A DNA stretch of 64,000 nt from Sphingopyxis lindanitolerans (lineage in GTDB: Bacteria; Pseudomonadota; Alphaproteobacteria; Sphingomonadales; Sphingomonadaceae): positions 1,553,251 to 1,617,250 of the forward strand of contig NZ_CM009578.1 of NCBI RefSeq assembly GCF_002993885.1, written 5' to 3'. Positions 1-64,000 of the stretch are shown here, in pieces. Numbering within the stretch: position 1 is the first letter of the stretch; each line of letters begins with the position of its first letter. The position numbers were made by a program, and so were the translations under genes. Under the pieces are notes generated by a model, which was not told where the DNA came from, did not search any database, and saw only the letters and a program-made list of their open reading frames with translations.

Positions 1-906
1 CAGCGCAACGCCGTCGCCATTCCCTTCGCCTCGGTCGAGGAGGTGCGCGCCGCCTATGCCTTCTCGAACCTCCAGGATTTCCTCGACATCTATTATCAGG
101 GGATGGGCGTCCTCCACACCGAGCAGGATTTCCACGACCTCACTGCCGCCTATCTCGCCCGCGCCCACGCCGACAATGTCCGCCACGTCGAAATCTTCTT
201 CGATCCGCAGGGTCACACGACGCGCGGGGTCGCCTTCGCCACGGTGATCGCCGGCATCACCCGCGCGCTCGACGAGGCGCGGAGGGAATATGGACTGACG
301 TCGAAGCTCATCCTCTGCTTCCTCCGCCACCTCAGCGAAGCCGACGCCGACGCGACCCTCGACGAAGCGCTGCCCTTTCTCGGCCGCATCGACGGCATCG
401 GGCTCGACTCCTCCGAAGTCGGCCATCCCCCCTCGAAATTCGCCCGCGTCTTCGCCCGCGCCCGCGCCCTCGGGCTCAAGCTCGTCGCCCACGCGGGCGA
501 GGAAGGCCCGCCCGCCTATGTCCGCGAGGCGCTCGACCTCTTGCACGTAGACCGCATCGACCACGGCAACCGCAGCCTCGAGGACCCCGCCCTCGTCGCG
601 CGCCTCGCCAGCGAGGGCATGACGCTCACCGTCTGCCCGCTCTCGAACCTCAAGCTCTGCGTGGTCGGCGACATGGCCGACCATCCGCTGAAGATCATGC
701 TCGACGCCGGGCTGGCGGCGACGGTGAACAGCGACGATCCCAGCTATTTCGGCGGCTATGTCGGCGCGAACTATCAGGCCGTCGCCGACGCGCTCGACCT
801 GTCGAAGGCCGAGCTTCTGGCCCTCGCGCGCAACAGCTTCACCGGCTCGTTCCTGAGCGACGCCGACAAGGCGAACCATCTCGTCGCGATCGACGCCTAC
901 GCCTGA
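1..906 (+). CDS. add: Adenosine deaminase family protein, probably adenine-deaminase type (5' partial)
   Basis: Zinc-dependent hydrolytic deaminase of purine salvage. The reading frame is open from base 1, so the N-terminus, including the first His-x-His metal ligands, lies outside the window; the first in-frame GTG at 43 is internal. Visible signatures are HAGEEGPP (near nt 490), DRIDHGNR, the CPLSNLKLC stretch and NSDDPSYFGGY, which carries the metal-binding and catalytic Asp pair. The HAGEEGP form is the one I associate with the adenine deaminase (Aah1-like) branch rather than classical adenosine deaminase, so the substrate may be adenine. This substrate call is an inference from motif memory. 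The gene ends 9 nt before the stop of the convergent RNase H-like gene. Confidence 0.88.
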   Translation, partial: QRNAVAIPFASVEEVRAAYAFSNLQDFLDIYYQGMGVLHTEQDFHDLTAAYLARAHADNVRHVEIFFDPQGHTTRGVAFATVIAGITRALDEARREYGLTSKLILCFLRHLSEADADATLDEALPFLGRIDGIGLDSSEVGHPPSKFARVFARARALGLKLVAHAGEEGPPAYVREALDLLHVDRIDHGNRSLEDPALVARLASEGMTLTVCPLSNLKLCVVGDMADHPLKIMLDAGLAATVNSDDPSYFGGYVGANYQAVADALDLSKAELLALARNSFTGSFLSDADKANHLVAIDAYA

Positions 907-915
907 CGCGCCCGT

Positions 916-1299
916 TCAGCGCGGATGCCGCTTCGCCAGCGCGATCCCCGCCAGATTTTGCGCCCGCCCGATATGACGAACCCGCGGCGGCGGACCATCG
1001 CCCGCGAGGTCGCGAAACACCGCCAGATGCTCCGCCGCAACCCCGCGCGCGCGCACCGTCCCCATCGCCTGCGCGATCACCGTCGCCGCGTCACCCAGCA
1101 ACACGAAATCCGAAAGCCCCCGCACCCGCGCCAGCCGCAGCGCCGCGATCAGCGCCAGCCATTCGGCATCGAGACTGCTTCCAACCCCGATGTCGCGGTC
1201 GATCGCCGCGACACCGCCGGTCACCACCGCGATTTCCATCGGCCCGGGATTCGGTCGGCATCCGCCATCGAAATAGATTTTGGTGCGGCGGCTCGTCAT
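916..1299 (-). CDS. RNase H-like (reverse-transcriptase-like) domain protein
   Basis: A 127-residue single-domain protein with an RNase H fold. YFDGGCRPNPGP at the N-terminus supplies the first acidic residue, DAEWLALIAAL the Glu, and LLGDAATVI the second Asp. The fourth acidic position, usually Asp in an N-x-x-A-D context near the C-terminus, reads NLAG here, so full catalytic competence is doubtful. It starts at an ATG and lies between the convergent deaminase and the tandem TonB receptor gene. It could act on RNA-DNA hybrids or be a divergent nucleic-acid-binding paralogue; the sequence does not decide between these. Confidence 0.7.
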   Translation of the reverse strand: MTSRRTKIYFDGGCRPNPGPMEIAVVTGGVAAIDRDIGVGSSLDAEWLALIAALRLARVRGLSDFVLLGDAATVIAQAMGTVRARGVAAEHLAVFRDLAGDGPPPRVRHIGRAQNLAGIALAKRHPR

Positions 1300-1318
1300 C
1301 GCGCCGTCCTAGCCGATT

Positions 1319-3418
1319 TCAAAACTTCCCGCGCACCGAAAGGGCAAAGATCGGACCGATCAGCCGGTCGCGCTCCTCGACAAAGGCGATGTCGCTCGCC
1401 CCGCGCAGCCCGTCATACACCGTCCGGTCGCGCTTCGAGCGGGCGTTGAGGATATTGTTGACCGACGCGCGGACGGTCAGCCCCATGACATTCTTGTGCT
1501 CGACGAACACCGATGCCCAGACCGGGCCTTCCCAGACCTTGTCGGTCTGGTTGCGGCGATAATTGGCCTGGTTGTGCGAATAGTCGGCATGCGCGCCCCA
1601 TGCCCAGTCGCTGTGCGCTATGTCGTGGCGCAGGTCGATGCTCATCGACGTGTCGGTAAAGCCGCTCCACTGCCTTTTCTCGCCGGTGAAGGGATCGCGC
1701 AGCGACGATGTCTGGAACAACAGGCTGGTGTCGATCTTGACGCCCTTCAGCCCGGCCGGGTCGAAGTTGATCGTCGACGTCCATTCGACCGCGCCGGCTT
1801 TCGCCTTGGCGATATTGCCGACCGCTTCGCCCTCGTCGCCGATCGGGATCACATCGACCCGGTCCTCGACATCGCGATAGACGAAATAGAGCTTGGTCGA
1901 CCCCCACGCCCCCAGCTTCTTGTTGATCTCAAGCTCATAGCTCCAGTCCTGCTGGGGCCGCAGGTCATTGTTGCTCTGATTCTCATTGCCGTCGTTGAGG
2001 AAGGCGCGCGCCAGAAAATCATAGAAGCTGAGCTGGAGCACCCGCCGCCGGATCTTGAGCGACGCGTCGAAATCGGCCGACGGCGCCCAGGCGAGCGTCA
2101 GCGATCCCTTCGGCCGGAAAAAACTGCGCGTCAGGCCGTTCGCCCCGGTCTGCGTGATCGTCGAATGCTCGGCCCCGGCGGTGAGCTGGAAGCTGAAACT
2201 GTTGGTGAGCTTGCGCCCAAAGCTCAGCAATCCTTCATAGCGGTCTTCGCTCACCCCGCCGGTGCCGCCGTCGAAGGGCTGGTCGATCCACGCGCCCGAC
2301 GGGTCGAGCGAAGCGATCGACGCGACATTGTCCAGCGTGTTGAACGCCGCCTCGCCCGACAATTGCCAGTCGCCGCCGAACATCTTCCACTGATATTCCC
2401 CGCGCGCGATCGTCTCGCCCAGGTCGCCGGTCTGCGCAAAGCGGTCGCCGGTCGCGGGCGCGCCGTCGTCGGGCGTCGTGACGATTTCCTGCAAATAGGG
2501 TTCGTGGCTGAACCGGCGCAGCCCGATGGCCTTCAGCTTGCCGGGGCCGAGGGCGAACTGATAGTCGCCGCTCACCTCGTAATTCCAGCTATCGGCCTTT
2601 TCATATACGGTGCGAAGGCGATCGGAAAGGCCGGGGCCGGTGCGCAGACCATCCTCATAATAGCGATCGATTTTGCGCTGAATATGGCCGCCCAGATTGG
2701 CGACCGTATCGCCCGGTGGATCCCAGCTGATGCGCCCCGACAGCTTGGGCGTGTCATAATGGGTGTTCCAGATATCCTTGCGCCGCTCGATGATGTCGCC
2801 CGCGCCGTCATAGATCAGCGTCGGGCCGCCCGCGCCGCTGCGCGCCGAATCATTATTGTTGAGCCCCGCCTCATATTCGACCTCGCCCGTCCGCCCGCGC
2901 ACCGACACATCGCCGCGCGTGAACAGCGGGTCGGTGTAATGCGCACGGAATTCGGGCTTCCACGAAAATTGCCCCGAAAAACTGTCGGCGCGATAGACGA
3001 TGTTCGCAACCTGCCCCGACAATCCGGGGATATCGAGCGACGCGCCATCGACGATCTCGATCCGCTCGACATTGCCCGCGGGAATGCGCGAAAGCTGGGT
3101 GTACATGTCGTCGGCCTTGTTCGACGGCCGCTCGCCGTTGAACAGGACATTGCCCGTCGCCTGCCCCAGTCCGCGCAGATTCTCGCTGTCGCGGATCGAA
3201 AAGCCGGGAACCTGCGCCAGCATGTCATTGGCGTTCTTGGGTGCGTAGCGCGCGAAATCGGCGGGGGTGAAGACCTGCCGCGCCGCGCTGTTCGCGCTCG
3301 CGGCGCTTTCCGTCGGCGCGGGCGGCGGCGTGTCGCCGGTGGGCGCCGCCGCCTGCGCGAGGGCGGGCAGGGCAGAGAGCGCGGCGGCGATCGCCGCAAG
3401 GCTGGCGGCAAATTTCAC
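1319..3418 (-). CDS. TonB-dependent outer-membrane receptor
   Basis: A 699-residue outer-membrane transporter. The start is a GTG that overlaps the upstream stop as GTGA; it gives a clean signal peptide (Lys-Phe, then an Ala/Leu-rich core ending ALAQA). A plug domain follows (about residues 55-160) with LAQVPGF, NVLFNGERP and VERIEIVDG, then a long region rich in alternating aromatic residues typical of a beta-barrel, ending in Lys-Phe (VRGKF). It would import a ligand across the outer membrane using TonB energy; the ligand is unknown. It is the last gene of an operon with blaI, the M56 peptidase and a secreted repeat protein, so its expression is probably controlled by BlaI. Confidence 0.85.
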   Translation of the reverse strand: MKFAASLAAIAAALSALPALAQAAAPTGDTPPPAPTESAASANSAARQVFTPADFARYAPKNANDMLAQVPGFSIRDSENLRGLGQATGNVLFNGERPSNKADDMYTQLSRIPAGNVERIEIVDGASLDIPGLSGQVANIVYRADSFSGQFSWKPEFRAHYTDPLFTRGDVSVRGRTGEVEYEAGLNNNDSARSGAGGPTLIYDGAGDIIERRKDIWNTHYDTPKLSGRISWDPPGDTVANLGGHIQRKIDRYYEDGLRTGPGLSDRLRTVYEKADSWNYEVSGDYQFALGPGKLKAIGLRRFSHEPYLQEIVTTPDDGAPATGDRFAQTGDLGETIARGEYQWKMFGGDWQLSGEAAFNTLDNVASIASLDPSGAWIDQPFDGGTGGVSEDRYEGLLSFGRKLTNSFSFQLTAGAEHSTITQTGANGLTRSFFRPKGSLTLAWAPSADFDASLKIRRRVLQLSFYDFLARAFLNDGNENQSNNDLRPQQDWSYELEINKKLGAWGSTKLYFVYRDVEDRVDVIPIGDEGEAVGNIAKAKAGAVEWTSTINFDPAGLKGVKIDTSLLFQTSSLRDPFTGEKRQWSGFTDTSMSIDLRHDIAHSDWAWGAHADYSHNQANYRRNQTDKVWEGPVWASVFVEHKNVMGLTVRASVNNILNARSKRDRTVYDGLRGASDIAFVEERDRLIGPIFALSVRGKF

Positions 3419-4148
3419 TGGCCGCTCCCCCGCGCGCGGTTCATCGCCCGCGCATAGTCGGGCGACACGTCCATCGCCTTCATCGCGACGACATCCCTGG
3501 CGGCCAGGTTGCGATAGCCCGCCGCGGCGAGCCCGCGCACATAGGGTCCATCGACATCGAGCGCCTTGCACGCGATCGCATCGTCGATATCGGTCAGGAC
3601 CATCGCGTCGGACTTGAGATCGTGGACATAGGCGGGCGTGACATCCAGCGCGGCGGCGGCGATCAGGTCGCCGTTATCCTTGGGCTTCACGCCTTCGCGG
3701 GTCAGCCCGTCGGCCAGGTCGACCGTCGCATCGACGAGCAGCATCGCGATCAGGTCGGCGCGATGATCCGGCGCCAGCCCCCGCTCGGCGAGCGCGGCCT
3801 CGAACCGTGGATCGGCGGAAAAGCGGCAGCGCCCCTCGCCCGCGAAGGCCCCCGTCAGGCGGCCCGAACAGGCGAGCGTCCCGGCCGCGTGCAGCACGGT
3901 GAAGGATACCGGCCCCGCACCGCCTTGCAGCGCATCGCGCGCCGCACCGAATTCGGCGCGCCCGTTCAGCGACACGTCGCTGCTCGACGAGCGATGGCGG
4001 ATGCGCGCAGATGCGGCGCGCCATCGGCCGGCGGCGTCACCGCCCACGCGATATCGCTGACGACCATCGCGTCGGCGGCAGGGCTCGGCGCGGCAGAAGC
4101 TGTCATCGACAACAGCGCGGCTCCGGCGGCAAGAATCAGGATCTTCAT
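3415..4148 (-). pseudogene. Exported helical-repeat protein, apparently frameshifted
   Basis: An ATG at 4148 opens a clear signal peptide (MKILILAAGAALLSMTASA) and a short mature part, but that frame stops at 3966. The rest of the protein continues in the neighbouring frame, from about 4010 down to the stop at 3415. One extra base near 4000, in a CGCGC run, would join the two parts. The C-terminal half has repeats of about 25-30 residues with the pattern Asp-Ala-...-Val-x-Pro-x-Tyr-Val-x-x-Leu, like those at the C-terminus of the adjacent M56 peptidase. The alternative start at 4185 in the second frame would give a protein without a signal peptide. The lesion could be real or a sequencing indel. 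The stop overlaps the TonB receptor GTG. Confidence 0.6.
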
Positions 4149-4259
4149 GGCAGGCTCCTCCCTCCGCGCGCCAGGCGAGCGTCATCGCTCGCCGCCGCAG
4201 CGGCGTTTCAAAAGCGGGGTTCGATCAACGGAAGCTGTGGTTGGACGAACGTCCGGGCG

Positions 4260-5924
4260 TCAGTTCTCGGGCGCCGCCGGGGGCGCGGGCGGCTCGGGGA
4301 AGGCGATGCGAGCGACGCGGCCATCGGCGCTGCGCGCTTCCAGCACGCCGCGACCGATCTCGACCGTCGCCCGGTCCTCGCGGCGGGTCGTCGCCTTCGC
4401 CGTCGCCCGCCCCGTCATTCCGGTCGCGCGCAGTTCGATCGCGTCGTCGGGGGTCTTCAGCGCATAGCCGGCGCCGCGCATCCTGCGGATATAATCGCCG
4501 GTAACCCCCACCGCCCGCATTCCGACCAGATCGTCGATCGACAAGCCCGGGAATTGCGCCTTCATCTCGCGCGCATAGCCGGGGTCGATATGCAGCGCCG
4601 AGGCGCCGATCAGATCGTCCATGTCGGCGCCCGGAAAGACGCCGCGCATCGCGCGGACATAGGCGGGGTCGACCCCCGTCGCCTTCGCCGCGATGATGTC
4701 GTCGGGGTCCATCGAGCCGCCATGTTCGCGCATCTCGGCAACATATTCGGGGGTCACGCCGACCGCGCGCATGCTGACGAGCTGGTCGGCGGTCAGCGGC
4801 TTCCGGGTCGCGGCGGCAGGTGCCGTTTCGCCGCCCTGGTTTCCACCCACGGCCGCGGTGGACTGGATCGCGGCCGGGGCGGAGGCAAGAGAGGGAACCC
4901 GGACGTCCTTCGCCGTCCGGCCGGAATGATCCGCGGTCGCCGAAAAGGCGGCGAGCGGCGCGGTAACCCCGGCGAGCAGCACCAGGCTCATCAGCATCCA
5001 GCTTGCGCTCGCGGGGCCGCGCTTCAGGCTGCCGTCGAGCACGCGGGTGATCCGGCGCTTGAGGCTGCCCTTGCCCGGCGCCACGCCATGCGCGGCGAGC
5101 AGCGCCCCCTGATTGTCGTGCCGCGCGGCGCCGACCAGCAGCGTGGCGTAATCGGGGCCGTCGATGTCGGCCATCAGCACCGCATCGTCGGCGGCTTCCT
5201 CGCGCAATTGATGGCTTTCGCGCGCGAGCATCCACACCAGCGGGTTGAACCAGAAGACCGCGCAGGCGACCCGCGCGCCGAGCAGCTTCGCCCAGTCGAG
5301 CCGCGCGACATGCGCCAGTTCGTGCGCGATGATCGCCTCGGCTTCATCGACCGCATCGACCGTGACCGGGCTCAGCACGATCGTCGGGCGCAGCACGCCC
5401 CAACTGATCGGCGACCGCAATTCCTTGCTGACGAGCAGCGCGGTGCCGTGCTTGAAGCCCATGCGCCGCTGCGCCTCGGCGAGCGCCGACAGCCACGACC
5501 CCTGGGTCAGCACCTCGGCCCGGCCGCGCATCGCGAACAGCCGCACCACCGCGAGCAGCATCATTCCAGACAGCAGTGCCAATGGGATCGCATAGAGAAA
5601 GGGCGCAAGATCGCCGACCCCCGGCAGCGTGAAGCGCGCCGTTTCGGCCGCAACCGAAACGGCCGGGGCTGCGGCGCCGGCGACGGGCGCGGCGGCAAGC
5701 GGTGCCGACGCGGCCGCGGCAGTCCAGCTTTCGGGGAGCGGCGCCCAGGCCGGCAGCAGGAGCATCGCGGCGGGAAGCGCGAGCAGCGCGACCAGTCCCG
5801 CATGCGCGATCATCGAGCGCTCGCCCGCCGAACGACGGCGGGCGAGCCGCAACAGGATCAGGATCAGGCCCGCGACCGCGGCCGATTTCCAGGCAAGGCC
5901 CAGCAACATGGGGGTGGTGATCAT
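4260..5924 (-). CDS. BlaR1-like M56 family membrane metallopeptidase with C-terminal repeats
   Basis: A membrane-embedded zinc protease of the BlaR1/MecR1 (M56) type. It has N-terminal transmembrane helices (about residues 7-27, 39-60 and 108-132), the zinc motif HELAH (about 202-206) followed by a helix with FWFNPLVWML, and a later membrane segment (about 315-335). The exported C-terminal part (about 378-507) carries four to five repeats of roughly 27 residues such as DDLVGMRAVGVTPEYV, in place of a beta-lactam sensor domain. In BlaR1 systems the protease removes the BlaI repressor after a signal; the repeat domain suggests a different ligand here. The ATG at 5924 was chosen; a GTG at 5927 is also possible. 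Both overlap the blaI stop. Confidence 0.85.
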   Translation of the reverse strand: MITTPMLLGLAWKSAAVAGLILILLRLARRRSAGERSMIAHAGLVALLALPAAMLLLPAWAPLPESWTAAAASAPLAAAPVAGAAAPAVSVAAETARFTLPGVGDLAPFLYAIPLALLSGMMLLAVVRLFAMRGRAEVLTQGSWLSALAEAQRRMGFKHGTALLVSKELRSPISWGVLRPTIVLSPVTVDAVDEAEAIIAHELAHVARLDWAKLLGARVACAVFWFNPLVWMLARESHQLREEAADDAVLMADIDGPDYATLLVGAARHDNQGALLAAHGVAPGKGSLKRRITRVLDGSLKRGPASASWMLMSLVLLAGVTAPLAAFSATADHSGRTAKDVRVPSLASAPAAIQSTAAVGGNQGGETAPAAATRKPLTADQLVSMRAVGVTPEYVAEMREHGGSMDPDDIIAAKATGVDPAYVRAMRGVFPGADMDDLIGASALHIDPGYAREMKAQFPGLSIDDLVGMRAVGVTGDYIRRMRGAGYALKTPDDAIELRATGMTGRATAKATTRREDRATVEIGRGVLEARSADGRVARIAFPEPPAPPAAPEN

Positions 5925-6301
5925 CACTGGTCTCTCCCTTCGCGCGCTTTCGCGATCATCTTTTCAAGCTCATCGAGTTCCGAATGGCTCATTCCGTCCT
6001 GCATGCCGAGCAGCGCCGCGGCGGCGCTCGGCGCCGATCCGTTGAAAAAGACGCGCACGACCTGGCTCAGCGCCGACTTGCGCGCGGTCTTGTCCGACAC
6101 GCTCGGCGCATAGACGAAACCGCGCTCGGACGCCTCGCGCGCCACAAAGCCCTTCGCCTCGAGCCGCTTCAGCATCGCGCGGATCGCCGATCCCGACAGA
6201 TGATCGGGCAGTGATTCGCCGATCTCGGTCACCGTCGCGGCGCCGCGTTCATACAGAATATCGACAATCTCGCGTTCTCGCGGGGGCAGGCTCGACAGCA
6301 T
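5924..6301 (-). CDS. BlaI/MecI/CopY family transcriptional repressor
   Basis: A 125-residue winged-helix repressor with the family N-terminus (PPREREIVDILYERG), a recognition helix region (SGSAIRAMLKRLEAKGFV), a beta wing (SERGFVYAP) and a C-terminal dimerisation helix ending in Glu/Lys-rich sequence. It starts at an ATG and its stop overlaps the start of the M56 peptidase gene. Two dyad sequences directly upstream of the start match the TACA/TGTA type bound by this family, so autoregulation of the whole operon is likely. The partner protease would inactivate it. Confidence 0.92.
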   Translation of the reverse strand: MLSSLPPREREIVDILYERGAATVTEIGESLPDHLSGSAIRAMLKRLEAKGFVAREASERGFVYAPSVSDKTARKSALSQVVRVFFNGSAPSAAAALLGMQDGMSHSELDELEKMIAKAREGRDQ

Positions 6302-6319
6302 TTTCGAATCACCTCATGC

Positions 6320-6349
6320 GCTACATTTGTAGCGTGCTACATTTGTAGC
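6320..6349. promoter_or_regulatory. Tandem BlaI-type operator (two identical 14-bp dyads)
   Basis: GCTACATTTGTAGC occurs at 6320-6333 and again at 6336-6349, a 16-bp period that puts both copies on nearly the same DNA face after one and a half turns. Each copy is a perfect inverted repeat (GCTACA, TT, TGTAGC) and contains the TACA-TGTA core typical of BlaI/MecI sites. They lie 19-48 bp upstream of the blaI start, where they would block its promoter. Confidence 0.85.
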
Positions 6350-6503
6350 GCATACTTGGCAAGGCCTTTATTCGCGATGGCGGAGGCGGGGGCGACGAAG
6401 CCGGAACGGCGGCGAAATCATCTTGCTATCGGTCCCTTCCCGTGAATAAAGTCGGCGCCGGAGGGGGACGCCGCCCCGGCAGTTATCAGGCAGGATACTG
6501 AAA

Positions 6504-8091
6504 ATGCGCCCTTCGTCCTGGGCAGATCGGCTTGTGGCGCTGCTTGCCCGCTTTGTCGGTCTCGTCATCCTGCTCGCGACGGCCGCCGCTGCCGTCGCCA
6601 GCTTTCTTTACAATCAGGCCGACGAAGCCGATCAGGCGGCGAATGTGGCGACGCAGGTCAACATGCGGCTGCGCGATCATGTCGCGGTGCTCGAAGGCGT
6701 GCGGGCGCTCTATCAGTCGGACAGCGCGGCGAGCGGCCCCGGAATTCGCGCCTATCTGCGGGCGCTCCGGCCGCAGGTCCGGACGCCGGGGATGGAGGGG
6801 GTCGGCATCGCCGCCGCGATGCGGCAGGGCACCCCGGCGGCGATCGAGGCGCGATTGCTCGAAAATTACGGCGAGCCGATCAAGGTCTGGCCGGTGACCG
6901 ACCAGCCGGTCGGCTTTCCCGTCATTCTCGTCGAACCCTATACGCCGCGCCGCTATGTCGCACTGGGTTTCGACATGTATAGCGAGCCCGTGCGCCGCGC
7001 GGCGATGCGGCGCGCGTGGCAGACCGGCCGCCCCGCCGCGAGCGGCGTCGTCGAACTCACGCAGGAACGCGCCGCAAAGGTCAAGCAGCCAGGCTTCCTC
7101 ATCTATCTGCCGGTCTATGCCAACGGCGGGGCGGAGGCGGCCGAGGCCGCGACCGTCGGCGGAACCCGCCCGGTCGAAGCCTTCGTCTATGCGCCCTTCC
7201 GCATCCACGACATGGTGCGCGCGGTGTTCGGATCGCAGCTCAAGACGATCAAGGGCATCGAAATCTATGCGGGCGACGGCCCCTCCGCCCCCCGGGTCTT
7301 TCATCAGGGGACGATGGGCTGGGATGCGCATGAGGAGAAACTGCATATCGCCGACCGCGAATGGACGATGCGAATCTCCTATGGCCGCCTCCTCGAACGG
7401 CTGGGCCGGCCGCTCGGCATCTTCCTGTTCGGCCTCGCGCTGGCGATCCTCGCGACGCAGCTGCACCGCGTTCAGCAGCGCCGCGTCGGGGCCGCGCAGG
7501 CGCTCGCCGCCGAACAGGCGCGCCATGCCGAGGACCGCGAATTGATGATGGGCGAAATGGCGCACCGGATGAAGAACGCCTTTGCCCGCATCGGCGCGCT
7601 CGCCCGCATCACGCTGCGCGATTCGGCCAACCTCGACGAGTTCGAGACGAAATTCGACGGTCGGCTCCGCGCGCTGTCCGACGCCAAGCAGATGCTGGTG
7701 ACCGGCTTGGTCGACCGCGTCGAGCTCGACCGGATCATTGCCCGCGAACTCGACCTCACCGGGCATGTCATCCGCGATATCGAGGGTCCGGACGTCCGGC
7801 TCGGTGAAGACGGCGCGCAGGCGATGGCGCTCGCGATCCACGAGCTGGTGACCAACAGCACCAAATATGGCGCGCTGTCGGGCACCGGCCATTTGTCGGT
7901 CGGCTGGCGGCGCGACGCGGGGGATGTCGAGCTTCGCTGGGCCGAAAGCGGCCTCGCCGCCACCCCCGACATCGCGACCGAAAGCTTCGGCACCCAGTTC
8001 ATCCGCACCCTGATCGAACGCCAGCTCAAGGGCAGCTGGCAGCGCTCCGCCGCGCAAAACACCCTCAGCATCCTCATTCGCTGGCCGGACC

Positions 8092-8108
<17 letters not shown>
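6504..8108 (+). CDS. CHASE-domain sensor histidine kinase of the HWE/HisKA_2 type
   Basis: A 534-residue inner-membrane sensor. The first transmembrane helix is about residues 14-36, a periplasmic CHASE-like domain spans about 40-295 (with YQSD, GVGIAA and a VALGFDMYSEPVRR stretch), and a second helix spans about 303-320. The cytoplasmic kinase core has a phospho-acceptor His at about 354 in HRMKN, an N-box AIHELVTNSTKYGAL, and a late GTQFI box. The short core without a classical G1/F pattern fits HWE-type kinases. No response regulator gene is adjacent. The 3' end overlaps the oxoprolinase start by 17 nt, which hints at co-transcription. The signal is unknown; CHASE domains often bind small ligands such as cytokinins, peptides or lipids. 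Confidence 0.85.
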
Positions 8109-11862
<3,754 letters not shown>

Positions 11863-11865
11863 AAA

Positions 11866-12104
11866 GGGTTCACGCGGAGACGCGGAGACGCGGAGAATAT
11901 GATTCGCGCAGAGACGCAGAGAGATATTCAAATATCCTGTGTGTTCCCGCGAAGGCGGGAACACATCTCCCGCCGGTTCCACATCGCGCTCACCGGAGAT
12001 GGATCCCCGCCTTCGCGGGGACACATGGCCTTTACTCTCTGCGTCCTCTGCGCGCTCTGCGCGAATTTCTCTTTCTCCGCGTCTCCGCGTCTCCGCGTGA
12101 ACCC
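11866..12104. repeat. Composite nested inverted repeat, intergenic
   Basis: A perfect 32-bp inverted repeat (11866-11897 and 12073-12104) built from GCGGAGA/TCTCCGC units encloses a second pair of GCGCAGAGACGCAGAGA-type arms, which in turn enclose a hairpin pair with CCCGCGAAGGCGGG and CCCGCCTTCGCGGG. The layers are nested like shells. It fills the 274-bp gap between the oxoprolinase and DUF969 genes. Related units occur at 18145-18174, 25981-26070 and 31691-31904. Confidence 0.85.
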
Positions 12105-12136
12105 ATTTCCTCGCTCACCACACAGGTGCGCTCCTG

Positions 12137-12808
12137 ATGCTCGTCCTGATCGGCATCGTCATCATCATCGCGGGCTTCCTGCTCCGCTTCAATCCGCTGC
12201 TCGTCATCATGGCCTCGGCGCTCGCGACCGGACTTGCGGCGGGGCTCGACGTGACCGCGATCATCGCGGCGTTCGGCAAGGCGTTCAACGACACGCGCTA
12301 TGTGTCGATCGTCTGGATCGTGCTTCCCGTCATCGGCCTGCTCGAAGCCTATGGGCTTCAACAGCATGCGCGCAGCCTGATCGATCGCATGAAGGGCGCG
12401 ACGCTCGGGCGCCTCCTCACCTCCTACCTCATCCTGCGCCAGGCGATGGCGGCGGTCGGCCTCACCTCGGTCGCGGGGCATCCGCAGACGGTGCGCCCGC
12501 TCGTCGCGCCGATGGCCGAAGCCGCCGCCGAGGCCGCGAACCCCGCGCTCACCGACGACCAGCGCGAGGAGGTCAAGGCTTTCGCCGCCGCGACCGACAA
12601 TGTCGGGCTGTTCTTCGGCGAGGATATCTTCCTCGCGATCGGTTCGATCCTGCTGATGAAGGGGCTGCTCGAAACCTATGGCTATGTGATCGAGCCGCTG
12701 CACCTCTCGCTCTGGGCGATCCCGACCGCGATCGCCGCGTTCCTGATCCACGCCTTCCGCCTCCGCCGCCTCGAACGGCGGATGAAAAGCCGGGGAGCGG
12801 GCGCATGA
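12137..12808 (+). CDS. DUF969 family membrane protein
   Basis: A 223-residue integral membrane protein with the DUF969 pattern: a first helix MLVLIGIVIIIAGFLLR, then FNPLLVIMASALATGLAAG, a conserved FNDTRYVSIVWIVLPVIGLLE segment and a GHPQTVRPLVAPMAEAA loop. It is always paired with DUF979 in genomes I know, and the ATG of the DUF979 gene overlaps its stop here (ATGA). DUF969/DUF979 pairs are linked with 5-oxoproline and pyroglutamyl-peptide genes, so an uptake role for 5-oxoproline or a related lactam is inferred from its position next to the oxoprolinase. It does not resemble a known channel closely enough to assign a mechanism. Confidence 0.82.
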   Translation: MLVLIGIVIIIAGFLLRFNPLLVIMASALATGLAAGLDVTAIIAAFGKAFNDTRYVSIVWIVLPVIGLLEAYGLQQHARSLIDRMKGATLGRLLTSYLILRQAMAAVGLTSVAGHPQTVRPLVAPMAEAAAEAANPALTDDQREEVKAFAAATDNVGLFFGEDIFLAIGSILLMKGLLETYGYVIEPLHLSLWAIPTAIAAFLIHAFRLRRLERRMKSRGAGA

Positions 12809-13743
12809 TCACCCTCGGCTTCGTCTATGTCCTCGCCGGGCTCGCTTTCGCGCTCTTCGCGATCCTTGGCATAGCGGACCGCACCAACCCAAAGCGTTTC
12901 GGCAACGCCGCCTTCTGGGGCCTGCTCGCGCTGTCGATGCTCGGCGGCGACCGGCTCGGCGATTTCGGCAACGGCCTGCTCGTCCTCGCGCTCGTCGCCA
13001 TCGCGGGCGCCGGTCAGATCGGCCGCGCCCCAGGCGGCGACGTCGCGCCCGACGTCCAGGCCGCACGCGCCGCGGCCCACGGCCATTTCCTGCTCCTCGT
13101 CGCGCTGATCATCCCCGCGGTCGCGCTCGCGGGCACCTTCCTCTTCAAATATGTCCCCGGCCTCGCCGATCCCAAGCAGGCGACGCTCATCTCGCTCGGC
13201 ATCGGCGTGCTGATCGCGCTTGGCGTCGGCATGGCGCGCCTCAAACCTCCGCTCCTCCTTCCCGCGCAGCAGGGGCGCCGCCTGCTCGACGCGGTCGGCT
13301 GGGCGGCGATCCTGCCGCAGATGCTCGCCAGCCTCGGCGCGGTCTTCGCGCTCGCCGGGGTCGGCGAGGTCGTCGGCACCCTGATCGGCAGCGCCATTCC
13401 GCAAGGCAGCCTGTTCGGCGCGGTGCTCGCCTTCGGGCTCGGCATGGCCTTTTTCACCATGGTGATGGGCAACGCCTTCGCCGCTTTCCCGGTGATGATG
13501 GCGGCGGTCGGCCTGCCTCTGCTCATCAAACATTATCACGGCGACCCCGCGGTCGTCGCGGCGATCGGCATGCTCGCGGGCTTCTGCGGCACGCTGATGA
13601 CCCCGATGGCGGCGAACTTCAATCTCGTCCCCGCCGCGCTGCTCGACCTCAAAAACCCCTATGGCGTGATCAAGGCGCAGATCGGCACCGCACTGCCCCT
13701 GCTGACGGTCAACATCGTCTTCCTCTGGCTCTTTGCCTTTTAG
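12805..13743 (+). CDS. DUF979 family membrane protein
   Basis: A 312-residue polytopic membrane protein, about nine to ten hydrophobic helices, starting at the ATG that overlaps the DUF969 stop. Family-like features are the N-terminal YVLAGLAFALFAILGIADRTNPKRFG region, GVGEVVGTLIGSAIPQG in the middle and GFCGTLMTPMAANFNLVPAALL near the C-terminus. It is the obligate partner of DUF969, and the two probably form one transporter. The nearby oxoprolinase, DUF2891 and LacI genes support a substrate-specific uptake cluster. The stop lies just before a palindromic repeat. Confidence 0.82.
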   Translation: MITLGFVYVLAGLAFALFAILGIADRTNPKRFGNAAFWGLLALSMLGGDRLGDFGNGLLVLALVAIAGAGQIGRAPGGDVAPDVQAARAAAHGHFLLLVALIIPAVALAGTFLFKYVPGLADPKQATLISLGIGVLIALGVGMARLKPPLLLPAQQGRRLLDAVGWAAILPQMLASLGAVFALAGVGEVVGTLIGSAIPQGSLFGAVLAFGLGMAFFTMVMGNAFAAFPVMMAAVGLPLLIKHYHGDPAVVAAIGMLAGFCGTLMTPMAANFNLVPAALLDLKNPYGVIKAQIGTALPLLTVNIVFLWLFAF

Positions 13744-13756
13744 CGCTCACCCCAAT

Positions 13757-13880
13757 TCCGTTCGCCCTGAGCTTGTCGAAGCCTGTCCTGAGCGCCTGCA
13801 AGGCAGTCGAAGGGGGCCGTTCTTCCTTCTGCAACGTCGCAAGAAAAGAACGGTGCTTCGACAAGCTCAGCACGAACGGA
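13757..13880. repeat. Intergenic inverted repeat (GAGCTTGTCGAAGC family)
   Basis: Arms of about 26 bp (13757-13782 and 13855-13880) carry CTGAGCTTGTCGAAGC and its complement GCTTCGACAAGCTCAG, with an extra imperfect repeat between them. This unit is common between genes in sphingomonads. It could act as a transcript-end hairpin for DUF979. Confidence 0.8.
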
Positions 13881-13896
13881 TAGTAGAATTCCCCTA

Positions 13897-14889
13897 ATGA
13901 CTCACCTCACCCCCGCCCACGCCACCCGCTTCGCGACCGCGACTCTCGCCCACCTCGGCCGCGAATATCCGTACAAGATGGACCTCGTCCTGAACGGCCC
14001 CGAGGATGCGAAGCCGCCGCGCGAGCATCACCCGATCTTTCACGGCAGCTTCGACTGGCATAGCTGCGTCCATGGCTGGTGGCAGATTCTCCGCCTCGCG
14101 CGCCGCTTCCCCGACCTACCCGTCGCCGCCGAGATCCGCGCCCGCGCCGACGCGATGCTGGTGCCCGACAAGATCGCGGGCGAACGCGCCTTCCTCGATC
14201 GCCCGATGGCGGCCGGTTTCGAGCGCCCCTATGGCTGGGCATGGCTGCTCGCGCTCCATGCCGAGGCGGCGCGCCACGACGCCCCCTGGGCCGCCGCGCT
14301 CGAACCGCTTGCCGCCGCTTTCGCCGCGCGCTTCCATGGCTTCCTGCCCAAGCTCACCTACCCCTTGCGCGTCGGTACCCATTTCAACATCGCCTTCGCC
14401 CTCCTTCTCGCGCGCCACTGGGCCGAACCCCGCGACCCGGCCCTCGCCGCGCTGATCGACGCCCGCGCCCGCGACTGGTTCGGCGGCGACCGCGATTGCC
14501 AGGCGTGGGAGCCCGGCGGCGACGAATTCCTCTCCTCCGCCCTCACCGAAGCGCATCTGATGGCCGCCGTCCTCGGCGCGGATTTCGCCGCCTGGTTCGA
14601 CGCCTTCCTCCCCCGCGCCGCCGCCGGGCATCCCGCGACGCTCTTCACCCCCGCCACCGTCTCCGACCGCAGCGACGGCAAGATCGCGCATCTCGACGGC
14701 CTGGCTCTCAGCCGCGCCTGGTGCTGGCGCGCCATCGCCGCGGCGCTCGGCCCCGCGCACCCCGTCCACCCGGTCGCCGAGGCCGCGGCCCAGCGCCACC
14801 TCGACGCCGCCCTCCCCCACGTCACCGGCGACTATATGGGCGAACATTGGCTCGCGAGCTTCGCTCTCCTCGCACTCGACGGGCTTTGA
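13897..14889 (+). CDS. DUF2891 family protein
   Basis: A 330-residue soluble protein, mostly alpha-helical. Diagnostic for DUF2891 are HPIFHGSFDWHSCVHGWW near residue 47-64, YGWAWLLALHAEA, the GTHFNIAFALLLA segment and CQAWEPGGDEFLSSALTEA. The fold is an (alpha/alpha) toroid-like helical array by analogy with other His/Trp-rich families; the activity is unknown. The ATG is 16 nt after a repeat. Its place after DUF969-DUF979 and before a LacI regulator makes it a candidate enzyme or chaperone of the oxoprolinase cluster. Confidence 0.8.
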   Translation: MTHLTPAHATRFATATLAHLGREYPYKMDLVLNGPEDAKPPREHHPIFHGSFDWHSCVHGWWQILRLARRFPDLPVAAEIRARADAMLVPDKIAGERAFLDRPMAAGFERPYGWAWLLALHAEAARHDAPWAAALEPLAAAFAARFHGFLPKLTYPLRVGTHFNIAFALLLARHWAEPRDPALAALIDARARDWFGGDRDCQAWEPGGDEFLSSALTEAHLMAAVLGADFAAWFDAFLPRAAAGHPATLFTPATVSDRSDGKIAHLDGLALSRAWCWRAIAAALGPAHPVHPVAEAAAQRHLDAALPHVTGDYMGEHWLASFALLALDGL

Positions 14890-15029
14890 AGCGTCCACCT
14901 TCATTGATCTCGTCATGCTGACCTTGTTTCAGGGTCAGGGTGACGAAGAAAGGAAACGCGGCTGCGCCCCGCATTGACAAGCCCCGCCCTCGCCGCGACA
15001 GACGGCGCAGAGGGGGAGAAGAATTGCCG

Positions 15030-16040
15030 ATGAAGACGCCGCGCCCGACATCGTTCGACGTCGCCGAGCGCGCCGGCGTGTCGCAATCGACCGTCTCGCG
15101 CGCGCTCAGGAACAGCCCCGGCGTCAATGCCGAGACCCGCGCCCGCGTCGCCGCCGCGGCGCGCGAACTTGGCTATGTCGTCGACCGCCACGCCTCGTCG
15201 CTCCGCCTCAAGAGCAGCGAGACGCTCGCGCTCGTCACCGTCTGCCGCCCCGGCGAGGATCGCAGCGCGATCAACCCCTTTTATTTCGCGCTGCTCGGCA
15301 GCATCGCCGCCGCGACCTCGGCGCGCGGGTTCAACCTGCTCGTTTCATTCCAGGAAAGCGCCGCCAATTTCCGCGCCGACTTCGTCGCCTCGGGGCTTGC
15401 CGACGCGATGATCGTCATCGGCACGACGAGCAACCGCGCCGCGTGGGATTATTTCGCCGCGGCGCAGGCCACCGGCCTCGGCTTCGTCTGCTGGGGCAGC
15501 CCCGGCGACCCCTTTCACTGGATGCGCAGCGACAATGGCACCGGCGGCGGTCTCGCCGCCGACCATCTCGTCGCCAGCGGACGGAGGCGTATCGCCTTCG
15601 TCGGCCCGCAGCGTTCGCCGCAGCGCCAGTTCGACGAGCGTCGCGAAGGCTTCACCGCCGCGCTCGCCGCGCACGGCATCCCGCCGATTCTCGTCGAGCC
15701 CCCCGCCGCCGCCGATCGCCACGCCCAGGGGGTCGCCGCCGCGCACGCGCTGCTCGCCGCACACCCCGATGTCGATGCGATTTTCGCGGCGAGCGACATG
15801 CTCGCCTTGGGCGTGCTCCAGGGCCTCAAGGAAGCCGGGCGCCGCGTGCCGCAGGACATCGCGTTGATCGGCTTCGACGGCATCCGCGCCGGCAATATGG
15901 CCGACCCCGCGCTGACCACGATCGAGCCCGACCTCGACGCCGCGGGCGAAGCGCTCGTCGCAATGGCGCTCGAGGATGATGATTTCACGCACAGCGGCAC
16001 GCGCATTCCCGTGCGCCTCGCGGTTCGCGGCACGGCCTAG
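15030..16040 (+). CDS. LacI family transcriptional regulator
   Basis: A 336-residue repressor. The start at 15030 follows a strong GGGGGAG ribosome site and places the helix-turn-helix at the very N-terminus (SFDVAERAGVSQSTVSRALR, then a hinge region VDRHASSLRLKSS). The rest is a periplasmic-binding-protein-like effector domain with GRRRIAFVGP and IALIGFDGI motifs. An upstream in-frame ATG at 14940 would add 30 Arg-rich residues and is less likely. Position suggests it controls the DUF2891/DUF979/DUF969/oxoprolinase genes, although it also could control distant targets. Confidence 0.85.
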   Translation: MKTPRPTSFDVAERAGVSQSTVSRALRNSPGVNAETRARVAAAARELGYVVDRHASSLRLKSSETLALVTVCRPGEDRSAINPFYFALLGSIAAATSARGFNLLVSFQESAANFRADFVASGLADAMIVIGTTSNRAAWDYFAAAQATGLGFVCWGSPGDPFHWMRSDNGTGGGLAADHLVASGRRRIAFVGPQRSPQRQFDERREGFTAALAAHGIPPILVEPPAAADRHAQGVAAAHALLAAHPDVDAIFAASDMLALGVLQGLKEAGRRVPQDIALIGFDGIRAGNMADPALTTIEPDLDAAGEALVAMALEDDDFTHSGTRIPVRLAVRGTA

Positions 16041-16143
16041 GTCCCTCTTCACCCTCACACACGGTCATTGACCTTCCATCTTGCCGTAACCACTTGTTAT
16101 ATAGGCCCCGCCTAGGATCGCGCGGAGACCGAGGCAGGATGCG

Positions 16144-17322
16144 TTGACGGGACAGCTCTTCATTTCACTCCTCAACCCAGGCATCGGCCTGGCGTTCGCG
16201 GCGGCCTTTTTCCTGATGTGGCTGCAGCGGCGCGAGCGCTATATCGCCTATGCCGCGGGCGCCTATCTCGCCACCGCCATCGCCTTCCTGTTCCAGGATG
16301 TCGCCCCGGTGATGCCGATGGAGTTGCAGCGGCTTCCCGCCAACATCGGCTTCCTCGCCACCGGCGCGCTGTTCGCCGCCGCGATCATCGGGCGCTATGG
16401 CCTGCCGATTCCCTGGCGCGCGATGGCGGTCGTCGCGGCGCTGTCGACCGCGGTCTTCACCTGGTTCCTGCTCGGCCAGCCGAGCATCCCGGCGCGCATC
16501 TATGCGATCAGCGTCGGCGCGGGGGTGATCGCGCTGATGGTGGTGCGCGCGCTGTGGCCGATCGAGCGGCCCTATCTGATCGACCGCGTGCTGTTCTGGG
16601 TCGCGGCGCTCTCGGCCGCCAACCTGCTCTTCCGCCCCATCGTCATCCTCAGCGTCAGCGGCGGGGTCGACAATTATGTCGGCTTCCAGCAATCGCTCTA
16701 TTGGACCACGGTGCAGTTCAGCCAGGCGATGGTGTCGATCGTCTCGGCGATCAGCCTGATGGTCGCGGTCGCGATCGACATGGTCGCCGAGCTTCGCGCG
16801 GAAGCCGATGGCGACCCGCTTTCGGGCCTGCTCAACCGCCGCGGGTTCGAGGCGAAGGCGGGTGCCGCGCTGCGCCGCTGCGCCGACGCCGGCCAGCCCG
16901 CCGCGCTGCTGATCGCCGACCTCGATCGCTTCAAGTCGGTCAACGACACTCACGGTCACGCGGTCGGCGACGCGATCATCGCCGCCTTTGGCGCCCATGT
17001 CCGCGCCGTCGGCCCGGCAGAGATGGTCGCGGGCCGCATCGGCGGCGAGGAATTCGCGCTGCTCCTTCCCGGCTTCGCGATCGATGGCGCGCGCCAGCTT
17101 GCCGAGCGCGTCCGCACCGGGCTTCACACCGCCTGCGCCGACCGCATCCCCGCCAGCCTGCGCCCGACGACCAGCATCGGCCTGGCCGTCGGCGCACCCG
17201 GCACCGCGCTGTCGGCGCTGCTGCGCGACGCCGACCAGGCGCTCTACGAGGCAAAGCGCGCCGGCCGCGACCGCGTCCACGCCTTCCGCCCCGCCCCGAT
17301 CCGGCTCGGGGCCACCGCCTGA
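16144..17322 (+). CDS. Membrane-bound diguanylate cyclase (GGDEF domain)
   Basis: About 392 residues. The N-terminal half has seven to eight hydrophobic helices. It is followed by a GGDEF domain with DPLSGLLNRRGFEAK, ADLDRFKSVNDTHGHAVGD, the active-site loop GGEEF (a working variant) and LYEAKRAGRDRV. It makes cyclic di-GMP from two GTP. No RxxD inhibitory site precedes the active loop in the usual position. The start is a TTG at 16144 behind AGGATGCG; the ATG at 16140 runs into a stop after two codons in its own frame. No EAL domain is present. The membrane domain may sense an unknown signal. Confidence 0.85.
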   Translation: MTGQLFISLLNPGIGLAFAAAFFLMWLQRRERYIAYAAGAYLATAIAFLFQDVAPVMPMELQRLPANIGFLATGALFAAAIIGRYGLPIPWRAMAVVAALSTAVFTWFLLGQPSIPARIYAISVGAGVIALMVVRALWPIERPYLIDRVLFWVAALSAANLLFRPIVILSVSGGVDNYVGFQQSLYWTTVQFSQAMVSIVSAISLMVAVAIDMVAELRAEADGDPLSGLLNRRGFEAKAGAALRRCADAGQPAALLIADLDRFKSVNDTHGHAVGDAIIAAFGAHVRAVGPAEMVAGRIGGEEFALLLPGFAIDGARQLAERVRTGLHTACADRIPASLRPTTSIGLAVGAPGTALSALLRDADQALYEAKRAGRDRVHAFRPAPIRLGATA

Positions 17323-17351
17323 GCGCGCCCGCGCGGCGGAACGCCGCCGCG

Positions 17352-18026
17352 TCAGCCAGCGGGCGGCAAGAACTCCGCCAACTCACCCGCCGCCTCCGCC
17401 CGGTCGAGCTCGGCGAGTTCCTCCTCGGTCAACGGCACCATCTGCCCGCAGGTGGCGCACGGCGGATGATCGAGGCGGCGGAAGCGGTGATAATGTTGGA
17501 GCATCCCAATCCGCTCGATCAGCACCGCGTCGGTTTCTTCCTGCGTCGCGACATGGTGCTTTTGCTTCACCCCGTCCTGGAACACGATCCCGCTTTCATA
17601 TTCGGCGCGGTCGATAAAGCGGTGCCGCACCGTCTCGGGCAGCACAAAGGCTTCGGCCTCCGCCGGGCTCAGCGCCCGCCCAAGCGCCCCCGACAGGTCG
17701 CCGCGCTTCAGCAGCAGCGCGAGCATCGCATCCGACGGCACGATCCGCCGCTCGACCTCGCGGCCCTCGCGGATCACCACCGTTTCGCGCCCCTCGACCG
17801 CGCGCTGATAGGCCACCGCCTCCAGCCCGCGCAGCGCGTTGGCGAGCGCCTCGGCGCACGCCCGGTCGAACGGCGCGAACAGCTTGCGCGAACGATTGAC
17901 CGATGTCGTACTGACCCCCGCCACCCGCGCCGCATCGGCGACGCACCCGGTCTGCGCGAGCAAGGCAAGGAAGGTCCGCGTCCGCGCCACCGTCCATCCA
18001 TCCTCGCGAAGGCGAAGGCCGGGCAT
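17352..18026 (-). CDS. Conserved hypothetical protein with terminase-small-subunit-like helix-turn-helix
   Basis: A 224-residue protein. Its N-terminus contains RTRTFLALLAQTGCVADAAR followed by a VAGVSTTSVNRSRKLF helix-turn-helix like those of phage terminase small subunits and homeodomain-like proteins. A CATCGQM pair of cysteines sits near the C-terminus, which is rich in Glu and Ala. The ATG at 18026 is the first in-frame ATG inside the coding-like part; the open frame continues upstream antisense to acnA, but that extension is a shadow. No phage genes are near, so this is probably a domesticated DNA-binding protein. Function unknown. Confidence 0.65.
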   Translation of the reverse strand: MPGLRLREDGWTVARTRTFLALLAQTGCVADAARVAGVSTTSVNRSRKLFAPFDRACAEALANALRGLEAVAYQRAVEGRETVVIREGREVERRIVPSDAMLALLLKRGDLSGALGRALSPAEAEAFVLPETVRHRFIDRAEYESGIVFQDGVKQKHHVATQEETDAVLIERIGMLQHYHRFRRLDHPPCATCGQMVPLTEEELAELDRAEAAGELAEFLPPAG

Positions 18027-18068
18027 GAAGGGATTGGCATTCTTAAGCCCCTCCCGCCCCACTTTGCT

Positions 18069-18174
18069 CCCCTCCCGCTTGCGGGAGGGGTAGCGAGCCC
18101 CGGACTTGATCCGGGGTGACGAAGCGGGTGAACGCGGCGGATTTCCTCCGCGCCTCCGCGTCTCCGCGCGAACC
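18069..18174. repeat. Cluster of hairpin repeats upstream of acnA
   Basis: Two hairpins stand in line: CCCCTCCCGC-TT-GCGGGAGGGG (18069-18090) and CCCCGGA-CTTGA-TCCGGGG (18098-18116). A single-ended copy of the CTCCGCG tandem unit (18145-18174) follows. They fill most of the 294-bp gap between the hypothetical gene and acnA, which are divergent, so the acnA promoter must lie to their right. Confidence 0.75.
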
Positions 18175-18320
18175 AACCACCCTCGCCCCCTTGCATTTCC
18201 CCACCCCCGGCGTAAGGCGGCGCCAACATAAACCGCGCGCGCGACTCCGCTTGCCCCACTCTCCCGATCGGGCTTCCGGCCGTCATTCCCCGCCGCGCCA
18301 ACATGGGGACTGCTTGCTTT

Positions 18321-20993
<2,673 letters not shown>

Positions 20994-21000
20994 GACCGAG

Positions 21001-21036
21001 CGAGGGCGATGAGCGGGTTTCCCCTTGTCGCCCTCG
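21001..21036 (+). terminator. Possible acnA transcript-end hairpin
   Basis: A perfect 9-bp inverted repeat (CGAGGGCGA at 21001-21009 and TCGCCCTCG at 21028-21036) begins 8 nt after the acnA stop. There is no T-run after the stem, so it may be a transcript-stabilising stem rather than an intrinsic terminator. Confidence 0.5.
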
Positions 21037-21116
21037 GCCTGCGTCCCCGATGAGGCGGCGATCGACGATATCGAAACGCGCGATGCGCTGAGCGCTGAGA
21101 GCGAAGGGAGCGAGCC

Positions 21117-21389
21117 ATGGACGCGCTACGGATCGCGATCGAGGTGATCGGCTGGTCGGCGGCGGTGCTGATCCTCGCCGCCTATGCCCTGCTGTCGTTC
21201 GGCAAGATCGAAGCCCGCGGCCGCGTCTATCAGGGGATGAATGTCCTTGGCGCCGCCGGTTTCATCGTCAATTCGGGCTATCACGGCGCGCTGCCCAATG
21301 CCGCGCTCAACGTCATCTGGGTCGCCGTCGGGCTGATCACCCTGTGGAGCATCCGGCGTGCACGCGGCGCGCAGCAGACCGGGGGATGA
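21117..21389 (+). CDS. Small CBU_0592-like membrane protein
   Basis: A 90-residue protein with three hydrophobic helices (about residues 8-28, 38-55 and 62-78). The pattern IGWSAAVLILAAYALLSFGKI, then RVYQGMNVLGAAGFIVNS and ALPNAALNVIWVAVGLITLW, resembles the small CBU_0592-type membrane family. ATG start behind GGAGCGAGCC. Function unknown. The stop abuts the CCA end of the tRNA-Val gene on the other strand. Confidence 0.7.
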   Translation: MDALRIAIEVIGWSAAVLILAAYALLSFGKIEARGRVYQGMNVLGAAGFIVNSGYHGALPNAALNVIWVAVGLITLWSIRRARGAQQTGG

Positions 21390-21465
21390 TGGTGGGCGCT
21401 GACGGGCTCGAACCGCCGACCCTCTCGGTGTAAACGAGATGCTCTACCAACTGAGCTAAGCGCCC
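21390..21465 (-). tRNA. tRNA-Val (anticodon TAC)
   Basis: Read on the minus strand, the 7-bp acceptor stem is GGGCGCT paired with AGCGCCC. The D arm is TAGCTCAGTTGGTAGAGCA, the anticodon arm CTCGT-TTACACC-GAG has the TAC anticodon in its loop, and the T arm GGCGG-TTCGAGC-CCGTC is standard. A genomic CCA tail ends at 21390. All stems are intact. Confidence 0.96.
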
Positions 21466-21529
21466 CTCGATATCGCCACGAGCGGGAAGCGCGCCCCTGC
21501 CATAAGCCGCCCGCGCTGGCAAGCGCCGC

Positions 21530-22528
21530 CTATTCCTCCAAAGCCTCGAAATAGCGCATCATCGCGTCCGACGCGGCTTCCGACAGCGCGATGAAGATGC
21601 GGCGACCGTCGAGCGGATCGGCTTCGCGCAGGAACAGGCCCGCATCGGTCATCGTCTTGATCCAGCGCAGTGCTGTCGTCGCGGGAACCGCGGCGGCGAT
21701 GCACAGGCTCGACACCGATACCGGTTGCCGTTCCAGCCGCGCCGCATAGAGGTCGAGCAGCATGTCCCACGCCGGATCGGCGAAGAGGTCGGCGGGGAAA
21801 TATTGCTCGCGCATCCGCCGCTGGCGCAGCATCCGCCGCACCGCCTTCGCGCGCTGGCGATCGACCGTGCGCTCCTCGGGCACGAAGCTGCGCGGCATCG
21901 CCGCGAAATCGCGCGTCGGCGCGCGAACCTGCCCCGCATAATCGCCGAAACCCTCATTGGCGGGCGCATAGGCCGCCGGTGTTCCGGAAAGCCCGCCGCG
22001 TTGCTGCCCCGCAAGGTCGCCGAGCAGGCGCGAGATGCGCGCCACCTCCTCCTGCAGCCGGTCGATGCGCTCCATCGCGGGATCGCGCGTAACCTCATGC
22101 ACCGCCTGATGCCATTCGCGCCGCGCGGCCGCCAGCGCGACGCGCCGGTCGGTCGCATCGGCATCGACCAGCCATTCGACACGGAGCGCGCCCGGCACCG
22201 CCGCTGTCAGCCGGTCGAGCGCATCGAGCGGCGTTTCGCACACCAGATGGCATGATTTTGCAGCCGCCGCTTGGCACAGGCCGACGAAGCGATCGGCCTC
22301 GAGGATGTCCGCCGACGCCAGCCAGAGGATGTCGGCGATCGGCATCGCGCGCAGATGGTTGGCCGCCTCGGCGGGGGCGGCGAGCGACACGCGCACGCCT
22401 TCCAGCGCCGCCAGTTCGTCGCCCCGCGTCCGCGGCCCCACCAGCAACAGCGACGATACCGCGCCATCGCCGAATCCCGGCGGCGGAAAGCCCGCTGCCC
22501 CGGATCGAATCCGAATCGCCTGTCCCAT
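21530..22528 (-). CDS. Winged-helix DNA-binding protein with receiver-like N-terminus
   Basis: A 332-residue protein. The N-terminal third (about residues 24-125) alternates beta strands and helices, as in a degenerate receiver or Rossmann fold. The central linker has a coiled-coil-like segment (MERIDRLQEEVARISRLLGD), and the C-terminus is a MarR-like winged helix (SVSSLCIAAAVPATTALRW, then a DGRRIFIALSE wing). No phospho-acceptor Asp context is obvious. It is a common sphingomonad regulator type whose targets are unknown. It is divergent from the thermonuclease gene, with a 231-bp shared promoter region. Confidence 0.7.
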   Translation of the reverse strand: MGQAIRIRSGAAGFPPPGFGDGAVSSLLLVGPRTRGDELAALEGVRVSLAAPAEAANHLRAMPIADILWLASADILEADRFVGLCQAAAAKSCHLVCETPLDALDRLTAAVPGALRVEWLVDADATDRRVALAAARREWHQAVHEVTRDPAMERIDRLQEEVARISRLLGDLAGQQRGGLSGTPAAYAPANEGFGDYAGQVRAPTRDFAAMPRSFVPEERTVDRQRAKAVRRMLRQRRMREQYFPADLFADPAWDMLLDLYAARLERQPVSVSSLCIAAAVPATTALRWIKTMTDAGLFLREADPLDGRRIFIALSEAASDAMMRYFEALEE

Positions 22529-22675
22529 GCTAAGTCCCCTCTGCCCTCGCTCCGTCCCGGTGTCCTTATGTCGTCATTTCGGCAATATTCACCTTTTGTT
22601 CGTTCGCATTTGCCGCCAATTTGGACCTGGCAAGGCGACGTGTGGGCGTCCATACACCGATGAGCAAACGGGACC

Positions 22676-22690
22676 GGTCCATTTTGGACC
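22676..22690. promoter_or_regulatory. Inverted repeat GGTCCA-TTT-TGGACC in a divergent promoter region
   Basis: The dyad lies 70 bp upstream of the thermonuclease start and is followed by CTTTTTG. A further copy of TTTGGACC lies at 22618-22625. It may be an operator for the adjacent winged-helix gene, or a weak terminator; nothing in the sequence decides between these. The rest of the 231-bp gap shows no other clear signal. Confidence 0.4.
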
Positions 22691-22759
22691 CTTTTTGTTC
22701 TTACCGTCAATCCCTTATTTACGCTTGCCAATCGCGCGGCTGCGGGTCAGTCGGCAGAC

Positions 22760-23335
22760 ATGCCGCTGTCGATCGTCACCCGCCTGCGCTGGCGCCGCCG
22801 CTTGCGTTCGCTCGTCGCGCTGGTCCTGCTGGCGGGTCTCGCGATCACCGCCTGGTTCGGGCTACCCGCCACCATCACCATCGCGCCGCTCCTCCATGTG
22901 ATCGACGGCGACAGCCTGACCGTGCGGCAGGAACAGGATGCAATTGCGATCCGCCTGACCGGGATCGACGCGGTCGAATATCGGCAGGATTGCGCCCGCG
23001 CCGACGGCAGCCGCTGGCCGTGCGGGCACGAGGCACGCAGCGCGCTCGAACGGCTTGCGGGGCGCGGCCCGCTTCATTGCGAATATGCGGCAAAGGACCG
23101 CTATGGCCGCACCCTGGCATCATGTCGGACGCAGCCCGACCCCGGCGGGATCGATCTTGGCGCCGAAATGGTGCGCCAGGGCTGGGCCGTCGCGACGAGC
23201 GACGCCTATCGGATCGAAGAAGCCGAAGCGCAGGCGAAACGGCGCGGCATCTGGCAGGGCCGTTTCGCCCGGCCCGCCGACTGGCGCGCGGCGCAGAGCC
23301 GCCCCGCCGCCATCACGGCGTCACCCGACGCATGA
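22760..23335 (+). CDS. Thermonuclease (SNase-like) family protein
   Basis: A 191-residue protein with an Arg-rich N-terminus and one transmembrane or signal helix (SLVALVLLAGLAITAWFGL), then an SNase-like OB-fold. The signature region is HVIDGDSLTV, IRLTGIDAVEYRQDC with a catalytic Arg and Asp, ARSALERL, and AKDRYGRTLASC with the second catalytic Arg. A C-terminal GAEMVRQGWAV stretch is also typical. It would cut DNA or RNA in the periplasm or at the membrane with calcium. The ATG at 22760 is preceded by a divergent promoter region. crcB follows 47 nt downstream. Confidence 0.85.
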   Translation: MPLSIVTRLRWRRRLRSLVALVLLAGLAITAWFGLPATITIAPLLHVIDGDSLTVRQEQDAIAIRLTGIDAVEYRQDCARADGSRWPCGHEARSALERLAGRGPLHCEYAAKDRYGRTLASCRTQPDPGGIDLGAEMVRQGWAVATSDAYRIEEAEAQAKRRGIWQGRFARPADWRAAQSRPAAITASPDA

Positions 23336-23382
23336 CAGGCTCATGCTTTCCGCGCCGCGCTTTTGCGGCTAGGGCGGGCAGC

Positions 23383-23760
23383 ATGAACGGACTTTTCCCA
23401 GTCATGGTCGGCGGTGCAGTCGGCGCCGGGGCGCGACATTTGGTCGGCCAGGTCATGCTCGCGCGGCTCGGCCCCGGCTTTCCCTGGTGGACGCTGTCGA
23501 TCAACATCGCCGGCAGCCTGCTGATGGGCCTGCTCATCGGCTGGCTCGCACGCAGCGGCGGCAGCGACACGACGCGGCTGTTCTTCGGCGTCGGCATCCT
23601 TGGCGGCTTCACGACCTTTTCGTCGTTCAGCATGGAATTCTGGACATTGTTCGAGCGCGGACAGGTCGCGCAGGCGACCGCCTATGTACTTGCCTCGGTG
23701 GTCGTCGGCATCGCCTTGTGCGGCCTCGGCATGCTCGCGATGCGGCAGTTACCGGCATGA
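23383..23760 (+). CDS. crcB: Fluoride ion exporter CrcB (Fluc)
   Basis: A 125-residue four-helix membrane channel that removes fluoride from the cytoplasm as a dual-topology dimer. Seen are GGAVGAGARHLVG, the WTLSINIAGSLLMGLL segment with the conserved Asn, and GGFTTFSSFSME with the Gly-Gly-Phe-Thr-Thr-Phe-Ser-Ser motif that forms the pore. The ATG at 23383 gives the normal length. Its stop overlaps the start of the pseudouridine synthase gene (ATGA). No fluoride riboswitch is visible upstream. Confidence 0.95.
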   Translation: MNGLFPVMVGGAVGAGARHLVGQVMLARLGPGFPWWTLSINIAGSLLMGLLIGWLARSGGSDTTRLFFGVGILGGFTTFSSFSMEFWTLFERGQVAQATAYVLASVVVGIALCGLGMLAMRQLPA

Positions 23761-24980
23761 GCATGGACGTCAAAAACATGGACAGAGCCCTCATCGCCGA
23801 GGAAGACGACGGCATCCGCCTCGACCGCTGGTTCAAGCGCCACCGGCCGGGAACCCCGCACGCGCTGCTCGCGCGCTGGGCGCGGTCGGGACAGTTGACG
23901 CTGGACGGCAAGAAGGCCGATGTGTCGGATCGCATCGAAACCGGGCAGATTCTCGTCATGCCGACGCCGCCGGTCGAGGCGGTTCAGCGTCCCGCGCGCA
24001 AGGGCCGCCCGCTGACCGACGCCGATGTCGAACTCGCCGAATCGATGGTGATCCACCGCGACGCGAGCGCGCTCGTGCTGAACAAGCTGCCCGGTCTCGC
24101 CACGCAGGGCGGCACCAAGACCGAGAGCCATGTCGACGGGCTGCTCGATGCGCTCAAATATGACGCGCCGGTGCGGCCCAAGCTCGTCCACCGGCTCGAC
24201 AAGGATACGTCGGGCGCGCTGCTGATCGCGCGCACACCGCGCGCGGCGGCATGGTTCGCCAAGGCTTTTTCCAACCGCAGCGCGCGCAAGACCTATTGGG
24301 CGATCATCGTCGGCGTTCCCGACATCGCGCAGGGCGAGATCGACCTGCCGCTCGCCAAACAACCCGGATCGGGCGGCGAAAAGATGCACGTCGATGAAAA
24401 GGGCCTTGTTGCGAAGACCCGCTACCGCATCATCGAACGCGCCGGGAACAGCGCCGCTTGGGTCGAGTTGCAGCCGCTGACCGGCCGCACCCACCAGCTG
24501 CGCGTCCATATGGCGGCGATCGGCCATCCGATCGTCGGCGACGGCAAATATGGCGGCAAGGGCGCGTTCCTGACCGGAGCGATCAGCCGCAAGCTGCACC
24601 TGCACAGCCGCCGTCTGCGCATCGACCATCCCGACGGCGGCGCCATCGACATGTCGGCGGCGCTGCCCGAACATTTCGCCGCGAGTCTCGACGCGCTTGG
24701 CTTCGACCCGCTGCTCGGCGATGTCGGGACCGACGATGTCGCCAAGGGCCCGCCGCCGAAAGCCGTGGTAAAGGCGGCAGCCAAAGCGCACAGCAAGCAG
24801 ATCCGCAAGGCGCGGCGTGGGGAACGGCGCGGACGCACCGCGACGAGCAAACCGACCGATCATGTCGGCAAACCCAAGGCAAAGACCAGCCCCGGCAAAC
24901 CCACCGCCAAGCCCGTCGCCAAGCGCCCCGCGGCCAAGCGCCCCGCACCCAAAAAGCCCGGCCTGCCAAAGGCTCGCTGA
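23757..24980 (+). CDS. RluA/RluC family 23S rRNA pseudouridine synthase
   Basis: A 407-residue enzyme. The N-terminal S4 domain is RLDRWFKRHRPGTPHALLAR, and the catalytic domain has HRLDKDTSGALLIAR with the catalytic Asp, then KTYWAIIVGVP and LTGRTHQLRVHMAAIGHPIVGD. A Lys/Ala/Pro-rich tail of about 75 residues follows the core, probably an RNA-binding extension. It converts uridines in 23S rRNA (RluC-like sites 955/2504/2580 are the family norm, not shown here). It begins at an ATG overlapping the crcB stop. The ATP12 gene further on forms part of the same strand run. Confidence 0.9.
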   Translation: MSMDVKNMDRALIAEEDDGIRLDRWFKRHRPGTPHALLARWARSGQLTLDGKKADVSDRIETGQILVMPTPPVEAVQRPARKGRPLTDADVELAESMVIHRDASALVLNKLPGLATQGGTKTESHVDGLLDALKYDAPVRPKLVHRLDKDTSGALLIARTPRAAAWFAKAFSNRSARKTYWAIIVGVPDIAQGEIDLPLAKQPGSGGEKMHVDEKGLVAKTRYRIIERAGNSAAWVELQPLTGRTHQLRVHMAAIGHPIVGDGKYGGKGAFLTGAISRKLHLHSRRLRIDHPDGGAIDMSAALPEHFAASLDALGFDPLLGDVGTDDVAKGPPPKAVVKAAAKAHSKQIRKARRGERRGRTATSKPTDHVGKPKAKTSPGKPTAKPVAKRPAAKRPAPKKPGLPKAR

Positions 24981-25042
24981 TGCACGTCGGGCGGCGCGCC
25001 AGTGCACCTGATGCGCCAAGTCGGCGGCGAGAGAGAAAACGC

Positions 25043-25279
25043 ATGAAGCAGACCAATGATTCTTTGGCCCGAAGACGCTTCTTCGCGCTGTCCGCGATGC
25101 GGCTGATGGGCGTGGTCTTCATTTTCGCGGGCTTCGTCCTGATCCGCGGCGCCTGGACGGTCGTGGGACCGCCGGCCGACCGCTGGATCGGCGTCGCGGT
25201 GGTACTGGCAGGTGTCTTCGATTTCGCGGTCATGCCGCGCATCCTCGCGCGCCGCTGGCGCTCGCCCCCGAACCCGTGA
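25043..25279 (+). CDS. Small membrane protein of unknown function
   Basis: A 78-residue protein with two hydrophobic helices (about residues 14-33 and 45-62) and an Arg/Lys-rich N-terminus. The ATG at 25043 follows GAGAGA; an ATG at 24980 that overlaps the rRNA synthase stop would add 21 Arg-rich residues and looks less likely. The stop overlaps the GTG of the ATP12 gene. Conserved between the same two genes in sphingomonads as far as I recall; role unknown. Confidence 0.7.
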   Translation: MKQTNDSLARRRFFALSAMRLMGVVFIFAGFVLIRGAWTVVGPPADRWIGVAVVLAGVFDFAVMPRILARRWRSPPNP

Positions 25280-25965
25280 AGCGCTTCTGGAAACGGGCCG
25301 ACGCCGTTCGGCAGCACGGCGGCTGGGGCATCGCGCTCGACGCGCGGGCGGTGAATACCCCCAAGCGAGCGCCCCTGGTCGTCGAAAGCGAAGCGCTGGC
25401 CGAGGCCATCGCCGCCGAATGGGAGGCGCAGGGCGAGGATATCGCCCCCGCGTCGATGCCGCTGACCGGCATCGCCAACGCCGCGATCGATCTCGCGAAC
25501 CCCGACCCAGCCGCCTTCGCCGAGCCGATCGCGGCCTATGCGGCGAGCGACCTCCTCTGCTACCGCGACGACCGCGACCCGGCGTTACAGGCCGAACAGG
25601 CCGCTGCGTGGAACCCGCTGCTGGCCTGGGCAGAGGCGCGCCATGGCGTCGAATTCGCGATCACCCAGGGAGTGCTGCCGATCGACCAGCCGCCGCCTAC
25701 GATCGCGATACTGCGAACGGCCCTTTTGGCGCACGATCCCTTCCGCCTCGCCGCGCTCACGCCGCTCGTCACCATCGGCGGCTCGCTCGTCGCCGGGCTG
25801 GCGCTGGCCGAGGAAGCCTTTGCCGCCGACCAGCTCTGGGACGCGGTCAGCCTCGACGAACGCTATCAGGAACGCCGCTGGGGTGCCGACAGCGAAGCGC
25901 AAAAGGCGCGCGCGCGGCGTGAAGCCGACTGGCACCATGCAGCGCGGTTTTTGCGTTTGCTTTGA
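25276..25965 (+). CDS. ATP12 family ATP synthase F1 assembly chaperone
   Basis: A 229-residue protein that in mitochondria binds the F1 alpha subunit and prevents its aggregation. Recognisable are KRFWKRADAV, LPAR-like residues in the N-terminal beta domain, SMPLTGIANAAIDL, and the helical half with SDLLCYRDDRDPALQAEQAAAWNPLLAWAE and the final WGADSEAQKARAR stretch. ATP12 is typical of alphaproteobacteria and mitochondria and so supports the taxonomic placement. The GTG at 25276 overlaps the previous stop (GTGA). Confidence 0.92.
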   Translation: MKRFWKRADAVRQHGGWGIALDARAVNTPKRAPLVVESEALAEAIAAEWEAQGEDIAPASMPLTGIANAAIDLANPDPAAFAEPIAAYAASDLLCYRDDRDPALQAEQAAAWNPLLAWAEARHGVEFAITQGVLPIDQPPPTIAILRTALLAHDPFRLAALTPLVTIGGSLVAGLALAEEAFAADQLWDAVSLDERYQERRWGADSEAQKARARREADWHHAARFLRLL

Positions 25966-25980
25966 AATACGGGGAAAGCG

Positions 25981-26070
25981 CGGTGTGTCCCCGCGAAGGC
26001 GGGGCCCATCTCCTGCCGGTTCAAAATAGCACCGACCGGTGATTGGCTCCCTTCTTCGCGGGAGCGCGCA
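25981..26070. repeat. Intergenic palindromic repeat (CCCGCGAAGGCGGG family)
   Basis: It has GTCCCCGCGAAGGCGGGG on the left and CTTCGCGGGAGC on the right, with the shared inner text CATCTCCTGCCGGTTC. The same inner text and arms appear in the core of the composite element at 11940-12025. It lies between the convergent ATP12 and crotonase genes. Confidence 0.75.
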
Positions 26071-26094
26071 GCTTTTACTTTCATATCATCACGC

Positions 26095-26898
26095 TCAGTC
26101 GGCGAAATTGGGCTTTCGTTTCTCCATATGCGCCATCACCGCCTCCATCTGGTTGGGCGCGCGGATGATCTTCACCTGTTCGTCGCTTTCAGCCTGAAGA
26201 ATCTCGGCGTCGCTCGCATCGGTGAGCATGTTGCAGAGCCGCTTGGCGCCGCGGATCGCGTGCGGATTCTTGTTCGCGATCACTGCGGCCAATTCCATCG
26301 CCTTCGCAAGCGGATCGTCCGACACATGGGTCGCGAAGCCGAGCAGTTTCGCCTCCGACCCCGTAAATTCGCGGTTGGTATAGATCATCTCGCGCAGCAC
26401 ATCGTCGGCGACCTGCGTGCGCCACAGCGCCATGCCTGCGACATCGGGGACGAGGCCCCAGCGCATCTCCATGATCGCAAGGCGCGTGTCGGGATGGACG
26501 ATGCGGATGTCGGCACCGGCCATGATCTGACTGCCCGCGCCGAAAGCGACACCGTGCACCGCGGCGATCACCGGCACCGGCAGCTCGCGCCAGCCCCAGG
26601 CGGCATATTGCGCGTTGTTCGCGATACCCTTGGTGCGGTCCGACAGCGTTCCGCCGGCGCTGCTCGTGCCCGGATCGCGCTCGGCGCTGAGACTCGACAG
26701 GTCGAGCCCGGCGCAAAAGGCGCGGCCCTCGCCCGACAGCACGACGACGCGCAGGCCCGGTTTCGCCTTCAGTTCGTCGATCGCCTCGGCCAGCGCCGAC
26801 CACATCGCGGTATCGAGCGCGTTCATCTTGTCGGCGCGGATCAGCCGGACGTCGGCGATGCCGTCCGCCAGCATGGTGATCGAGATACGGTCCTTCAT
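26095..26898 (-). CDS. Crotonase (enoyl-CoA hydratase/isomerase) family protein
   Basis: A 267-residue CoA-ester enzyme. RADKMNALDTAMW, GEGRAFCAGLDLSSL (oxyanion-hole loop), GVAFGAGSQIMAGADIRI (second oxyanion loop) and EMRWGLVPDVAG place it in the crotonase family; the usual hydratase Glu pair is not clear at the last motif. The ATG at 26898 overlaps the stop of the DsbA-like gene (ATGA). It is the third gene of an operon with an acyl-CoA synthetase and an isomerase, which points to CoA-linked degradation of a fatty or alicyclic acid. Confidence 0.88.
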   Translation of the reverse strand: MKDRISITMLADGIADVRLIRADKMNALDTAMWSALAEAIDELKAKPGLRVVVLSGEGRAFCAGLDLSSLSAERDPGTSSAGGTLSDRTKGIANNAQYAAWGWRELPVPVIAAVHGVAFGAGSQIMAGADIRIVHPDTRLAIMEMRWGLVPDVAGMALWRTQVADDVLREMIYTNREFTGSEAKLLGFATHVSDDPLAKAMELAAVIANKNPHAIRGAKRLCNMLTDASDAEILQAESDEQVKIIRAPNQMEAVMAHMEKRKPNFAD

Positions 26899-27512
26899 TC
26901 TGACATCCTTTTGAGCGCCGCTTCGACGAGCGGTAGCTGGTCGTTGCCGAAATACATGTCGGCGGTGTCGACGAAAATCGTCGGCGACCCATAACCGCCG
27001 CGCGCGATCACCTCTTCGGTATTCGCGCGCAGCCGCGCCTTTACCGCGTCGTCCGCCGCCGCGGCGCGGATCGCCGCGCCGTCGAGCCCGGCGGCGTTCG
27101 CCACCGCTTCGAGGACCTCGGGATCGTCGAGATTCTCCTGCCGGTCGAAATAGCTCGCGAACGCCGCGCCGGCAAAGCGGACGAGCCCGTCCTGATCCTC
27201 CTCGATCGCGCAGCAGAAACGCATGGCATGGATGCTCTTCGCCGGGTGCCACTGCGACGGGAAATTCATCGGCACCCCTGCGAGCCGCGCCCAATCCTTC
27301 AGCACCTTCCAGCCATGCTCCATCCGCCGGTTGCCTACCTGCTCGCGCGCGGCATAGACGGCGGGATTCACCGCGTTGAACACCCCGCCGACGAGGATCG
27401 GGCGCCAGGTCGCGCTGGCCCCCGTGCGTTCGAGCACGCCGGGCAGGTTGTGAAAGGCCAGGCAGGTCCACGGACTCGACAGATCGAAGAAGAATTCGAC
27501 GCGCGCGGCCAT
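26895..27512 (-). CDS. DsbA-like 2-hydroxychromene-2-carboxylate isomerase family protein
   Basis: A 205-residue thioredoxin-fold protein of the kappa-GST/HCCA isomerase family. FFFDLSSPWTCLAFHNLPGV gives the Ser-Pro-Trp active loop (the catalytic Ser is usual in this family), and ARGGYGSPTIFVDTADMYFGNDQLPLVE is the C-terminal signature. In naphthalene degradation HCCA isomerase needs glutathione; here the neighbours are CoA ligase and crotonase genes, so a beta-oxidation-type role is more likely than naphthalene use. Spacing to the ligase gene is 3 nt. Confidence 0.82.
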   Translation of the reverse strand: MAARVEFFFDLSSPWTCLAFHNLPGVLERTGASATWRPILVGGVFNAVNPAVYAAREQVGNRRMEHGWKVLKDWARLAGVPMNFPSQWHPAKSIHAMRFCCAIEEDQDGLVRFAGAAFASYFDRQENLDDPEVLEAVANAAGLDGAAIRAAAADDAVKARLRANTEEVIARGGYGSPTIFVDTADMYFGNDQLPLVEAALKRMSE

Positions 27513-27515
27513 GCG

Positions 27516-29060
27516 TCAGACCCCTGCCCCGGTTTCGGCTTTCGCCTTCTCCCAATAGCGGTCGCGCAGCAGTCGCTTGTAGAGCTTCCCGGTGTCGTGG
27601 CGCGGCAGGGCGTCCAGGAAATCGATCCGGCGCGGAACTTTCACGCCCGACAATTTCTCGCGCGCATAGCGCATCAGTTCATCACGGAAAGCATCGGTCG
27701 CGTCGGCCATGTCGACGGGCTGGATCACCGCGATCACTTCCTCGCCCATCTCCTCGTGCGGGCCGCCGACGACCGCGACGTCGGCGACCTTCGGGTGGGT
27801 GACGAGATGATTCTCGATCTCCTGCGGATAGATGTTCACCCCGCCCGAAATGATCATGAAGCTCTTGCGGTCGGTCAGGTAGAGGAAGCCCTCTTCATCG
27901 ACTTTGCCCACATCGCCAAGGGTGGACCAGCCTTTGCTATTGCGGCTGGAGGCCGTCTTTTCCGGATCATCGTGATATTCAAAGACACTTTCGCTTTCGA
28001 AGAAAACCGCACCCTCTTCGCCGACCGGCACTTCGGTCTCATTATCCTCGCCGACGATATGGACGAGGCCGTTCAGCGCCCGACCCACCGTGCCCTTGTG
28101 CGCCAGCCAGTCCTGGCTGCTCGCGAAGGTCATGCCATTGCCTTCGGACCCCGCATAATATTCGAGCAGCACCGGCCCCCACCAGTCGATCATCGCCTGC
28201 TTCACCGGCACCGGACACGGCGCCGCGGCGTGGATCGCGCTCTTCATCGAGGTCACGTCATATTGCGCGCGAATCGCGTCGGGAAGCTTGAGCATCCGCA
28301 CGAAATGCGTCGGCACGAATTGCGCGGCATTGCAGCGATAATGCTGGATCGCGGCGAGCGCGCCCTCGGGGTCGAATTTCTTCATCAGCACGACGGTGCC
28401 GCCGACGCGGTGAACCGTCATCGACCAGCGCAGCGGCGCAGCGTGATAAAGCGGCGCGGGCGACAGGTAGATGCTGTCGGCGCTGAGTCCGAACGCCGCC
28501 GCCGCAAGCAGGACGAGGCTGTTCGGCGCATCGATCGCCGGTTCTTCGGGCAGCGGAACCTTCACGCCCTTCGGTCGACCGGTCGTTCCCGACGAATAGA
28601 GCATGTCGACCCCGGCACGCTCGTCGGCGACACGCTCGGCCGGCATCGTTGCCAGCTCATTCTCGATCTTCGGCCAGCCCGCAATATCGCCGCCCATCGA
28701 ATAGCGTTCGATCCGCGTCGTGAGCTGCTGCGCCGCCGCTGCGAGGCTGGCCGAGGCGATGAGCAACTTCGCCCCCGAATTTTCGAGGATATAGTCGGTC
28801 TCGTCCTGGGTCAGCCGTGACGAGATGCAGACATAGCGCAGCCCCGCACGCTGCGCGCCCCACGTCAGCCCGTAATAATAAGGCGTATTGTCGAGCATGA
28901 AGGCGACGACATCCTCATGACCGAGCCCGTGCGCGCGAAACAGCTGCGCGGCGCGGTTCGAGGCCGCGTCGAGTTCGGCGTAGCTGATCGTCTCGCCCGT
29001 TTCGGCGACGACGACCGCGGCTTTGTCGGGGGTGGTGCTGGCATGGACTGAGGGGTGCAT
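27516..29060 (-). CDS. AMP-binding acyl-CoA synthetase
   Basis: A 514-residue ligase that activates a carboxylic acid with ATP and CoA. DMLYSSGTTGRPKGVKVP is the P-loop, EYYAGSEGNGMTF the A5 region, GWSTLGDVGKVDEEGFLYLTDRK the A7-A8 part and GKLYKRLLRD holds the A10 catalytic Lys. The ATG at 29060 follows GGAGAG; the frame upstream is not coding. First gene of the ligase-isomerase-crotonase operon. The substrate is unknown. Confidence 0.9.
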   Translation of the reverse strand: MHPSVHASTTPDKAAVVVAETGETISYAELDAASNRAAQLFRAHGLGHEDVVAFMLDNTPYYYGLTWGAQRAGLRYVCISSRLTQDETDYILENSGAKLLIASASLAAAAQQLTTRIERYSMGGDIAGWPKIENELATMPAERVADERAGVDMLYSSGTTGRPKGVKVPLPEEPAIDAPNSLVLLAAAAFGLSADSIYLSPAPLYHAAPLRWSMTVHRVGGTVVLMKKFDPEGALAAIQHYRCNAAQFVPTHFVRMLKLPDAIRAQYDVTSMKSAIHAAAPCPVPVKQAMIDWWGPVLLEYYAGSEGNGMTFASSQDWLAHKGTVGRALNGLVHIVGEDNETEVPVGEEGAVFFESESVFEYHDDPEKTASSRNSKGWSTLGDVGKVDEEGFLYLTDRKSFMIISGGVNIYPQEIENHLVTHPKVADVAVVGGPHEEMGEEVIAVIQPVDMADATDAFRDELMRYAREKLSGVKVPRRIDFLDALPRHDTGKLYKRLLRDRYWEKAKAETGAGV

Positions 29061-29210
29061 CGGGCGATCTCTCCAAGGGCTCGTTGGTATCTTTATGACC
29101 CAGACCCGTAGCAAACAGAAACTTTCGGTCAAGCAAGCCGGAGCCGCCGCCGCCGCGTGCGGTCAAGATGCGTCAAATCATGGCGCAAGATTGGTGCGCT
29201 CCTATCCCAA

Positions 29211-29317
29211 CTTCGTCATTCCCGCGAAAGCGGGGACCCAGGTGCGCCATCAGGATAGAGCGCTGCCGCGCTAATTCTTCGCTTCGCTGGGTTCCCGCTT
29301 TCGCGGGAATGACGAAG
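29211..29317. repeat. Intergenic inverted repeat, 31-bp arms
   Basis: Arms at 29211-29241 and 29287-29317 pair over 31 bp with one mismatch (outer part CTTCGTCATTCCCGCGAAAG). A hairpin-rich 45-bp centre separates them. The element sits between the divergent-facing ligase start and the convergent regulator end, in a 306-bp gap that has no other visible gene. Confidence 0.85.
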
Positions 29318-29366
29318 GCAGGGAGAAGCGGCGCAGCCTCGGGATTAGTGTCGTTAGTCCTTCCCA

Positions 29367-30074
29367 CTAATCCGGGCGCGACCGCAGCGCATAGCCGAGC
29401 CCTTTCACCGTTCGCAGCATCGGCCACGCAAAGTCCCGGTCCACCTTGGCGCGAAGCCGCGACATATGCACCTCGACCCGGTTGGTTCCGGGGTCGAAAT
29501 CGATCCGCCAGACCGCTTTCAACAGCGCCGAGCGCGACAGCGGGCGGTCGGGCACACGCGCGAGGTTGGCGAGCAGGTCGAATTCGCGCAGCGGCAGACG
29601 AATCAGTCGACCGGCGCGCTCGACGCGCCGGTCGATCAGGTCGATCCTGAGCTCGCCCTCGCCGAGTTGACCCGCGGCGAGCCTGCTGCGGCGGATGAGG
29701 CTGCCGATGCGCGCGAGCAGTTCGGGCAGATTATGCGTCCAGCCGATCGCATCGTCGGCGCCGCCGGTCAGCGCGATCATCCGGTCGTCCAGCGAATCGC
29801 GGTCCGACAGGATAAGGAGCGGCCGGCGCCCCGCGATGCTGCGCGCGAGCCGGACGAACTCGAACGGCTCCTGCCAGCCGAGAAAGGGATTGATCACCAG
29901 AAGGTCGAAGCAGCAATCGAGCCAGGGCCGAAGCCCGCCGACCGGCGCGGGCAGGATATGCGCAGCATGGCCCGCCGCCATTACACAAGCGCACAAGGCC
30001 CGGTCCCGCAGCGGATGATAGACGGCGACCAGCGGCACCCTGTCCTCCTCCGCCGCCGCGCCGATCACCTTCAT
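29367..30074 (-). CDS. OmpR-type DNA-binding regulator with degenerate receiver
   Basis: A 235-residue protein. The C-terminal winged helix is a normal trans_reg_C domain (RLPLREFDLLANLARVPDRP, then RSALLKAVW, NRVEVHMSRLRAKVDRD and LRTVKGLGYALR). The N-terminal receiver lacks the phospho-acceptor: the strand that should end in Asp reads DLLVINPFLGW, with Asn in that place. No sensor kinase gene is adjacent, so it probably acts without phosphorylation. It is divergent from the second AMP-ligase gene and may control it. Confidence 0.82.
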   Translation of the reverse strand: MKVIGAAAEEDRVPLVAVYHPLRDRALCACVMAAGHAAHILPAPVGGLRPWLDCCFDLLVINPFLGWQEPFEFVRLARSIAGRRPLLILSDRDSLDDRMIALTGGADDAIGWTHNLPELLARIGSLIRRSRLAAGQLGEGELRIDLIDRRVERAGRLIRLPLREFDLLANLARVPDRPLSRSALLKAVWRIDFDPGTNRVEVHMSRLRAKVDRDFAWPMLRTVKGLGYALRSRPD

Positions 30075-30138
30075 TCGCGTTCCCCCGATCCGCCACGCCC
30101 GGCATTGCGCCGCGCCTCCGCTGTGCTACCCCTTGGTC

Positions 30139-31683
30139 ATGACCAGTGCCACCTTGCTCGAAGCCGCCTTCGCGACCCTGCCCGACCTTGTCCGCGCTTA
30201 TGCGGCGGAACGTCCCGACGCCATAGCCGCTGCCGACCCGGTCCGGCGGCTGAGCTGGTCCGAACTGGACGCAACGATCGACCGAATCGCGGCGCGGTTG
30301 CAGGCCGACGGCTTCGCCAAGGGCGACCGCACCGCGATCGCCGGACTGAACAGCGTCGAGCAGATGGCGGTGATCCTCGGCACGCTCCGCGCCGGCGGGG
30401 TCGCGGGACTCATCACCAACAGCGCGACGGGTGAGCAGATGGCAGCGATGATCGCCGATACCGGTGCGCGCCACCTGTTCCTCGACAGCGCGGCAGCCGC
30501 GAGCCTCGAAGGACAAAGTGTCGCCGCGAGCGACCGCATCGCGATGGACGGCAGCGGCGTGGGCGTGGCGCTGGCGGACTGGATGGCGCCCACGGGCACG
30601 GCGCCCGAGCCGGTCGCGATCGATCCGCTCGACGGATTCAACATCATCTATTCGTCGGGCACCACCGGCACGCCGAAAGGCATCGTCCACAGCCATGCGA
30701 TGCGCTGGCAGCATATCCAGCGCGGCGCCCCCGCCTATGGGCCGCGGGCGGTGACGATCCTGTCGACCCCCCTCTATTCGAACACGACGATGGCAAGCTT
30801 CATGCCGACCGTCGGATCGGGCGGGCAGGTCGTGCTGATGAAGAAATTCGACGCGCGCGGGTTCCTGGAGCTCGCCGCGCGCGAGCGCGCGACCAACACG
30901 ATGCTGGTGCCGGTGCAATATCGGCGGATCATGATGCTCGATGATTTCGATGCGTTCGACCTTTCGAGCTTCGTGATGAAATATTGCACCTCGGCGCCCT
31001 TCCCCGCCGCGCTGAAAGCCGATGTGCTGAAGCGCTGGCCCGGCGGGCTCGTCGAAATCTATGGCATGACCGAAGGCGGCGCGACCTTCATCCTCGAGGC
31101 GCACCAATTCCCCGACAAGCTCCACACCGTCGGCAGGCCCGCGCCGGGGCACGTCGCCATGGTGATCGACGAAGAGGGCAAGGTGCTGCCGCAAGGGGCG
31201 GTCGGCGAAATCGTCGGCCGCTCACCGGCGATGATGACCGGCTACAACAACCGCCCCGATGCGACCAAGGCGATGCACTGGCACGATGCCGAGGGTCATC
31301 TCTTCTATCGCCACGGCGACATCGGTCGCATTGACGAGGACGGCTTCCTGACCCTGATGGACCGCGCCAAGGACATGATCATCTCGGGCGGTTTCAACAT
31401 CTTTCCGAGCGATCTCGAGGCGATATTGACCGCCGACGATCGCGTTGTCGAAGCCACCGTCGTCGGCATGCCGAGCGAGGAATGGGGCGAGACGCCGGTG
31501 GCGTTCGTGGTGCTGAAAGAGGCGGCGGATGCGGAAAGCGTTCGCGCCGACTGCAACGCCAAGGTCGGCAAGACCCAGCGACTGAGCGGCATCACCGTCG
31601 TCGACGAACTCCCGCGCAGCGCGATCGGCAAGGTGCTGAAGCGCGAATTGCGCGATGCTTATGTGGACCGGCCGACGGGCTGA
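30139..31683 (+). CDS. AMP-binding fatty-acid/aryl-CoA ligase
   Basis: A 514-residue ATP-dependent CoA ligase, paralogous to the ligase at 27516-29060. Motifs: IIYSSGTTGTPKGIVHSH (P-loop), EIYGMTEGG, HWHDAEGHLFYRHGDIGRIDEDGFL and the C-terminal ELPRSAIGKVLKREL with the catalytic Lys. The ATG at 30139 is used; a TTG two codons earlier exists. It is divergent from the orphan OmpR-type regulator with a 64-bp gap and is followed by a composite repeat. Confidence 0.9.
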   Translation: MTSATLLEAAFATLPDLVRAYAAERPDAIAAADPVRRLSWSELDATIDRIAARLQADGFAKGDRTAIAGLNSVEQMAVILGTLRAGGVAGLITNSATGEQMAAMIADTGARHLFLDSAAAASLEGQSVAASDRIAMDGSGVGVALADWMAPTGTAPEPVAIDPLDGFNIIYSSGTTGTPKGIVHSHAMRWQHIQRGAPAYGPRAVTILSTPLYSNTTMASFMPTVGSGGQVVLMKKFDARGFLELAARERATNTMLVPVQYRRIMMLDDFDAFDLSSFVMKYCTSAPFPAALKADVLKRWPGGLVEIYGMTEGGATFILEAHQFPDKLHTVGRPAPGHVAMVIDEEGKVLPQGAVGEIVGRSPAMMTGYNNRPDATKAMHWHDAEGHLFYRHGDIGRIDEDGFLTLMDRAKDMIISGGFNIFPSDLEAILTADDRVVEATVVGMPSEEWGETPVAFVVLKEAADAESVRADCNAKVGKTQRLSGITVVDELPRSAIGKVLKRELRDAYVDRPTG

Positions 31684-31690
31684 TATTTTT

Positions 31691-31904
31691 TCGCGCGGAA
31701 GCGCAGAGACCGCAGAGATTTCGGTTCACGCGGAGGCGCGGAGAAATTGTGTATGCCGCGAAGCGGCCTTTTCAGTTCCGCGGCGGGGAACGCCATGCCG
31801 TGAACGAAAAGGGGCCTGTCGGCCCAGATCATTCTCTCCGCGTCTCCGCGTCTCCGCGTGAAATCCTTCTTTCTCTCTCTGCGATCTTTGCGCCTCTGCG
31901 CGAA
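31691..31904. repeat. Composite nested inverted repeat, intergenic
   Basis: The outer arms are of the GCGCAGAGACCGCAGAGA type (31694-31718 and about 31880-31904). Inner arms of the GCGGAGGCGCGGAGA type (31724-31746 and 31832-31862) enclose a short unrelated core. The same two units build the 11.9-kb element but in the opposite nesting order. It fills the gap between the convergent ligase and the nadR-like genes. Confidence 0.8.
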
Positions 31905-31909
31905 TCCTC

Positions 31910-32431
31910 TCAGGAACCCAGCCCCGCCGCCTTCACCGCCGCCAGCGCATTCTCCAACCGCGCGTCGCCGTCGCCTTCGACCCAGGCCCACGGCAGCTTC
32001 CGCCGGTCGAGTTCGCCGATCGCGACATCCATGAACTGGCGCCTTGCCGAATCGCTACCGAACAGGCGGGTGCCGTCTTCCCGCCACGGCAGGTCCATCG
32101 CGGGGACGAGGTAAAGGTCGGCGGTGTCCGCCCACCGGTCGATCTCGGGCAGGCGCCGCCCCAGCAGCATGGTCGCCCAGGCCTGCGTCATCAGCGGGTC
32201 GGTGTCCGAAACCAGCCATTCGGGCTTTTGCGCTAACGCCGTCTCGGTCGCCGCGAGATGGCCGTGGAAGATCGCGAGCAACGCGGCCTCGTCGAACTCG
32301 GTGCCGTTCGCCTCGGCATAGGTGCGGCCATATTCGGGGACGACGCGCGCGCCAAGGCGGGAGGCGAGCCGCGGCGCGAGGGTCGACTTGCCGGTGCTTT
32401 CAGCGCCGTGGAGGCAGATACGGCGCGTCAT
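31910..32431 (-). CDS. NadR-like P-loop ATPase, probable nicotinamide riboside kinase
   Basis: A 173-residue NTPase with a P-loop at the N-terminus (GAESTGKSTL), which is the NadR-type AAA kinase signature, then VVPEYGRTY, VSDTDPLMTQAW and a DLPWREDGTRLFG segment. It corresponds to the kinase half of NadR. The adjacent pnuC gene, with ATGA overlap, makes nicotinamide riboside uptake followed by phosphorylation to NMN the clear prediction. Both genes are at the 3' end of the carotenoid operon. Confidence 0.85.
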   Translation of the reverse strand: MTRRICLHGAESTGKSTLAPRLASRLGARVVPEYGRTYAEANGTEFDEAALLAIFHGHLAATETALAQKPEWLVSDTDPLMTQAWATMLLGRRLPEIDRWADTADLYLVPAMDLPWREDGTRLFGSDSARRQFMDVAIGELDRRKLPWAWVEGDGDARLENALAAVKAAGLGS

Positions 32432-32994
32432 GCCGCCGCGCCAGCCGCAGCGGTGCGACGCCACTGGACGAGGCCGTCGATCGACAGGCCGAGCAACACG
32501 ACATAGACGGCGCTCGTCGCATAAAGCCCGCGCCATGCAAACAGCGGCACCGCGATCAGGTCGACGAGGATCCAGAGGAACCAGCTTTCGACCCGCCGCC
32601 GCGCGAGCAGCCATTGTGCGGTGATGCTGATCATCGCGATCGCTCCGTCGATCCACGGCGCCGCGGCGTCGGTATAGCGGTGCATCGCCATGCTCCATAC
32701 GGCCCATGCGGCGACGGTGACGCCGCCCCAGACCCAGCGCGCGCGGTCGCTCATCCAGCCGACGGGGATACCGCTCTCCTCGCGCGCCCGAACCCAGGCG
32801 ACGAGCCCATAGAGGTTGAGCACGAAGAAAAAGCCCTGGAGCAGCATGTCGCTATACAGCTTCGCCTCATAGAAGACGAAAGCGTAGAGCGTCACCGCGA
32901 CGAGCGCGAAGGGATAGTTCCAGACGCTGCGCAGCGCGACGAGCGCGACATTGACCAGTACCAGCACCGCCGCCAGTCCTTCGAGCTGGCTCAT
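32428..32994 (-). CDS. pnuC: Nicotinamide riboside transporter PnuC
   Basis: A 188-residue membrane protein with seven likely helices. The family pattern is seen in WNYPFALVAVTLYAFVFYEAKLYSD, QGFFFVLNLYGLVAWV with the conserved Tyr/Trp, and ESWFLWILVDLIAVPLFAWRGLYATSAVY. It moves nicotinamide riboside by facilitated diffusion, driven by the following kinase gene. The start at 32994 overlaps the crtB stop (ATGA). Confidence 0.9.
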   Translation of the reverse strand: MSQLEGLAAVLVLVNVALVALRSVWNYPFALVAVTLYAFVFYEAKLYSDMLLQGFFFVLNLYGLVAWVRAREESGIPVGWMSDRARWVWGGVTVAAWAVWSMAMHRYTDAAAPWIDGAIAMISITAQWLLARRRVESWFLWILVDLIAVPLFAWRGLYATSAVYVVLLGLSIDGLVQWRRTAAAGAAA

Positions 32995-33950
32995 TCGCCG
33001 CCCCCTACCCGCGGCCGCGTCCACAGGCCGTCGCGGCTGATCCGGCGCTGCGGCGGGCGGCGCAGCACCGACCAGCCGGCGCGCACGACCCAGCCGAGCT
33101 TGGCGAAAAGCGAGGTCGCGGCGCGGTGGTCCCAGGCATGGTCGCCGCGTGCCCTTACCTCGCGCGCGATGTCGCCATAAATGCCCGCCGCGGCAAGCAC
33201 CGCCCAGCGGCTGCGCGGCGGCAGCTTGCGCGCGCCCCAGCGCGCCGACGCTTCATATTCCTCCGCCATCTCCGACAGCCATTTCGCCATTACCGCGAGG
33301 CGCGGGCGAAAGGCGGGGTGCATGTGCTGCCCCGGCGGAATGTCGAGTTCGACCATCCATTCGATCGGCAAATAGCAGCGGTCGGCGGCGGCATCCTCGG
33401 CAATGTCGCGCGCGATATTGGCGAGCTGAAAGGAAATGCCGAGGTCACAGGCGCGGTCGAGCGTCGTTTCGTCGTTCGGATCGATCCCCATGACGAGCGC
33501 CATCGCGACCCCGACCGCGCCCGCGACGTGATAGCCATAGCGCAGCAGATCCGCCTCGCTGCGCGGCCGCCAGTCTTCGGCGTCGAGATCGAAGCCCGCG
33601 ATGATGTCGTCGATGATCGCGCGCGGGATCGTCACTTCGGTGAGCAGATAGCCGAGCCCGTCGAAAGCGGGATCGCCGGTCGGCTGCCCCGCATAAGCGG
33701 CGTCGGTGCGCGCACGGATTCTTTCGACCGCCGCCTTCGCGTCATTGCCGGGGGTCATGTCGCCGCCATGATCCTGCCCGTCGACCAGATCGTCGGCGGC
33801 GCGGCACCAGGCGTAGAGCAGCCAGACGCGCTCGCGCGTCAGGCGGTCGAAAAGCTGGCTGGCGAACGCGAAGCTTTTCGATCCGCGCATGATGCTGTCA
33901 TGCGCGAAGCCGTGGAGGGCCTGTGCGTCATAGCCCCCCGCGTCGGGCAT
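32991..33950 (-). CDS. crtB: Phytoene synthase
   Basis: A 319-residue trans-isoprenyl diphosphate synthase that joins two geranylgeranyl diphosphates to phytoene, the first committed carotenoid step. It has the first Asp-rich motif in WCRAADDLVDG, the second in FQLANIARDIAEDAAADRCYLP, and VAGAVGVAMALVMG between them. The ATG overlaps the last base of the LOG-type stop (TAATG), so the two are translationally coupled. It sits in the crtY-crtI-LOG-crtB-pnuC-nadR-like run. Confidence 0.93.
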   Translation of the reverse strand: MPDAGGYDAQALHGFAHDSIMRGSKSFAFASQLFDRLTRERVWLLYAWCRAADDLVDGQDHGGDMTPGNDAKAAVERIRARTDAAYAGQPTGDPAFDGLGYLLTEVTIPRAIIDDIIAGFDLDAEDWRPRSEADLLRYGYHVAGAVGVAMALVMGIDPNDETTLDRACDLGISFQLANIARDIAEDAAADRCYLPIEWMVELDIPPGQHMHPAFRPRLAVMAKWLSEMAEEYEASARWGARKLPPRSRWAVLAAAGIYGDIAREVRARGDHAWDHRAATSLFAKLGWVVRAGWSVLRRPPQRRISRDGLWTRPRVGGGE

Positions 33951-34531
33951 TACAGATCGTCGGCCTTCATCGCGAAGATCGGCTCGTGCGGCTGATAGGC
34001 CGCCATCTTGTCGAGTAATTCGTCGATGCCGGCATCGACGATCATGATCCCGGCGTGCGCGGGGCGGATGAAGCCGACCTCGATCATACGGCGGTTGAAG
34101 GCGATCAGATCATTGTAGAAGCCCGCCGCGTTGAGCAGGCCCACCGGCTTCGCATGATAACCAAGCTGCGCCCAGCTGATCGCCTCCCACAATTCGTCCA
34201 TCGTGCCGACACCGCCGGGAATGGTCAGGAAGCCGTCGGAAAGATCGGTGAACATCGTCTTGCGCTCGTGCATGCCCGACACGACGTGGAGTTCGGTGCA
34301 GCCGCGATGCGCGACTTCGGTCCCGACGAGCGCGTCGGGGATCACCCCGATCACCTCGCCGCCCGCGTCCAGGGCGCTGTCGGCAACCGCGCCCATCAGC
34401 CCGAGCCGCCCGCCGCCATAGACGACGCCGATGCCGCGTGTGGCGAGTGTGCGCCCGACATGGCGCGCGGTCTCAATATAGATTGGATCTTGGGGGGTCG
34501 CGGACCCGCAGTAGACGGCAAGGCGTTTCAT
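33950..34531 (-). CDS. LOG family protein (cytokinin riboside 5'-monophosphate phosphoribohydrolase type)
   Basis: A 193-residue Rossmann-fold hydrolase. VYGGGRLGLMG, HERKTMF with the conserved Arg/Lys, and LTIPGGVGTMDELWE (PGGxGTxxE motif) are all present. Enzymes of this type release free base from nucleoside monophosphates such as cytokinin riboside monophosphate or AMP. The start at 34531 follows GGGAAGAG; an in-frame ATG 14 codons earlier is less likely. It is placed unusually between crtI and crtB. Confidence 0.9.
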   Translation of the reverse strand: MKRLAVYCGSATPQDPIYIETARHVGRTLATRGIGVVYGGGRLGLMGAVADSALDAGGEVIGVIPDALVGTEVAHRGCTELHVVSGMHERKTMFTDLSDGFLTIPGGVGTMDELWEAISWAQLGYHAKPVGLLNAAGFYNDLIAFNRRMIEVGFIRPAHAGIMIVDAGIDELLDKMAAYQPHEPIFAMKADDL

Positions 34532-34545
34532 AACTCTTCCCTTAC

Positions 34546-34628
34546 CCGTTCGCATCGAGCGAAGTCGAGACACCCATCAGTCTGGCACCAAGCCCGATAG
34601 GCATCGCGACCTCGCTCGATGCGAACGG
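34546..34628. repeat. Inverted repeat between crtI and LOG genes
   Basis: Perfect 17-bp arms (34546-34562 and 34612-34628; CCGTTCGCATCGAGCGA on the left) with a 49-bp centre. The left arm lies 14 nt upstream of the LOG start and the right arm 2 nt past the crtI stop. In the transcript it would form a long hairpin that could lower expression of the downstream genes. Confidence 0.8.
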
Positions 34629-34630
34629 AA

Positions 34631-36106
34631 CTATATATTCAGCATCAACGCGGCGGTTGCCTTGGCGCTGCCAACGACCCCCGGAATCCCCGCCCCCGGA
34701 TGCGTTCCCGCGCCGACGAAGTAAAGGTTCGAAATCGCATCATCACGGTTATGCGCGCGAAACCAGGCGCTCTGCCAAAGCACGGGCTCAAGGCTGAACG
34801 CACTGCCCAGATGCGCCGACAGATCGCGACCGAAGTCGACGGGGGTATAGTGGAAGCGGGTGACGAGATTGGCGCCGAGCCTCGGCAGGATGCGCCGCTC
34901 GACCTCGTTCAGGATCGCATCGGCGAAGCGATTGCCGAATGCGCCGTCCCAGTCGGTCTTGGTCTTTCCAAGATGCGCCACCGGCGCGAGCGCGTAAAAG
35001 GTCGCGTGGCCCGGCGGCGCCATGCCGGGGTCGGTGATGCTGGGATGATGGAGGTAGAGCGAGAAATCATCGGGCACGACGCCGCCGTAAATGTCGCCGA
35101 GCAACCCCTTATAACGCGGCCCGAACAAGATGCTGTGGTGCGCGATGCCCGGATAGTCCCCCTTCACCCCGAAATGGACGACGAACAGCGACGGCGACCA
35201 GCGTTTGCGGGCCAGGCTGCGCGCGCGTCTCTTCCCGCGCGGATGCGCGCCGAGCAGGTCGCGATAGCTGTGCATCAGGTCGCCGTTGCACGCCACCATG
35301 TCGGCCTCGCCGCGCCAGCCGCTTCGCGCCCGGACGCCGGTCGCGCGGTCGCCCGTGGTTTCGATCGCCATCACCGGATCGCCGAGGCGCAGCGCCCCGC
35401 CGAGCCGTTCGAACAATCGCACCATGCCGCCGACCAGCGCGTTCGTCCCGCCGCGCGCCCACCAGACGCCGCCCTGCTTCTCGATCGTGTGGATCAGCGC
35501 ATAGATCGCGCTCGTCGTCATCGGATTGCCGCCGACAAGCAAGCTGTGGAACGACAGCGCCTGCCGCAGCCGCTCGTCCTTCACATAGGAGGACACCACC
35601 GAATAGACGCTGCGCCACGCCTGATATTGCATCAACGCCGGGGCGGCGCGGATCATCGACGCGAAATCGAGGAAAGCGACCGAACCCAGCTTCACATAGC
35701 CCTGTTCGTAGACTCCCCTCGAATAATCGAGAAAGCGGCCGTACCCCTCGACATCCGCCGGATTGAGCTTCGCGATTTCGGCGCGCAGCGCGGCCTCGTC
35801 GTTCGAATAGTCGAAGCGCGACCCGTCGCGCCAGTCGAGCCGGTAGAAGGGCGTCACCGGGACGAGATCGACGTCGCGCGCCATATCCTGCCCGCTCAGC
35901 GCCCACAATTCTTCGAGACAGGGCGGATCGGTAATCACCGTCGGCCCCGCGTCGAAAGTGAAGCCGTCCTTCACCCAGTGATAGGCCCTCCCGCCGGGCT
36001 TGTCGCGCGCCTCGACCAGTGTCGTCGCAACCCCCGCCGACTGGAGCCGGATCGCGAGCGCCAGCCCGCCGAACCCCGCGCCGATGACGATCGCGCGGCG
36101 GCTCAT
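34631..36106 (-). CDS. crtI: Phytoene desaturase
   Basis: A 491-residue FAD-dependent desaturase that turns phytoene into lycopene in several steps. The N-terminal dinucleotide fold is VIGAGFGGLALAIRLQSAG, followed by VEARDKPGGRAYHWVKDGFTFDAGPTVI, the usual amino-oxidase region. The C-terminal YFVGAGTHPGAGIPGVVGSAKATA is the bacterial CrtI signature. Its ATG overlaps the crtY stop (ATGA). Confidence 0.96.
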   Translation of the reverse strand: MSRRAIVIGAGFGGLALAIRLQSAGVATTLVEARDKPGGRAYHWVKDGFTFDAGPTVITDPPCLEELWALSGQDMARDVDLVPVTPFYRLDWRDGSRFDYSNDEAALRAEIAKLNPADVEGYGRFLDYSRGVYEQGYVKLGSVAFLDFASMIRAAPALMQYQAWRSVYSVVSSYVKDERLRQALSFHSLLVGGNPMTTSAIYALIHTIEKQGGVWWARGGTNALVGGMVRLFERLGGALRLGDPVMAIETTGDRATGVRARSGWRGEADMVACNGDLMHSYRDLLGAHPRGKRRARSLARKRWSPSLFVVHFGVKGDYPGIAHHSILFGPRYKGLLGDIYGGVVPDDFSLYLHHPSITDPGMAPPGHATFYALAPVAHLGKTKTDWDGAFGNRFADAILNEVERRILPRLGANLVTRFHYTPVDFGRDLSAHLGSAFSLEPVLWQSAWFRAHNRDDAISNLYFVGAGTHPGAGIPGVVGSAKATAALMLNI

Positions 36107-37260
36107 CGCCAGTCGAACCGTGCGAGCGCGGCGAGCGCTCTGCCGATCGGCACCGGCGGTTTGCCCGACAATATGCGCAGCTTGTCCCTCGCCGTCGACG
36201 CGCCGGCATAGAAACGCGCGATCAGGCCGGGGGAGAGACGGTAGAAGCGTTCAAAGATGCGATAGCGTTCTTCGGGCGCGGCAGCGCGGAACAGCATCGC
36301 GTCGAGCATGCGATAGAAGCGCTGGCGCCGCCACGCCCTGGCCGCCCCCTTTCGCAGCGCGGCACCCAAATCGGGCCGATCGACCATCCATGGCAGCGCA
36401 GCCGCGGTGCAAACGGCATCGGGCAAGGAATAGCCCGTCGTCGCGTGAAAGAGCCCCGCGCGGACACCGATGCGCGCGACGCCATCCTCCTCGGGCCAGA
36501 CCGCATCGAAATCGCCCGCCATGACCACGGGCAGCCAACCCGTTTCTTCGCGTTCGACTTCGGTGACGTTCCAGCCCTGCGCCGCGGCATAGGCCGCGAT
36601 CCGCTCGCGCACCGCCGCGACGTCGAGCGCGGCATCGTCGCTGTAATAAGTGTCCTCGACGAAGACTGTCTCCGCGTCGAACGGCAGGCAATAGACGAAG
36701 CGGTAGCCGCCGATCTGCTCGACCGTCGCATCCATCACGACCGGCCGCGCGAGGCCGTGGCCGCCCTCGATCCGTAGTGCCTGCCCGACGAATTTCTGCC
36801 AGCCGCACTCGATGCCGGTGAGGTCGCCGACCCCGCGCGCATCGATGACGTGGCGCGCGACCAGCCGGGTGCCGTCGTCGAAGCCGACCGATCCCGGCGC
36901 GAGCAGGATTGCCGATTTGGCGATCAGCCGACCGGCGGGAAGCACCGCGGCGACCGCCTCGGCGACCGCTTCGCCGGTGATGCTGTTATAGGCCATCGGC
37001 ACGCCGCGCCAATAGGCGGGAAACGCGACGTCATAGCCGTCCCAGCGGTGGCCGATCAGCGGCTCGACCAGCCAGCGGTCATCGGCATCGATATCGGCAT
37101 CGAAAAAGGACCAGATATGGTTGCCACCGACCGCGCCCGGCTCGATCAGCCGAACGTCGAGGTCCAGCCGCCGCCGCGCCAGCGCCAGCATGGCGAGACC
37201 GCCCGCAAGCCCGCCGCCGACGATGGCGATGTCGCAGGAGTCACTATCGGGCGCAGCCAT
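36103..37260 (-). CDS. crtY: Lycopene beta-cyclase
   Basis: A 385-residue FAD/NAD(P)H enzyme that closes both ends of lycopene to beta-carotene. Visible are the dinucleotide fold IVGGGLAGGLAMLALARRR, the HIWSFFDADI segment, VIDARGVGDLTGIECGWQKFVGQ, and VFVEDTYYSDD, which are typical of CrtY. First gene of the carotenoid operon; its start lies 46 bp from the divergent GNAT gene, so a shared promoter region is short. Confidence 0.94.
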   Translation of the reverse strand: MAAPDSDSCDIAIVGGGLAGGLAMLALARRRLDLDVRLIEPGAVGGNHIWSFFDADIDADDRWLVEPLIGHRWDGYDVAFPAYWRGVPMAYNSITGEAVAEAVAAVLPAGRLIAKSAILLAPGSVGFDDGTRLVARHVIDARGVGDLTGIECGWQKFVGQALRIEGGHGLARPVVMDATVEQIGGYRFVYCLPFDAETVFVEDTYYSDDAALDVAAVRERIAAYAAAQGWNVTEVEREETGWLPVVMAGDFDAVWPEEDGVARIGVRAGLFHATTGYSLPDAVCTAAALPWMVDRPDLGAALRKGAARAWRRQRFYRMLDAMLFRAAAPEERYRIFERFYRLSPGLIARFYAGASTARDKLRILSGKPPVPIGRALAALARFDWR

Positions 37261-37306
37261 GCAGCAGACCTAGCGACCAAGGCGCGCAGCGGCTATCGCT
37301 TTCGGC

Positions 37307-37843
37307 ATGCACGCCGCTGTCCCCTTCATCGAATCCGCGACACCTGACGATGCGAGGCCGATCGCTGTCATCTACGCCCATCATGTCGCGCACGGCACTG
37401 CGACCTATGACATCGAGGCGCGCAGCGTGCTCGCCACCGCGGGATTGATCTCGGAGCATCGGGCGAAGGGCTGGCCATTCCTCGTCGCGCGCGGCGCGGA
37501 CGGCTCGCTCGCAGGCTATGCCTATGCCAGCCAGTTCCGGCCGCGCGCCGCCTATGCCTGGGCGTGCGAGGACAGCATCTATATCGATCCCACCTGGCAG
37601 GGTCGCGGCATCGGCCGCGCACTGCTCGAAGCATTGCTGGTCGCCGCCGAGGCGGCAGGCTTTCGCACGATGGTCGCGGTGATCGGCGGCGCCGAGCCCG
37701 CGTCGATCGCGCTCCACGCGCGCTACGGCTTTGCCCATGCCGGGCGCCTCGACGCGACGGGGTGGAAGCATGGCCGCTGGCTCGACACCGTCTATATGCA
37801 GCGCGCGCTCGGCGCGGGCGCAGCCAGTCCGCCCGCCGAATGA
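37307..37843 (+). CDS. GNAT family N-acetyltransferase (phosphinothricin-acetyltransferase-like)
   Basis: A 178-residue acetyltransferase. IYAHHVAHGTATYDIE and YAYASQFRPRAAYAWACEDSIY are typical of the Pat/Bar/YncA group; the acetyl-CoA site is YIDPTWQGRGIGRALLEALL, and the C-terminal YGFAHAGRLDATGWKHGRWLDTVYMQ is also typical. The group acetylates amino groups of small molecules such as methionine sulfone or phosphinothricin. The TGA overlaps the ATG of the next gene. Confidence 0.88.
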   Translation: MHAAVPFIESATPDDARPIAVIYAHHVAHGTATYDIEARSVLATAGLISEHRAKGWPFLVARGADGSLAGYAYASQFRPRAAYAWACEDSIYIDPTWQGRGIGRALLEALLVAAEAAGFRTMVAVIGGAEPASIALHARYGFAHAGRLDATGWKHGRWLDTVYMQRALGAGAASPPAE

Positions 37844-38604
37844 GCGCGGCGGCGGCCATCGCGCTGGCGGCGCTCGCGATGACGGCGATCGTCGGGGGTC
37901 GCTATCTCATCAGCAGCGGTGCCTTCGCCTTCGCGACGCGGGTCCGGCATCCCGGCCTCTATCGCGGGCTCGAAGGGCAGATGCGGCGCGAGATCGGCTG
38001 GAGCCTCGCGAGCGCCGCCATCTATGGCGTGCCCGCGGGCGTCGTCGCCTGGGGATGGCAGGCACGCGGCTGGACGCGCATCTATACCGACCTTCATGCC
38101 TTTCCGCTCTGGTATCTGCCGGTCAGTCTCTTCGCCTATCTGCTGATCCACGATATGTGGTTCTATTGGACGCATCGGCTGATGCACCGGCCGTGGCTGT
38201 TCCGCATCGCCCACGCGGTTCATCACCAAAGTCGGCCGCCGACGGCGTGGGCGGCGATGAGCTTTCACCCCGTCGAGGCGATCAGCGGCGCGATCGTCAT
38301 TCCGGCGCTGGTCTTTCTGATCCCGATCCATGTCGCGGCGTTGGGGCTGGTGCTCGCCATCATGACGGTGATGGGCGTCGGCAATCATATGGGGTGGGAG
38401 ATGTTCCCGCGCGCGCTGGTCCATGGACCGGCGGGGCGATGGCTGATAACCGCGACGCATCACGAGGCGCATCATGCCGCCTATCGGGGGAATTATGGCC
38501 TCTATTTCCGCTTCTGGGACAAGGCGTGCGGCACCGATATCGGGCTTGGTTCTTTTGCCGCTGCTGGTCGCCGCGAGCGCGCCGACGCCCACTCCGACGG
38601 TTGA
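37840..38604 (+). CDS. Sterol desaturase / fatty-acid hydroxylase superfamily protein
   Basis: A 254-residue di-iron membrane oxygenase. The histidine clusters are HDMWFYWTHRLMH, HAVHHQS and HHEAHH, and the N-terminal part has three to four transmembrane helices. This is longer than a classical CrtZ and has the sterol-desaturase arrangement. Being next to the carotenoid genes it may hydroxylate beta-carotene or a related lipid; that is an inference. The ATG overlaps the GNAT stop, and its 3' end overlaps the DUF2141 gene by 110 nt in another frame. Confidence 0.82.
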   Translation: MSAAAAIALAALAMTAIVGGRYLISSGAFAFATRVRHPGLYRGLEGQMRREIGWSLASAAIYGVPAGVVAWGWQARGWTRIYTDLHAFPLWYLPVSLFAYLLIHDMWFYWTHRLMHRPWLFRIAHAVHHQSRPPTAWAAMSFHPVEAISGAIVIPALVFLIPIHVAALGLVLAIMTVMGVGNHMGWEMFPRALVHGPAGRWLITATHHEAHHAAYRGNYGLYFRFWDKACGTDIGLGSFAAAGRRERADAHSDG

Positions 38605-38959
38605 GGTCAGCATCACCGGGCTGCGCAACATGAAGGGGCAGATCCTCGTCTGCCTGACCGCCAATCCCAAGGCCTTTCCCGACTGCAGCAAGGACAAGGG
38701 GTCGGTCCGCATGGCGGTGAAGGCCGCCGACACGGGCGATTTCCTGATCCACGCCCCCGCCGCCGGCACCTATGCGATCGCGGTCGTCCATGACGAGAAC
38801 GGCAACAACAAGATGGACCTCGCGATCTTCCTGCCGAGGGAAGGCTTCGGCTTTTCGCGCAATCCGGCGATCCGCATGGGGCCGCCGAAGTTCCAGGCGG
38901 CGAGCTTCGTGGTCGCGGGCGAGGTGCGGCAGACGATCCGGATGAAATATATGCTGTAG
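38495..38959 (+). CDS. DUF2141 domain secreted protein
   Basis: A 154-residue exported protein. The ATG at 38495 follows GGGGG and gives a signal peptide (MASISASGTRRAAPISGLVL, ending in an Ala-rich site). The mature domain has VSITGLRNMKGQILVCLT, GTYAIAVVHDENGNNKMD and FLPREGFGFSRNPAIRMGPPKFQ, which define DUF2141. It overlaps the end of the oxygenase gene in another frame by 110 nt. The family often lies beside carotenoid genes; function unknown. Confidence 0.8.
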   Translation: MASISASGTRRAAPISGLVLLPLLVAASAPTPTPTVEVSITGLRNMKGQILVCLTANPKAFPDCSKDKGSVRMAVKAADTGDFLIHAPAAGTYAIAVVHDENGNNKMDLAIFLPREGFGFSRNPAIRMGPPKFQAASFVVAGEVRQTIRMKYML

Positions 38960-39287
38960 AAGGCGGTGTCCGGGGTGGCTTCGGGGTGGCAATCGCCCTG
39001 CTTTCTGTCGTCATCGCGGCTTGGATTCGGGGGCTGGTCGGCGCGAGGACCGCCTGGTCATTTCCAAAGTTCAGGAAAGTTCAGCCTCTTGCACCCCCGA
39101 TCCGGGCTTTGAGGCGTGCTGAACGCGCCCGGCACGGCTCGCCGTGGTCCGCACCCGCAAGCTGGACGGCCATCGCCTTTATCCACCAAATGAAAGAGCA
39201 AGATAAGGCTGGCACAGCCGGATAATGTAGGAAAGGCCTATTTGAAGCCGATGCCTGCTTTGGGGTGGGAGCGGACATTTCCCGCCC
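38960..39287. other. Intergenic stretch without a supported gene
   Basis: No reading frame here has convincing coding character. The stretch contains a repeated CAAAGTTCAGGAAAGTTCAG motif near 39067 and an AT-richer part (39175-39250), but no promoter or RNA gene can be named with confidence. Confidence 0.5.
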
Positions 39288-39387
39288 TTCGTCATCCCGG
39301 GCTTGACCCGGGATCCCGCTTTTCGGCGCGCCGGCAGCTTTCTCCCCCGCAGCGGAACCCCGGATCAAGTCGGGGGTGACGAGGAAG
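39288..39387. repeat. Intergenic inverted repeat upstream of lnt
   Basis: The left arm has CTTCGTCATCCCGGGCTTGA and GACCCGGGATCC, and the right arm has CCCGGATCAAGTCGGGGG and TGACGAGGAAG; they pair imperfectly. A short GGCGCGCCGG dyad lies between. The same family style as the elements at 18098-18116 and 29211-29317. It ends just before the lnt start. Confidence 0.75.
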
Positions 39388-39400
39388 AGTAGGACGGCTC

Positions 39401-41170
39401 TTGGACCAATCGGACATCAAGCCCCCAAATGCGCAAGCATCATTGTCGCGGCACCGCGGCGCGGCTAAAGCAGCGCGCGTGACCGCGATATCCCACCGCA
39501 TCATCGCTTTCGCCGATCGCTGGCCGAAGCTCCTGGCCCTGTTGCTCGGCGCCGTGTCGGCGACCGGTTTCGCGCCGCTGAACCTCTGGCCGCTGACTCT
39601 GCTCGCCTTCGCTGGCTGGATGGCGCTCGTCGCGCGCGGCCCCAGGGGCTGGCGCGCGCTCGGCGTGGGCTGGGCGTTCGGGGTCGGGCATTTCACCATC
39701 GGGCTGAACTGGATCGCGACCGCCTTTACCTATCAGGCGGCGATGCCGGCGTGGCTGGGGTGGGTCGCGGTGGTGCTGCTGTCGCTCTATCTTGCGGTCT
39801 ATCCGGCGCTGGCGGCGTGGGGCGCGTGGCTGTTGTCCGGCCGTGTCGCCCCCGCGAAGAGTGCCGGGAGTCACGTGCCTCCCGACACGGCCGCTGGAGA
39901 CATGACGCCAACGCCCCCCCCCTTCGCGGGGGCGACGTTCTCCTTCATCCTCTCCTTCGCCGCGCTGTGGACGCTGACCGAATGGCTGCGAAGCTGGGTG
40001 TTTACCGGCTTTGCGTGGAATCCGCTCGCCGCGATCCTGTCATCCACGATGATTCCGAATCTCGCTCTGCCAACCATTGGCACCTACGGATTGTCTGCAA
40101 TCATCGTTATTCTGGCGGCCTGGACAGGCTTCACGCTTCTGTGGTTGGCAAACCGGAAAAACTGGCATCAACCCAAATCCGGGACCTGGGTCGGACTGAG
40201 CTTCCTTGTGATTTTCGTGCTGCCTTTGATGGCCGTTTTTCTATTTCCGTCACTCATTCCGGCCAATCCAACCGAAAATGACGGCACCCCCATCACCGTC
40301 GTCCAGCCCAATGTCGGCCAGCAGGACAAATGGGAAGGAGACAAGGCCGACGCCAATTTCGCCAAGCTCGCGCGGCTGACCGCACCAAAGTCCGACACCC
40401 CGCGCCTGATCCTGTGGCCCGAGGCGGCGATCCCCGATTATCTCGAGACCGGCTATCCGTCGGTCTATTACGACCGCTCGCCCGCCGAAGCGCGCGGGCG
40501 GCTGACCAGCCTGATGAACGCGGGCGACGTCATGCTGCTCGGCGCGCTGAAGCTCGAACTCGCCCGCGACGGCAGCGTCGTCGGCGCGCGCAACGCGGTG
40601 ATGACGGTCCACGCCGACGGCACGCTCGGCCCGCGCTACGACAAGGCGCATCTTGTCCCTTATGGCGAATATCTGCCGATGCGGCCGTTGCTCTCGGCGA
40701 TCGGCCTGTCGCGCCTGGCCCCCGGCGACATTGATTTCTGGCCCGGCCCCGGCCCGCACACACTCGACCTAGGCCGCTTCGGCAAGGCCGGGCTGCAAAT
40801 CTGTTATGAGATCATCTTTTCGGGGCAGGTCGTCGACCGCACCCATCGCCCCGATTTCATTTTCAACCCCTCGAACGATGCCTGGTTCGGGGGCTGGGGT
40901 CCGCCGCAGCATCTGGCGCAGGCGCGGCTGCGCGCGATCGAGGAAGGATTGCCCGTCATCCGCGCGACGCCAACCGGGATCAGCGCGGTGATCGATGCCG
41001 ATGGCCGTGTTCTCGACTCGCTGCCGATGCACACGGCAGGCCGCATCGACACCTTCATTCCCAAGCCGCACGCCCCGACGCTGTTCGCGCGATATGGCAA
41101 CGCTCTGCCTGTCGGATTTGCATTGCTGTTGCTCGCCGCCGCCATTGCCTTTCGGCGGCGTGGACGCTAA
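39401..41170 (+). CDS. lnt: Apolipoprotein N-acyltransferase
   Basis: A 589-residue inner-membrane enzyme that adds the third acyl chain to lipoproteins. The N-terminal half has about six to seven helices, and the C-terminal nitrilase domain holds the catalytic triad: Glu in LILWPEAAIPD, Lys in YDKAHLVPYGEY and Cys in GLQICYEIIF. A segment of about 31 residues at 39845-39936 is encoded by a palindromic repeat inside a loop between helices. The stretch 40040-40290 has clearly lower GC than the rest of the gene. The start is a TTG at 39401; a GTG at 39479 is also possible. Confidence 0.92.
   Translation: MDQSDIKPPNAQASLSRHRGAAKAARVTAISHRIIAFADRWPKLLALLLGAVSATGFAPLNLWPLTLLAFAGWMALVARGPRGWRALGVGWAFGVGHFTIGLNWIATAFTYQAAMPAWLGWVAVVLLSLYLAVYPALAAWGAWLLSGRVAPAKSAGSHVPPDTAAGDMTPTPPPFAGATFSFILSFAALWTLTEWLRSWVFTGFAWNPLAAILSSTMIPNLALPTIGTYGLSAIIVILAAWTGFTLLWLANRKNWHQPKSGTWVGLSFLVIFVLPLMAVFLFPSLIPANPTENDGTPITVVQPNVGQQDKWEGDKADANFAKLARLTAPKSDTPRLILWPEAAIPDYLETGYPSVYYDRSPAEARGRLTSLMNAGDVMLLGALKLELARDGSVVGARNAVMTVHADGTLGPRYDKAHLVPYGEYLPMRPLLSAIGLSRLAPGDIDFWPGPGPHTLDLGRFGKAGLQICYEIIFSGQVVDRTHRPDFIFNPSNDAWFGGWGPPQHLAQARLRAIEEGLPVIRATPTGISAVIDADGRVLDSLPMHTAGRIDTFIPKPHAPTLFARYGNALPVGFALLLLAAAIAFRRRGR
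39845..39936. repeat. Palindromic repeat inserted in frame within lnt
   Basis: Perfect 15-bp arms GTCGCCCCCGCGAAG (39845-39859) and CTTCGCGGGGGCGAC (39922-39936) enclose a 62-bp centre. The arms match the CCCGCGAAG family of intergenic repeats in this window. The encoded residues fall in a loop between two transmembrane helices and read through without a stop. Confidence 0.75.
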
Positions 41171-41224
41171 CAGGCGCGCGACATAAAGCATCCTTTATAT
41201 TCGACTCCACAAAAGGCTCCCCTC

Positions 41225-42451
41225 ATGCGCAACAGCTTCCTCTTCACCTCCGAAAGCGTTTCCGAAGGTCATCCCGACAAGGTCGCCGACCAGATTTCGG
41301 ATTCGATCGTCGACCTGTTTCTGTCGAAGGATGCGGAAGCCCGCGTCGCGTGCGAAACGTTGACCACAACGCAGCTCGTCGTGCTCGCGGGCGAAATCCG
41401 CTGCAAAGGCGTGTTCGAAGATGGCGAATGGGCGCCCGGCGCGCTCGCGGAGATCGAGGCGACGGTGCGCAATACCGTCAAGGACATCGGCTATGAACAG
41501 GCCGGTTTCCACTGGAACCAGTTCCGGTTCGAGAACAACCTCCACGGCCAGTCGGCGCATATCGCGCAGGGCGTCGACGAAAGCGCGGACAAGGACGAAG
41601 GCGCGGGCGACCAGGGCATCATGTTTGGCTATGCGTCGGACGAAACCCCCGACCTGATGCCCGCGACACTCGACTATAGCCACAAGATCCTCGAGCGTAT
41701 GGCCGCCGACCGCAAGGCGGGAATCGCCCCCTTCCTCGAACCCGATGCCAAGAGCCAGGTCACGCTGCGCTACGCCAACGAACGCCCGGTCGAAGCGACC
41801 GCGATCGTCGTGTCGACCCAGCACGCGCCGGGCTATTTCTTCCACGGCGGCGAAGGCGACGAAGCGAAATATCAGGAGCTGCGCAAATATGTGCTCGGCG
41901 TGATCGCCGACGTGCTCCCCGCCGAGCTGCTCACCGCGAACACCGTCTATCATATCAACCCCACCGGCCGCTTCGAGATCGGCGGCCCCGACGGCGACGC
42001 CGGGGTGACCGGCCGCAAGATCATCGTCGACACCTATGGCGGTGCCAGCCCGCACGGCGGCGGCGCCTTCAGCGGCAAGGATCCGACCAAGGTCGACCGC
42101 TCGGCCGCCTATGTCACGCGCTACCTCGCCAAGAATATCGTCGCCGCCGGTCTCGCGCGCCGCTGCACGATCCAGCTGAGCTACGCGATCGGCGTCGCCG
42201 AGCCGCTGTCGATCTATATCGACCTGCACGGCACCGCCGCCGAGGGCGTGACCGAAGCCGCGCTCGAGCAGGCGATCCCGCAGCTCGTCCGCCTGACGCC
42301 AAAGGGCATCCGCACCCACCTCGGCCTCAACAAGCCGATCTACAAGCAGACCGCCGCTTATGGTCATTTCGGCCGTCAGGCGACCGGCGAGGCTTTCCCG
42401 TGGGAACGCACCGACCTCACCGACAGGCTGAAGGCGGCGATCGCCCGATAA
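41225..42451 (+). CDS. metK: S-adenosylmethionine synthase
   Basis: A 408-residue enzyme that makes S-adenosylmethionine from methionine and ATP. Signatures: [35 protein letters not shown], and the P-loop-like [21 protein letters not shown] at 41225. The leader between lnt and metK is only 54 nt with no clear riboswitch. trmB follows 54 nt downstream. Confidence 0.98.
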
Positions 42452-42505
42452 AAGGAGCCGCGGGGGTGCTTGCCGCCCCCGCCGCGCCGCGCTAACGCGC
42501 GCGCC

Positions 42506-43237
42506 ATGACGGCTTATAAATCGGGCGATCCAACCACTCTCAACCGCCTCTACGGCCGCGCCAAGGGCAAGCCCCTGCGCGCGGGTCAGCAGGATCTCGT
42601 CGATACTCTGTTGCCGCAGATCGCGGTGCCGACCGAGGGCGACGTGACGGCCGAACGGCTGTTCGGCCATGACCGGCCGCTGCATTTCGAAATCGGCTTC
42701 GGCGGCGGCGAACATATGGCGGGGCGCGCCGACATGCTGCCCGATCACGGCTTCATCGGCGCCGAACCCTTTCTCAACGGCGTCGCGCAAGCGCTCGTCC
42801 ATGTCTCGGGCGACCCCCATCTTGCGGAAAAAGGACGCGCGCATCTGCCGCTCGCCAATATCCGTATCCATCATGGCGACGCGCTCGAAGTGCTGCGCCG
42901 CATAGCCGACGGCGCGCTGAGTTTCGCCTATTTGCTCCACCCCGATCCCTGGCCGAAGGCGCGCCACGCGAAACGGCGGATGATGAACGACGGCCCGATC
43001 GACCTGATCGCCGCCAAGCTGAAGCCCGGCGGCGAATTCCGCTTCGGCACCGACCACCCGGTCTATCTGGCCCATGCCCTGATGGTGATGCGCCGCCATC
43101 GCCATCAGTTCGAATGGCAGGCGCGGGACGCAAAGGATTTCCTCGTCCGCCCCGGCGGCTGGCCCGAAACCCGCTACGAAGCCAAAGCGCGCGCGCAGGG
43201 GCACGAGGTCTGGTATTTTCGCTGGAGGCGTATATAG
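42506..43237 (+). CDS. trmB: tRNA (guanosine(46)-N7)-methyltransferase
   Basis: A 243-residue SAM-dependent methyltransferase that modifies G46 in the tRNA variable loop. FEIGFGGGEHMAGRADML is the SAM-binding motif, FIGAEPFLNGVAQAL the next part, and LLHPDPWPKARHAKRRMMN the typical TrmB motif. The ATG at 42506 is preferred over an upstream alternative in a Pro-rich non-coding stretch. This is the last chromosomal housekeeping gene before the island. Confidence 0.95.
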   Translation: MTAYKSGDPTTLNRLYGRAKGKPLRAGQQDLVDTLLPQIAVPTEGDVTAERLFGHDRPLHFEIGFGGGEHMAGRADMLPDHGFIGAEPFLNGVAQALVHVSGDPHLAEKGRAHLPLANIRIHHGDALEVLRRIADGALSFAYLLHPDPWPKARHAKRRMMNDGPIDLIAAKLKPGGEFRFGTDHPVYLAHALMVMRRHRHQFEWQARDAKDFLVRPGGWPETRYEAKARAQGHEVWYFRWRRI

Positions 43238-43284
43238 GAGTGCTATAGGGTTGAAAAGGCTAGTTTTTTATAGCCACTCCCTAT
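43234..43284. other. Inverted repeat at the trmB end, island boundary candidate
   Basis: The left arm ATAGGAGTGCTATA (43234-43247) overlaps the trmB stop and pairs with TATAGCCACTCCCTAT (43269-43284) with two bulged bases. A TTTTTT run lies at 43264-43269. It could be the trmB terminator or part of an attachment site for the integrase that begins 86 nt further on. No tRNA gene is visible here. Confidence 0.5.
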
Positions 43285-43369
43285 GCTATCTTTTCCCCAA
43301 TTACGCGGCAATTTCCGCCACGGTGATTGCCGGGTGATTGCTGGAAACGCCGTATTGGGAGACCAATTT

Positions 43370-44596
43370 ATGGCAAGCGGAAAGATCACAAAACGGTCGG
43401 TCGATGCTCTCATTTCGAGCGGGCAACATGACATTCTTTGGGATGATAGCATAAAGGGTTTTGGCGCAAAGCGAACCAAAGCTGGCGCCGTGTCTTACGT
43501 GTTGCAATTCCGAATGGGCGGTCGCGAATCTAAGACGCGTCGCTACACGATAGGCAGCCATGGCTCGCCATGGACGCCAGCCACCGCCAGAGCCGAAGCG
43601 GAGCGACTGGCTATTCTGATCGCCCAAGGGACCGATCCAGGCGAAGCAGAGCGGCAACGACGGCGAGAGTCGGTCGATCTAGCCTTCGATAATTACTCTG
43701 ATCGCTTCGCTGATGCCTGCGTTGGAGAAGGCTGGAGGCGCCTCGTCAAGCGCAGCCTCGAGCTGCATGTAAAGCCTGTCTTGGGATCAAAGCCCCTTCC
43801 CAATCTTACGCGAATCGACATCGTTGCCGTCTTCGACCGCATGCCGCGCGCGCAGATCGCAAATATCCGCAACGTCTTCGCTGTTTTGCGCCGCCTTTTG
43901 CGCTGGGCCGTCAGCCGGGGAGATATCGATCGGAGTCCGATGGAAGGCATGGAAACCCCGCCCCCGGTCAAACCTCGCGATCGCTGGCTTTCAGACGAGG
44001 AGCTTGGCCGCATCTGGATGACGGCGCCAAACACGCATTCCTGTTTCGGACCCATCATCCGCCTTCTGATCGTCACCGGTCAGCGACGAGAGGAGGTTTC
44101 GTCGCTGCGTTGGGAGGAACTCAACCGTAAAGATCTCCTATGGACCCTGCCCGGCGAACGGGCAAAGAATGGCGAGCCCAACCGAATTCCGCTCAACGAA
44201 CTTGCAGTTGCGATCCTCGACGAGGTTGCCGGGTCGACTATCTGGCCGCGTAGCGGCAGGATGTTCACGACCTCCAGGGGCGGAAGGTTCACCGGATATA
44301 GCAAAGGCAAGATCAAGCTCGACCTGCTTATGTCGCAAGACGGCCGCGAACCGTTACCGGACTGGCGACTGCATGACTTGAGACGAACTCTTGCAACCGG
44401 GTTTCAACGGCTAGGCGTTCGATTTGAAGTGACCGAAGCTGTGCTCAACCACGTCGGAGGTTCCCGCGCGGGCGTCGCCGGTATCTACCAGCGCCACGAC
44501 TGGAAGGACGAGAAGCGCGAAGCAATGAAGAGTTGGAACGATCATCTGGCAACGATCATTCGTTTGGCGAATATGGCGCCTGATCGCGCATGGTAA
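43370..44596 (+). CDS. P4-type tyrosine recombinase / integrase
   Basis: A 408-residue site-specific recombinase. The N-terminal DUF4102-like part has KITKRSVDALISSG and the DDSIKGFGAKRTKAG arm-binding pattern. The catalytic residues are Arg about 240 (TGQRREEVSSLRW), His-x-x-Arg at about 335-338 (LHDLRRTLATG), His about 361 (LNHVGG) and Tyr about 373 (GIYQRHDW). The ATG at 43370 follows GGGAG. It lies at the left edge of a gene set with different organisation, as expected of an integrative element. Its usual targets are tRNA genes, and none is adjacent here. Confidence 0.92.
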   Translation: MASGKITKRSVDALISSGQHDILWDDSIKGFGAKRTKAGAVSYVLQFRMGGRESKTRRYTIGSHGSPWTPATARAEAERLAILIAQGTDPGEAERQRRRESVDLAFDNYSDRFADACVGEGWRRLVKRSLELHVKPVLGSKPLPNLTRIDIVAVFDRMPRAQIANIRNVFAVLRRLLRWAVSRGDIDRSPMEGMETPPPVKPRDRWLSDEELGRIWMTAPNTHSCFGPIIRLLIVTGQRREEVSSLRWEELNRKDLLWTLPGERAKNGEPNRIPLNELAVAILDEVAGSTIWPRSGRMFTTSRGGRFTGYSKGKIKLDLLMSQDGREPLPDWRLHDLRRTLATGFQRLGVRFEVTEAVLNHVGGSRAGVAGIYQRHDWKDEKREAMKSWNDHLATIIRLANMAPDRAW

Positions 44597-44786
44597 GCGC
44601 TTATAAAGAGACTTGCTGTCCACGATCGATTGCGCCGAACAAAATATGCAGAGTGAATCTGTCGATTTCCGTTGCGAACAGCTCTTGCAGCCGGATCCGT
44701 TCGCCAACGACTGACTCTTGCGTTCTTGCTGATCAAGGGGGATATTCGCGGCGTGCGTAGCAGCGCCAAAGTTGGAGACAATTCGA

Positions 44787-45440
44787 GTGAACAAGAAGGA
44801 TGAAATTTACGATCTTCTCGTTAGCCGAATGGTTGGCGCGCAATATAATTTTGGCCAGCGGGTGTCGGTCAAGGATCTTGTGAGCGATACCGGAGCGAGC
44901 CGCCAGCCGATCATGGCCGCGCTCAACCGTTTGAGTTCGGAAGGATTTGTTCGCATAATTCCGCAGGTCGGTTGCGAGGTGATAAATCCAAGCTATTACG
45001 AGATCGCAGATTTCTATATCATGTTTGAAAGGCTCGAGGGACTGCTGACGGAACTGGCGGCAGCGCGTCGGACCGATTCGCAAACGCGCGATTTGCGCGC
45101 GCTGCAAGCACGTATTCTCACGATCGACTTTGACGAGCCGCGCAGCGCGGTAATTTATTGCGAACTCAACCGTGCCTTCCATCAGCTCATCCACGATATG
45201 GCTCAGTCGCCCTTTGTCGACGCGCGGCAGAACAGCAATTTTGACATGTCTGATTTCTTCATCAACCAAGCCGGTGGTTTCAATCATTTCATGGCCGATA
45301 CCGCACGTGAACATGATGAAATCATTGAGGCGATCGCTTCCAAATCCCCTGCCCGCGCGCGCGGGCTGGCAGAATCACACATCGGCGCGGTCGCCTCGTC
45401 GGTGTTGGCGGGCCTGCGAAAACATCGCGCCGCCGCCTAA
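44787..45440 (+). CDS. GntR family transcriptional regulator (FadR-like, FCD domain)
   Basis: About 217 residues. The N-terminal winged helix reads VSVKDLVSDTGASRQPIMAAL, with EGFVRIIPQVGCEV as the wing. The C-terminal helical FCD domain includes ELNRAFHQLIHDMAQ and HDEIIEAIASKSPARARGL, which holds a metal/ligand pocket His set. The GTG at 44787 was chosen because GGAG lies at the correct distance; the TTG 15 nt upstream has none. It is convergent with the CoA-transferase gene and may be its regulator. Confidence 0.85.
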   Translation: MNKKDEIYDLLVSRMVGAQYNFGQRVSVKDLVSDTGASRQPIMAALNRLSSEGFVRIIPQVGCEVINPSYYEIADFYIMFERLEGLLTELAAARRTDSQTRDLRALQARILTIDFDEPRSAVIYCELNRAFHQLIHDMAQSPFVDARQNSNFDMSDFFINQAGGFNHFMADTAREHDEIIEAIASKSPARARGLAESHIGAVASSVLAGLRKHRAAA

Positions 45441-45514
45441 CTAATAGTCACGAGAGCATGGTGAGGAAGGGCATGATCGGAGGCTCCATCGTCGCTCGGT
45501 GCGGTCGATGAGGA

Positions 45515-46720
45515 TCACCCTATTACTCCTCTTGTCTTTAGCCCCGCTACTTCTAAGTCGCCCAGTCCGAGCTCTCTCCGCAGAACGGAGTCAGTATTCT
45601 CGCCCAAGAGCGGTGGTGGTGTGGAGGCAACCGCGCGCTCGCCATCGACTTTGATGGGGCTGGCTATGCCTGGAAGATCACCCAATTCCTTGTGGTTGAG
45701 CGAAATCTTCATTCCACGGTGCAGAACATGAGCGTCCTTAAAGACGTCCGAAATTTCATTGATCGGACCAGCCGGGACATCGGCGGCGTCGAGCCGTTCT
45801 ATCCATGAAGCTGCGCCCGCGCCTACAAAGATCGGCGCCAACTCATCTTCCAGCGCCTGTTTGTTTCCGGCCCGCGAACCATTGGTGCCAAAGCGTGGGT
45901 CGTCAGCAAGGTCACTCCGCCCAATTGCGTCGCACAGCCGACGAAACTGAGAGTCGTTTCCGATTGCGAGATTGATCCCGCGGTCGGCTGTCGGGAAAGA
46001 CTGGTATGGCACGATGTTGGGGTGAGCGTTGCCATAACGGGGCGGATTCTCCCCCGTGGCGAAAAAGTTGAAGGCTTGATTTGCAAGGGTGGCAACGGTG
46101 ACATCGAGCAACGACACGTCGAGATGAGCGCCCTCGCCGGTATTTCCCCGCCGGACAAGAGCTGCCAGGATTGCGATCGCCGAGTAGAGACCCGTCATGA
46201 TGTCAGACAGGGCAACGCCCGTCTTCATCGGGCCACTTTCCTGCGAACCCGTGACGCTCATTAATCCGCCCATGCCCTGCGCGATAAAATCATAACCGGG
46301 CCGGCCGCTATAGGGGCCGTCTTGGCCAAAGCCCGTCACGGAACAATAGACCAGGGCCGGGTTGGCCTCTCGCAGCCTCGCAGCGTCGAGCCCGTAGCGC
46401 TTGAGCGTCCCGACCTTGAAATTCTCAACGACAACGTCGCAACCGGCCGCCAAATCTCGAATAATCTGCTGTCCCTCGGCGTCGGTGAAATCGACGGCAA
46501 TCGCTTCCTTTCCCCGATTTGCGCACAGATAATAGGCAGACGTTGCCTCTCCGCCGGCATAAAGCCAAGGCGGCCCCCAACGACGCGTGTCGTCCCCTTC
46601 GAGCGGGCGTTCGACCTTGATAACTGTGGCGCCCAAATCGGCCATGAGCTGCGTTGCCCAAGGTCCAGCAAGGACCCGACTGAGGTCAAGAATCAGAATT
46701 CCTTCTAACATTCGGGTCAT
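45515..46720 (-). CDS. CaiB/BaiF family III CoA-transferase
   Basis: A 401-residue enzyme that transfers CoA between carboxylic acids. The motifs include LDLSRVLAGPWATQLMADLGA, VIKVERP, VVENFKVGTLKRYGLD and the catalytic Asp at about 144 (RPGYDFIAQGMGG). ATG at 46720 behind GAGGGG. It is divergent from an EamA transporter gene. Its place in the island suggests activation of an acid intermediate, for example a benzoate or dicarboxylate; the substrate is not known. Confidence 0.9.
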   Translation of the reverse strand: MTRMLEGILILDLSRVLAGPWATQLMADLGATVIKVERPLEGDDTRRWGPPWLYAGGEATSAYYLCANRGKEAIAVDFTDAEGQQIIRDLAAGCDVVVENFKVGTLKRYGLDAARLREANPALVYCSVTGFGQDGPYSGRPGYDFIAQGMGGLMSVTGSQESGPMKTGVALSDIMTGLYSAIAILAALVRRGNTGEGAHLDVSLLDVTVATLANQAFNFFATGENPPRYGNAHPNIVPYQSFPTADRGINLAIGNDSQFRRLCDAIGRSDLADDPRFGTNGSRAGNKQALEDELAPIFVGAGAASWIERLDAADVPAGPINEISDVFKDAHVLHRGMKISLNHKELGDLPGIASPIKVDGERAVASTPPPLLGENTDSVLRRELGLGDLEVAGLKTRGVIG

Positions 46721-46779
46721 GGTGCCCCTCCAGCGAGCGCCACCTTATGCGCTTCCTTATTGCATTTAGAAAAATGTGA

Positions 46780-46792
46780 TGCACTATGTGCA
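46780..46792. promoter_or_regulatory. Dyad TGCAC-TAT-GTGCA between the CoA-transferase and EamA genes
   Basis: Perfect 5-bp arms with a 3-bp centre, in the 175-bp divergent promoter region. A further imperfect dyad ATTGCATTT/AAATGTGAT is directly left (46759-46780). The centre carries ATGTGCAAC, which partly matches the TTGTGCAA motif of the island. Confidence 0.5.
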
Positions 46793-46895
46793 ACGCGATG
46801 ACGCAGATCGGATCATGGTTCAAGCCAAATTTTGCGAGCCAGAAGAAGCGCAGGGCGGCGCACCAGATCGGCAAATTGACCAAAAGGGGCATCCA

Positions 46896-47864
46896 TTGAC
46901 GCATCGATTTCCAATATTTCAGCGAGCCTGGGGTTCTGCCGGCTTATTGCTTTGTGCAGCCTCGCTTTTTTGGGCCCTCAACCCCATTGTTGCGCGCGCA
47001 GTTCACCACCTCGTTACCCCCCTCGGCATGGCCTTTTGGCGATGGGTCGTAGCAATGGGGGTAGGCTTACTTTTCGCTTGGCCGCATCTTGTCGCGGATC
47101 GTCGCGCAATTCTGCAGAATTGGAAAATGCTGTCGTTTCTCGGAACGCTTGGAATCGGAGCGTTCGCCCTCGTGGTTTATTGGGGCCTTCAATATACAAC
47201 GGCGACGAATAACCTGATGATGCAGGGCGCCATGCCTTCGATGATACTCCTGCTTTCGACAGTGATCTTTCGAGACCGAATTACGATCGGTCAGTTGGCA
47301 GGCACGCTCGTATCACTGGCCGGTTTGCTCGTCATCGTCGCGCAAGGAAGCCTAGCCAATATTCTGGCCATGACGTTCAACCGCGGAGATGCCGCCGCCC
47401 TTTTCGGCGTTTTTCTCTACTCGCTCTACTCGACCCTTTTGCGGAAGAAACCCGCCATACATCAGCTCAGCTTTCTCGTAACGCTGTTCGCGGTCGGGGC
47501 CGCAAGCATTGCCATCCCGTATCTTCTGGAGATTGCGCACGGCCATTATATGGCGGCGAGGATTGAGGTTCCGCTCGCCATCCTTTATGTCGGAATTTTC
47601 CCTTCGCTCCTTGCATATTTCTTTTTCAACCGTTCAGTGGATTTGATCGGTGTCGCTCGCGCGAGTATCTATATGAATCTGCCCCCAGTCTTTGGGGTTG
47701 CGCTTGCAATTCTCCTGCTTGGAGAACATCTCGCTCCCTTTCACATTGCGGGCGCGGCACTTGTCGGTGCAGGGGTGTTCATGGCGACACGCCGCGAGGA
47801 CGAGCCGCCAGCAGCAGGCCGCGTCGAAACTGTGGCCGTCGAGGCTGCATCCTCGCCGCGCTAA
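46896..47864 (+). CDS. EamA/DMT-superfamily transporter
   Basis: A membrane protein of about 322 residues with ten predicted helices, two EamA domains in tandem (first SAGLLLCAASLFWALNPIVAR, second VDLIGVARASIYMNLPPVFG with LGEHLAPFHIAGAALVGAGV). It is a drug/metabolite transporter type. A TTG at 46896 behind AAAAGGGG was chosen; the frame opens earlier (GTG at 46776, ATG at 46815), but that region is hydrophilic and overlaps a dyad. Its role in the island is probably export or uptake of a substrate or intermediate. Confidence 0.82.
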   Translation: MTHRFPIFQRAWGSAGLLLCAASLFWALNPIVARAVHHLVTPLGMAFWRWVVAMGVGLLFAWPHLVADRRAILQNWKMLSFLGTLGIGAFALVVYWGLQYTTATNNLMMQGAMPSMILLLSTVIFRDRITIGQLAGTLVSLAGLLVIVAQGSLANILAMTFNRGDAAALFGVFLYSLYSTLLRKKPAIHQLSFLVTLFAVGAASIAIPYLLEIAHGHYMAARIEVPLAILYVGIFPSLLAYFFFNRSVDLIGVARASIYMNLPPVFGVALAILLLGEHLAPFHIAGAALVGAGVFMATRREDEPPAAGRVETVAVEAASSPR

Positions 47865-47976
47865 TTTTCACGTTCGATTTGCCGGCGGACACTGGCACAC
47901 GACAGGAGAGCGGATACGCGCGAATGGCTGGCAACAGGGCGCAATCTGCCATTGCATAGGAATGCCGCGCGGGCAG

Positions 47977-47984
47977 TTGCACAA
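47977..47984. promoter_or_regulatory. TTGCACAA motif upstream of the iclR gene
   Basis: Copy of the island motif (TTGCACAA is the reverse complement of TTGTGCAA), in the 276-bp gap before the IclR gene, about 100-160 bp from its start depending on the start chosen. Fits autoregulation. Confidence 0.5.
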
Positions 47985-48140
47985 GAAACGACTTTGCATC
48001 TTGAGATATGAATTGTATCTGTTGTCGCTTCCTAGAACCCTCGTATCCCTGCAAAAGGGACAAAATAAGAGAATGGAAGAAGTTTGGAACGTCAGGCAAA
48101 AAGCGTGAGAGTGACAGAGCTTGAAGACGATCACTCCGAT

Positions 48141-48953
48141 ATGTCGGCCTCTTCCAAATCGCCGCGCGATGTTGCGCAAAAGCCTCGCAAGAGTATCCAG
48201 TCGGTAGAGACTGGGGTCCGCGTGCTCGAAGCGCTGATATCTTGTCCCGGCGGCTGCGCACCCCTTCGCGATATCGCCGCGGGAGCCGAGATGTCGCGCA
48301 GCCAGGCGCACCGATATCTCCAGGCCTACATTAATACTGGGCTGGTCCAGCAGGAGCCTGCGGACGGTCGCTATTCTCTCGGTCCAACCGCCCTCAAGGT
48401 CGGACTCTCGGCCTTGTCGAGGCTCGACGTTATTCGCATCACCACCGCCTATCTGCGGCAGCTTGCGGATGATCTCGGGACCACTGGTCTGCTCTCGATA
48501 TGGGGTGACTATGGGCCGACGATCATCCGTTGGCTCGATGGCGGCGTTCCAATTGCGACGTCTTTGCACGTCGGATCGGTCCTTCCCATTCAGCATTCGT
48601 CTGCAGGGCTCGTTTTCATGGCTTTCCAGCCACTCCCTGCCTATAAGCGGCTGCTTGAACGTGAGCGCGCTGCGCGGACGTCCATCGATGAAATCGAGCT
48701 GCAAGCTATGCTGACGGAGATCCGGAGGCAAGGCTACGCCAAGGTGGACGGCCAAGTGGTACCGGGGCTCGCTGCCATTTCAGTCCCGGTTTTCGACATG
48801 CAGGAAAAGCTGATCGCGGTGATTGGCGTACTTGGCCGGATGACCGACGAAAAATTCTTTTGCCAGAGCAATATCGACAAAGTCCAGGCCGCCGCTCTCA
48901 AAGCCAGCAACGCAATGGGCTGGCAGCCGGAGGAGATGCGTGGGGATTCCTGA
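48141..48953 (+). CDS. IclR family transcriptional regulator
   Basis: About 270 residues. Winged-helix N-terminus with SVETGVRVLEALISCPGGCAP and DIAAGAEMSRSQAHRYLQAYI; the effector domain has ADDLGTTGLLSIWG, VGSVLPIQHSSAGLVFMAF and the GLAAISVPVFDMQEKLIAVIGV strand near the end. The first in-frame ATG is 48141; earlier GTG (48105) or TTG (48084) starts are possible. IclR proteins commonly control aromatic catabolism, and this gene neighbours the big catabolic array, so it is the favoured regulator of the TTGTGCAA sites. Confidence 0.87.
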   Translation: MSASSKSPRDVAQKPRKSIQSVETGVRVLEALISCPGGCAPLRDIAAGAEMSRSQAHRYLQAYINTGLVQQEPADGRYSLGPTALKVGLSALSRLDVIRITTAYLRQLADDLGTTGLLSIWGDYGPTIIRWLDGGVPIATSLHVGSVLPIQHSSAGLVFMAFQPLPAYKRLLERERAARTSIDEIELQAMLTEIRRQGYAKVDGQVVPGLAAISVPVFDMQEKLIAVIGVLGRMTDEKFFCQSNIDKVQAAALKASNAMGWQPEEMRGDS

Positions 48954-49025
48954 CCCGCTTGGTGCGATCGCCATAAACGGGAGCCTCCCGGGCGCTGGCA
49001 TGCGAGGGGATTTCGGGGGCAGGAC

Positions 49026-49559
49026 GTGAAGCCACTCGATCCCGACACCTTCTGGCGTTTCTCGGTATCAGCTTATGCGCAGCCCGGTGTAGCGGATATT
49101 TGCCTCAGCTTGCAGGACGACCATGGCTTCGATGTCAACCTCCTGCTTCTGTGCTGCTGGTTAGCGCAGCTGCGGTCGATCGTGCTTAGCGAGACGGAAT
49201 TGCGTTTTCTCCTCGCAGAAATTGAGGCGACAAATTCAGAAGTCATCGGGCCACTGCGTCAGGCCCGCCGGTGGCTGAAAGCTCCCGCCAGCACCAGCGG
49301 GGCCTCGGCTGCCAAGGCGCAGCGTGTCCGGCGCCTCATAAAGATGGCCGAACTCGAAGGGGAACGGCTGGCGCAGCACCTGCTAATCAGCGCGGCGAGT
49401 GCGCTAGGAGCTGAGAGCTGCGCTGACCTATTGAACGCCGCAAACCTCAGTCTGACGGCCTATACGCGGATCGTTAACGAGACTGACGCTGCCGATGCCT
49501 TGCAAAGCCTTGCGCGCCTCGTCGTCAAGGAGCGTTCGAAGGACCCTTTGCCGTCTTGA
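49026..49559 (+). CDS. TIGR02444/DUF2390 family protein
   Basis: A 177-residue helical protein. FWRFSVSAYAQPGVADICLSLQDDHGFDVNLLLLCCWLA is typical of the TIGR02444 family, then a Leu-rich C-terminus with LNAANLSLTAYTRIVNE. GTG start behind GGGGGCAGGA. The function of the family is not known. The stop overlaps the end of the convergent cytochrome c gene by 35 nt. It could be co-transcribed with iclR, which ends 72 nt upstream. Confidence 0.75.
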   Translation: MKPLDPDTFWRFSVSAYAQPGVADICLSLQDDHGFDVNLLLLCCWLAQLRSIVLSETELRFLLAEIEATNSEVIGPLRQARRWLKAPASTSGASAAKAQRVRRLIKMAELEGERLAQHLLISAASALGAESCADLLNAANLSLTAYTRIVNETDAADALQSLARLVVKERSKDPLPS

Positions 49560-49866
49560 TGTAGGTGAATACAAGATCCACATCGGCGTCTGTCAGCTCG
49601 GTTGGGCGGAATGGCGGCATTTCGATCAGCCCGTTTCGGACGACCGAGTGGACATAGTCCTTGTCGAGGTCCTTGCGGCCAATGAGGGGCGCAACGGGTC
49701 GCTCCATCTCTTCAAGCAGCATAGTGGCGGGATGACCCGGGCCCGGGTCGTGACAACCCGCGCAGTTCAGGGCATATAATTCTGCACCGTCCGGTTTGTC
49801 CGCATCTGACGATTTCGAACAAGCGGTTAGCATCAGCAGAGCGACCGCCAGCAATCCCATCTTCAT
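49525..49866 (-). CDS. Lipoprotein c-type cytochrome (electron acceptor of the flavoproteins)
   Basis: A 113-residue exported haem protein. The signal peptide ends in a lipobox (LLMLTACSK), so the mature protein is probably lipid-anchored in the inner or outer membrane. One haem site, CAGCH, follows at about residue 35, and the axial Met is likely the one in EMPPFRPTEL. p-Cresol methylhydroxylase pairs a flavoprotein with a small c-type cytochrome (PchC); this one is last in the operon and fits that role except for the lipid anchor. It overlaps the convergent TIGR02444 gene. Confidence 0.85.
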   Translation of the reverse strand: MKMGLLAVALLMLTACSKSSDADKPDGAELYALNCAGCHDPGPGHPATMLLEEMERPVAPLIGRKDLDKDYVHSVVRNGLIEMPPFRPTELTDADVDLVFTYIKTAKGPSNAP

Positions 49867-49889
49867 GCTTTCGATTCCCTTGTTTGAGG

Positions 49890-51350
49890 TCAGGCCGACA
49901 GAAAGAGGTTCGCGGGATCGAGCGCGCGTTTCACGCGCGCGTGCAGTTGAGTTATCGCGCCGCTTTCATAGGTCGCCCTAGCAGAGGCGGCGAGCGCCGG
50001 CTCGACGTGCGTCTGTCCAAATCCGGCACCTGCCTGCGCATCGATCAGCTCGATAGCGCAGTCTCTCGCCCGTTTACTGCCCGCGGGACTGCCATCGAAG
50101 CACAAATACTGCCGATGCTGGGCAGAGCGCCAGACGGCATTCGTTTCTCCGACAAAATCGAAACCGTGCCGGCCGGAAATATCGCGCGACAAGTCATAAA
50201 GGCGAAGCCCTTCCTTGCCATCAACCGGGCTGATGGGGCCGATGTCGAGAGAGGATCCTCCGGCCCAGGCCGAAGGGCGGCCAAGTGCATTACCGACCGA
50301 ACCAAGCATCATGCCTTTTCGCCACGCCCACAGTCCTTCCATCCCGGCTGCGGGAGCGGCCAGCACCCGCGAGCCTTTGATCGATGCGAACGCGTCCTGG
50401 ACCATCGACCAAGCGATGCGAACATTGTCGGGGAGCCCGTAAAGCGAGCCGTAAAGAGTCCAGTAGCCAAGCCCGATCGACTCCCCGGCTTTTCGAACCT
50501 CGCCGGCGGACATTGGGCCGGCGCCGCCGAAGTCGCGGCGTACCTTGCCCGAACGCGCTGCTTCGTGCAGCGCATTTGCCACCGCCACGCCATTGGGGAC
50601 GACCATATTGGTCTTGAGCGGGCCCAGTACATCGAGAAGTTTGCCAAGATCGTCTTCGTCCGGCACCGTGACAGCAAAGGATTGCGCTGCCGGGGGCTGG
50701 GGCATGAGCCAGAGGCCGAGCTTGGTCACGACGCCAAGATCGGATTGTGTGAAGAGCCCGTCGATCCAGGGCCCGTAACCAAATTTGAAGAGCTGCCAGC
50801 AGGTACTCTTGGGCATAGCACCCATCCCTGTCCGGACACTGCGGCCGTCGGCCAGCATCAACTCCAGCCCGCATTGCATAAGATAATGATCGGCATATGG
50901 GGTATAGCCCACGCGCCGCTTCAGAAAGGCGCTCGCCACCGATTCGTCGGGCTCACCCGGGCAATCGACCCAGAGCTTGAGCCCCCGCTCGCCTATCTGT
51001 TCGGAGAGTTGCCGAAAGGTGACGCCTGGCTCGACGAGGCAGTAAGCCAAGTTCTCATTGATCTCGAGAATCTCATTCATGCGGCCAAGATCGAGCAATA
51101 TGATCTTGTCGCGTGCCGCCACCTCCTGACCTGCGACCGCGCGGCACACAGGTTGAAGCGCCGCTCCGGCGTCGCTCGCCACCGCGAGGACCTTGGCAAG
51201 TTGCTCGGTGTCGCGCGGCGCGATGATACCCAGGGGCAGGGCGACTCCGGAATGGAAGGGTGCGAGCGCCGCCGGATCGCGCGTTACCCCATCGGCACCC
51301 ACCAGTGCCTCTAGCGCGTCGAGCGCGGCGGCTTGGCGATTTGCGTCCAT
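49890..51350 (-). CDS. p-Cresol methylhydroxylase-like flavoprotein, divergent paralogue
   Basis: A 486-residue FAD protein of the vanillyl-alcohol-oxidase/PCMH family. The FAD-binding part includes VEPGVTFRQLSEQIG and GYTPYADHYLMQCGLELMLADG; the substrate domain has FGYGPWIDGLFTQSDLGVVTKLGLWLMP. It lacks the usual C-terminal pattern of PchF (Arg-Thr-His-Leu-Ala-Phe and a final PGKSGIW) and ends in RALDPANLFLSA. The ATG at 51350 follows a GGGGG site; a GTG 9 nt earlier has no spacing. It may oxidise a second substrate or pair with the other flavoprotein. Confidence 0.82.
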   Translation of the reverse strand: MDANRQAAALDALEALVGADGVTRDPAALAPFHSGVALPLGIIAPRDTEQLAKVLAVASDAGAALQPVCRAVAGQEVAARDKIILLDLGRMNEILEINENLAYCLVEPGVTFRQLSEQIGERGLKLWVDCPGEPDESVASAFLKRRVGYTPYADHYLMQCGLELMLADGRSVRTGMGAMPKSTCWQLFKFGYGPWIDGLFTQSDLGVVTKLGLWLMPQPPAAQSFAVTVPDEDDLGKLLDVLGPLKTNMVVPNGVAVANALHEAARSGKVRRDFGGAGPMSAGEVRKAGESIGLGYWTLYGSLYGLPDNVRIAWSMVQDAFASIKGSRVLAAPAAGMEGLWAWRKGMMLGSVGNALGRPSAWAGGSSLDIGPISPVDGKEGLRLYDLSRDISGRHGFDFVGETNAVWRSAQHRQYLCFDGSPAGSKRARDCAIELIDAQAGAGFGQTHVEPALAASARATYESGAITQLHARVKRALDPANLFLSA

Positions 51351-51362
51351 CTTGATCACCCC

Positions 51363-51602
51363 CTATTTCCGCATGGTCGAAGGTTGCAGGACGATCGGAA
51401 AAAGATCCGGCTCCGAAACATCGATCGCGAACTCCTCGGCGCGCACACGCGGGTCGATCGCACTCGCCGGCTCGCTGTCGCGCCAAGAGAAACAGCAGGC
51501 CGTGCAGCGATGGATTGTCCAAATCGTTTTCTCGCCATCGACGCCGCGGAAATCAGGGATCGAAGCGTCGGAGCCACATCGCGGGCAATGGGGTGCAGTC
51601 AT
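51363..51602 (-). CDS. vdcD: VdcD-like small subunit of a non-oxidative phenolic acid decarboxylase
   Basis: A 79-residue protein with a zinc-ribbon-like start CPRCGSD and a CTACCFSWRDSEP stretch. Members of the VdcD/ShdD family have the same C-x-x-C plus W-T-x-x-x-C-x-x-C-x-x-x-W-R-D pattern and are needed for full activity of UbiD-type vanillate or 4-hydroxybenzoate decarboxylases. The ATG overlaps the vdcC stop (ATGA), the usual arrangement. This small gene is the strongest clue that the UbiD protein is a phenolic acid decarboxylase and not a ubiquinone enzyme. Confidence 0.88.
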   Translation of the reverse strand: MTAPHCPRCGSDASIPDFRGVDGEKTIWTIHRCTACCFSWRDSEPASAIDPRVRAEEFAIDVSEPDLFPIVLQPSTMRK

Positions 51603-53077
51603 AGCGTCTCGCCTCGTTGCATCGCCTGGATCCGTTTGCCGAGGTCATCGATAGTCTGGCCGGTGGGCGGGGTGACCAGATGTGCCTCGCCAACCGGATC
51701 GGGCGGGAGATAGCTTGTTGCGTCGATAATCAGATGGTGCCCCTTCCCCGGCGTCACGGCAGCGGGGTCGATCGGGACCATCGCCATGTTCGGCAGGACG
51801 ATGATGTCCTCCGCGCGCGTCCGGGTCGACAGGGCCCACATGACCTGGTTGAGATCGAAGGGATCGATATCGCCATCGACCATGATCAGATTTTTCAGAT
51901 ACATGAGGCCATGGGGCGTACCAAGCGCGCGGAGCGCCACGGATTTTGCGAAGCCCGCCATCCGGTTCTTGACCGCGATGATCGCTGTCAGTCCGTGCTG
52001 GTACAGCGCATTCACCGCGGTGACTTCGGGAAAGGTCTGGCGCAACTGTGCATAGATGGGCGCCGACGTATGAAGACCGATCAGCGTGTCGTGCTCCGTC
52101 CAGCCACGACCGATGTAGATATTCTCGAATATGGGGTTCTTTCGGTGCGAGACGGCGGTCACCTTGAAGACAGGGGCGCGTCGCACGCCGCTGTAGGATC
52201 CTGGGAATTCACCGAACGGCCCTTCGAAGACGCGCTCACCAAGCTGGAGCTCGGCTTCGATGACGATCTCGCTATCCGCGAGGATGTCGATACCGTTGCC
52301 GGAATTCGTCAGCCGGATCGGCGCTCCCATCATCGCCGAGGCATAAGCATATTCGGACTCGTCGTAGCCGATTGGTGTTGCTGCGAACAACGCGACGCCG
52401 GGATGGTTGCCGAGCATGACGGCGATCTTGAGCGGCAGGCCTTCGCGTTCCGCTGCGAGGATCTGGCGTCCCATGTCATGCGACGGGATCGTCATCAGGC
52501 TGAAGCGATCGGGACCCTGGATCTGAAGCCTGTAGATGCCGACATTCTGCTTGCCGAAATTTTCCGGATCCAACGGATCGCGCGAAGCCACCGACGCCTT
52601 GGCCAAATAGAAACCCCCGTCAAACTCGTTGATGCGATACACGGGCAGCAGGTCGTAGAGATTGATATTCTCCTCGTGCCGGCACTCATGGACAGGCGCC
52701 TGCCCCTCGGGAACGCGGCTGATCTGGGCAGAGGCATCGCCCCAGCGCCCGGCTATGTCGAAGAACATATCCCGGATTGTGGTGCCTTTCGGCTGACCCA
52801 GGAGCAGCGCGATATTATCCCAAGAGCCGTGCACCCCGACAACCGTGCGTTTCCCGGGGTAGCCCGCTATATTGTCGAACAGGATCGCAGGAGCATGATT
52901 GACATCGCGCGAGGCGGCCACGGCAATGTTGCGCAGGTCGGGCTCGGGCATGATCCGGTCCGTCCAGGTAATGGCCTGCCCATATTCTTCGAGGAGCTCC
53001 AGAAAATCGCGCAGCGATCCGACGCCTCTTGCGCGATCGGCGAGGTTGGCGCGGACGGCCGACTTGTCTTGAGACAT
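51599..53077 (-). CDS. vdcC: UbiD-family phenolic acid decarboxylase large subunit (VdcC-like)
   Basis: A 492-residue prenylated-FMN-dependent decarboxylase. Signatures are AILFDNIAGYPGKRTVVGVHGS near the N-terminus, NVGIYRLQIQGPDRFSL with a flavin-contact Arg, ILADSEIVIEAELQLGERVFEGPFGEFPG (Glu-rich active-site stretch) and the C-terminal HHLIIDAT. The ATG at 53077 overlaps the aldehyde dehydrogenase stop (TGATG). With VdcB and VdcD it would remove CO2 from a 4-hydroxybenzoate-type acid. The prFMN cofactor would come from the UbiX-like protein of the same operon. Confidence 0.9.
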   Translation of the reverse strand: MSQDKSAVRANLADRARGVGSLRDFLELLEEYGQAITWTDRIMPEPDLRNIAVAASRDVNHAPAILFDNIAGYPGKRTVVGVHGSWDNIALLLGQPKGTTIRDMFFDIAGRWGDASAQISRVPEGQAPVHECRHEENINLYDLLPVYRINEFDGGFYLAKASVASRDPLDPENFGKQNVGIYRLQIQGPDRFSLMTIPSHDMGRQILAAEREGLPLKIAVMLGNHPGVALFAATPIGYDESEYAYASAMMGAPIRLTNSGNGIDILADSEIVIEAELQLGERVFEGPFGEFPGSYSGVRRAPVFKVTAVSHRKNPIFENIYIGRGWTEHDTLIGLHTSAPIYAQLRQTFPEVTAVNALYQHGLTAIIAVKNRMAGFAKSVALRALGTPHGLMYLKNLIMVDGDIDPFDLNQVMWALSTRTRAEDIIVLPNMAMVPIDPAAVTPGKGHHLIIDATSYLPPDPVGEAHLVTPPTGQTIDDLGKRIQAMQRGETL

Positions 53078-54540
53078 CAGTGTGCTCCCCCAGCGACCGC
53101 GTCGGTCTGGATGCTCACCCATTTCCACTCGGTCATGATTTCGAGATCGGCCTCGGTGCCCTCGCGGCCAAATCCGGAAGCCTTGGAACCGCCGAACGGC
53201 ACGTGAGGCTCGTCGTGCAACGTGGGCGCATTGACATGGACCATCCCGGACTCGACTTCGCGAGCGAACCGAAGCGCCTTGTCGATGTCGCGCGTGAAGA
53301 TCGCGGCGCTCAGGCCATATTCGGTGTCGTTGGCAAGCCGGAGGGCTTCATTGAGGTCATCGAACGGATAGAGCGACGTGACCGGCCCGAAGGTCTCCTG
53401 GGCCGCGACCTCCATCCCGGGCTGGACACCGGAGAGGATGGTCGCATGGCACACATGGCCCGTCCATTCGCCCCCGGCGAGTATTTCGGCTCCCTTGCCG
53501 CGGGCGTCATCGATATGACGCCGCACGCGCGCGCGCTGCCGCTCGGAAATGATAGGACCCAGCATCGTTGCGGGATCGCGCAGATCGCCGGATGAGAGTT
53601 TCGCAGCTGCAGCAGCGAAAGCCTTGGAGAACCGGTCGAAGATCGGACGTTCGACATAGATACGCGACGCCCCCATGCACACCTGGCCCTGATACATGAA
53701 GATGCTGAAGATCGCGGCCGCCACGGCCTTGTCGATGTCGGCGTCGGCGCAGACGACGAGAGGACTCTTCCCGCCGAGTTCGAGGGTATATTTCTTGAAG
53801 CCTTCAGCTGCGATGCGAGCGATATGCCGCCCGACCCGGGACGAGCCCGTGAAGGTGATCGCGCGAACCTTGGGATGGCCAGTAAGCGCATCGCCGATTT
53901 TGGCGCCGTCCCCATATACAATGTTGAACAGGCCTTCGGGCACGCCTGCGTCCTCCCAGAGGCGCGCGAGTTGATCGGCCACGCGCGGTGCCGCTTCCGA
54001 CGGAAGCAGGACGAAGGCATTGCCCGTCGCGAGCGCCATGGCCGACTGCTTGATTCCCTTGATCAGCGGGACGTTGAACGGCGTAATGCCGGCAACGACT
54101 CCCACCGGTTCGCGAAAACTCATGCTGACGCGGCCGGGCGCATCGGATGGAATAGTTTCGCCGCGAATGCGACGGGGAACGCCTGCGGCGGCGCGCAAGA
54201 AGCTCGTGGCGAACCGGGTCTCGAAACCGGCCTTGGCGATCGGCGAGCCGATTTCATCAACGAGCGTGTCGGCAAATTGCGATGCGTCACGCTCCATGAG
54301 AGCCGAAGCCTTTATCATCCATGCCTCGCGCGCGCCTGCGGAAAGGTCGCGGTTCCGGCGAAAGGCCGTGTCGGCCGCCTCAACGGCTCGATCGACGTCG
54401 GCCGGAGTCCCGGCAGCCGCCCGGGAATAGAGACTGTCGTCAATCGGGTTCAGGCTTTCGAAATAAGCGCCGTCGCCAGGGGCAACCGGTGACCCGCCGA
54501 TCCAGTGGTCAAGCCCCCTCACTTCGTTCTTACGCATCAT
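53077..54540 (-). CDS. Aldehyde dehydrogenase, NAD(P)-dependent
   Basis: A 487-residue ALDH. Motifs: GITPFNVPLIKG, FTGSSRVGRHIA (nucleotide site), LELGGKSPLVVC with the catalytic Glu, and GQVCMGASRIYV with the catalytic Cys, then EVESGMVHVNAPTLHDEPHVPFGGSKASGFGREG. It resembles the vanillin/benzaldehyde dehydrogenase group. ATG at 54540 overlapping the flavoprotein stop. It would turn the aldehyde made by the PCMH-type flavoprotein into the acid that the VdcBCD system decarboxylates. Confidence 0.92.
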   Translation of the reverse strand: MMRKNEVRGLDHWIGGSPVAPGDGAYFESLNPIDDSLYSRAAAGTPADVDRAVEAADTAFRRNRDLSAGAREAWMIKASALMERDASQFADTLVDEIGSPIAKAGFETRFATSFLRAAAGVPRRIRGETIPSDAPGRVSMSFREPVGVVAGITPFNVPLIKGIKQSAMALATGNAFVLLPSEAAPRVADQLARLWEDAGVPEGLFNIVYGDGAKIGDALTGHPKVRAITFTGSSRVGRHIARIAAEGFKKYTLELGGKSPLVVCADADIDKAVAAAIFSIFMYQGQVCMGASRIYVERPIFDRFSKAFAAAAAKLSSGDLRDPATMLGPIISERQRARVRRHIDDARGKGAEILAGGEWTGHVCHATILSGVQPGMEVAAQETFGPVTSLYPFDDLNEALRLANDTEYGLSAAIFTRDIDKALRFAREVESGMVHVNAPTLHDEPHVPFGGSKASGFGREGTEADLEIMTEWKWVSIQTDAVAGGAH

Positions 54541-56123
54541 GAATCTCCTGGGAGCGTGGGTCGTGTGGCATCAGGACGTGCCGACTTCGGCCATATGCCC
54601 TGCTTTCCGGGCGAAAGGATGCCGTTGGGATCGAGAGCGTCCTTCAGGCGGTGATGGAGATCCCAAAGCGCCCCGTCGTTGTGACGATAGGTTCCAGCAA
54701 TCTGGTCCATGAAGGCGAGATGGGTACGATATTCGCCGAACCCTGCCGCCGCGGCCTCGTCCACCAGGAGACTGAAGAGATCGTGGGCGCTCTTGCGCAT
54801 CGTTTCATCGGCCCGATTGTACATGATCATCAAAATGTGATGCATGTCCCGCCAGCCCACCAGAAACTCCCCGATGTAGTCGAAGCCGAACTCGTGGCAG
54901 CGTTTCTTGATCAGATTATATTGGGCCAACGCCTCCGCCCCGTCGGGGGCGGAAATCGGGGAAAAGTTGACGTGTCCCCCTCCGCCGATCCAGTTCATGA
55001 TGCTGAACTCGGTCATATTGGGTTCGCCGCGCATGAGCTTTACGCGATAATCCCACGCAGGATCATTCTCGCGCGTGAAGTGGAACTTGGCGCCCGGAAT
55101 GTTGCTGAATGCCTCCTCGATCAATTTCCAATTATTCTCGATCATGGGCGGTGGTCCGTAGAGAGCGCCGTAATAATTCCACATCCCGAGATTGAGGTCC
55201 GCGGCGATCTTCGCCCGGATCGACGGCGGGAGCGGCCCCTTGCCGTCATAATAATGTCGCCGCGTGGTCTTCGCCGAGGCCTCCCACAATAGGTCGACCG
55301 CGACCGCTGCGTTGGGGATCACCTGATTCACCTTGAGCGGGCGCGTGATCTCGAAAATCTGCTCGAGATCCTCTTCGCGTGGAAAGGTGATCATGAACGG
55401 CTTGTAACCGGGGGGCTCCGGCATCAGCCAGATGCCGAGTTTGGTGACGACGCCGAAATTCGACTGGGTGAACATGCCATCGAACTGCGGTCCGAGCCCA
55501 TGTTTGCTGATCTGCCAATGCTTGCTGTTAGAGATGCCTCCCTGGCCCGTGCGAACGACCTGGCCATCGGCAAGCACAACTTCCATCCCGCATTGCATGA
55601 TGAAGTGATCGCCATAGGGCGTGTAGCCGGCGCCATGCTCGAGCGCGTTCCCCATGACGCCGCCCCAGGCGGGCGCTGCCGGATCGATCCACAATTTGCT
55701 GCCGATCCGCTGCAGGTGGCGATAAAGCTGCATGTAGGAAACGCCCGGCTCGACCAGCGCATATCCATATTTTTCGTTGACTTCGATGATCCGGTTCATC
55801 CGTTTCAGATCGAGGACAAGATATCCGGATCTTCGGGGTGCCGGCCCGCCATATGCGAAGTTCCGTCCAGTCCCGATGGTCCAGATCGGCAGTCGGAAGC
55901 TGTTGGCGATGGCAAGGATCCGCTGCACCTGTTCGACGCTTTCCGGAGCGACGGCGGCAGAAGGAAGCAGAGTGCCATCGGCAAGCGGCGAATACGCGTC
56001 GCGGTAAGTCGACAGCGGAAGCTCGTCGACGAAAACCCAGGTTTTGCCGACGACGCCTGCGAGTTCATCGAGGGCCCGTGAAAAGTCGGCCGCCGCAATT
56101 CCCTCGGGCAGCGGCGGCCTCAC
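54537..56123 (-). CDS. p-Cresol methylhydroxylase-like flavoprotein subunit
   Basis: A 528-residue FAD protein of the PCMH/vanillyl alcohol oxidase family, canonical form. FAYGGPAPRRSGYLVLDLKRMNRI, VEPGVSYMQLYRHL and GGVMGNALEHGAGYTPYGDHFIMQCGMEVVL build the FAD domain; the C-terminal half has FGFDYIGEFLVGWRDMHH, EYRTHLAFMDQ and DPNGILSPGKQGIW, as in PchF. It hydroxylates the benzylic carbon of 4-alkylphenols and passes electrons to a c-type cytochrome. GTG start overlaps the upstream stop (GTGA). The Tyr that covalently holds FAD was not assigned. Confidence 0.9.
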   Translation of the reverse strand: MRPPLPEGIAAADFSRALDELAGVVGKTWVFVDELPLSTYRDAYSPLADGTLLPSAAVAPESVEQVQRILAIANSFRLPIWTIGTGRNFAYGGPAPRRSGYLVLDLKRMNRIIEVNEKYGYALVEPGVSYMQLYRHLQRIGSKLWIDPAAPAWGGVMGNALEHGAGYTPYGDHFIMQCGMEVVLADGQVVRTGQGGISNSKHWQISKHGLGPQFDGMFTQSNFGVVTKLGIWLMPEPPGYKPFMITFPREEDLEQIFEITRPLKVNQVIPNAAVAVDLLWEASAKTTRRHYYDGKGPLPPSIRAKIAADLNLGMWNYYGALYGPPPMIENNWKLIEEAFSNIPGAKFHFTRENDPAWDYRVKLMRGEPNMTEFSIMNWIGGGGHVNFSPISAPDGAEALAQYNLIKKRCHEFGFDYIGEFLVGWRDMHHILMIMYNRADETMRKSAHDLFSLLVDEAAAAGFGEYRTHLAFMDQIAGTYRHNDGALWDLHHRLKDALDPNGILSPGKQGIWPKSARPDATRPTLPGDS

Positions 56124-56692
56124 CGCGTTTCTCCGGCAAGCCGAAAGGCCCAGGTCACAAGTAGGCCGGGGCTATTCGAGGCGAGTGCACATTCCCCCGA
56201 AATGCACGCGGCCCGGCGCGGTGATGATTTGTGGCCGTCCAGCTCATCGCGAACTTTCTGCGCAACGACGGCGGGCCAAGTATATTGCGGGAGCGCGCCC
56301 AAGCCGGGGGCGGCGCCGATGCGGTGTGTCCAGCGGCCCGCCTCATAGGAATGTTCCCATCGAAGCAAAGGCTCCGCTCCACTCTCGATGAGCAACTGGG
56401 CCGCAATCATTGCAGCGGGGTCGGAGGTCAGGCCTGCAATCACCTGCGCGCCGCGGGGCCAGTCGCCAAGCAACTCATCCAGCCCGCTTCCGACATCCAG
56501 CGCGAGAGACTTTTTCGAAGACGATATGAGGGACGCGGCAAAACGCTCGCTTTCCTCAACCCTTGGCTGGCTGACGACGAGAACGGCCTCTTCGTCCGCC
56601 GCACTTCCTGACCGGAAGCGGGAGGCTCCAACCAGACCCGCGCAAAAAACCCCGGCGCCCAATAGCTCCCGGCGCATCAGCACTGCCGCCAT
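56120..56692 (-). CDS. Exported protein of unknown function inside the catabolic operon
   Basis: A 190-residue protein with an N-terminal Arg-Arg pair (MAAVLMRRELLGAGVF) and an Ala/Gly-rich hydrophobic segment ending near SGSA, which is a signal peptide, possibly Tat-type but with a weak motif. The mature part has no motif I recognise; it contains a QVIAGLTSDPAAMIAAQLL segment and two Cys late (AACISGECALASN). It overlaps the UbiX gene by TGATG on one side and the flavoprotein GTG on the other. It may be an assembly or haem/flavin delivery factor for the periplasmic flavoprotein-cytochrome complex; that is a guess. Confidence 0.7.
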   Translation of the reverse strand: MAAVLMRRELLGAGVFCAGLVGASRFRSGSAADEEAVLVVSQPRVEESERFAASLISSSKKSLALDVGSGLDELLGDWPRGAQVIAGLTSDPAAMIAAQLLIESGAEPLLRWEHSYEAGRWTHRIGAAPGLGALPQYTWPAVVAQKVRDELDGHKSSPRRAACISGECALASNSPGLLVTWAFRLAGETR

Positions 56693-57315
56693 CAAATTGT
56701 CCTTTCCGATTTATCCGCCTGCGCCAGAGGCATCACTTCTGCGCCCTTCAGTCCGGTCCATCGGCGATCGGCGGCCCGATGGATGCCGAACTGGTCGAGG
56801 ACCCGGATGCAGCTATGGTCGACGATTTCGTCGATCGACGATGGCCGAGCGTAGAACGCCGGGACGGGTGGGAAAATTATCGCCCCCATTTCGGTACAGG
56901 CTGCCATGTTTCGAAGATGGGCAAGGTTCAGGGGCGTCTCTCGCACCATGAGCGTTAATGGACGACGTTCCTTGAGCATGACGTCGGCAGCTCGGGTGAT
57001 CAGATTGTCGGAGAGCCCATTGGCGATCGCCGCAAGGGTGCGCATGGAGCACGGCGCGACGATCATGCCGTCACAGAGAAACGATCCGCTCGCGATACTG
57101 GCGCCGACATTCCGTATGTTATGAACCACGTCAGCCGACGCTTCAAATTTTTTCAGCGTTAGCGGCAGTTCCTCGCGGATGTTGAGCACGGCTGCCTGGG
57201 AGACCACGAGGTGCGTTTCGCAGCTCGGATCTTCACGTAGCATCTCCAGCAGACGCAGGCCGTAGATTGCCCCCGTGGCGCCAGTGACCGCGATCACGAT
57301 CTTCCGCAACGTCAT
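56692..57315 (-). CDS. vdcB: UbiX/VdcB-like flavin prenyltransferase
   Basis: A 207-residue enzyme that makes prenylated FMN from FMN and dimethylallyl phosphate. It has VTGATGAIYGLRLLEML, then SGSFLCDGMIVAPCSMRTLAAIANGLSDNLITRAADVMLKERRPLTLMVRETPLN and the closing TEMGAIIFPPVPAFYARP, all standard for UbiX/Pad1. It supplies the cofactor for the VdcC-like protein. The start is 133 nt downstream of the aldolase stop, and that gap holds a TTGTGCAA motif, so a separate promoter is likely here. Confidence 0.93.
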   Translation of the reverse strand: MTLRKIVIAVTGATGAIYGLRLLEMLREDPSCETHLVVSQAAVLNIREELPLTLKKFEASADVVHNIRNVGASIASGSFLCDGMIVAPCSMRTLAAIANGLSDNLITRAADVMLKERRPLTLMVRETPLNLAHLRNMAACTEMGAIIFPPVPAFYARPSSIDEIVDHSCIRVLDQFGIHRAADRRWTGLKGAEVMPLAQADKSERTI

Positions 57316-57414
57316 CGCGCCAGCCGACGGAGGCCGCCTTCATCCGGTCGATTCGGCACTAGCATAGCCCGCTCCCGATTTCCTATTTGGACACAGCATA
57401 CAATCCGTTGCTTA

Positions 57415-57422
57415 TTGTGCAA
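57415..57422. promoter_or_regulatory. TTGTGCAA motif upstream of vdcB
   Basis: One copy of the island motif (ATTGTGCAAG context), 100 nt upstream of the vdcB start in the only sizable gap of the minus-strand array. It would put the vdcB-to-cytochrome part under the same control as hpaH. Confidence 0.5.
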
Positions 57423-57448
57423 GGCCAAAACCGGCGCGCGGATCGCGG

Positions 57449-58219
57449 TCACTGGCGGAATTGATCGAGCAGCCCGCGTGCCGCATCGGCGAGGACGAAC
57501 GCATCTATTCCGACAGCGACGAAGCTTGCGCCGCCGGCGAGATGTGCATCGAGAAGCGCGAGATCGCGCGACAGAATTCCCGCTGGCTTTCCCGCGGCAA
57601 GGATGCGAGACAACGCGCCCAGCGTGAGCTCGCGCACCCGCTCCCGGTTGGCGCTTCCCAAGAGCCCGGCCGACGCTGCCAGATCGGCCGGACCGATGAA
57701 CAGCGCGTCGATCCCGTCGACGCCGGCGATTGCTTCGATATTCTCGACACCCTGCATCGTCTCGATTTGCGCGATCAGACAAAGCCGCGCGTTGGCATCG
57801 GCGACATGGCTCGCAATGCCGCCCCAACGCGATGCCCTTGCACCGCCGATGCCTCGGCTGCCCGATGGGGGGTAGCGGCATGCTTCGACCAACCGGACGG
57901 CCTGCTCAGCCGTTTCGACCATCGGAACCATGAGGGTCGTCGCTCCCAAGTCGAGGATCTGACGGATCGCGACGGGATCTGATGAAGGCACGCGCACGAC
58001 GGCGGCGCAGCGCGGGCAGGACGCTATTGCCCGCAATTGCTCGATTATCCCGGGCAGGGTTTGCGGTCCATGCTCGGCATCGACGAGGAGCCAATCGAAC
58101 CCCAGTCCGGCGCAGATTTCGGCGATATCGGCATTCGCCAGCGCCAGCCAGAATCCCATCTGCGTCCGCCCTTCGGCGAGCGCGACTTTGAAATGGTTGG
58201 GAGGATTTGCTGACGACAT
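57449..58219 (-). CDS. HpaI-like 2,4-dihydroxyhept-2-ene-1,7-dioate aldolase (HpcH/HpaI family)
   Basis: A 256-residue class II aldolase that splits 4-hydroxy-2-oxo acids to pyruvate and an aldehyde. GFDWLLVDAEHGPQTL holds the metal-site Glu region, MVPMVETAEQAVRLVEACRYPPSGSRGIGGARASRW is the HpaI signature, and LIAQIETMQGVENIEAIAGVDGIDALFIGPADLAAS has the metal ligands Glu and Asp. ATG at 58219, 1 nt after the hydratase stop. It would act on the product of the HpaH-like hydratase. Confidence 0.9.
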   Translation of the reverse strand: MSSANPPNHFKVALAEGRTQMGFWLALANADIAEICAGLGFDWLLVDAEHGPQTLPGIIEQLRAIASCPRCAAVVRVPSSDPVAIRQILDLGATTLMVPMVETAEQAVRLVEACRYPPSGSRGIGGARASRWGGIASHVADANARLCLIAQIETMQGVENIEAIAGVDGIDALFIGPADLAASAGLLGSANRERVRELTLGALSRILAAGKPAGILSRDLALLDAHLAGGASFVAVGIDAFVLADAARGLLDQFRQ

Positions 58220-58220
58220 G

Positions 58221-59021
58221 TCAGACAAACCGCATCGCGATCGAGCCAAGCCTGCCATAATCCGCAGATATCACGTCGCCGCGCGACACAGGGACCGGGC
58301 GGGTAAAAGAACCGCCCAGCAGGATTTCGCCCGCCTGTAACTCTTCTCCCCACTGCGACAAGCGATTTGCCAACCACGCGACCCCTCGCGCTGGATGGTT
58401 TAGCACGCCAGCCGCAATTCCTGTTTCCTCGATGACGGCATTGCGAGACAATATGGCGCCGGCCCATCGCAGGTCGATGGCGTCCGGCCGGATGGGCCGA
58501 CCGCCGAGGACGATCCCGGCATTTGCCGCGTTGTCGGCAATCGTATCCTGGATTTTACGAGCGCTTCCGGTCTCCGCGTCGATCGGCTGAACCCGGCTGT
58601 CGATGATCTCCACGGAGGGCACTACATATTCAGTGGCAGCGAGAACAGCCCGTGTCGTCACATCGGGACCACCCAGCGGCCGGGAGAGGATGAAGGCCAA
58701 TTCGACTTCGACCTTCGGATTGATGAAGCGATCGATGGGAATTTCGCTCCCCTCCTCGAACGCCATGTCATCGAGCAACGTGCCATAGTCGGGCTCGGTG
58801 ATACCAGCAGACGCCTGCATCGCACGCGATGTCAGACCAATCTTGCGGCCAATGGACCGACGTCCCGCCGCCTTCTTGAGCTCAACCCACGTGCGGGCGA
58901 TGCGATATCCATCTTCTATCGTCATCTGAGGGAAGCGAAGCGACAACTGCCGGACGGGTGTTTGGCTCGCCTCGGCGACATCCAGTTCACGCGCGAGCGA
59001 TGCAACAGTCTCGTCGTCCAT
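58221..59021 (-). CDS. HpaH-like 2-oxo-hept-3-ene-1,7-dioate / 2-oxopent-4-enoate hydratase
   Basis: A 266-residue hydratase of the MhpD/HpaH family. [45 protein letters not shown] and [26 protein letters not shown] are near-copies of the HpaH pattern; the C-terminus [16 protein letters not shown] is also typical. It adds water to the dienoate formed after ring cleavage. The ATG at 59021 follows GGGGAG at 8 nt; the GTG at 59042 is too far up. First gene of the array, with a TTGCACAA motif 44 nt upstream. Confidence 0.9.
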
Positions 59022-59062
59022 CTCAGCTACTCCCCGTCCCACAATTGCTTATCTGGCAAATG

Positions 59063-59142
59063 CATTGCACAATGAGATATGAGAGTCCAGTCGGCAGGTC
59101 GCTAGAGTTTACAATGGACAACACGATAGCCATTGTGCAATG
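59063..59142. promoter_or_regulatory. Twin CATTG-N2-CAATG sites in the hpaH/hydrolase divergent region
   Basis: CATTGCACAATG at 59063-59074 and CATTGTGCAATG at 59131-59142 are perfect inverted repeats with a 2-bp centre, in opposite orientation and 68 bp apart. Each sits about 45-50 nt upstream of the start of its gene, as expected for two divergent promoters bound by one regulator. Confidence 0.65.
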
Positions 59143-59189
59143 TCCAGGTCGGATGGAATGCCATCGATAAGACGGAAGGGAGAGATTTC

Positions 59190-60056
59190 ATGGGTTCGGA
59201 TGTCATCCGGGAAGAGAAAATCGAAGGACGCGGGCTTACGTCGCACACGATGATCGCCGGCGATCCCAAGAATCCTGCCATATTACTTCTGCATGGCGCC
59301 GGGCCGGGTGCGCACGCCGCATCAAACTGGCGCCACCTAATGCCCGATCTCGCCGAAAATTTCTTCGTGATCGCACCCGATCTGATCGGATTTGGCCAGT
59401 CCACCATACCGGATCCGTTCCCGGACAATGTCATGGCGTGGATCGGTGTCCGCGTCGAACAATGCCTCGGACTGATCGACGCGCTTGAGATCGACAGCGC
59501 CCATATCGTCGGAAATTCGATGGGCGGCGCGCTGACACTGCAGCTTCTGAGCGAAACGCCCGAACGATTCGATAAGGTCATCCTCATGGGGTCGATCGGT
59601 GCCCCGGCGCCGCGGACGCCCGAGTTGGTTCGGCTGCTCTCCTTTTATTCCGATCCGCGCCCAGCGCGATATCGCCAGCTGATGCACAGCTTCGCCTATG
59701 ACGCGGACAAGTTCGAAGGAATGGAAGAGATCGTATCGTCGCGCTATCAAATTGCGACCGATCCCGCTGTCATGTCCATCGCGTCGAAGATGATCGATTC
59801 GATGAAGGTCGGGATCGAAACGCTTGCAATGCCGCCGTCGATCTTGGGCAAGCTTCCGCACGACGTGCTGATTTTTCACGGCAGGCAGGACCGGATCGTA
59901 CCTCTCGATACGAGCCTCTATCTGCTTGAACATCTCCAGCATGCCGAACTTTATGTTCTCGACAGGTCGGGACACTGGAGCCAGCTCGAGCGATGGGACA
60001 TCATGCGCCCGATGCTCGAACGCCATTTTGGCGCACGCGACTGGACGACGGCCTGA
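59190..60056 (+). CDS. Meta-cleavage-product hydrolase (alpha/beta hydrolase)
   Basis: A 288-residue C-C bond hydrolase of the DmpD/TodF/BphD group. LLLHGAGPGAHAASNWR gives the oxyanion loop, the nucleophile Ser is about 110 in VGNSMGGAL, Asp about 234 in HGRQDRIVPLDTSLYLLE and His about 262 in SGHWSQLERWD. It cleaves ring-fission products to an acid and a dienoate, the substrate of the hydratase. ATG at 59190 behind GGGAGAG. It is divergent from hpaH, convergent with the dioxygenase genes. Confidence 0.92.
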   Translation: MGSDVIREEKIEGRGLTSHTMIAGDPKNPAILLLHGAGPGAHAASNWRHLMPDLAENFFVIAPDLIGFGQSTIPDPFPDNVMAWIGVRVEQCLGLIDALEIDSAHIVGNSMGGALTLQLLSETPERFDKVILMGSIGAPAPRTPELVRLLSFYSDPRPARYRQLMHSFAYDADKFEGMEEIVSSRYQIATDPAVMSIASKMIDSMKVGIETLAMPPSILGKLPHDVLIFHGRQDRIVPLDTSLYLLEHLQHAELYVLDRSGHWSQLERWDIMRPMLERHFGARDWTTA

Positions 60057-60126
60057 GGGCCGTTGTCACCCCGATAACGTACATATCCACCAGGGCGCTG
60101 GCTCTCACCATCCCTCCCCGGTGTGG

Positions 60127-60624
60127 CTAGATCGGATAGACCAGATAGCGGGGTAGTACCGTCGTATCGAGGAGGGTACGGCGGGAAAGGAGCTTCAGAT
60201 CTCCATCCTCGCCTTCCCGAACGAGATCCTCATATTGCCCTGTCGCGAGGACTTCGGACACGCCGCTGTCTTCGGGCGTCATGAACACGCTGAAGTTGGA
60301 CCGCGCTTTCCAGGTGTTATCATCAATTCGGTCCGCCGCGACGCGCTGAACGAAACGCCGAGTTCGATAGTCCTGAAATGTCCCGGCCCATATCTTCGTG
60401 ATATAGGTCACTCGGTCGAGCAGGCGCGCGTGGCAGTCGTCGTACATGAAGCCCAGCGCGAGCCCCTGTTCCTCATTTTCACGCGACAGACAGATATAGG
60501 ATGCGTCGTCCTCTTCCACATAGTTGGATAGCCAGCGCTGCATATCCTTGCTGTCGAGTGCGTCCGCGTCCGCGACGAGCAAGTCGTCGAGCGCGCGATT
60601 AAAGTTTTCGGGCGCCAAGGTCAT
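60127..60624 (-). CDS. Aromatic ring-hydroxylating dioxygenase beta subunit
   Basis: A 165-residue NTF2/SnoaL-like small subunit. DAPNYICLS-like YVEEDDASYICLSREN, HARLLDRVTYITKIWAGTFQDYRTRRFVQRV and the C-terminal LKLLSRRTLLDTTVLPRYLVYPI are typical of benzoate/biphenyl dioxygenase beta subunits. The ATG at 60624 overlaps the alpha stop (ATGA); a start 15 codons earlier would lie inside alpha. It stabilises the alpha3beta3 complex. Confidence 0.85.
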   Translation of the reverse strand: MTLAPENFNRALDDLLVADADALDSKDMQRWLSNYVEEDDASYICLSRENEEQGLALGFMYDDCHARLLDRVTYITKIWAGTFQDYRTRRFVQRVAADRIDDNTWKARSNFSVFMTPEDSGVSEVLATGQYEDLVREGEDGDLKLLSRRTLLDTTVLPRYLVYPI

Positions 60625-61796
60625 GCTGCGCGCCTTTCGAAACCCATTATTTCCCGATAATATTCCCATCTCGGAAGATTTCCGCTCTCGTCGTTCTGAA
60701 GGAACTCGTCCTCGATCTTCTCTTTGTCACGGACACCTTTTTGAAAGATGGCCGCGCCCGGCGTGTGATTCCCGATATGAATCCGGTGAAAAATCGACGC
60801 GTCTTCCATGCTGATCAGGCCGCTCGGACCCAAGAGGTTCGAACTTTGGCGCAAGCGGTGCCGCACCATCTCCTCATCGTCATCGGCATGCGCAAAATAA
60901 GCGTAATGCACTTCGACCCGCTCATGATCGATGGGCGTCGCGAACCGCAGGTTGATAACGTCCAGATGCTTCGTTGCAACGAAGGTCGGAAAGAGGCTGA
61001 CGATCCGGGATCCGACGGAGGGGTCCTGCCCCTTGAACTCGATGATCGACGGATCTTCGAGCATCGTATCGCCGCGGGCAACCGACAGCTCGGATTCAAA
61101 GCCTATATGGCCCCGTTTCGTACTGGTGAACTGGCGCCCCTTACCGCCCTGCCAGTTCAGGAGATTGAAGGCCTGGTGCAGGAGCGGTGCATGATAGCCG
61201 TCATTGTCGGTATAGGACTTCCAGTTCGTGTTGTACCGGACCTTCTGGTAGCCGAGCAGCTTGAGGCGGCCGTCCCCCCCCACGAGCTCGCGGAGCGTTT
61301 CCACGATCGATCCGAGGCATTCGAGAAGGGGTTCGGTTCGAGCGGACATGGTAACGAACACGACGCCGTAGACGCTCTCCATCCGGGGTTGGGCCAAGGG
61401 ATAGTCGGAGCGGTTGAAGCCAGGCACGAACTCGCGCTGGTTCGGACACCCTACCAGGTCCCCCCGCGTGCTGAACAGCCAGCGATGATATGGGCATTCG
61501 AATTCCTGCTTGTTCCCCATTGGAGCGGTTTCGAGCTGGTTCCCGCGGTGCGAGCAGGCGTTGAAGAAGGCGCGAACGACACCATCATCGCCGCGCGCGA
61601 TCAGCAGGGGAATACCGGCGAGACGAAACGTCTTGAAATCCCCCCGTTCCGGGATCTCGCTCTCATGGCAAACCGGATGCCACTCCTCGCCATGAAAAAT
61701 GCGCTGCAGTTCGGTGTCGTAAACGTCCTTGCGTACGAAAACTTCCTTCGGAATCTCATTGAAATTGTGAGGCCAGTCTAAATCTAGCTTCGTCAT
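60621..61796 (-). CDS. Rieske ring-hydroxylating dioxygenase alpha subunit
   Basis: A 391-residue catalytic subunit. The Rieske cluster ligands are Cys81 and His83 ([11 protein letters not shown]) and Cys101 and His104 (ECPYHRWLF); the second box reads CPYHRW where nearly all relatives have CPYHGW. The mononuclear iron site has His202 and His207 with Asp199 ([13 protein letters not shown]). [12 protein letters not shown] stretch near 340 should give the last Asp. ATG at 61796 behind GGAGG overlaps the hydratase-aldolase stop (ATGA). Substrate unknown; the order alpha-beta with a BenD-like gene nearby hints at a benzoate-type acid. Confidence 0.9.
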
Positions 61797-62812
61797 GGGA
61801 TTGCCTCCAATGATAATGGCGTGGATTGCTCGCGTTCCAGCTCGCGTCCCAGGTCGGCCCACATCGTGCCGGATTTGCGCGCCCCGGCCAGAAACGGCTC
61901 GGGTACGAGATGATACGGCGGCCGAACTGGTCCCGCTTTCATCCACCCTGCAGCGTCCATTCGGGCCTTCTCGAGGCCGATGTTATAAGTTGAAAATTCC
62001 TTGAAGCTCCCATTCGGGAACAGGGGCGCGGCGGTGGGGCCCAGACGCGCCTGCAGCGCCCGCGCGGCCGCCCAGTCGCCGCTTGCCCTCGCCTTCGCGA
62101 CAATATCGCGCAAACTCGTCGTCACGAGCGGATGGCAAACGGCGCCACTGGACCAGAAGGCATCGATCTCGTCGACCATCCGCGCCGCCGCATAATAATC
62201 GAAATCGATGGGGAGTAGCTTGATATTGCCCTTCACGGCCGCAAGATCGGCCAGCAGTGTACCGATTCCGATATATTTCGCGGTTACGACCTGGGGAATT
62301 TCCGCGACCTGCGCCCAGAATGCCCGCGGAAAATCGAACTTAAACGCTTCGGGGTTGGCGTAAATGGCGATATTCATTTCGGGGACCGCCTCGGCGACGT
62401 CGCGATAGAATTGCACGGAAACGTCGAGCGCGGGCGCGCACCACATTGGAATGCCAAGCATGGTCCCGTCGGCGCCAAGCGCAAGCGCTTCCCGGGTCAG
62501 GGCGATCGTATCGCGCGTGTTAAGGCAGGTCGTGCCCACGAACACGGGAACGCGGCCGCCGGCCGCATCGACAATCGCTCGCATATAATCGAGCTTTTCA
62601 CCGTGGGTGAGCGTTGCCGCCTCTCCCAGAGTTCCCATGCTGAGAATGCCGTCAATTCCAGCATCGATCAGCCCGTTCACCACCCGCGCGGCTTCATCCA
62701 GGTCGACCGTATTCTGAGCGCGCCAGTCCGAGGCGTTTTCGGTAGCGGGCGTCGGCACGATGGCCCAGGCGCCTTTGATATCATCGGGTCGGAGCAGCCG
62801 GCTGCGCATCAT
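61793..62812 (-). CDS. NahE-like trans-o-hydroxybenzylidenepyruvate hydratase-aldolase
   Basis: A 339-residue class I aldolase of the DapA superfamily. It shares long blocks with Nah[71 protein letters not shown] and [27 protein letters not shown]. The Schiff-base Lys is about 179 (VTAKYIG). Such enzymes hydrate and split an aryl-alkenylpyruvate into an aromatic aldehyde and pyruvate. Either of two ATGs at 62812/62809 fits the GGAGAGG site. First gene of a dioxygenase operon. Confidence 0.93.
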
Positions 62813-62861
62813 CCCTCTCCTTTTGGACCTGCAGAATCACGGCCCCTTCGTTGTTCATAGT

Positions 62862-62966
62862 GTAATGCATTACTCCTTGTGTTTGCAAGCTGTGACATGT
62901 AATTCCCGAATCAACCTACGCGTAATAATCCTAACTAGTTGCTATTTAACAATTTTCTTTGTGCAA
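62862..62966. promoter_or_regulatory. Palindrome GTAATGCATTAC and TTGTGCAA site in a divergent promoter region
   Basis: A perfect 12-bp palindrome lies at 62862-62873, 50 nt upstream of the nahE-like start. TTGTGCAA lies at 62959-62966, 17 nt upstream of the SDR start. They are two different candidate operators in the 170-bp gap between the two genes. Confidence 0.55.
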
Positions 62967-62982
62967 TAGTGGAGAGCTCACG

Positions 62983-63768
62983 ATGATTTCCTCCGGGCGA
63001 TATGCCGACAAGATCGCCGTTGTCACGGGCGGCGCTCAGGGCATCGGATTGGCGGTTGCGGCCCAAATGGCCCGGGAAGGCGCGACAGTGACCATCGCAG
63101 ACCGCGCCGAGGACGCCACGATGGCGGCCGTTGCGGGCCTTCGTTCCGACCGGCTCGACGCCCATGGCGAAATTCACGACCTTGAGAAAAGAGACGGCGC
63201 CTGCTCGCTATACCGGAATGTGATCGAGCGGCATGGGCGGGTCGATGTCGCGGTCCATAATGTCGGCGGCACGATCTGGGCCAAGCCCTTCTGGGACTAT
63301 TCCGCGGAGGAGATAGAGGCTGAGATCAACCGTTCGCTCTGGCCTACGATCTGGTGCTGTCATGCCGTGCTGCCGTATTTCCTGGCGGCGGGACAGGGTG
63401 CGATCGTCAACGTGGGTTCGGTCGCGACGCGCGGGATCAACCGCTTGCCCTATGCCGCGGCGAAGGGCGGCGTTGCTGCGCTGACCGTGGCGCTCGCCCA
63501 GGATCTCGAAGACAGGCCCATTCGGGTCAATTGCGTGGCGCCAGGCGGCGTGAACATCACGAGAGTTACCCCCAGAAATCCGGCCGAGCCCACCGAGGCA
63601 GACAAGGCAGGGTTCGAGGCTGTCGTAAGGCAGACGCTGCGCGATACCCCGATGGCGCGCTTTGGCGAGGTCGACGAGATAGCTGCCGCCATCTGTTTTC
63701 TCGGCGCCCCCGAGGCCTCCTACATTACCGGACAGACGCTCTATGTTGCCGGAGGCGGGATCGGCTGA
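62983..63768 (+). CDS. BenD-like cis-1,2-dihydroxy-carboxylate dehydrogenase (SDR)
   Basis: A 261-residue short-chain dehydrogenase. It has VVTGGAQGIGLAVAAQMA (NAD site), VAVHNVGGTIWAKPFWDY, IEAEINRSLWPTIWCCHAVLPY, the catalytic SVATRGINRLPYAAAKGG (Tyr-x-x-x-Lys) and NCVAPGGVNITRVTPRN. The NVGGTIWAKPF and WCC-AVLP blocks match BenD/XylL, which oxidise and decarboxylate cis-diols of benzoates to catechols. The ATG at 62983 follows GGAGAG; the TTG at 62959 is part of a candidate operator. Its dioxygenase partner would be the alpha/beta pair. Confidence 0.9.
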   Translation: MISSGRYADKIAVVTGGAQGIGLAVAAQMAREGATVTIADRAEDATMAAVAGLRSDRLDAHGEIHDLEKRDGACSLYRNVIERHGRVDVAVHNVGGTIWAKPFWDYSAEEIEAEINRSLWPTIWCCHAVLPYFLAAGQGAIVNVGSVATRGINRLPYAAAKGGVAALTVALAQDLEDRPIRVNCVAPGGVNITRVTPRNPAEPTEADKAGFEAVVRQTLRDTPMARFGEVDEIAAAICFLGAPEASYITGQTLYVAGGGIG

Positions 63769-63779
63769 AGTTCGGGGAC

Positions 63780-64000
63780 CTAGGAAGGAGACTTCTTCAA
63801 TATATCGCGCAGCGGGACATCGATATCGGCCAACTCCGCCTGCACGACGCGCGCGCGGCGTTCGACAAGGCGCTTGGCGACTCCCATATCCGCAGAGCGG
63901 TTCGCGGTCAGCGCGCCCATGACGAGATCTCCTGAGAGGAAGAATGCGCAAAAGGCATCATCCTCCACCCTCCCGCGCATGATGAGCTGCTGCTGCGCGT
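63780..64000 (-). CDS. FAD-dependent ferredoxin reductase, C-terminal end (partial)
   Basis: The frame is open to the right edge of the window and stops at 63780, so only the last 73 or so codons are present. The text DDAFCAFFLSGDLVMGALTANRSADMGVAKRLVERRARVVQAELADIDVPLRDILKK, seen in short pieces, matches the C-terminal domain of NADH:ferredoxin reductases for Rieske oxygenases (for example FxxFYL, then ALxxNRxxD, then RRLIERRAxVD). An ATG at 63980 is internal. It would pass electrons from NADH to the dioxygenase; the ferredoxin gene is not in the window. It is convergent with the BenD-like gene. Confidence 0.75.
   Translation of the reverse strand, partial: AQQQLIMRGRVEDDAFCAFFLSGDLVMGALTANRSADMGVAKRLVERRARVVQAELADIDVPLRDILKKSPS

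Follow-up and report, generated by a model that had tools for sequence, protein, structure and literature searches.

Does the dense run of catabolic genes at 49525..64000 of this Sphingopyxis lindanitolerans DNA encode one new pathway, or a known gene set in another arrangement? A preliminary description of the window (the whole 64,000-nucleotide stretch that was analysed) had proposed a new catabolic island, every step of which would serve a two-ring or alkylated phenolic substrate. The gene inventory behind that proposal is borne out, as every named gene was located in the block, with family models, structure matches and counterparts on plasmid pNL1 (Table 1). Some of the names need qualification. 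Both PCMH-like flavoproteins do belong to the VAO/PCMH family, but the second is without flavin-binding and catalytic residues. Among the proteins named VdcB, VdcC and VdcD, UbiD scores over the VdcC cut-off and VdcD has 79 residues, but UbiX falls under the VdcB cut-off. Similarly, the HpaH-like protein exceeds its equivalog cut-off and the HpaI-like protein falls under its own.

Table 1. Features of the block, in window positions
Feature	Position	Strand	Basis
Cytochrome c (cytC), lipoprotein-like N-terminus	49525..49866	-	Pfam Cytochrome_CBB3 and Cytochrom_C; 61% to pNL1; lipobox recognised by eye in the sequence
VAO2, conserved pseudo-flavoprotein by residues, VAO/PCMH family	49890..51359	-	VAD alignment over 480 residues
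VdcD, hydroxyarylic acid decarboxylase small subunit	51365..51602	-	79 aa; 49% to pNL1 gene annotated subunit D
UbiD / VdcC prFMN decarboxylase	51599..53128	-	NF041204 669 bits, cut-off 650; nearest solved structure 7ae4, phenolic acid decarboxylase
Aldehyde dehydrogenase (ALDH1)	53077..54540	-	Pfam Aldedh; 78% to pNL1
VAO1, predicted catalytic VAO/PCMH flavoprotein without signal peptide	54537..56123	-	End-to-end VAD 8S7P match
orf191, Tat-signal protein, 191 aa	56120..56695	-	Twin-arginine start, position, flavoprotein pairing
UbiX flavin prenyltransferase (VdcB-like)	56692..57315	-	UbiX-family models over cut-off; VdcB model 258 < 290 bits
HpaI-like aldolase	57449..58258	-	TIGR02311 277 bits < cut-off 369; 64% to pNL1
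HpaH-like hydratase	58221..59042	-	TIGR02312 433 bits > cut-off 352; 65% to pNL1
Alpha/beta hydrolase, bphD position of pNL1	59133..60056	+	Pfam Abhydrolase_1; 77% to pNL1
Rieske oxygenase beta subunit	60127..60669	-	Pfam Ring_hydroxyl_B; 63% to pNL1
Rieske oxygenase alpha subunit, AndAc-like	60621..61946	-	Pfam Rieske and Ring_hydroxyl_A; 74% to pNL1; NF041684 172 bits, under cut-off 750
NahE-like hydratase-aldolase	61793..62812	-	9frt E 4e-129, 6dao E 3e-128; 77% to pNL1
Short-chain dehydrogenase, XylL/BenD-like	62959..63768	+	Pfam adh_short; 72% to pNL1 counterpart, annotated 1,6-dihydroxycyclohexa-2,4-diene-1-carboxylate dehydrogenase
Ferredoxin reductase	63780..64000 within window, whole gene to 65012 (L002:1031-2263)	-	Pfam Pyr_redox_2 and Reductase_C; 63% to pNL1

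Relation of the block to pNL1

Each of the 16 block genes has a counterpart on pNL1 of Novosphingobium aromaticivorans, at 36-85% identity. Passages of PMC3946609 credit the pNL1 module with biphenyl, naphthalene, m-xylene and p-cresol, and a pNL1-like module has been described in Sphingopyxis bauzanensis DSM 22271 (PMC5597774). Since the gene set has thus already been described, the claim that it is new falls. The likeness to pNL1 (F199/DSM 12444) and to the S. bauzanensis module lies in the 16 block genes, in the same sub-blocks and in the strands within each sub-block. By synteny with pNL1, the HpaH-like gene occupies the bphE position and the HpaI-like gene the bphF position. The closest solved relatives of the NahE-like protein, 9frt and 6dao, are trans-o-hydroxybenzylidenepyruvate hydratase-aldolases.

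The arrangement differs, in that the sub-blocks are joined together here, whereas on pNL1 there are three separate ones, and the pNL1 stretch at 6.1-17.6 kb is missing here between the reductase and the next aldehyde dehydrogenase. The missing stretch contains two ring dioxygenases (7.9-11.8 kb) and the genes that we take to be xylM/A and bphB; these names, and bphA, are presumed for the pNL1 genes, the record itself giving other or general names. None of the four genes tested from this stretch has an orthologue in the present genome. G+C in the window ranges from 0.64 to 0.72 over the first 40 kb and from 0.56 to 0.63 thereafter, an integrase gene lies at 43283-44596, and catabolic genes continue past the block to about 100 kb (window numbering).

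How common is this arrangement? Among 396 Sphingomonadales genomes (best three candidates scored per genome, so that further copies may escape), VAO1 (at least 80%) and NahE (at least 77%) occur in the same nine. Adjacency of the array and nahE is local to three of the nine, all Sphingopyxis, where VAO1 and NahE lie less than 6 kb apart; in these three the two further ring dioxygenases, bphB and xylM were not found. By sequence comparison, the block is part of a sphingomonad module for aromatic catabolism of the pNL1 type, here on the chromosome, with its order changed and some of its genes missing. As an island it is ordinary; the novelty lies within the vdc/pch operon.

The eight-gene array

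The array, at 57315-49525, consists of genes that either overlap or are separated by between a few and about 20 bases. We propose that it would be a self-contained unit for freeing a phenol of its para side chain. In the periplasm, VAO1 and the cytochrome would oxidise the para-benzylic carbon; the acid would then come from the aldehyde dehydrogenase, and UbiX, UbiD and VdcD would remove the acid group as CO2, so that the resulting phenol could pass to the ring-cleavage enzymes of the module. These reactions, and a para-substituted phenol as substrate, are inferred. The UbiX, UbiD and small D subunit resemble the VdcBCD and ShdBCD decarboxylases, with UbiD over the VdcC cut-off, but here they share one operon with a flavocytochrome and an aldehyde dehydrogenase, and UbiX is under the VdcB cut-off. 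That benzylic oxidation and prFMN decarboxylation belong to one unit, as had been proposed, is upheld by 37 of the 80 named loci, where each of the seven array queries finds a match; since the VAO2 query cross-matches VAO1, some of these loci may lack a loop-less copy, as L054 does. Gene order in these loci differs between the alpha- and the gammaproteobacteria, and a third order is seen on a plasmid of a betaproteobacterium. UbiX, UbiD, VdcD and VAO2 are kept with VAO1 across three classes despite the altered order.

Might the array instead be one segment of a longer route, or of a shorter one? A single new pathway that spans the block and uses every step now seems very improbable. Such a pathway would suit the co-inheritance of array and nahE (9/9 genomes) and the presence of the hydrolase, HpaH and HpaI at the same locus as VAO1 in 16 of the 80 named loci. 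The same genes, however, make up the pNL1 module that is credited with several compounds, and pNL1 carries them as three sub-blocks, 40 kb separating nahE from the array; in six of the nine genomes the distance between the two is 37-56 kb or they lie on other contigs. Moreover, neither an isomerase nor an extradiol enzyme was found within the block, both lying further down the island. It is also unlikely, if less so, that the array is a p-cresol pathway ending at 4-hydroxybenzoate, with UbiD and VAO2 as bystanders. VAO1 does belong to the PCMH family and p-cresol is among the pNL1 compounds in the passages cited above (PMC3946609), but the persistence of UbiX, UbiD, VdcD and VAO2 beside VAO1 in three classes, with the order changed, argues against bystanders, and VAD, which among characterised enzymes comes closest, is inactive on p-cresol according to part of PMC7617285. 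Side-chain removal, together with membership in the pNL1-type module, a carrier role for orf191 and a subunit role for VAO2, forms a reading that as a whole we consider fairly probable.

VAO1, VAO2 and the Tat-signal protein orf191

VAO1 aligns end to end with VAD (8S7P), retaining Pro151, the acidic residue and HH, and its Pro151 is aligned to VAD Pro151, the flavin N5 site. According to a rule given in the portion of PMC7617285 available, Pro or Ile at this site, and not Leu, marks a cytochrome-linked dehydrogenase in the VAO/PCMH family. The N5-site Pro and the cytochrome gene in the operon suggest that VAO1 is of this type. In VAO2-type proteins, the flavin loop, Pro151, the HH with the covalent-link histidine, and the YR (Tyr-Arg) pair are lost in 52/52 copies, counted against 88 of the loop class (14 against 22 after dereplication at 70%). 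Judged by its residues, VAO2 is a conserved pseudo-flavoprotein and not a VAO/PCMH flavoenzyme; it might serve as an inactive second subunit in the same complex as VAO1. Geobacter PCMH reportedly has a flavin-free alpha-prime subunit, and the gene order in P. putida is said to be pchACXF, with an unexplained pchX beside pchF. PchCF, PcmIG, BpfAB and VAD (8S7P) share with the present system a family flavoprotein without signal peptide and a cytochrome c with a lipoprotein-like signal, but here the operon has two extra members, the pseudo-flavoprotein VAO2 and the Tat-signal partner orf191.

The gene for orf191, the eighth of the array (56120-56695), was absent from the earlier inventory. Near the N-terminus its product has an RR motif and then a hydrophobic stretch free of charged residues, which is our Tat rule, and TatC is encoded in the genome. 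Pfam TAT_signal matches 20 of 39 orf191 relatives at E up to 0.1, though not the window protein itself; other Pfam domains in the 39 family members amount to three single weak matches. A Tat ORF lies directly upstream of the flavoprotein in 58 of 78 loci (3 of 81 were excluded as cut) versus 42 of 1433 background ORFs. A family model without the signal matches 13 of 40 loci outside its training set. In 396 genomes, 40 of 41 matches to the family adjoin a flavoprotein of the VAO/PCMH kind that is encoded on the same strand (best nine candidates per genome, so copies may be missed). The family is poorly conserved (12-24% between branches), and the predicted model of orf191 has no clear structural relative among the fold matches listed. 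The invariance of RR in alignment A2 is partly due to selection, because its 33 locus members, the homology-found P-rows excepted, were picked by the Tat rule.

Is the signal carried in cis or in trans? The contrast was drawn over 116 loci, that is, 121 minus L047 and L065 (frame at most 300 aa) and L052, L061 and L066 (cut). Flavoproteins without the oxidase-type Leu (109 loci) have their own Tat signal in 18 cases, a partner in 82, both in none and neither in 9; those with the Leu have neither in 7/7. Among 40 independent loci, 4 have neither. After dereplication the contrast is 4 own-signal versus 21 partner loci (p = 0.0046). Among the nine 'neither' loci, visual inspection shows the flavoprotein with an RR start in three (L048, L050, L103), and L087 has an upstream RR ORF; these four look like threshold misses. 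L009 is rearranged, and L049, L090, L097 and L122 are not accounted for.

Proposed export of the flavoprotein

We propose that VAO1, having no signal peptide, would fold in the cytoplasm and bind orf191, and that the Tat system would carry the pair outward. The pairing pattern argues for orf191 as Tat carrier of a signal-less flavoprotein; a VAO1-VAO2-orf191 complex is likewise proposed. A small Tat hitchhiker subunit is known in FAD glucose dehydrogenase (PMC6719666, in part). There too, the gene for a small Tat-signal protein accompanies that of a flavin dehydrogenase which has no signal of its own and uses heme c as electron acceptor, but the enzyme is of the GMC family, no Pfam domain in common with orf191 was found, and the GDH gamma subunit is not among the listed fold matches of the orf191 model. 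No report of Tat export of PCMH-type flavoproteins was found among the matches listed, which were mostly outside subscription journals.

One might think that orf191 is a periplasmic accessory protein, handling flavin, heme or ligand for example, which uses Tat for itself, while VAO1 exits or assembles otherwise. This is possible but rather doubtful. An accessory protein of this kind leaves unexplained both the absence of the partner beside flavoproteins with their own Tat signal (0/18) and its near-restriction to signal-less ones. Might the cytochrome signal peptide guide the flavoprotein to the periplasm? Sec transports unfolded chains and is therefore ill suited to a folded flavoprotein with FAD, and a Tat signal is present in cis or in trans at 100 of 109 non-Leu loci. 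Guidance by the cytochrome has been proposed for BpfAB, where BpfB has a Sec/SPII signal and BpfA, like PchF and PcmG, has none (PMC12724174, in the portion available); for the present flavoproteins we regard it as highly unlikely.

More generally, we think it somewhat probable that Tat substrates are the rule among cytochrome-linked 4-phenol oxidisers of the PCMH type, with the signal on the flavoprotein or on a dedicated, fast-evolving partner, that their O2-using relatives have neither and are cytoplasmic, and that one branch, in alpha-, beta- and gammaproteobacteria, gained a genetically fixed, flavin-free flavoprotein subunit. Flavoproteins of the p-cresol-methylhydroxylase type are reported, in the available part of PMC12724174, to be periplasmic yet without signal peptide; a carrier such as orf191 would explain how they leave the cytoplasm. 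The location of the Tat signal, in cis, in trans or nowhere, would offer a rule for reading genomes, by which likely cytochrome-linked enzymes may be told from oxidases of biocatalytic interest, and the unnamed orf191 family would acquire a hypothesis for its function.

The block and its pNL1 counterpart

The 16 genes at 49525..64000, the block, had been described preliminarily as a candidate new catabolic island. Gene calls and profile scans bear out the gene list: HpaH and HpaI precede an array of eight genes in the order UbiX, orf191 (a 191-aa Tat-signal gene), VAO1 (a catalytic VAO/PCMH flavoprotein without signal peptide), aldehyde dehydrogenase, UbiD, VdcD, VAO2 (a second, residue-depleted VAO/PCMH-family protein) and cytochrome c, after which come a hydrolase (+), Rieske beta, Rieske alpha and NahE (-), an SDR (+) and a ferredoxin reductase (-). 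The claim of a new pathway is not supported; the gene set is the known module of pNL1, the catabolic plasmid of Novosphingobium aromaticivorans, in reduced form. In tblastn searches of pNL1 positions 1-65627, all 16 genes find a counterpart, at identities from 36% (orf191) to 85% (UbiD), with NahE at 77%, SDR 72%, Rieske alpha 74%, HpaH 65%, HpaI 64% and hydrolase 77%, and order and strand inside each sub-block are those of pNL1. Sphingopyxis bauzanensis has a pNL1-like module in which bphD, bphE, bphF and a CoA transferase are displaced from their pNL1 location (PMC5597774); by our own match, these names correspond to the 52.8-56.6 kb sub-block. Given the pNL1 mapping and that naming, the HpaH-like gene is most simply read as bphE, and the HpaI-like gene as bphF, of the pNL1 module. 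The accessible part of PMC3946609 connects pNL1 with m-xylene, p-cresol, biphenyl and naphthalene, and places ahdA4, xylL and nahE adjacent to one another on pLA1.

Features of the window, its continuation and pNL1
Sequence	Position	Strand	Feature
Window	43283-44596	+	tyrosine-recombinase integrase
Window	44772-45440		GntR/FCD regulator
Window	45515-46720		CoA transferase
Window	49026-49559	+	DUF2390 (TIGR02444-type) protein, adjoining cytochrome end of array
Window	57315-49525	-	array, UbiX to cytochrome c
Window	56120-56695	-	orf191
L003 (beyond window)	4127-17346 (window numbering 86876-100095)		second catabolic stretch
pNL1	1.1-6.0 kb	-, -, -, +, -	Rieske beta, alpha, dihydrodipicolinate-synthase-family protein, SDR, FAD reductase
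pNL1	42.9-50.7 kb		UbiX to cytochrome
pNL1	52.8-56.6 kb	-, +, +, +	hydrolase, hydratase, aldolase, CoA transferase

What accounts for the present arrangement? Among 396 Sphingomonadales genomes, VAO1 occurs at 80% identity or more in nine, and NahE at 77% or more in the same nine, the next NahE being at 63%. The two genes are less than 6 kb apart only in G000 (the genome of the window), G215 and G240; they are 37-56 kb apart in G385, G217, G294 and G280, and on separate contigs in G263 and G224. Four genes of the 7.9-17.6 kb stretch of pNL1 were tested, which we take, partly by assumption, to be two dioxygenase alpha subunits, bphB and xylM. All four are found at 72-100% in the six genomes other than G000, G215 and G240, where best matches are only 29-38%, or none. 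In G000 the reductase directly adjoins the next aldehyde dehydrogenase, and therefore pNL1 6.1-17.6 kb is missing there. The array and NahE are one mobile set, not one block, and that they adjoin each other reflects compaction in a single Sphingopyxis group that lacks the dioxygenase, bphB and xylM entry steps. We infer that this group now uses phenols or acids, not hydrocarbons.

The contig that contains the window measures 4.15 Mb, the whole genome 4.37 Mb, and the nearest named loci are from Sphingopyxis (99% over VAO1). The integrase gene, which sits at a drop in G+C, is likely the left edge of the island, and catabolic genes continue as far as position ~100 kb of the window numbering. Downstream of the integrase gene lie the regulator and then the CoA transferase, which is 50% identical to the pNL1 CoA transferase adjoining hpaI. 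At the site matching that of the window's DUF2390 gene, a TIGR02444 gene is present on pNL1 and on Sphingobium plasmid pF2. The second catabolic stretch, past the pNL1-like part, encodes an SDR, a class II aldolase-family protein, a PdxA-like dehydrogenase, two more Rieske pairs and an extradiol-like dioxygenase; it matches pNL1 weakly or not at all, except for one Rieske pair (51-60%) and a TonB receptor (52%).

The array, its flavoprotein and its pseudo-flavoprotein

Seven array queries (UbiX, VAO1, aldehyde dehydrogenase, UbiD, VdcD, VAO2 and cytochrome) all match in 37 of 80 named loci, some of which may lack a loop-less copy since the VAO2 query cross-hits VAO1. One order of the array is common to Sphingopyxis, Sphingobium, Novosphingobium, Erythrobacter and Croceicoccus, a second is found in Cycloclasticus and other gammaproteobacteria, and a third on Paraburkholderia aromaticivorans plasmid pBN2. 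That content is kept while order changes argues for joint function of the array genes. UbiD scores above the VdcC cut-off, and its nearest solved structure is a phenolic acid decarboxylase, 7ae4. The alignment of VAO1 with VAD (8S7P), a characterised relative, runs from end to end, and VAO1 retains Pro151, the acidic residue and the histidine pair, the mixed signature given for the VAD clade in the accessible part of PMC7617285. Because VAD is reported there to be inactive on p-cresol, with its highest activity on vanillyl alcohol, p-cresol is not secure as the array's substrate.

VAO2 also aligns full-length with VAD, and is without the flavin loop, Pro151, the histidine pair and the Tyr-Arg pair. 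Among 52 loop-less copies, from alpha-, beta- and gammaproteobacteria, Pro151 and both pairs are found in none and the acidic residue in six; among 88 loop-bearing copies, Pro151 is present in 85, the histidine pair in 77, the Tyr-Arg pair in 80 and the acidic residue in all 88. Dereplicated at 70%, the counts are 0, 0, 0 and 4 of 14 loop-less copies, and 19, 17, 20 and 22 of 22 loop-bearing copies. VAO2 is conserved at the protein level but probably does not function as an enzyme of the VAO/PCMH family. At three loci of gammaproteobacterial MAGs (L043, L045, L047) the VAO2 place is occupied by another flavoprotein, about 50-52% identical to VAO1, with the flavin loop and without either pair; a Rieske alpha gene precedes it.

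Tat signals of PCMH-type flavoproteins

No Pfam domain is found in orf191, and a set of 5.8 billion proteins gives nine matches, its own cluster among them. In 58 of 78 loci, the ORF immediately upstream of the flavoprotein is about 190 aa long and starts with a twin-arginine motif; the same Tat rule picks out 42 of the 1433 other ORFs at these loci. In an alignment of 39 family members the invariant residues are the two arginines, a histidine and a leucine; the locus members were chosen by the Tat rule and six (P-rows) by homology alone, and Pfam TAT_signal is found in 20 of the 39 at E up to 0.1. Against solved structures the family profile scores best with Tat signals, those of nitrate reductase precursor (E = 0.026) and arsenite oxidase small subunit (E = 0.059), values that by themselves are not significant. 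A model of the mature part, signal columns omitted, matches 13 of 40 flavoprotein loci drawn from the 396-genome survey and absent from model building, mostly behind the cytochrome gene, and a Tat ORF is found in the tested places of 15 of the 40 (background 12/489). In one Sphingopyxis MAG (L005, ~9.4-10.0 kb) a mutation or an assembly error has split the orf191 orthologue between two frames.

Does a flavoprotein have a signal in cis or in trans? Among the partner-less flavoproteins inspected, an N-terminal Tat signal of their own is present in the ones that have Val at the N5 site and in several that have Pro there. Over 116 loci (121 minus two short-frame and three cut), the 109 non-Leu loci comprise 18 with own signal only, 82 with partner only, none with both and nine with neither; all seven oxidase-type Leu loci have neither. 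The 40 independently fetched loci give own 15, partner 15, both 0 and neither 4, plus six Leu loci, all neither. Dereplicating the 116 loci at 70% leaves 34, with own 4, partner 21, both 0 and neither 5, plus four Leu neither (p = 0.0046). Of 15 independent loci with the Asn type at the N5 site, which is absent from the list in the accessible part of PMC7617285, 13 have a partner. The genome encodes TatC.

The 396 genomes were then searched with another alignment of the mature part alone (A3), which contains three of the 40 independent loci. It found 41 places in 33 genomes: 32 among the 45 flavoprotein genomes versus one among the other 351. A listed flavoprotein lies within 1.5 kb on the same strand at 36 places, four more adjoin a flavoprotein missed by the initial listing, and the last has one 226 bp away on the opposite strand.

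How, then, are signal-less flavoproteins exported? According to the accessible part of PMC12724174, BpfA, PchF and PcmG are without signal peptide, PchCF is periplasmic, and the proposal is that the cytochrome's Sec/SPII signal guides the flavoprotein. The pattern of own signal or partner, as read from sequence, points to Tat as the route for signal-less PCMH-type flavoproteins. Among working systems, FAD glucose dehydrogenase offers the closest parallel to orf191, in its hitchhiker gamma subunit (PMC6719666, accessible part). A literature search that covered few subscription journals listed no report of Tat export of PCMH-type flavoproteins, and an earlier description is possible. As a lead, the finding brings out orf191 as a putative dedicated Tat-signal partner of PCMH-type flavocytochromes, and VAO2 as their conserved flavin-free paralogue.
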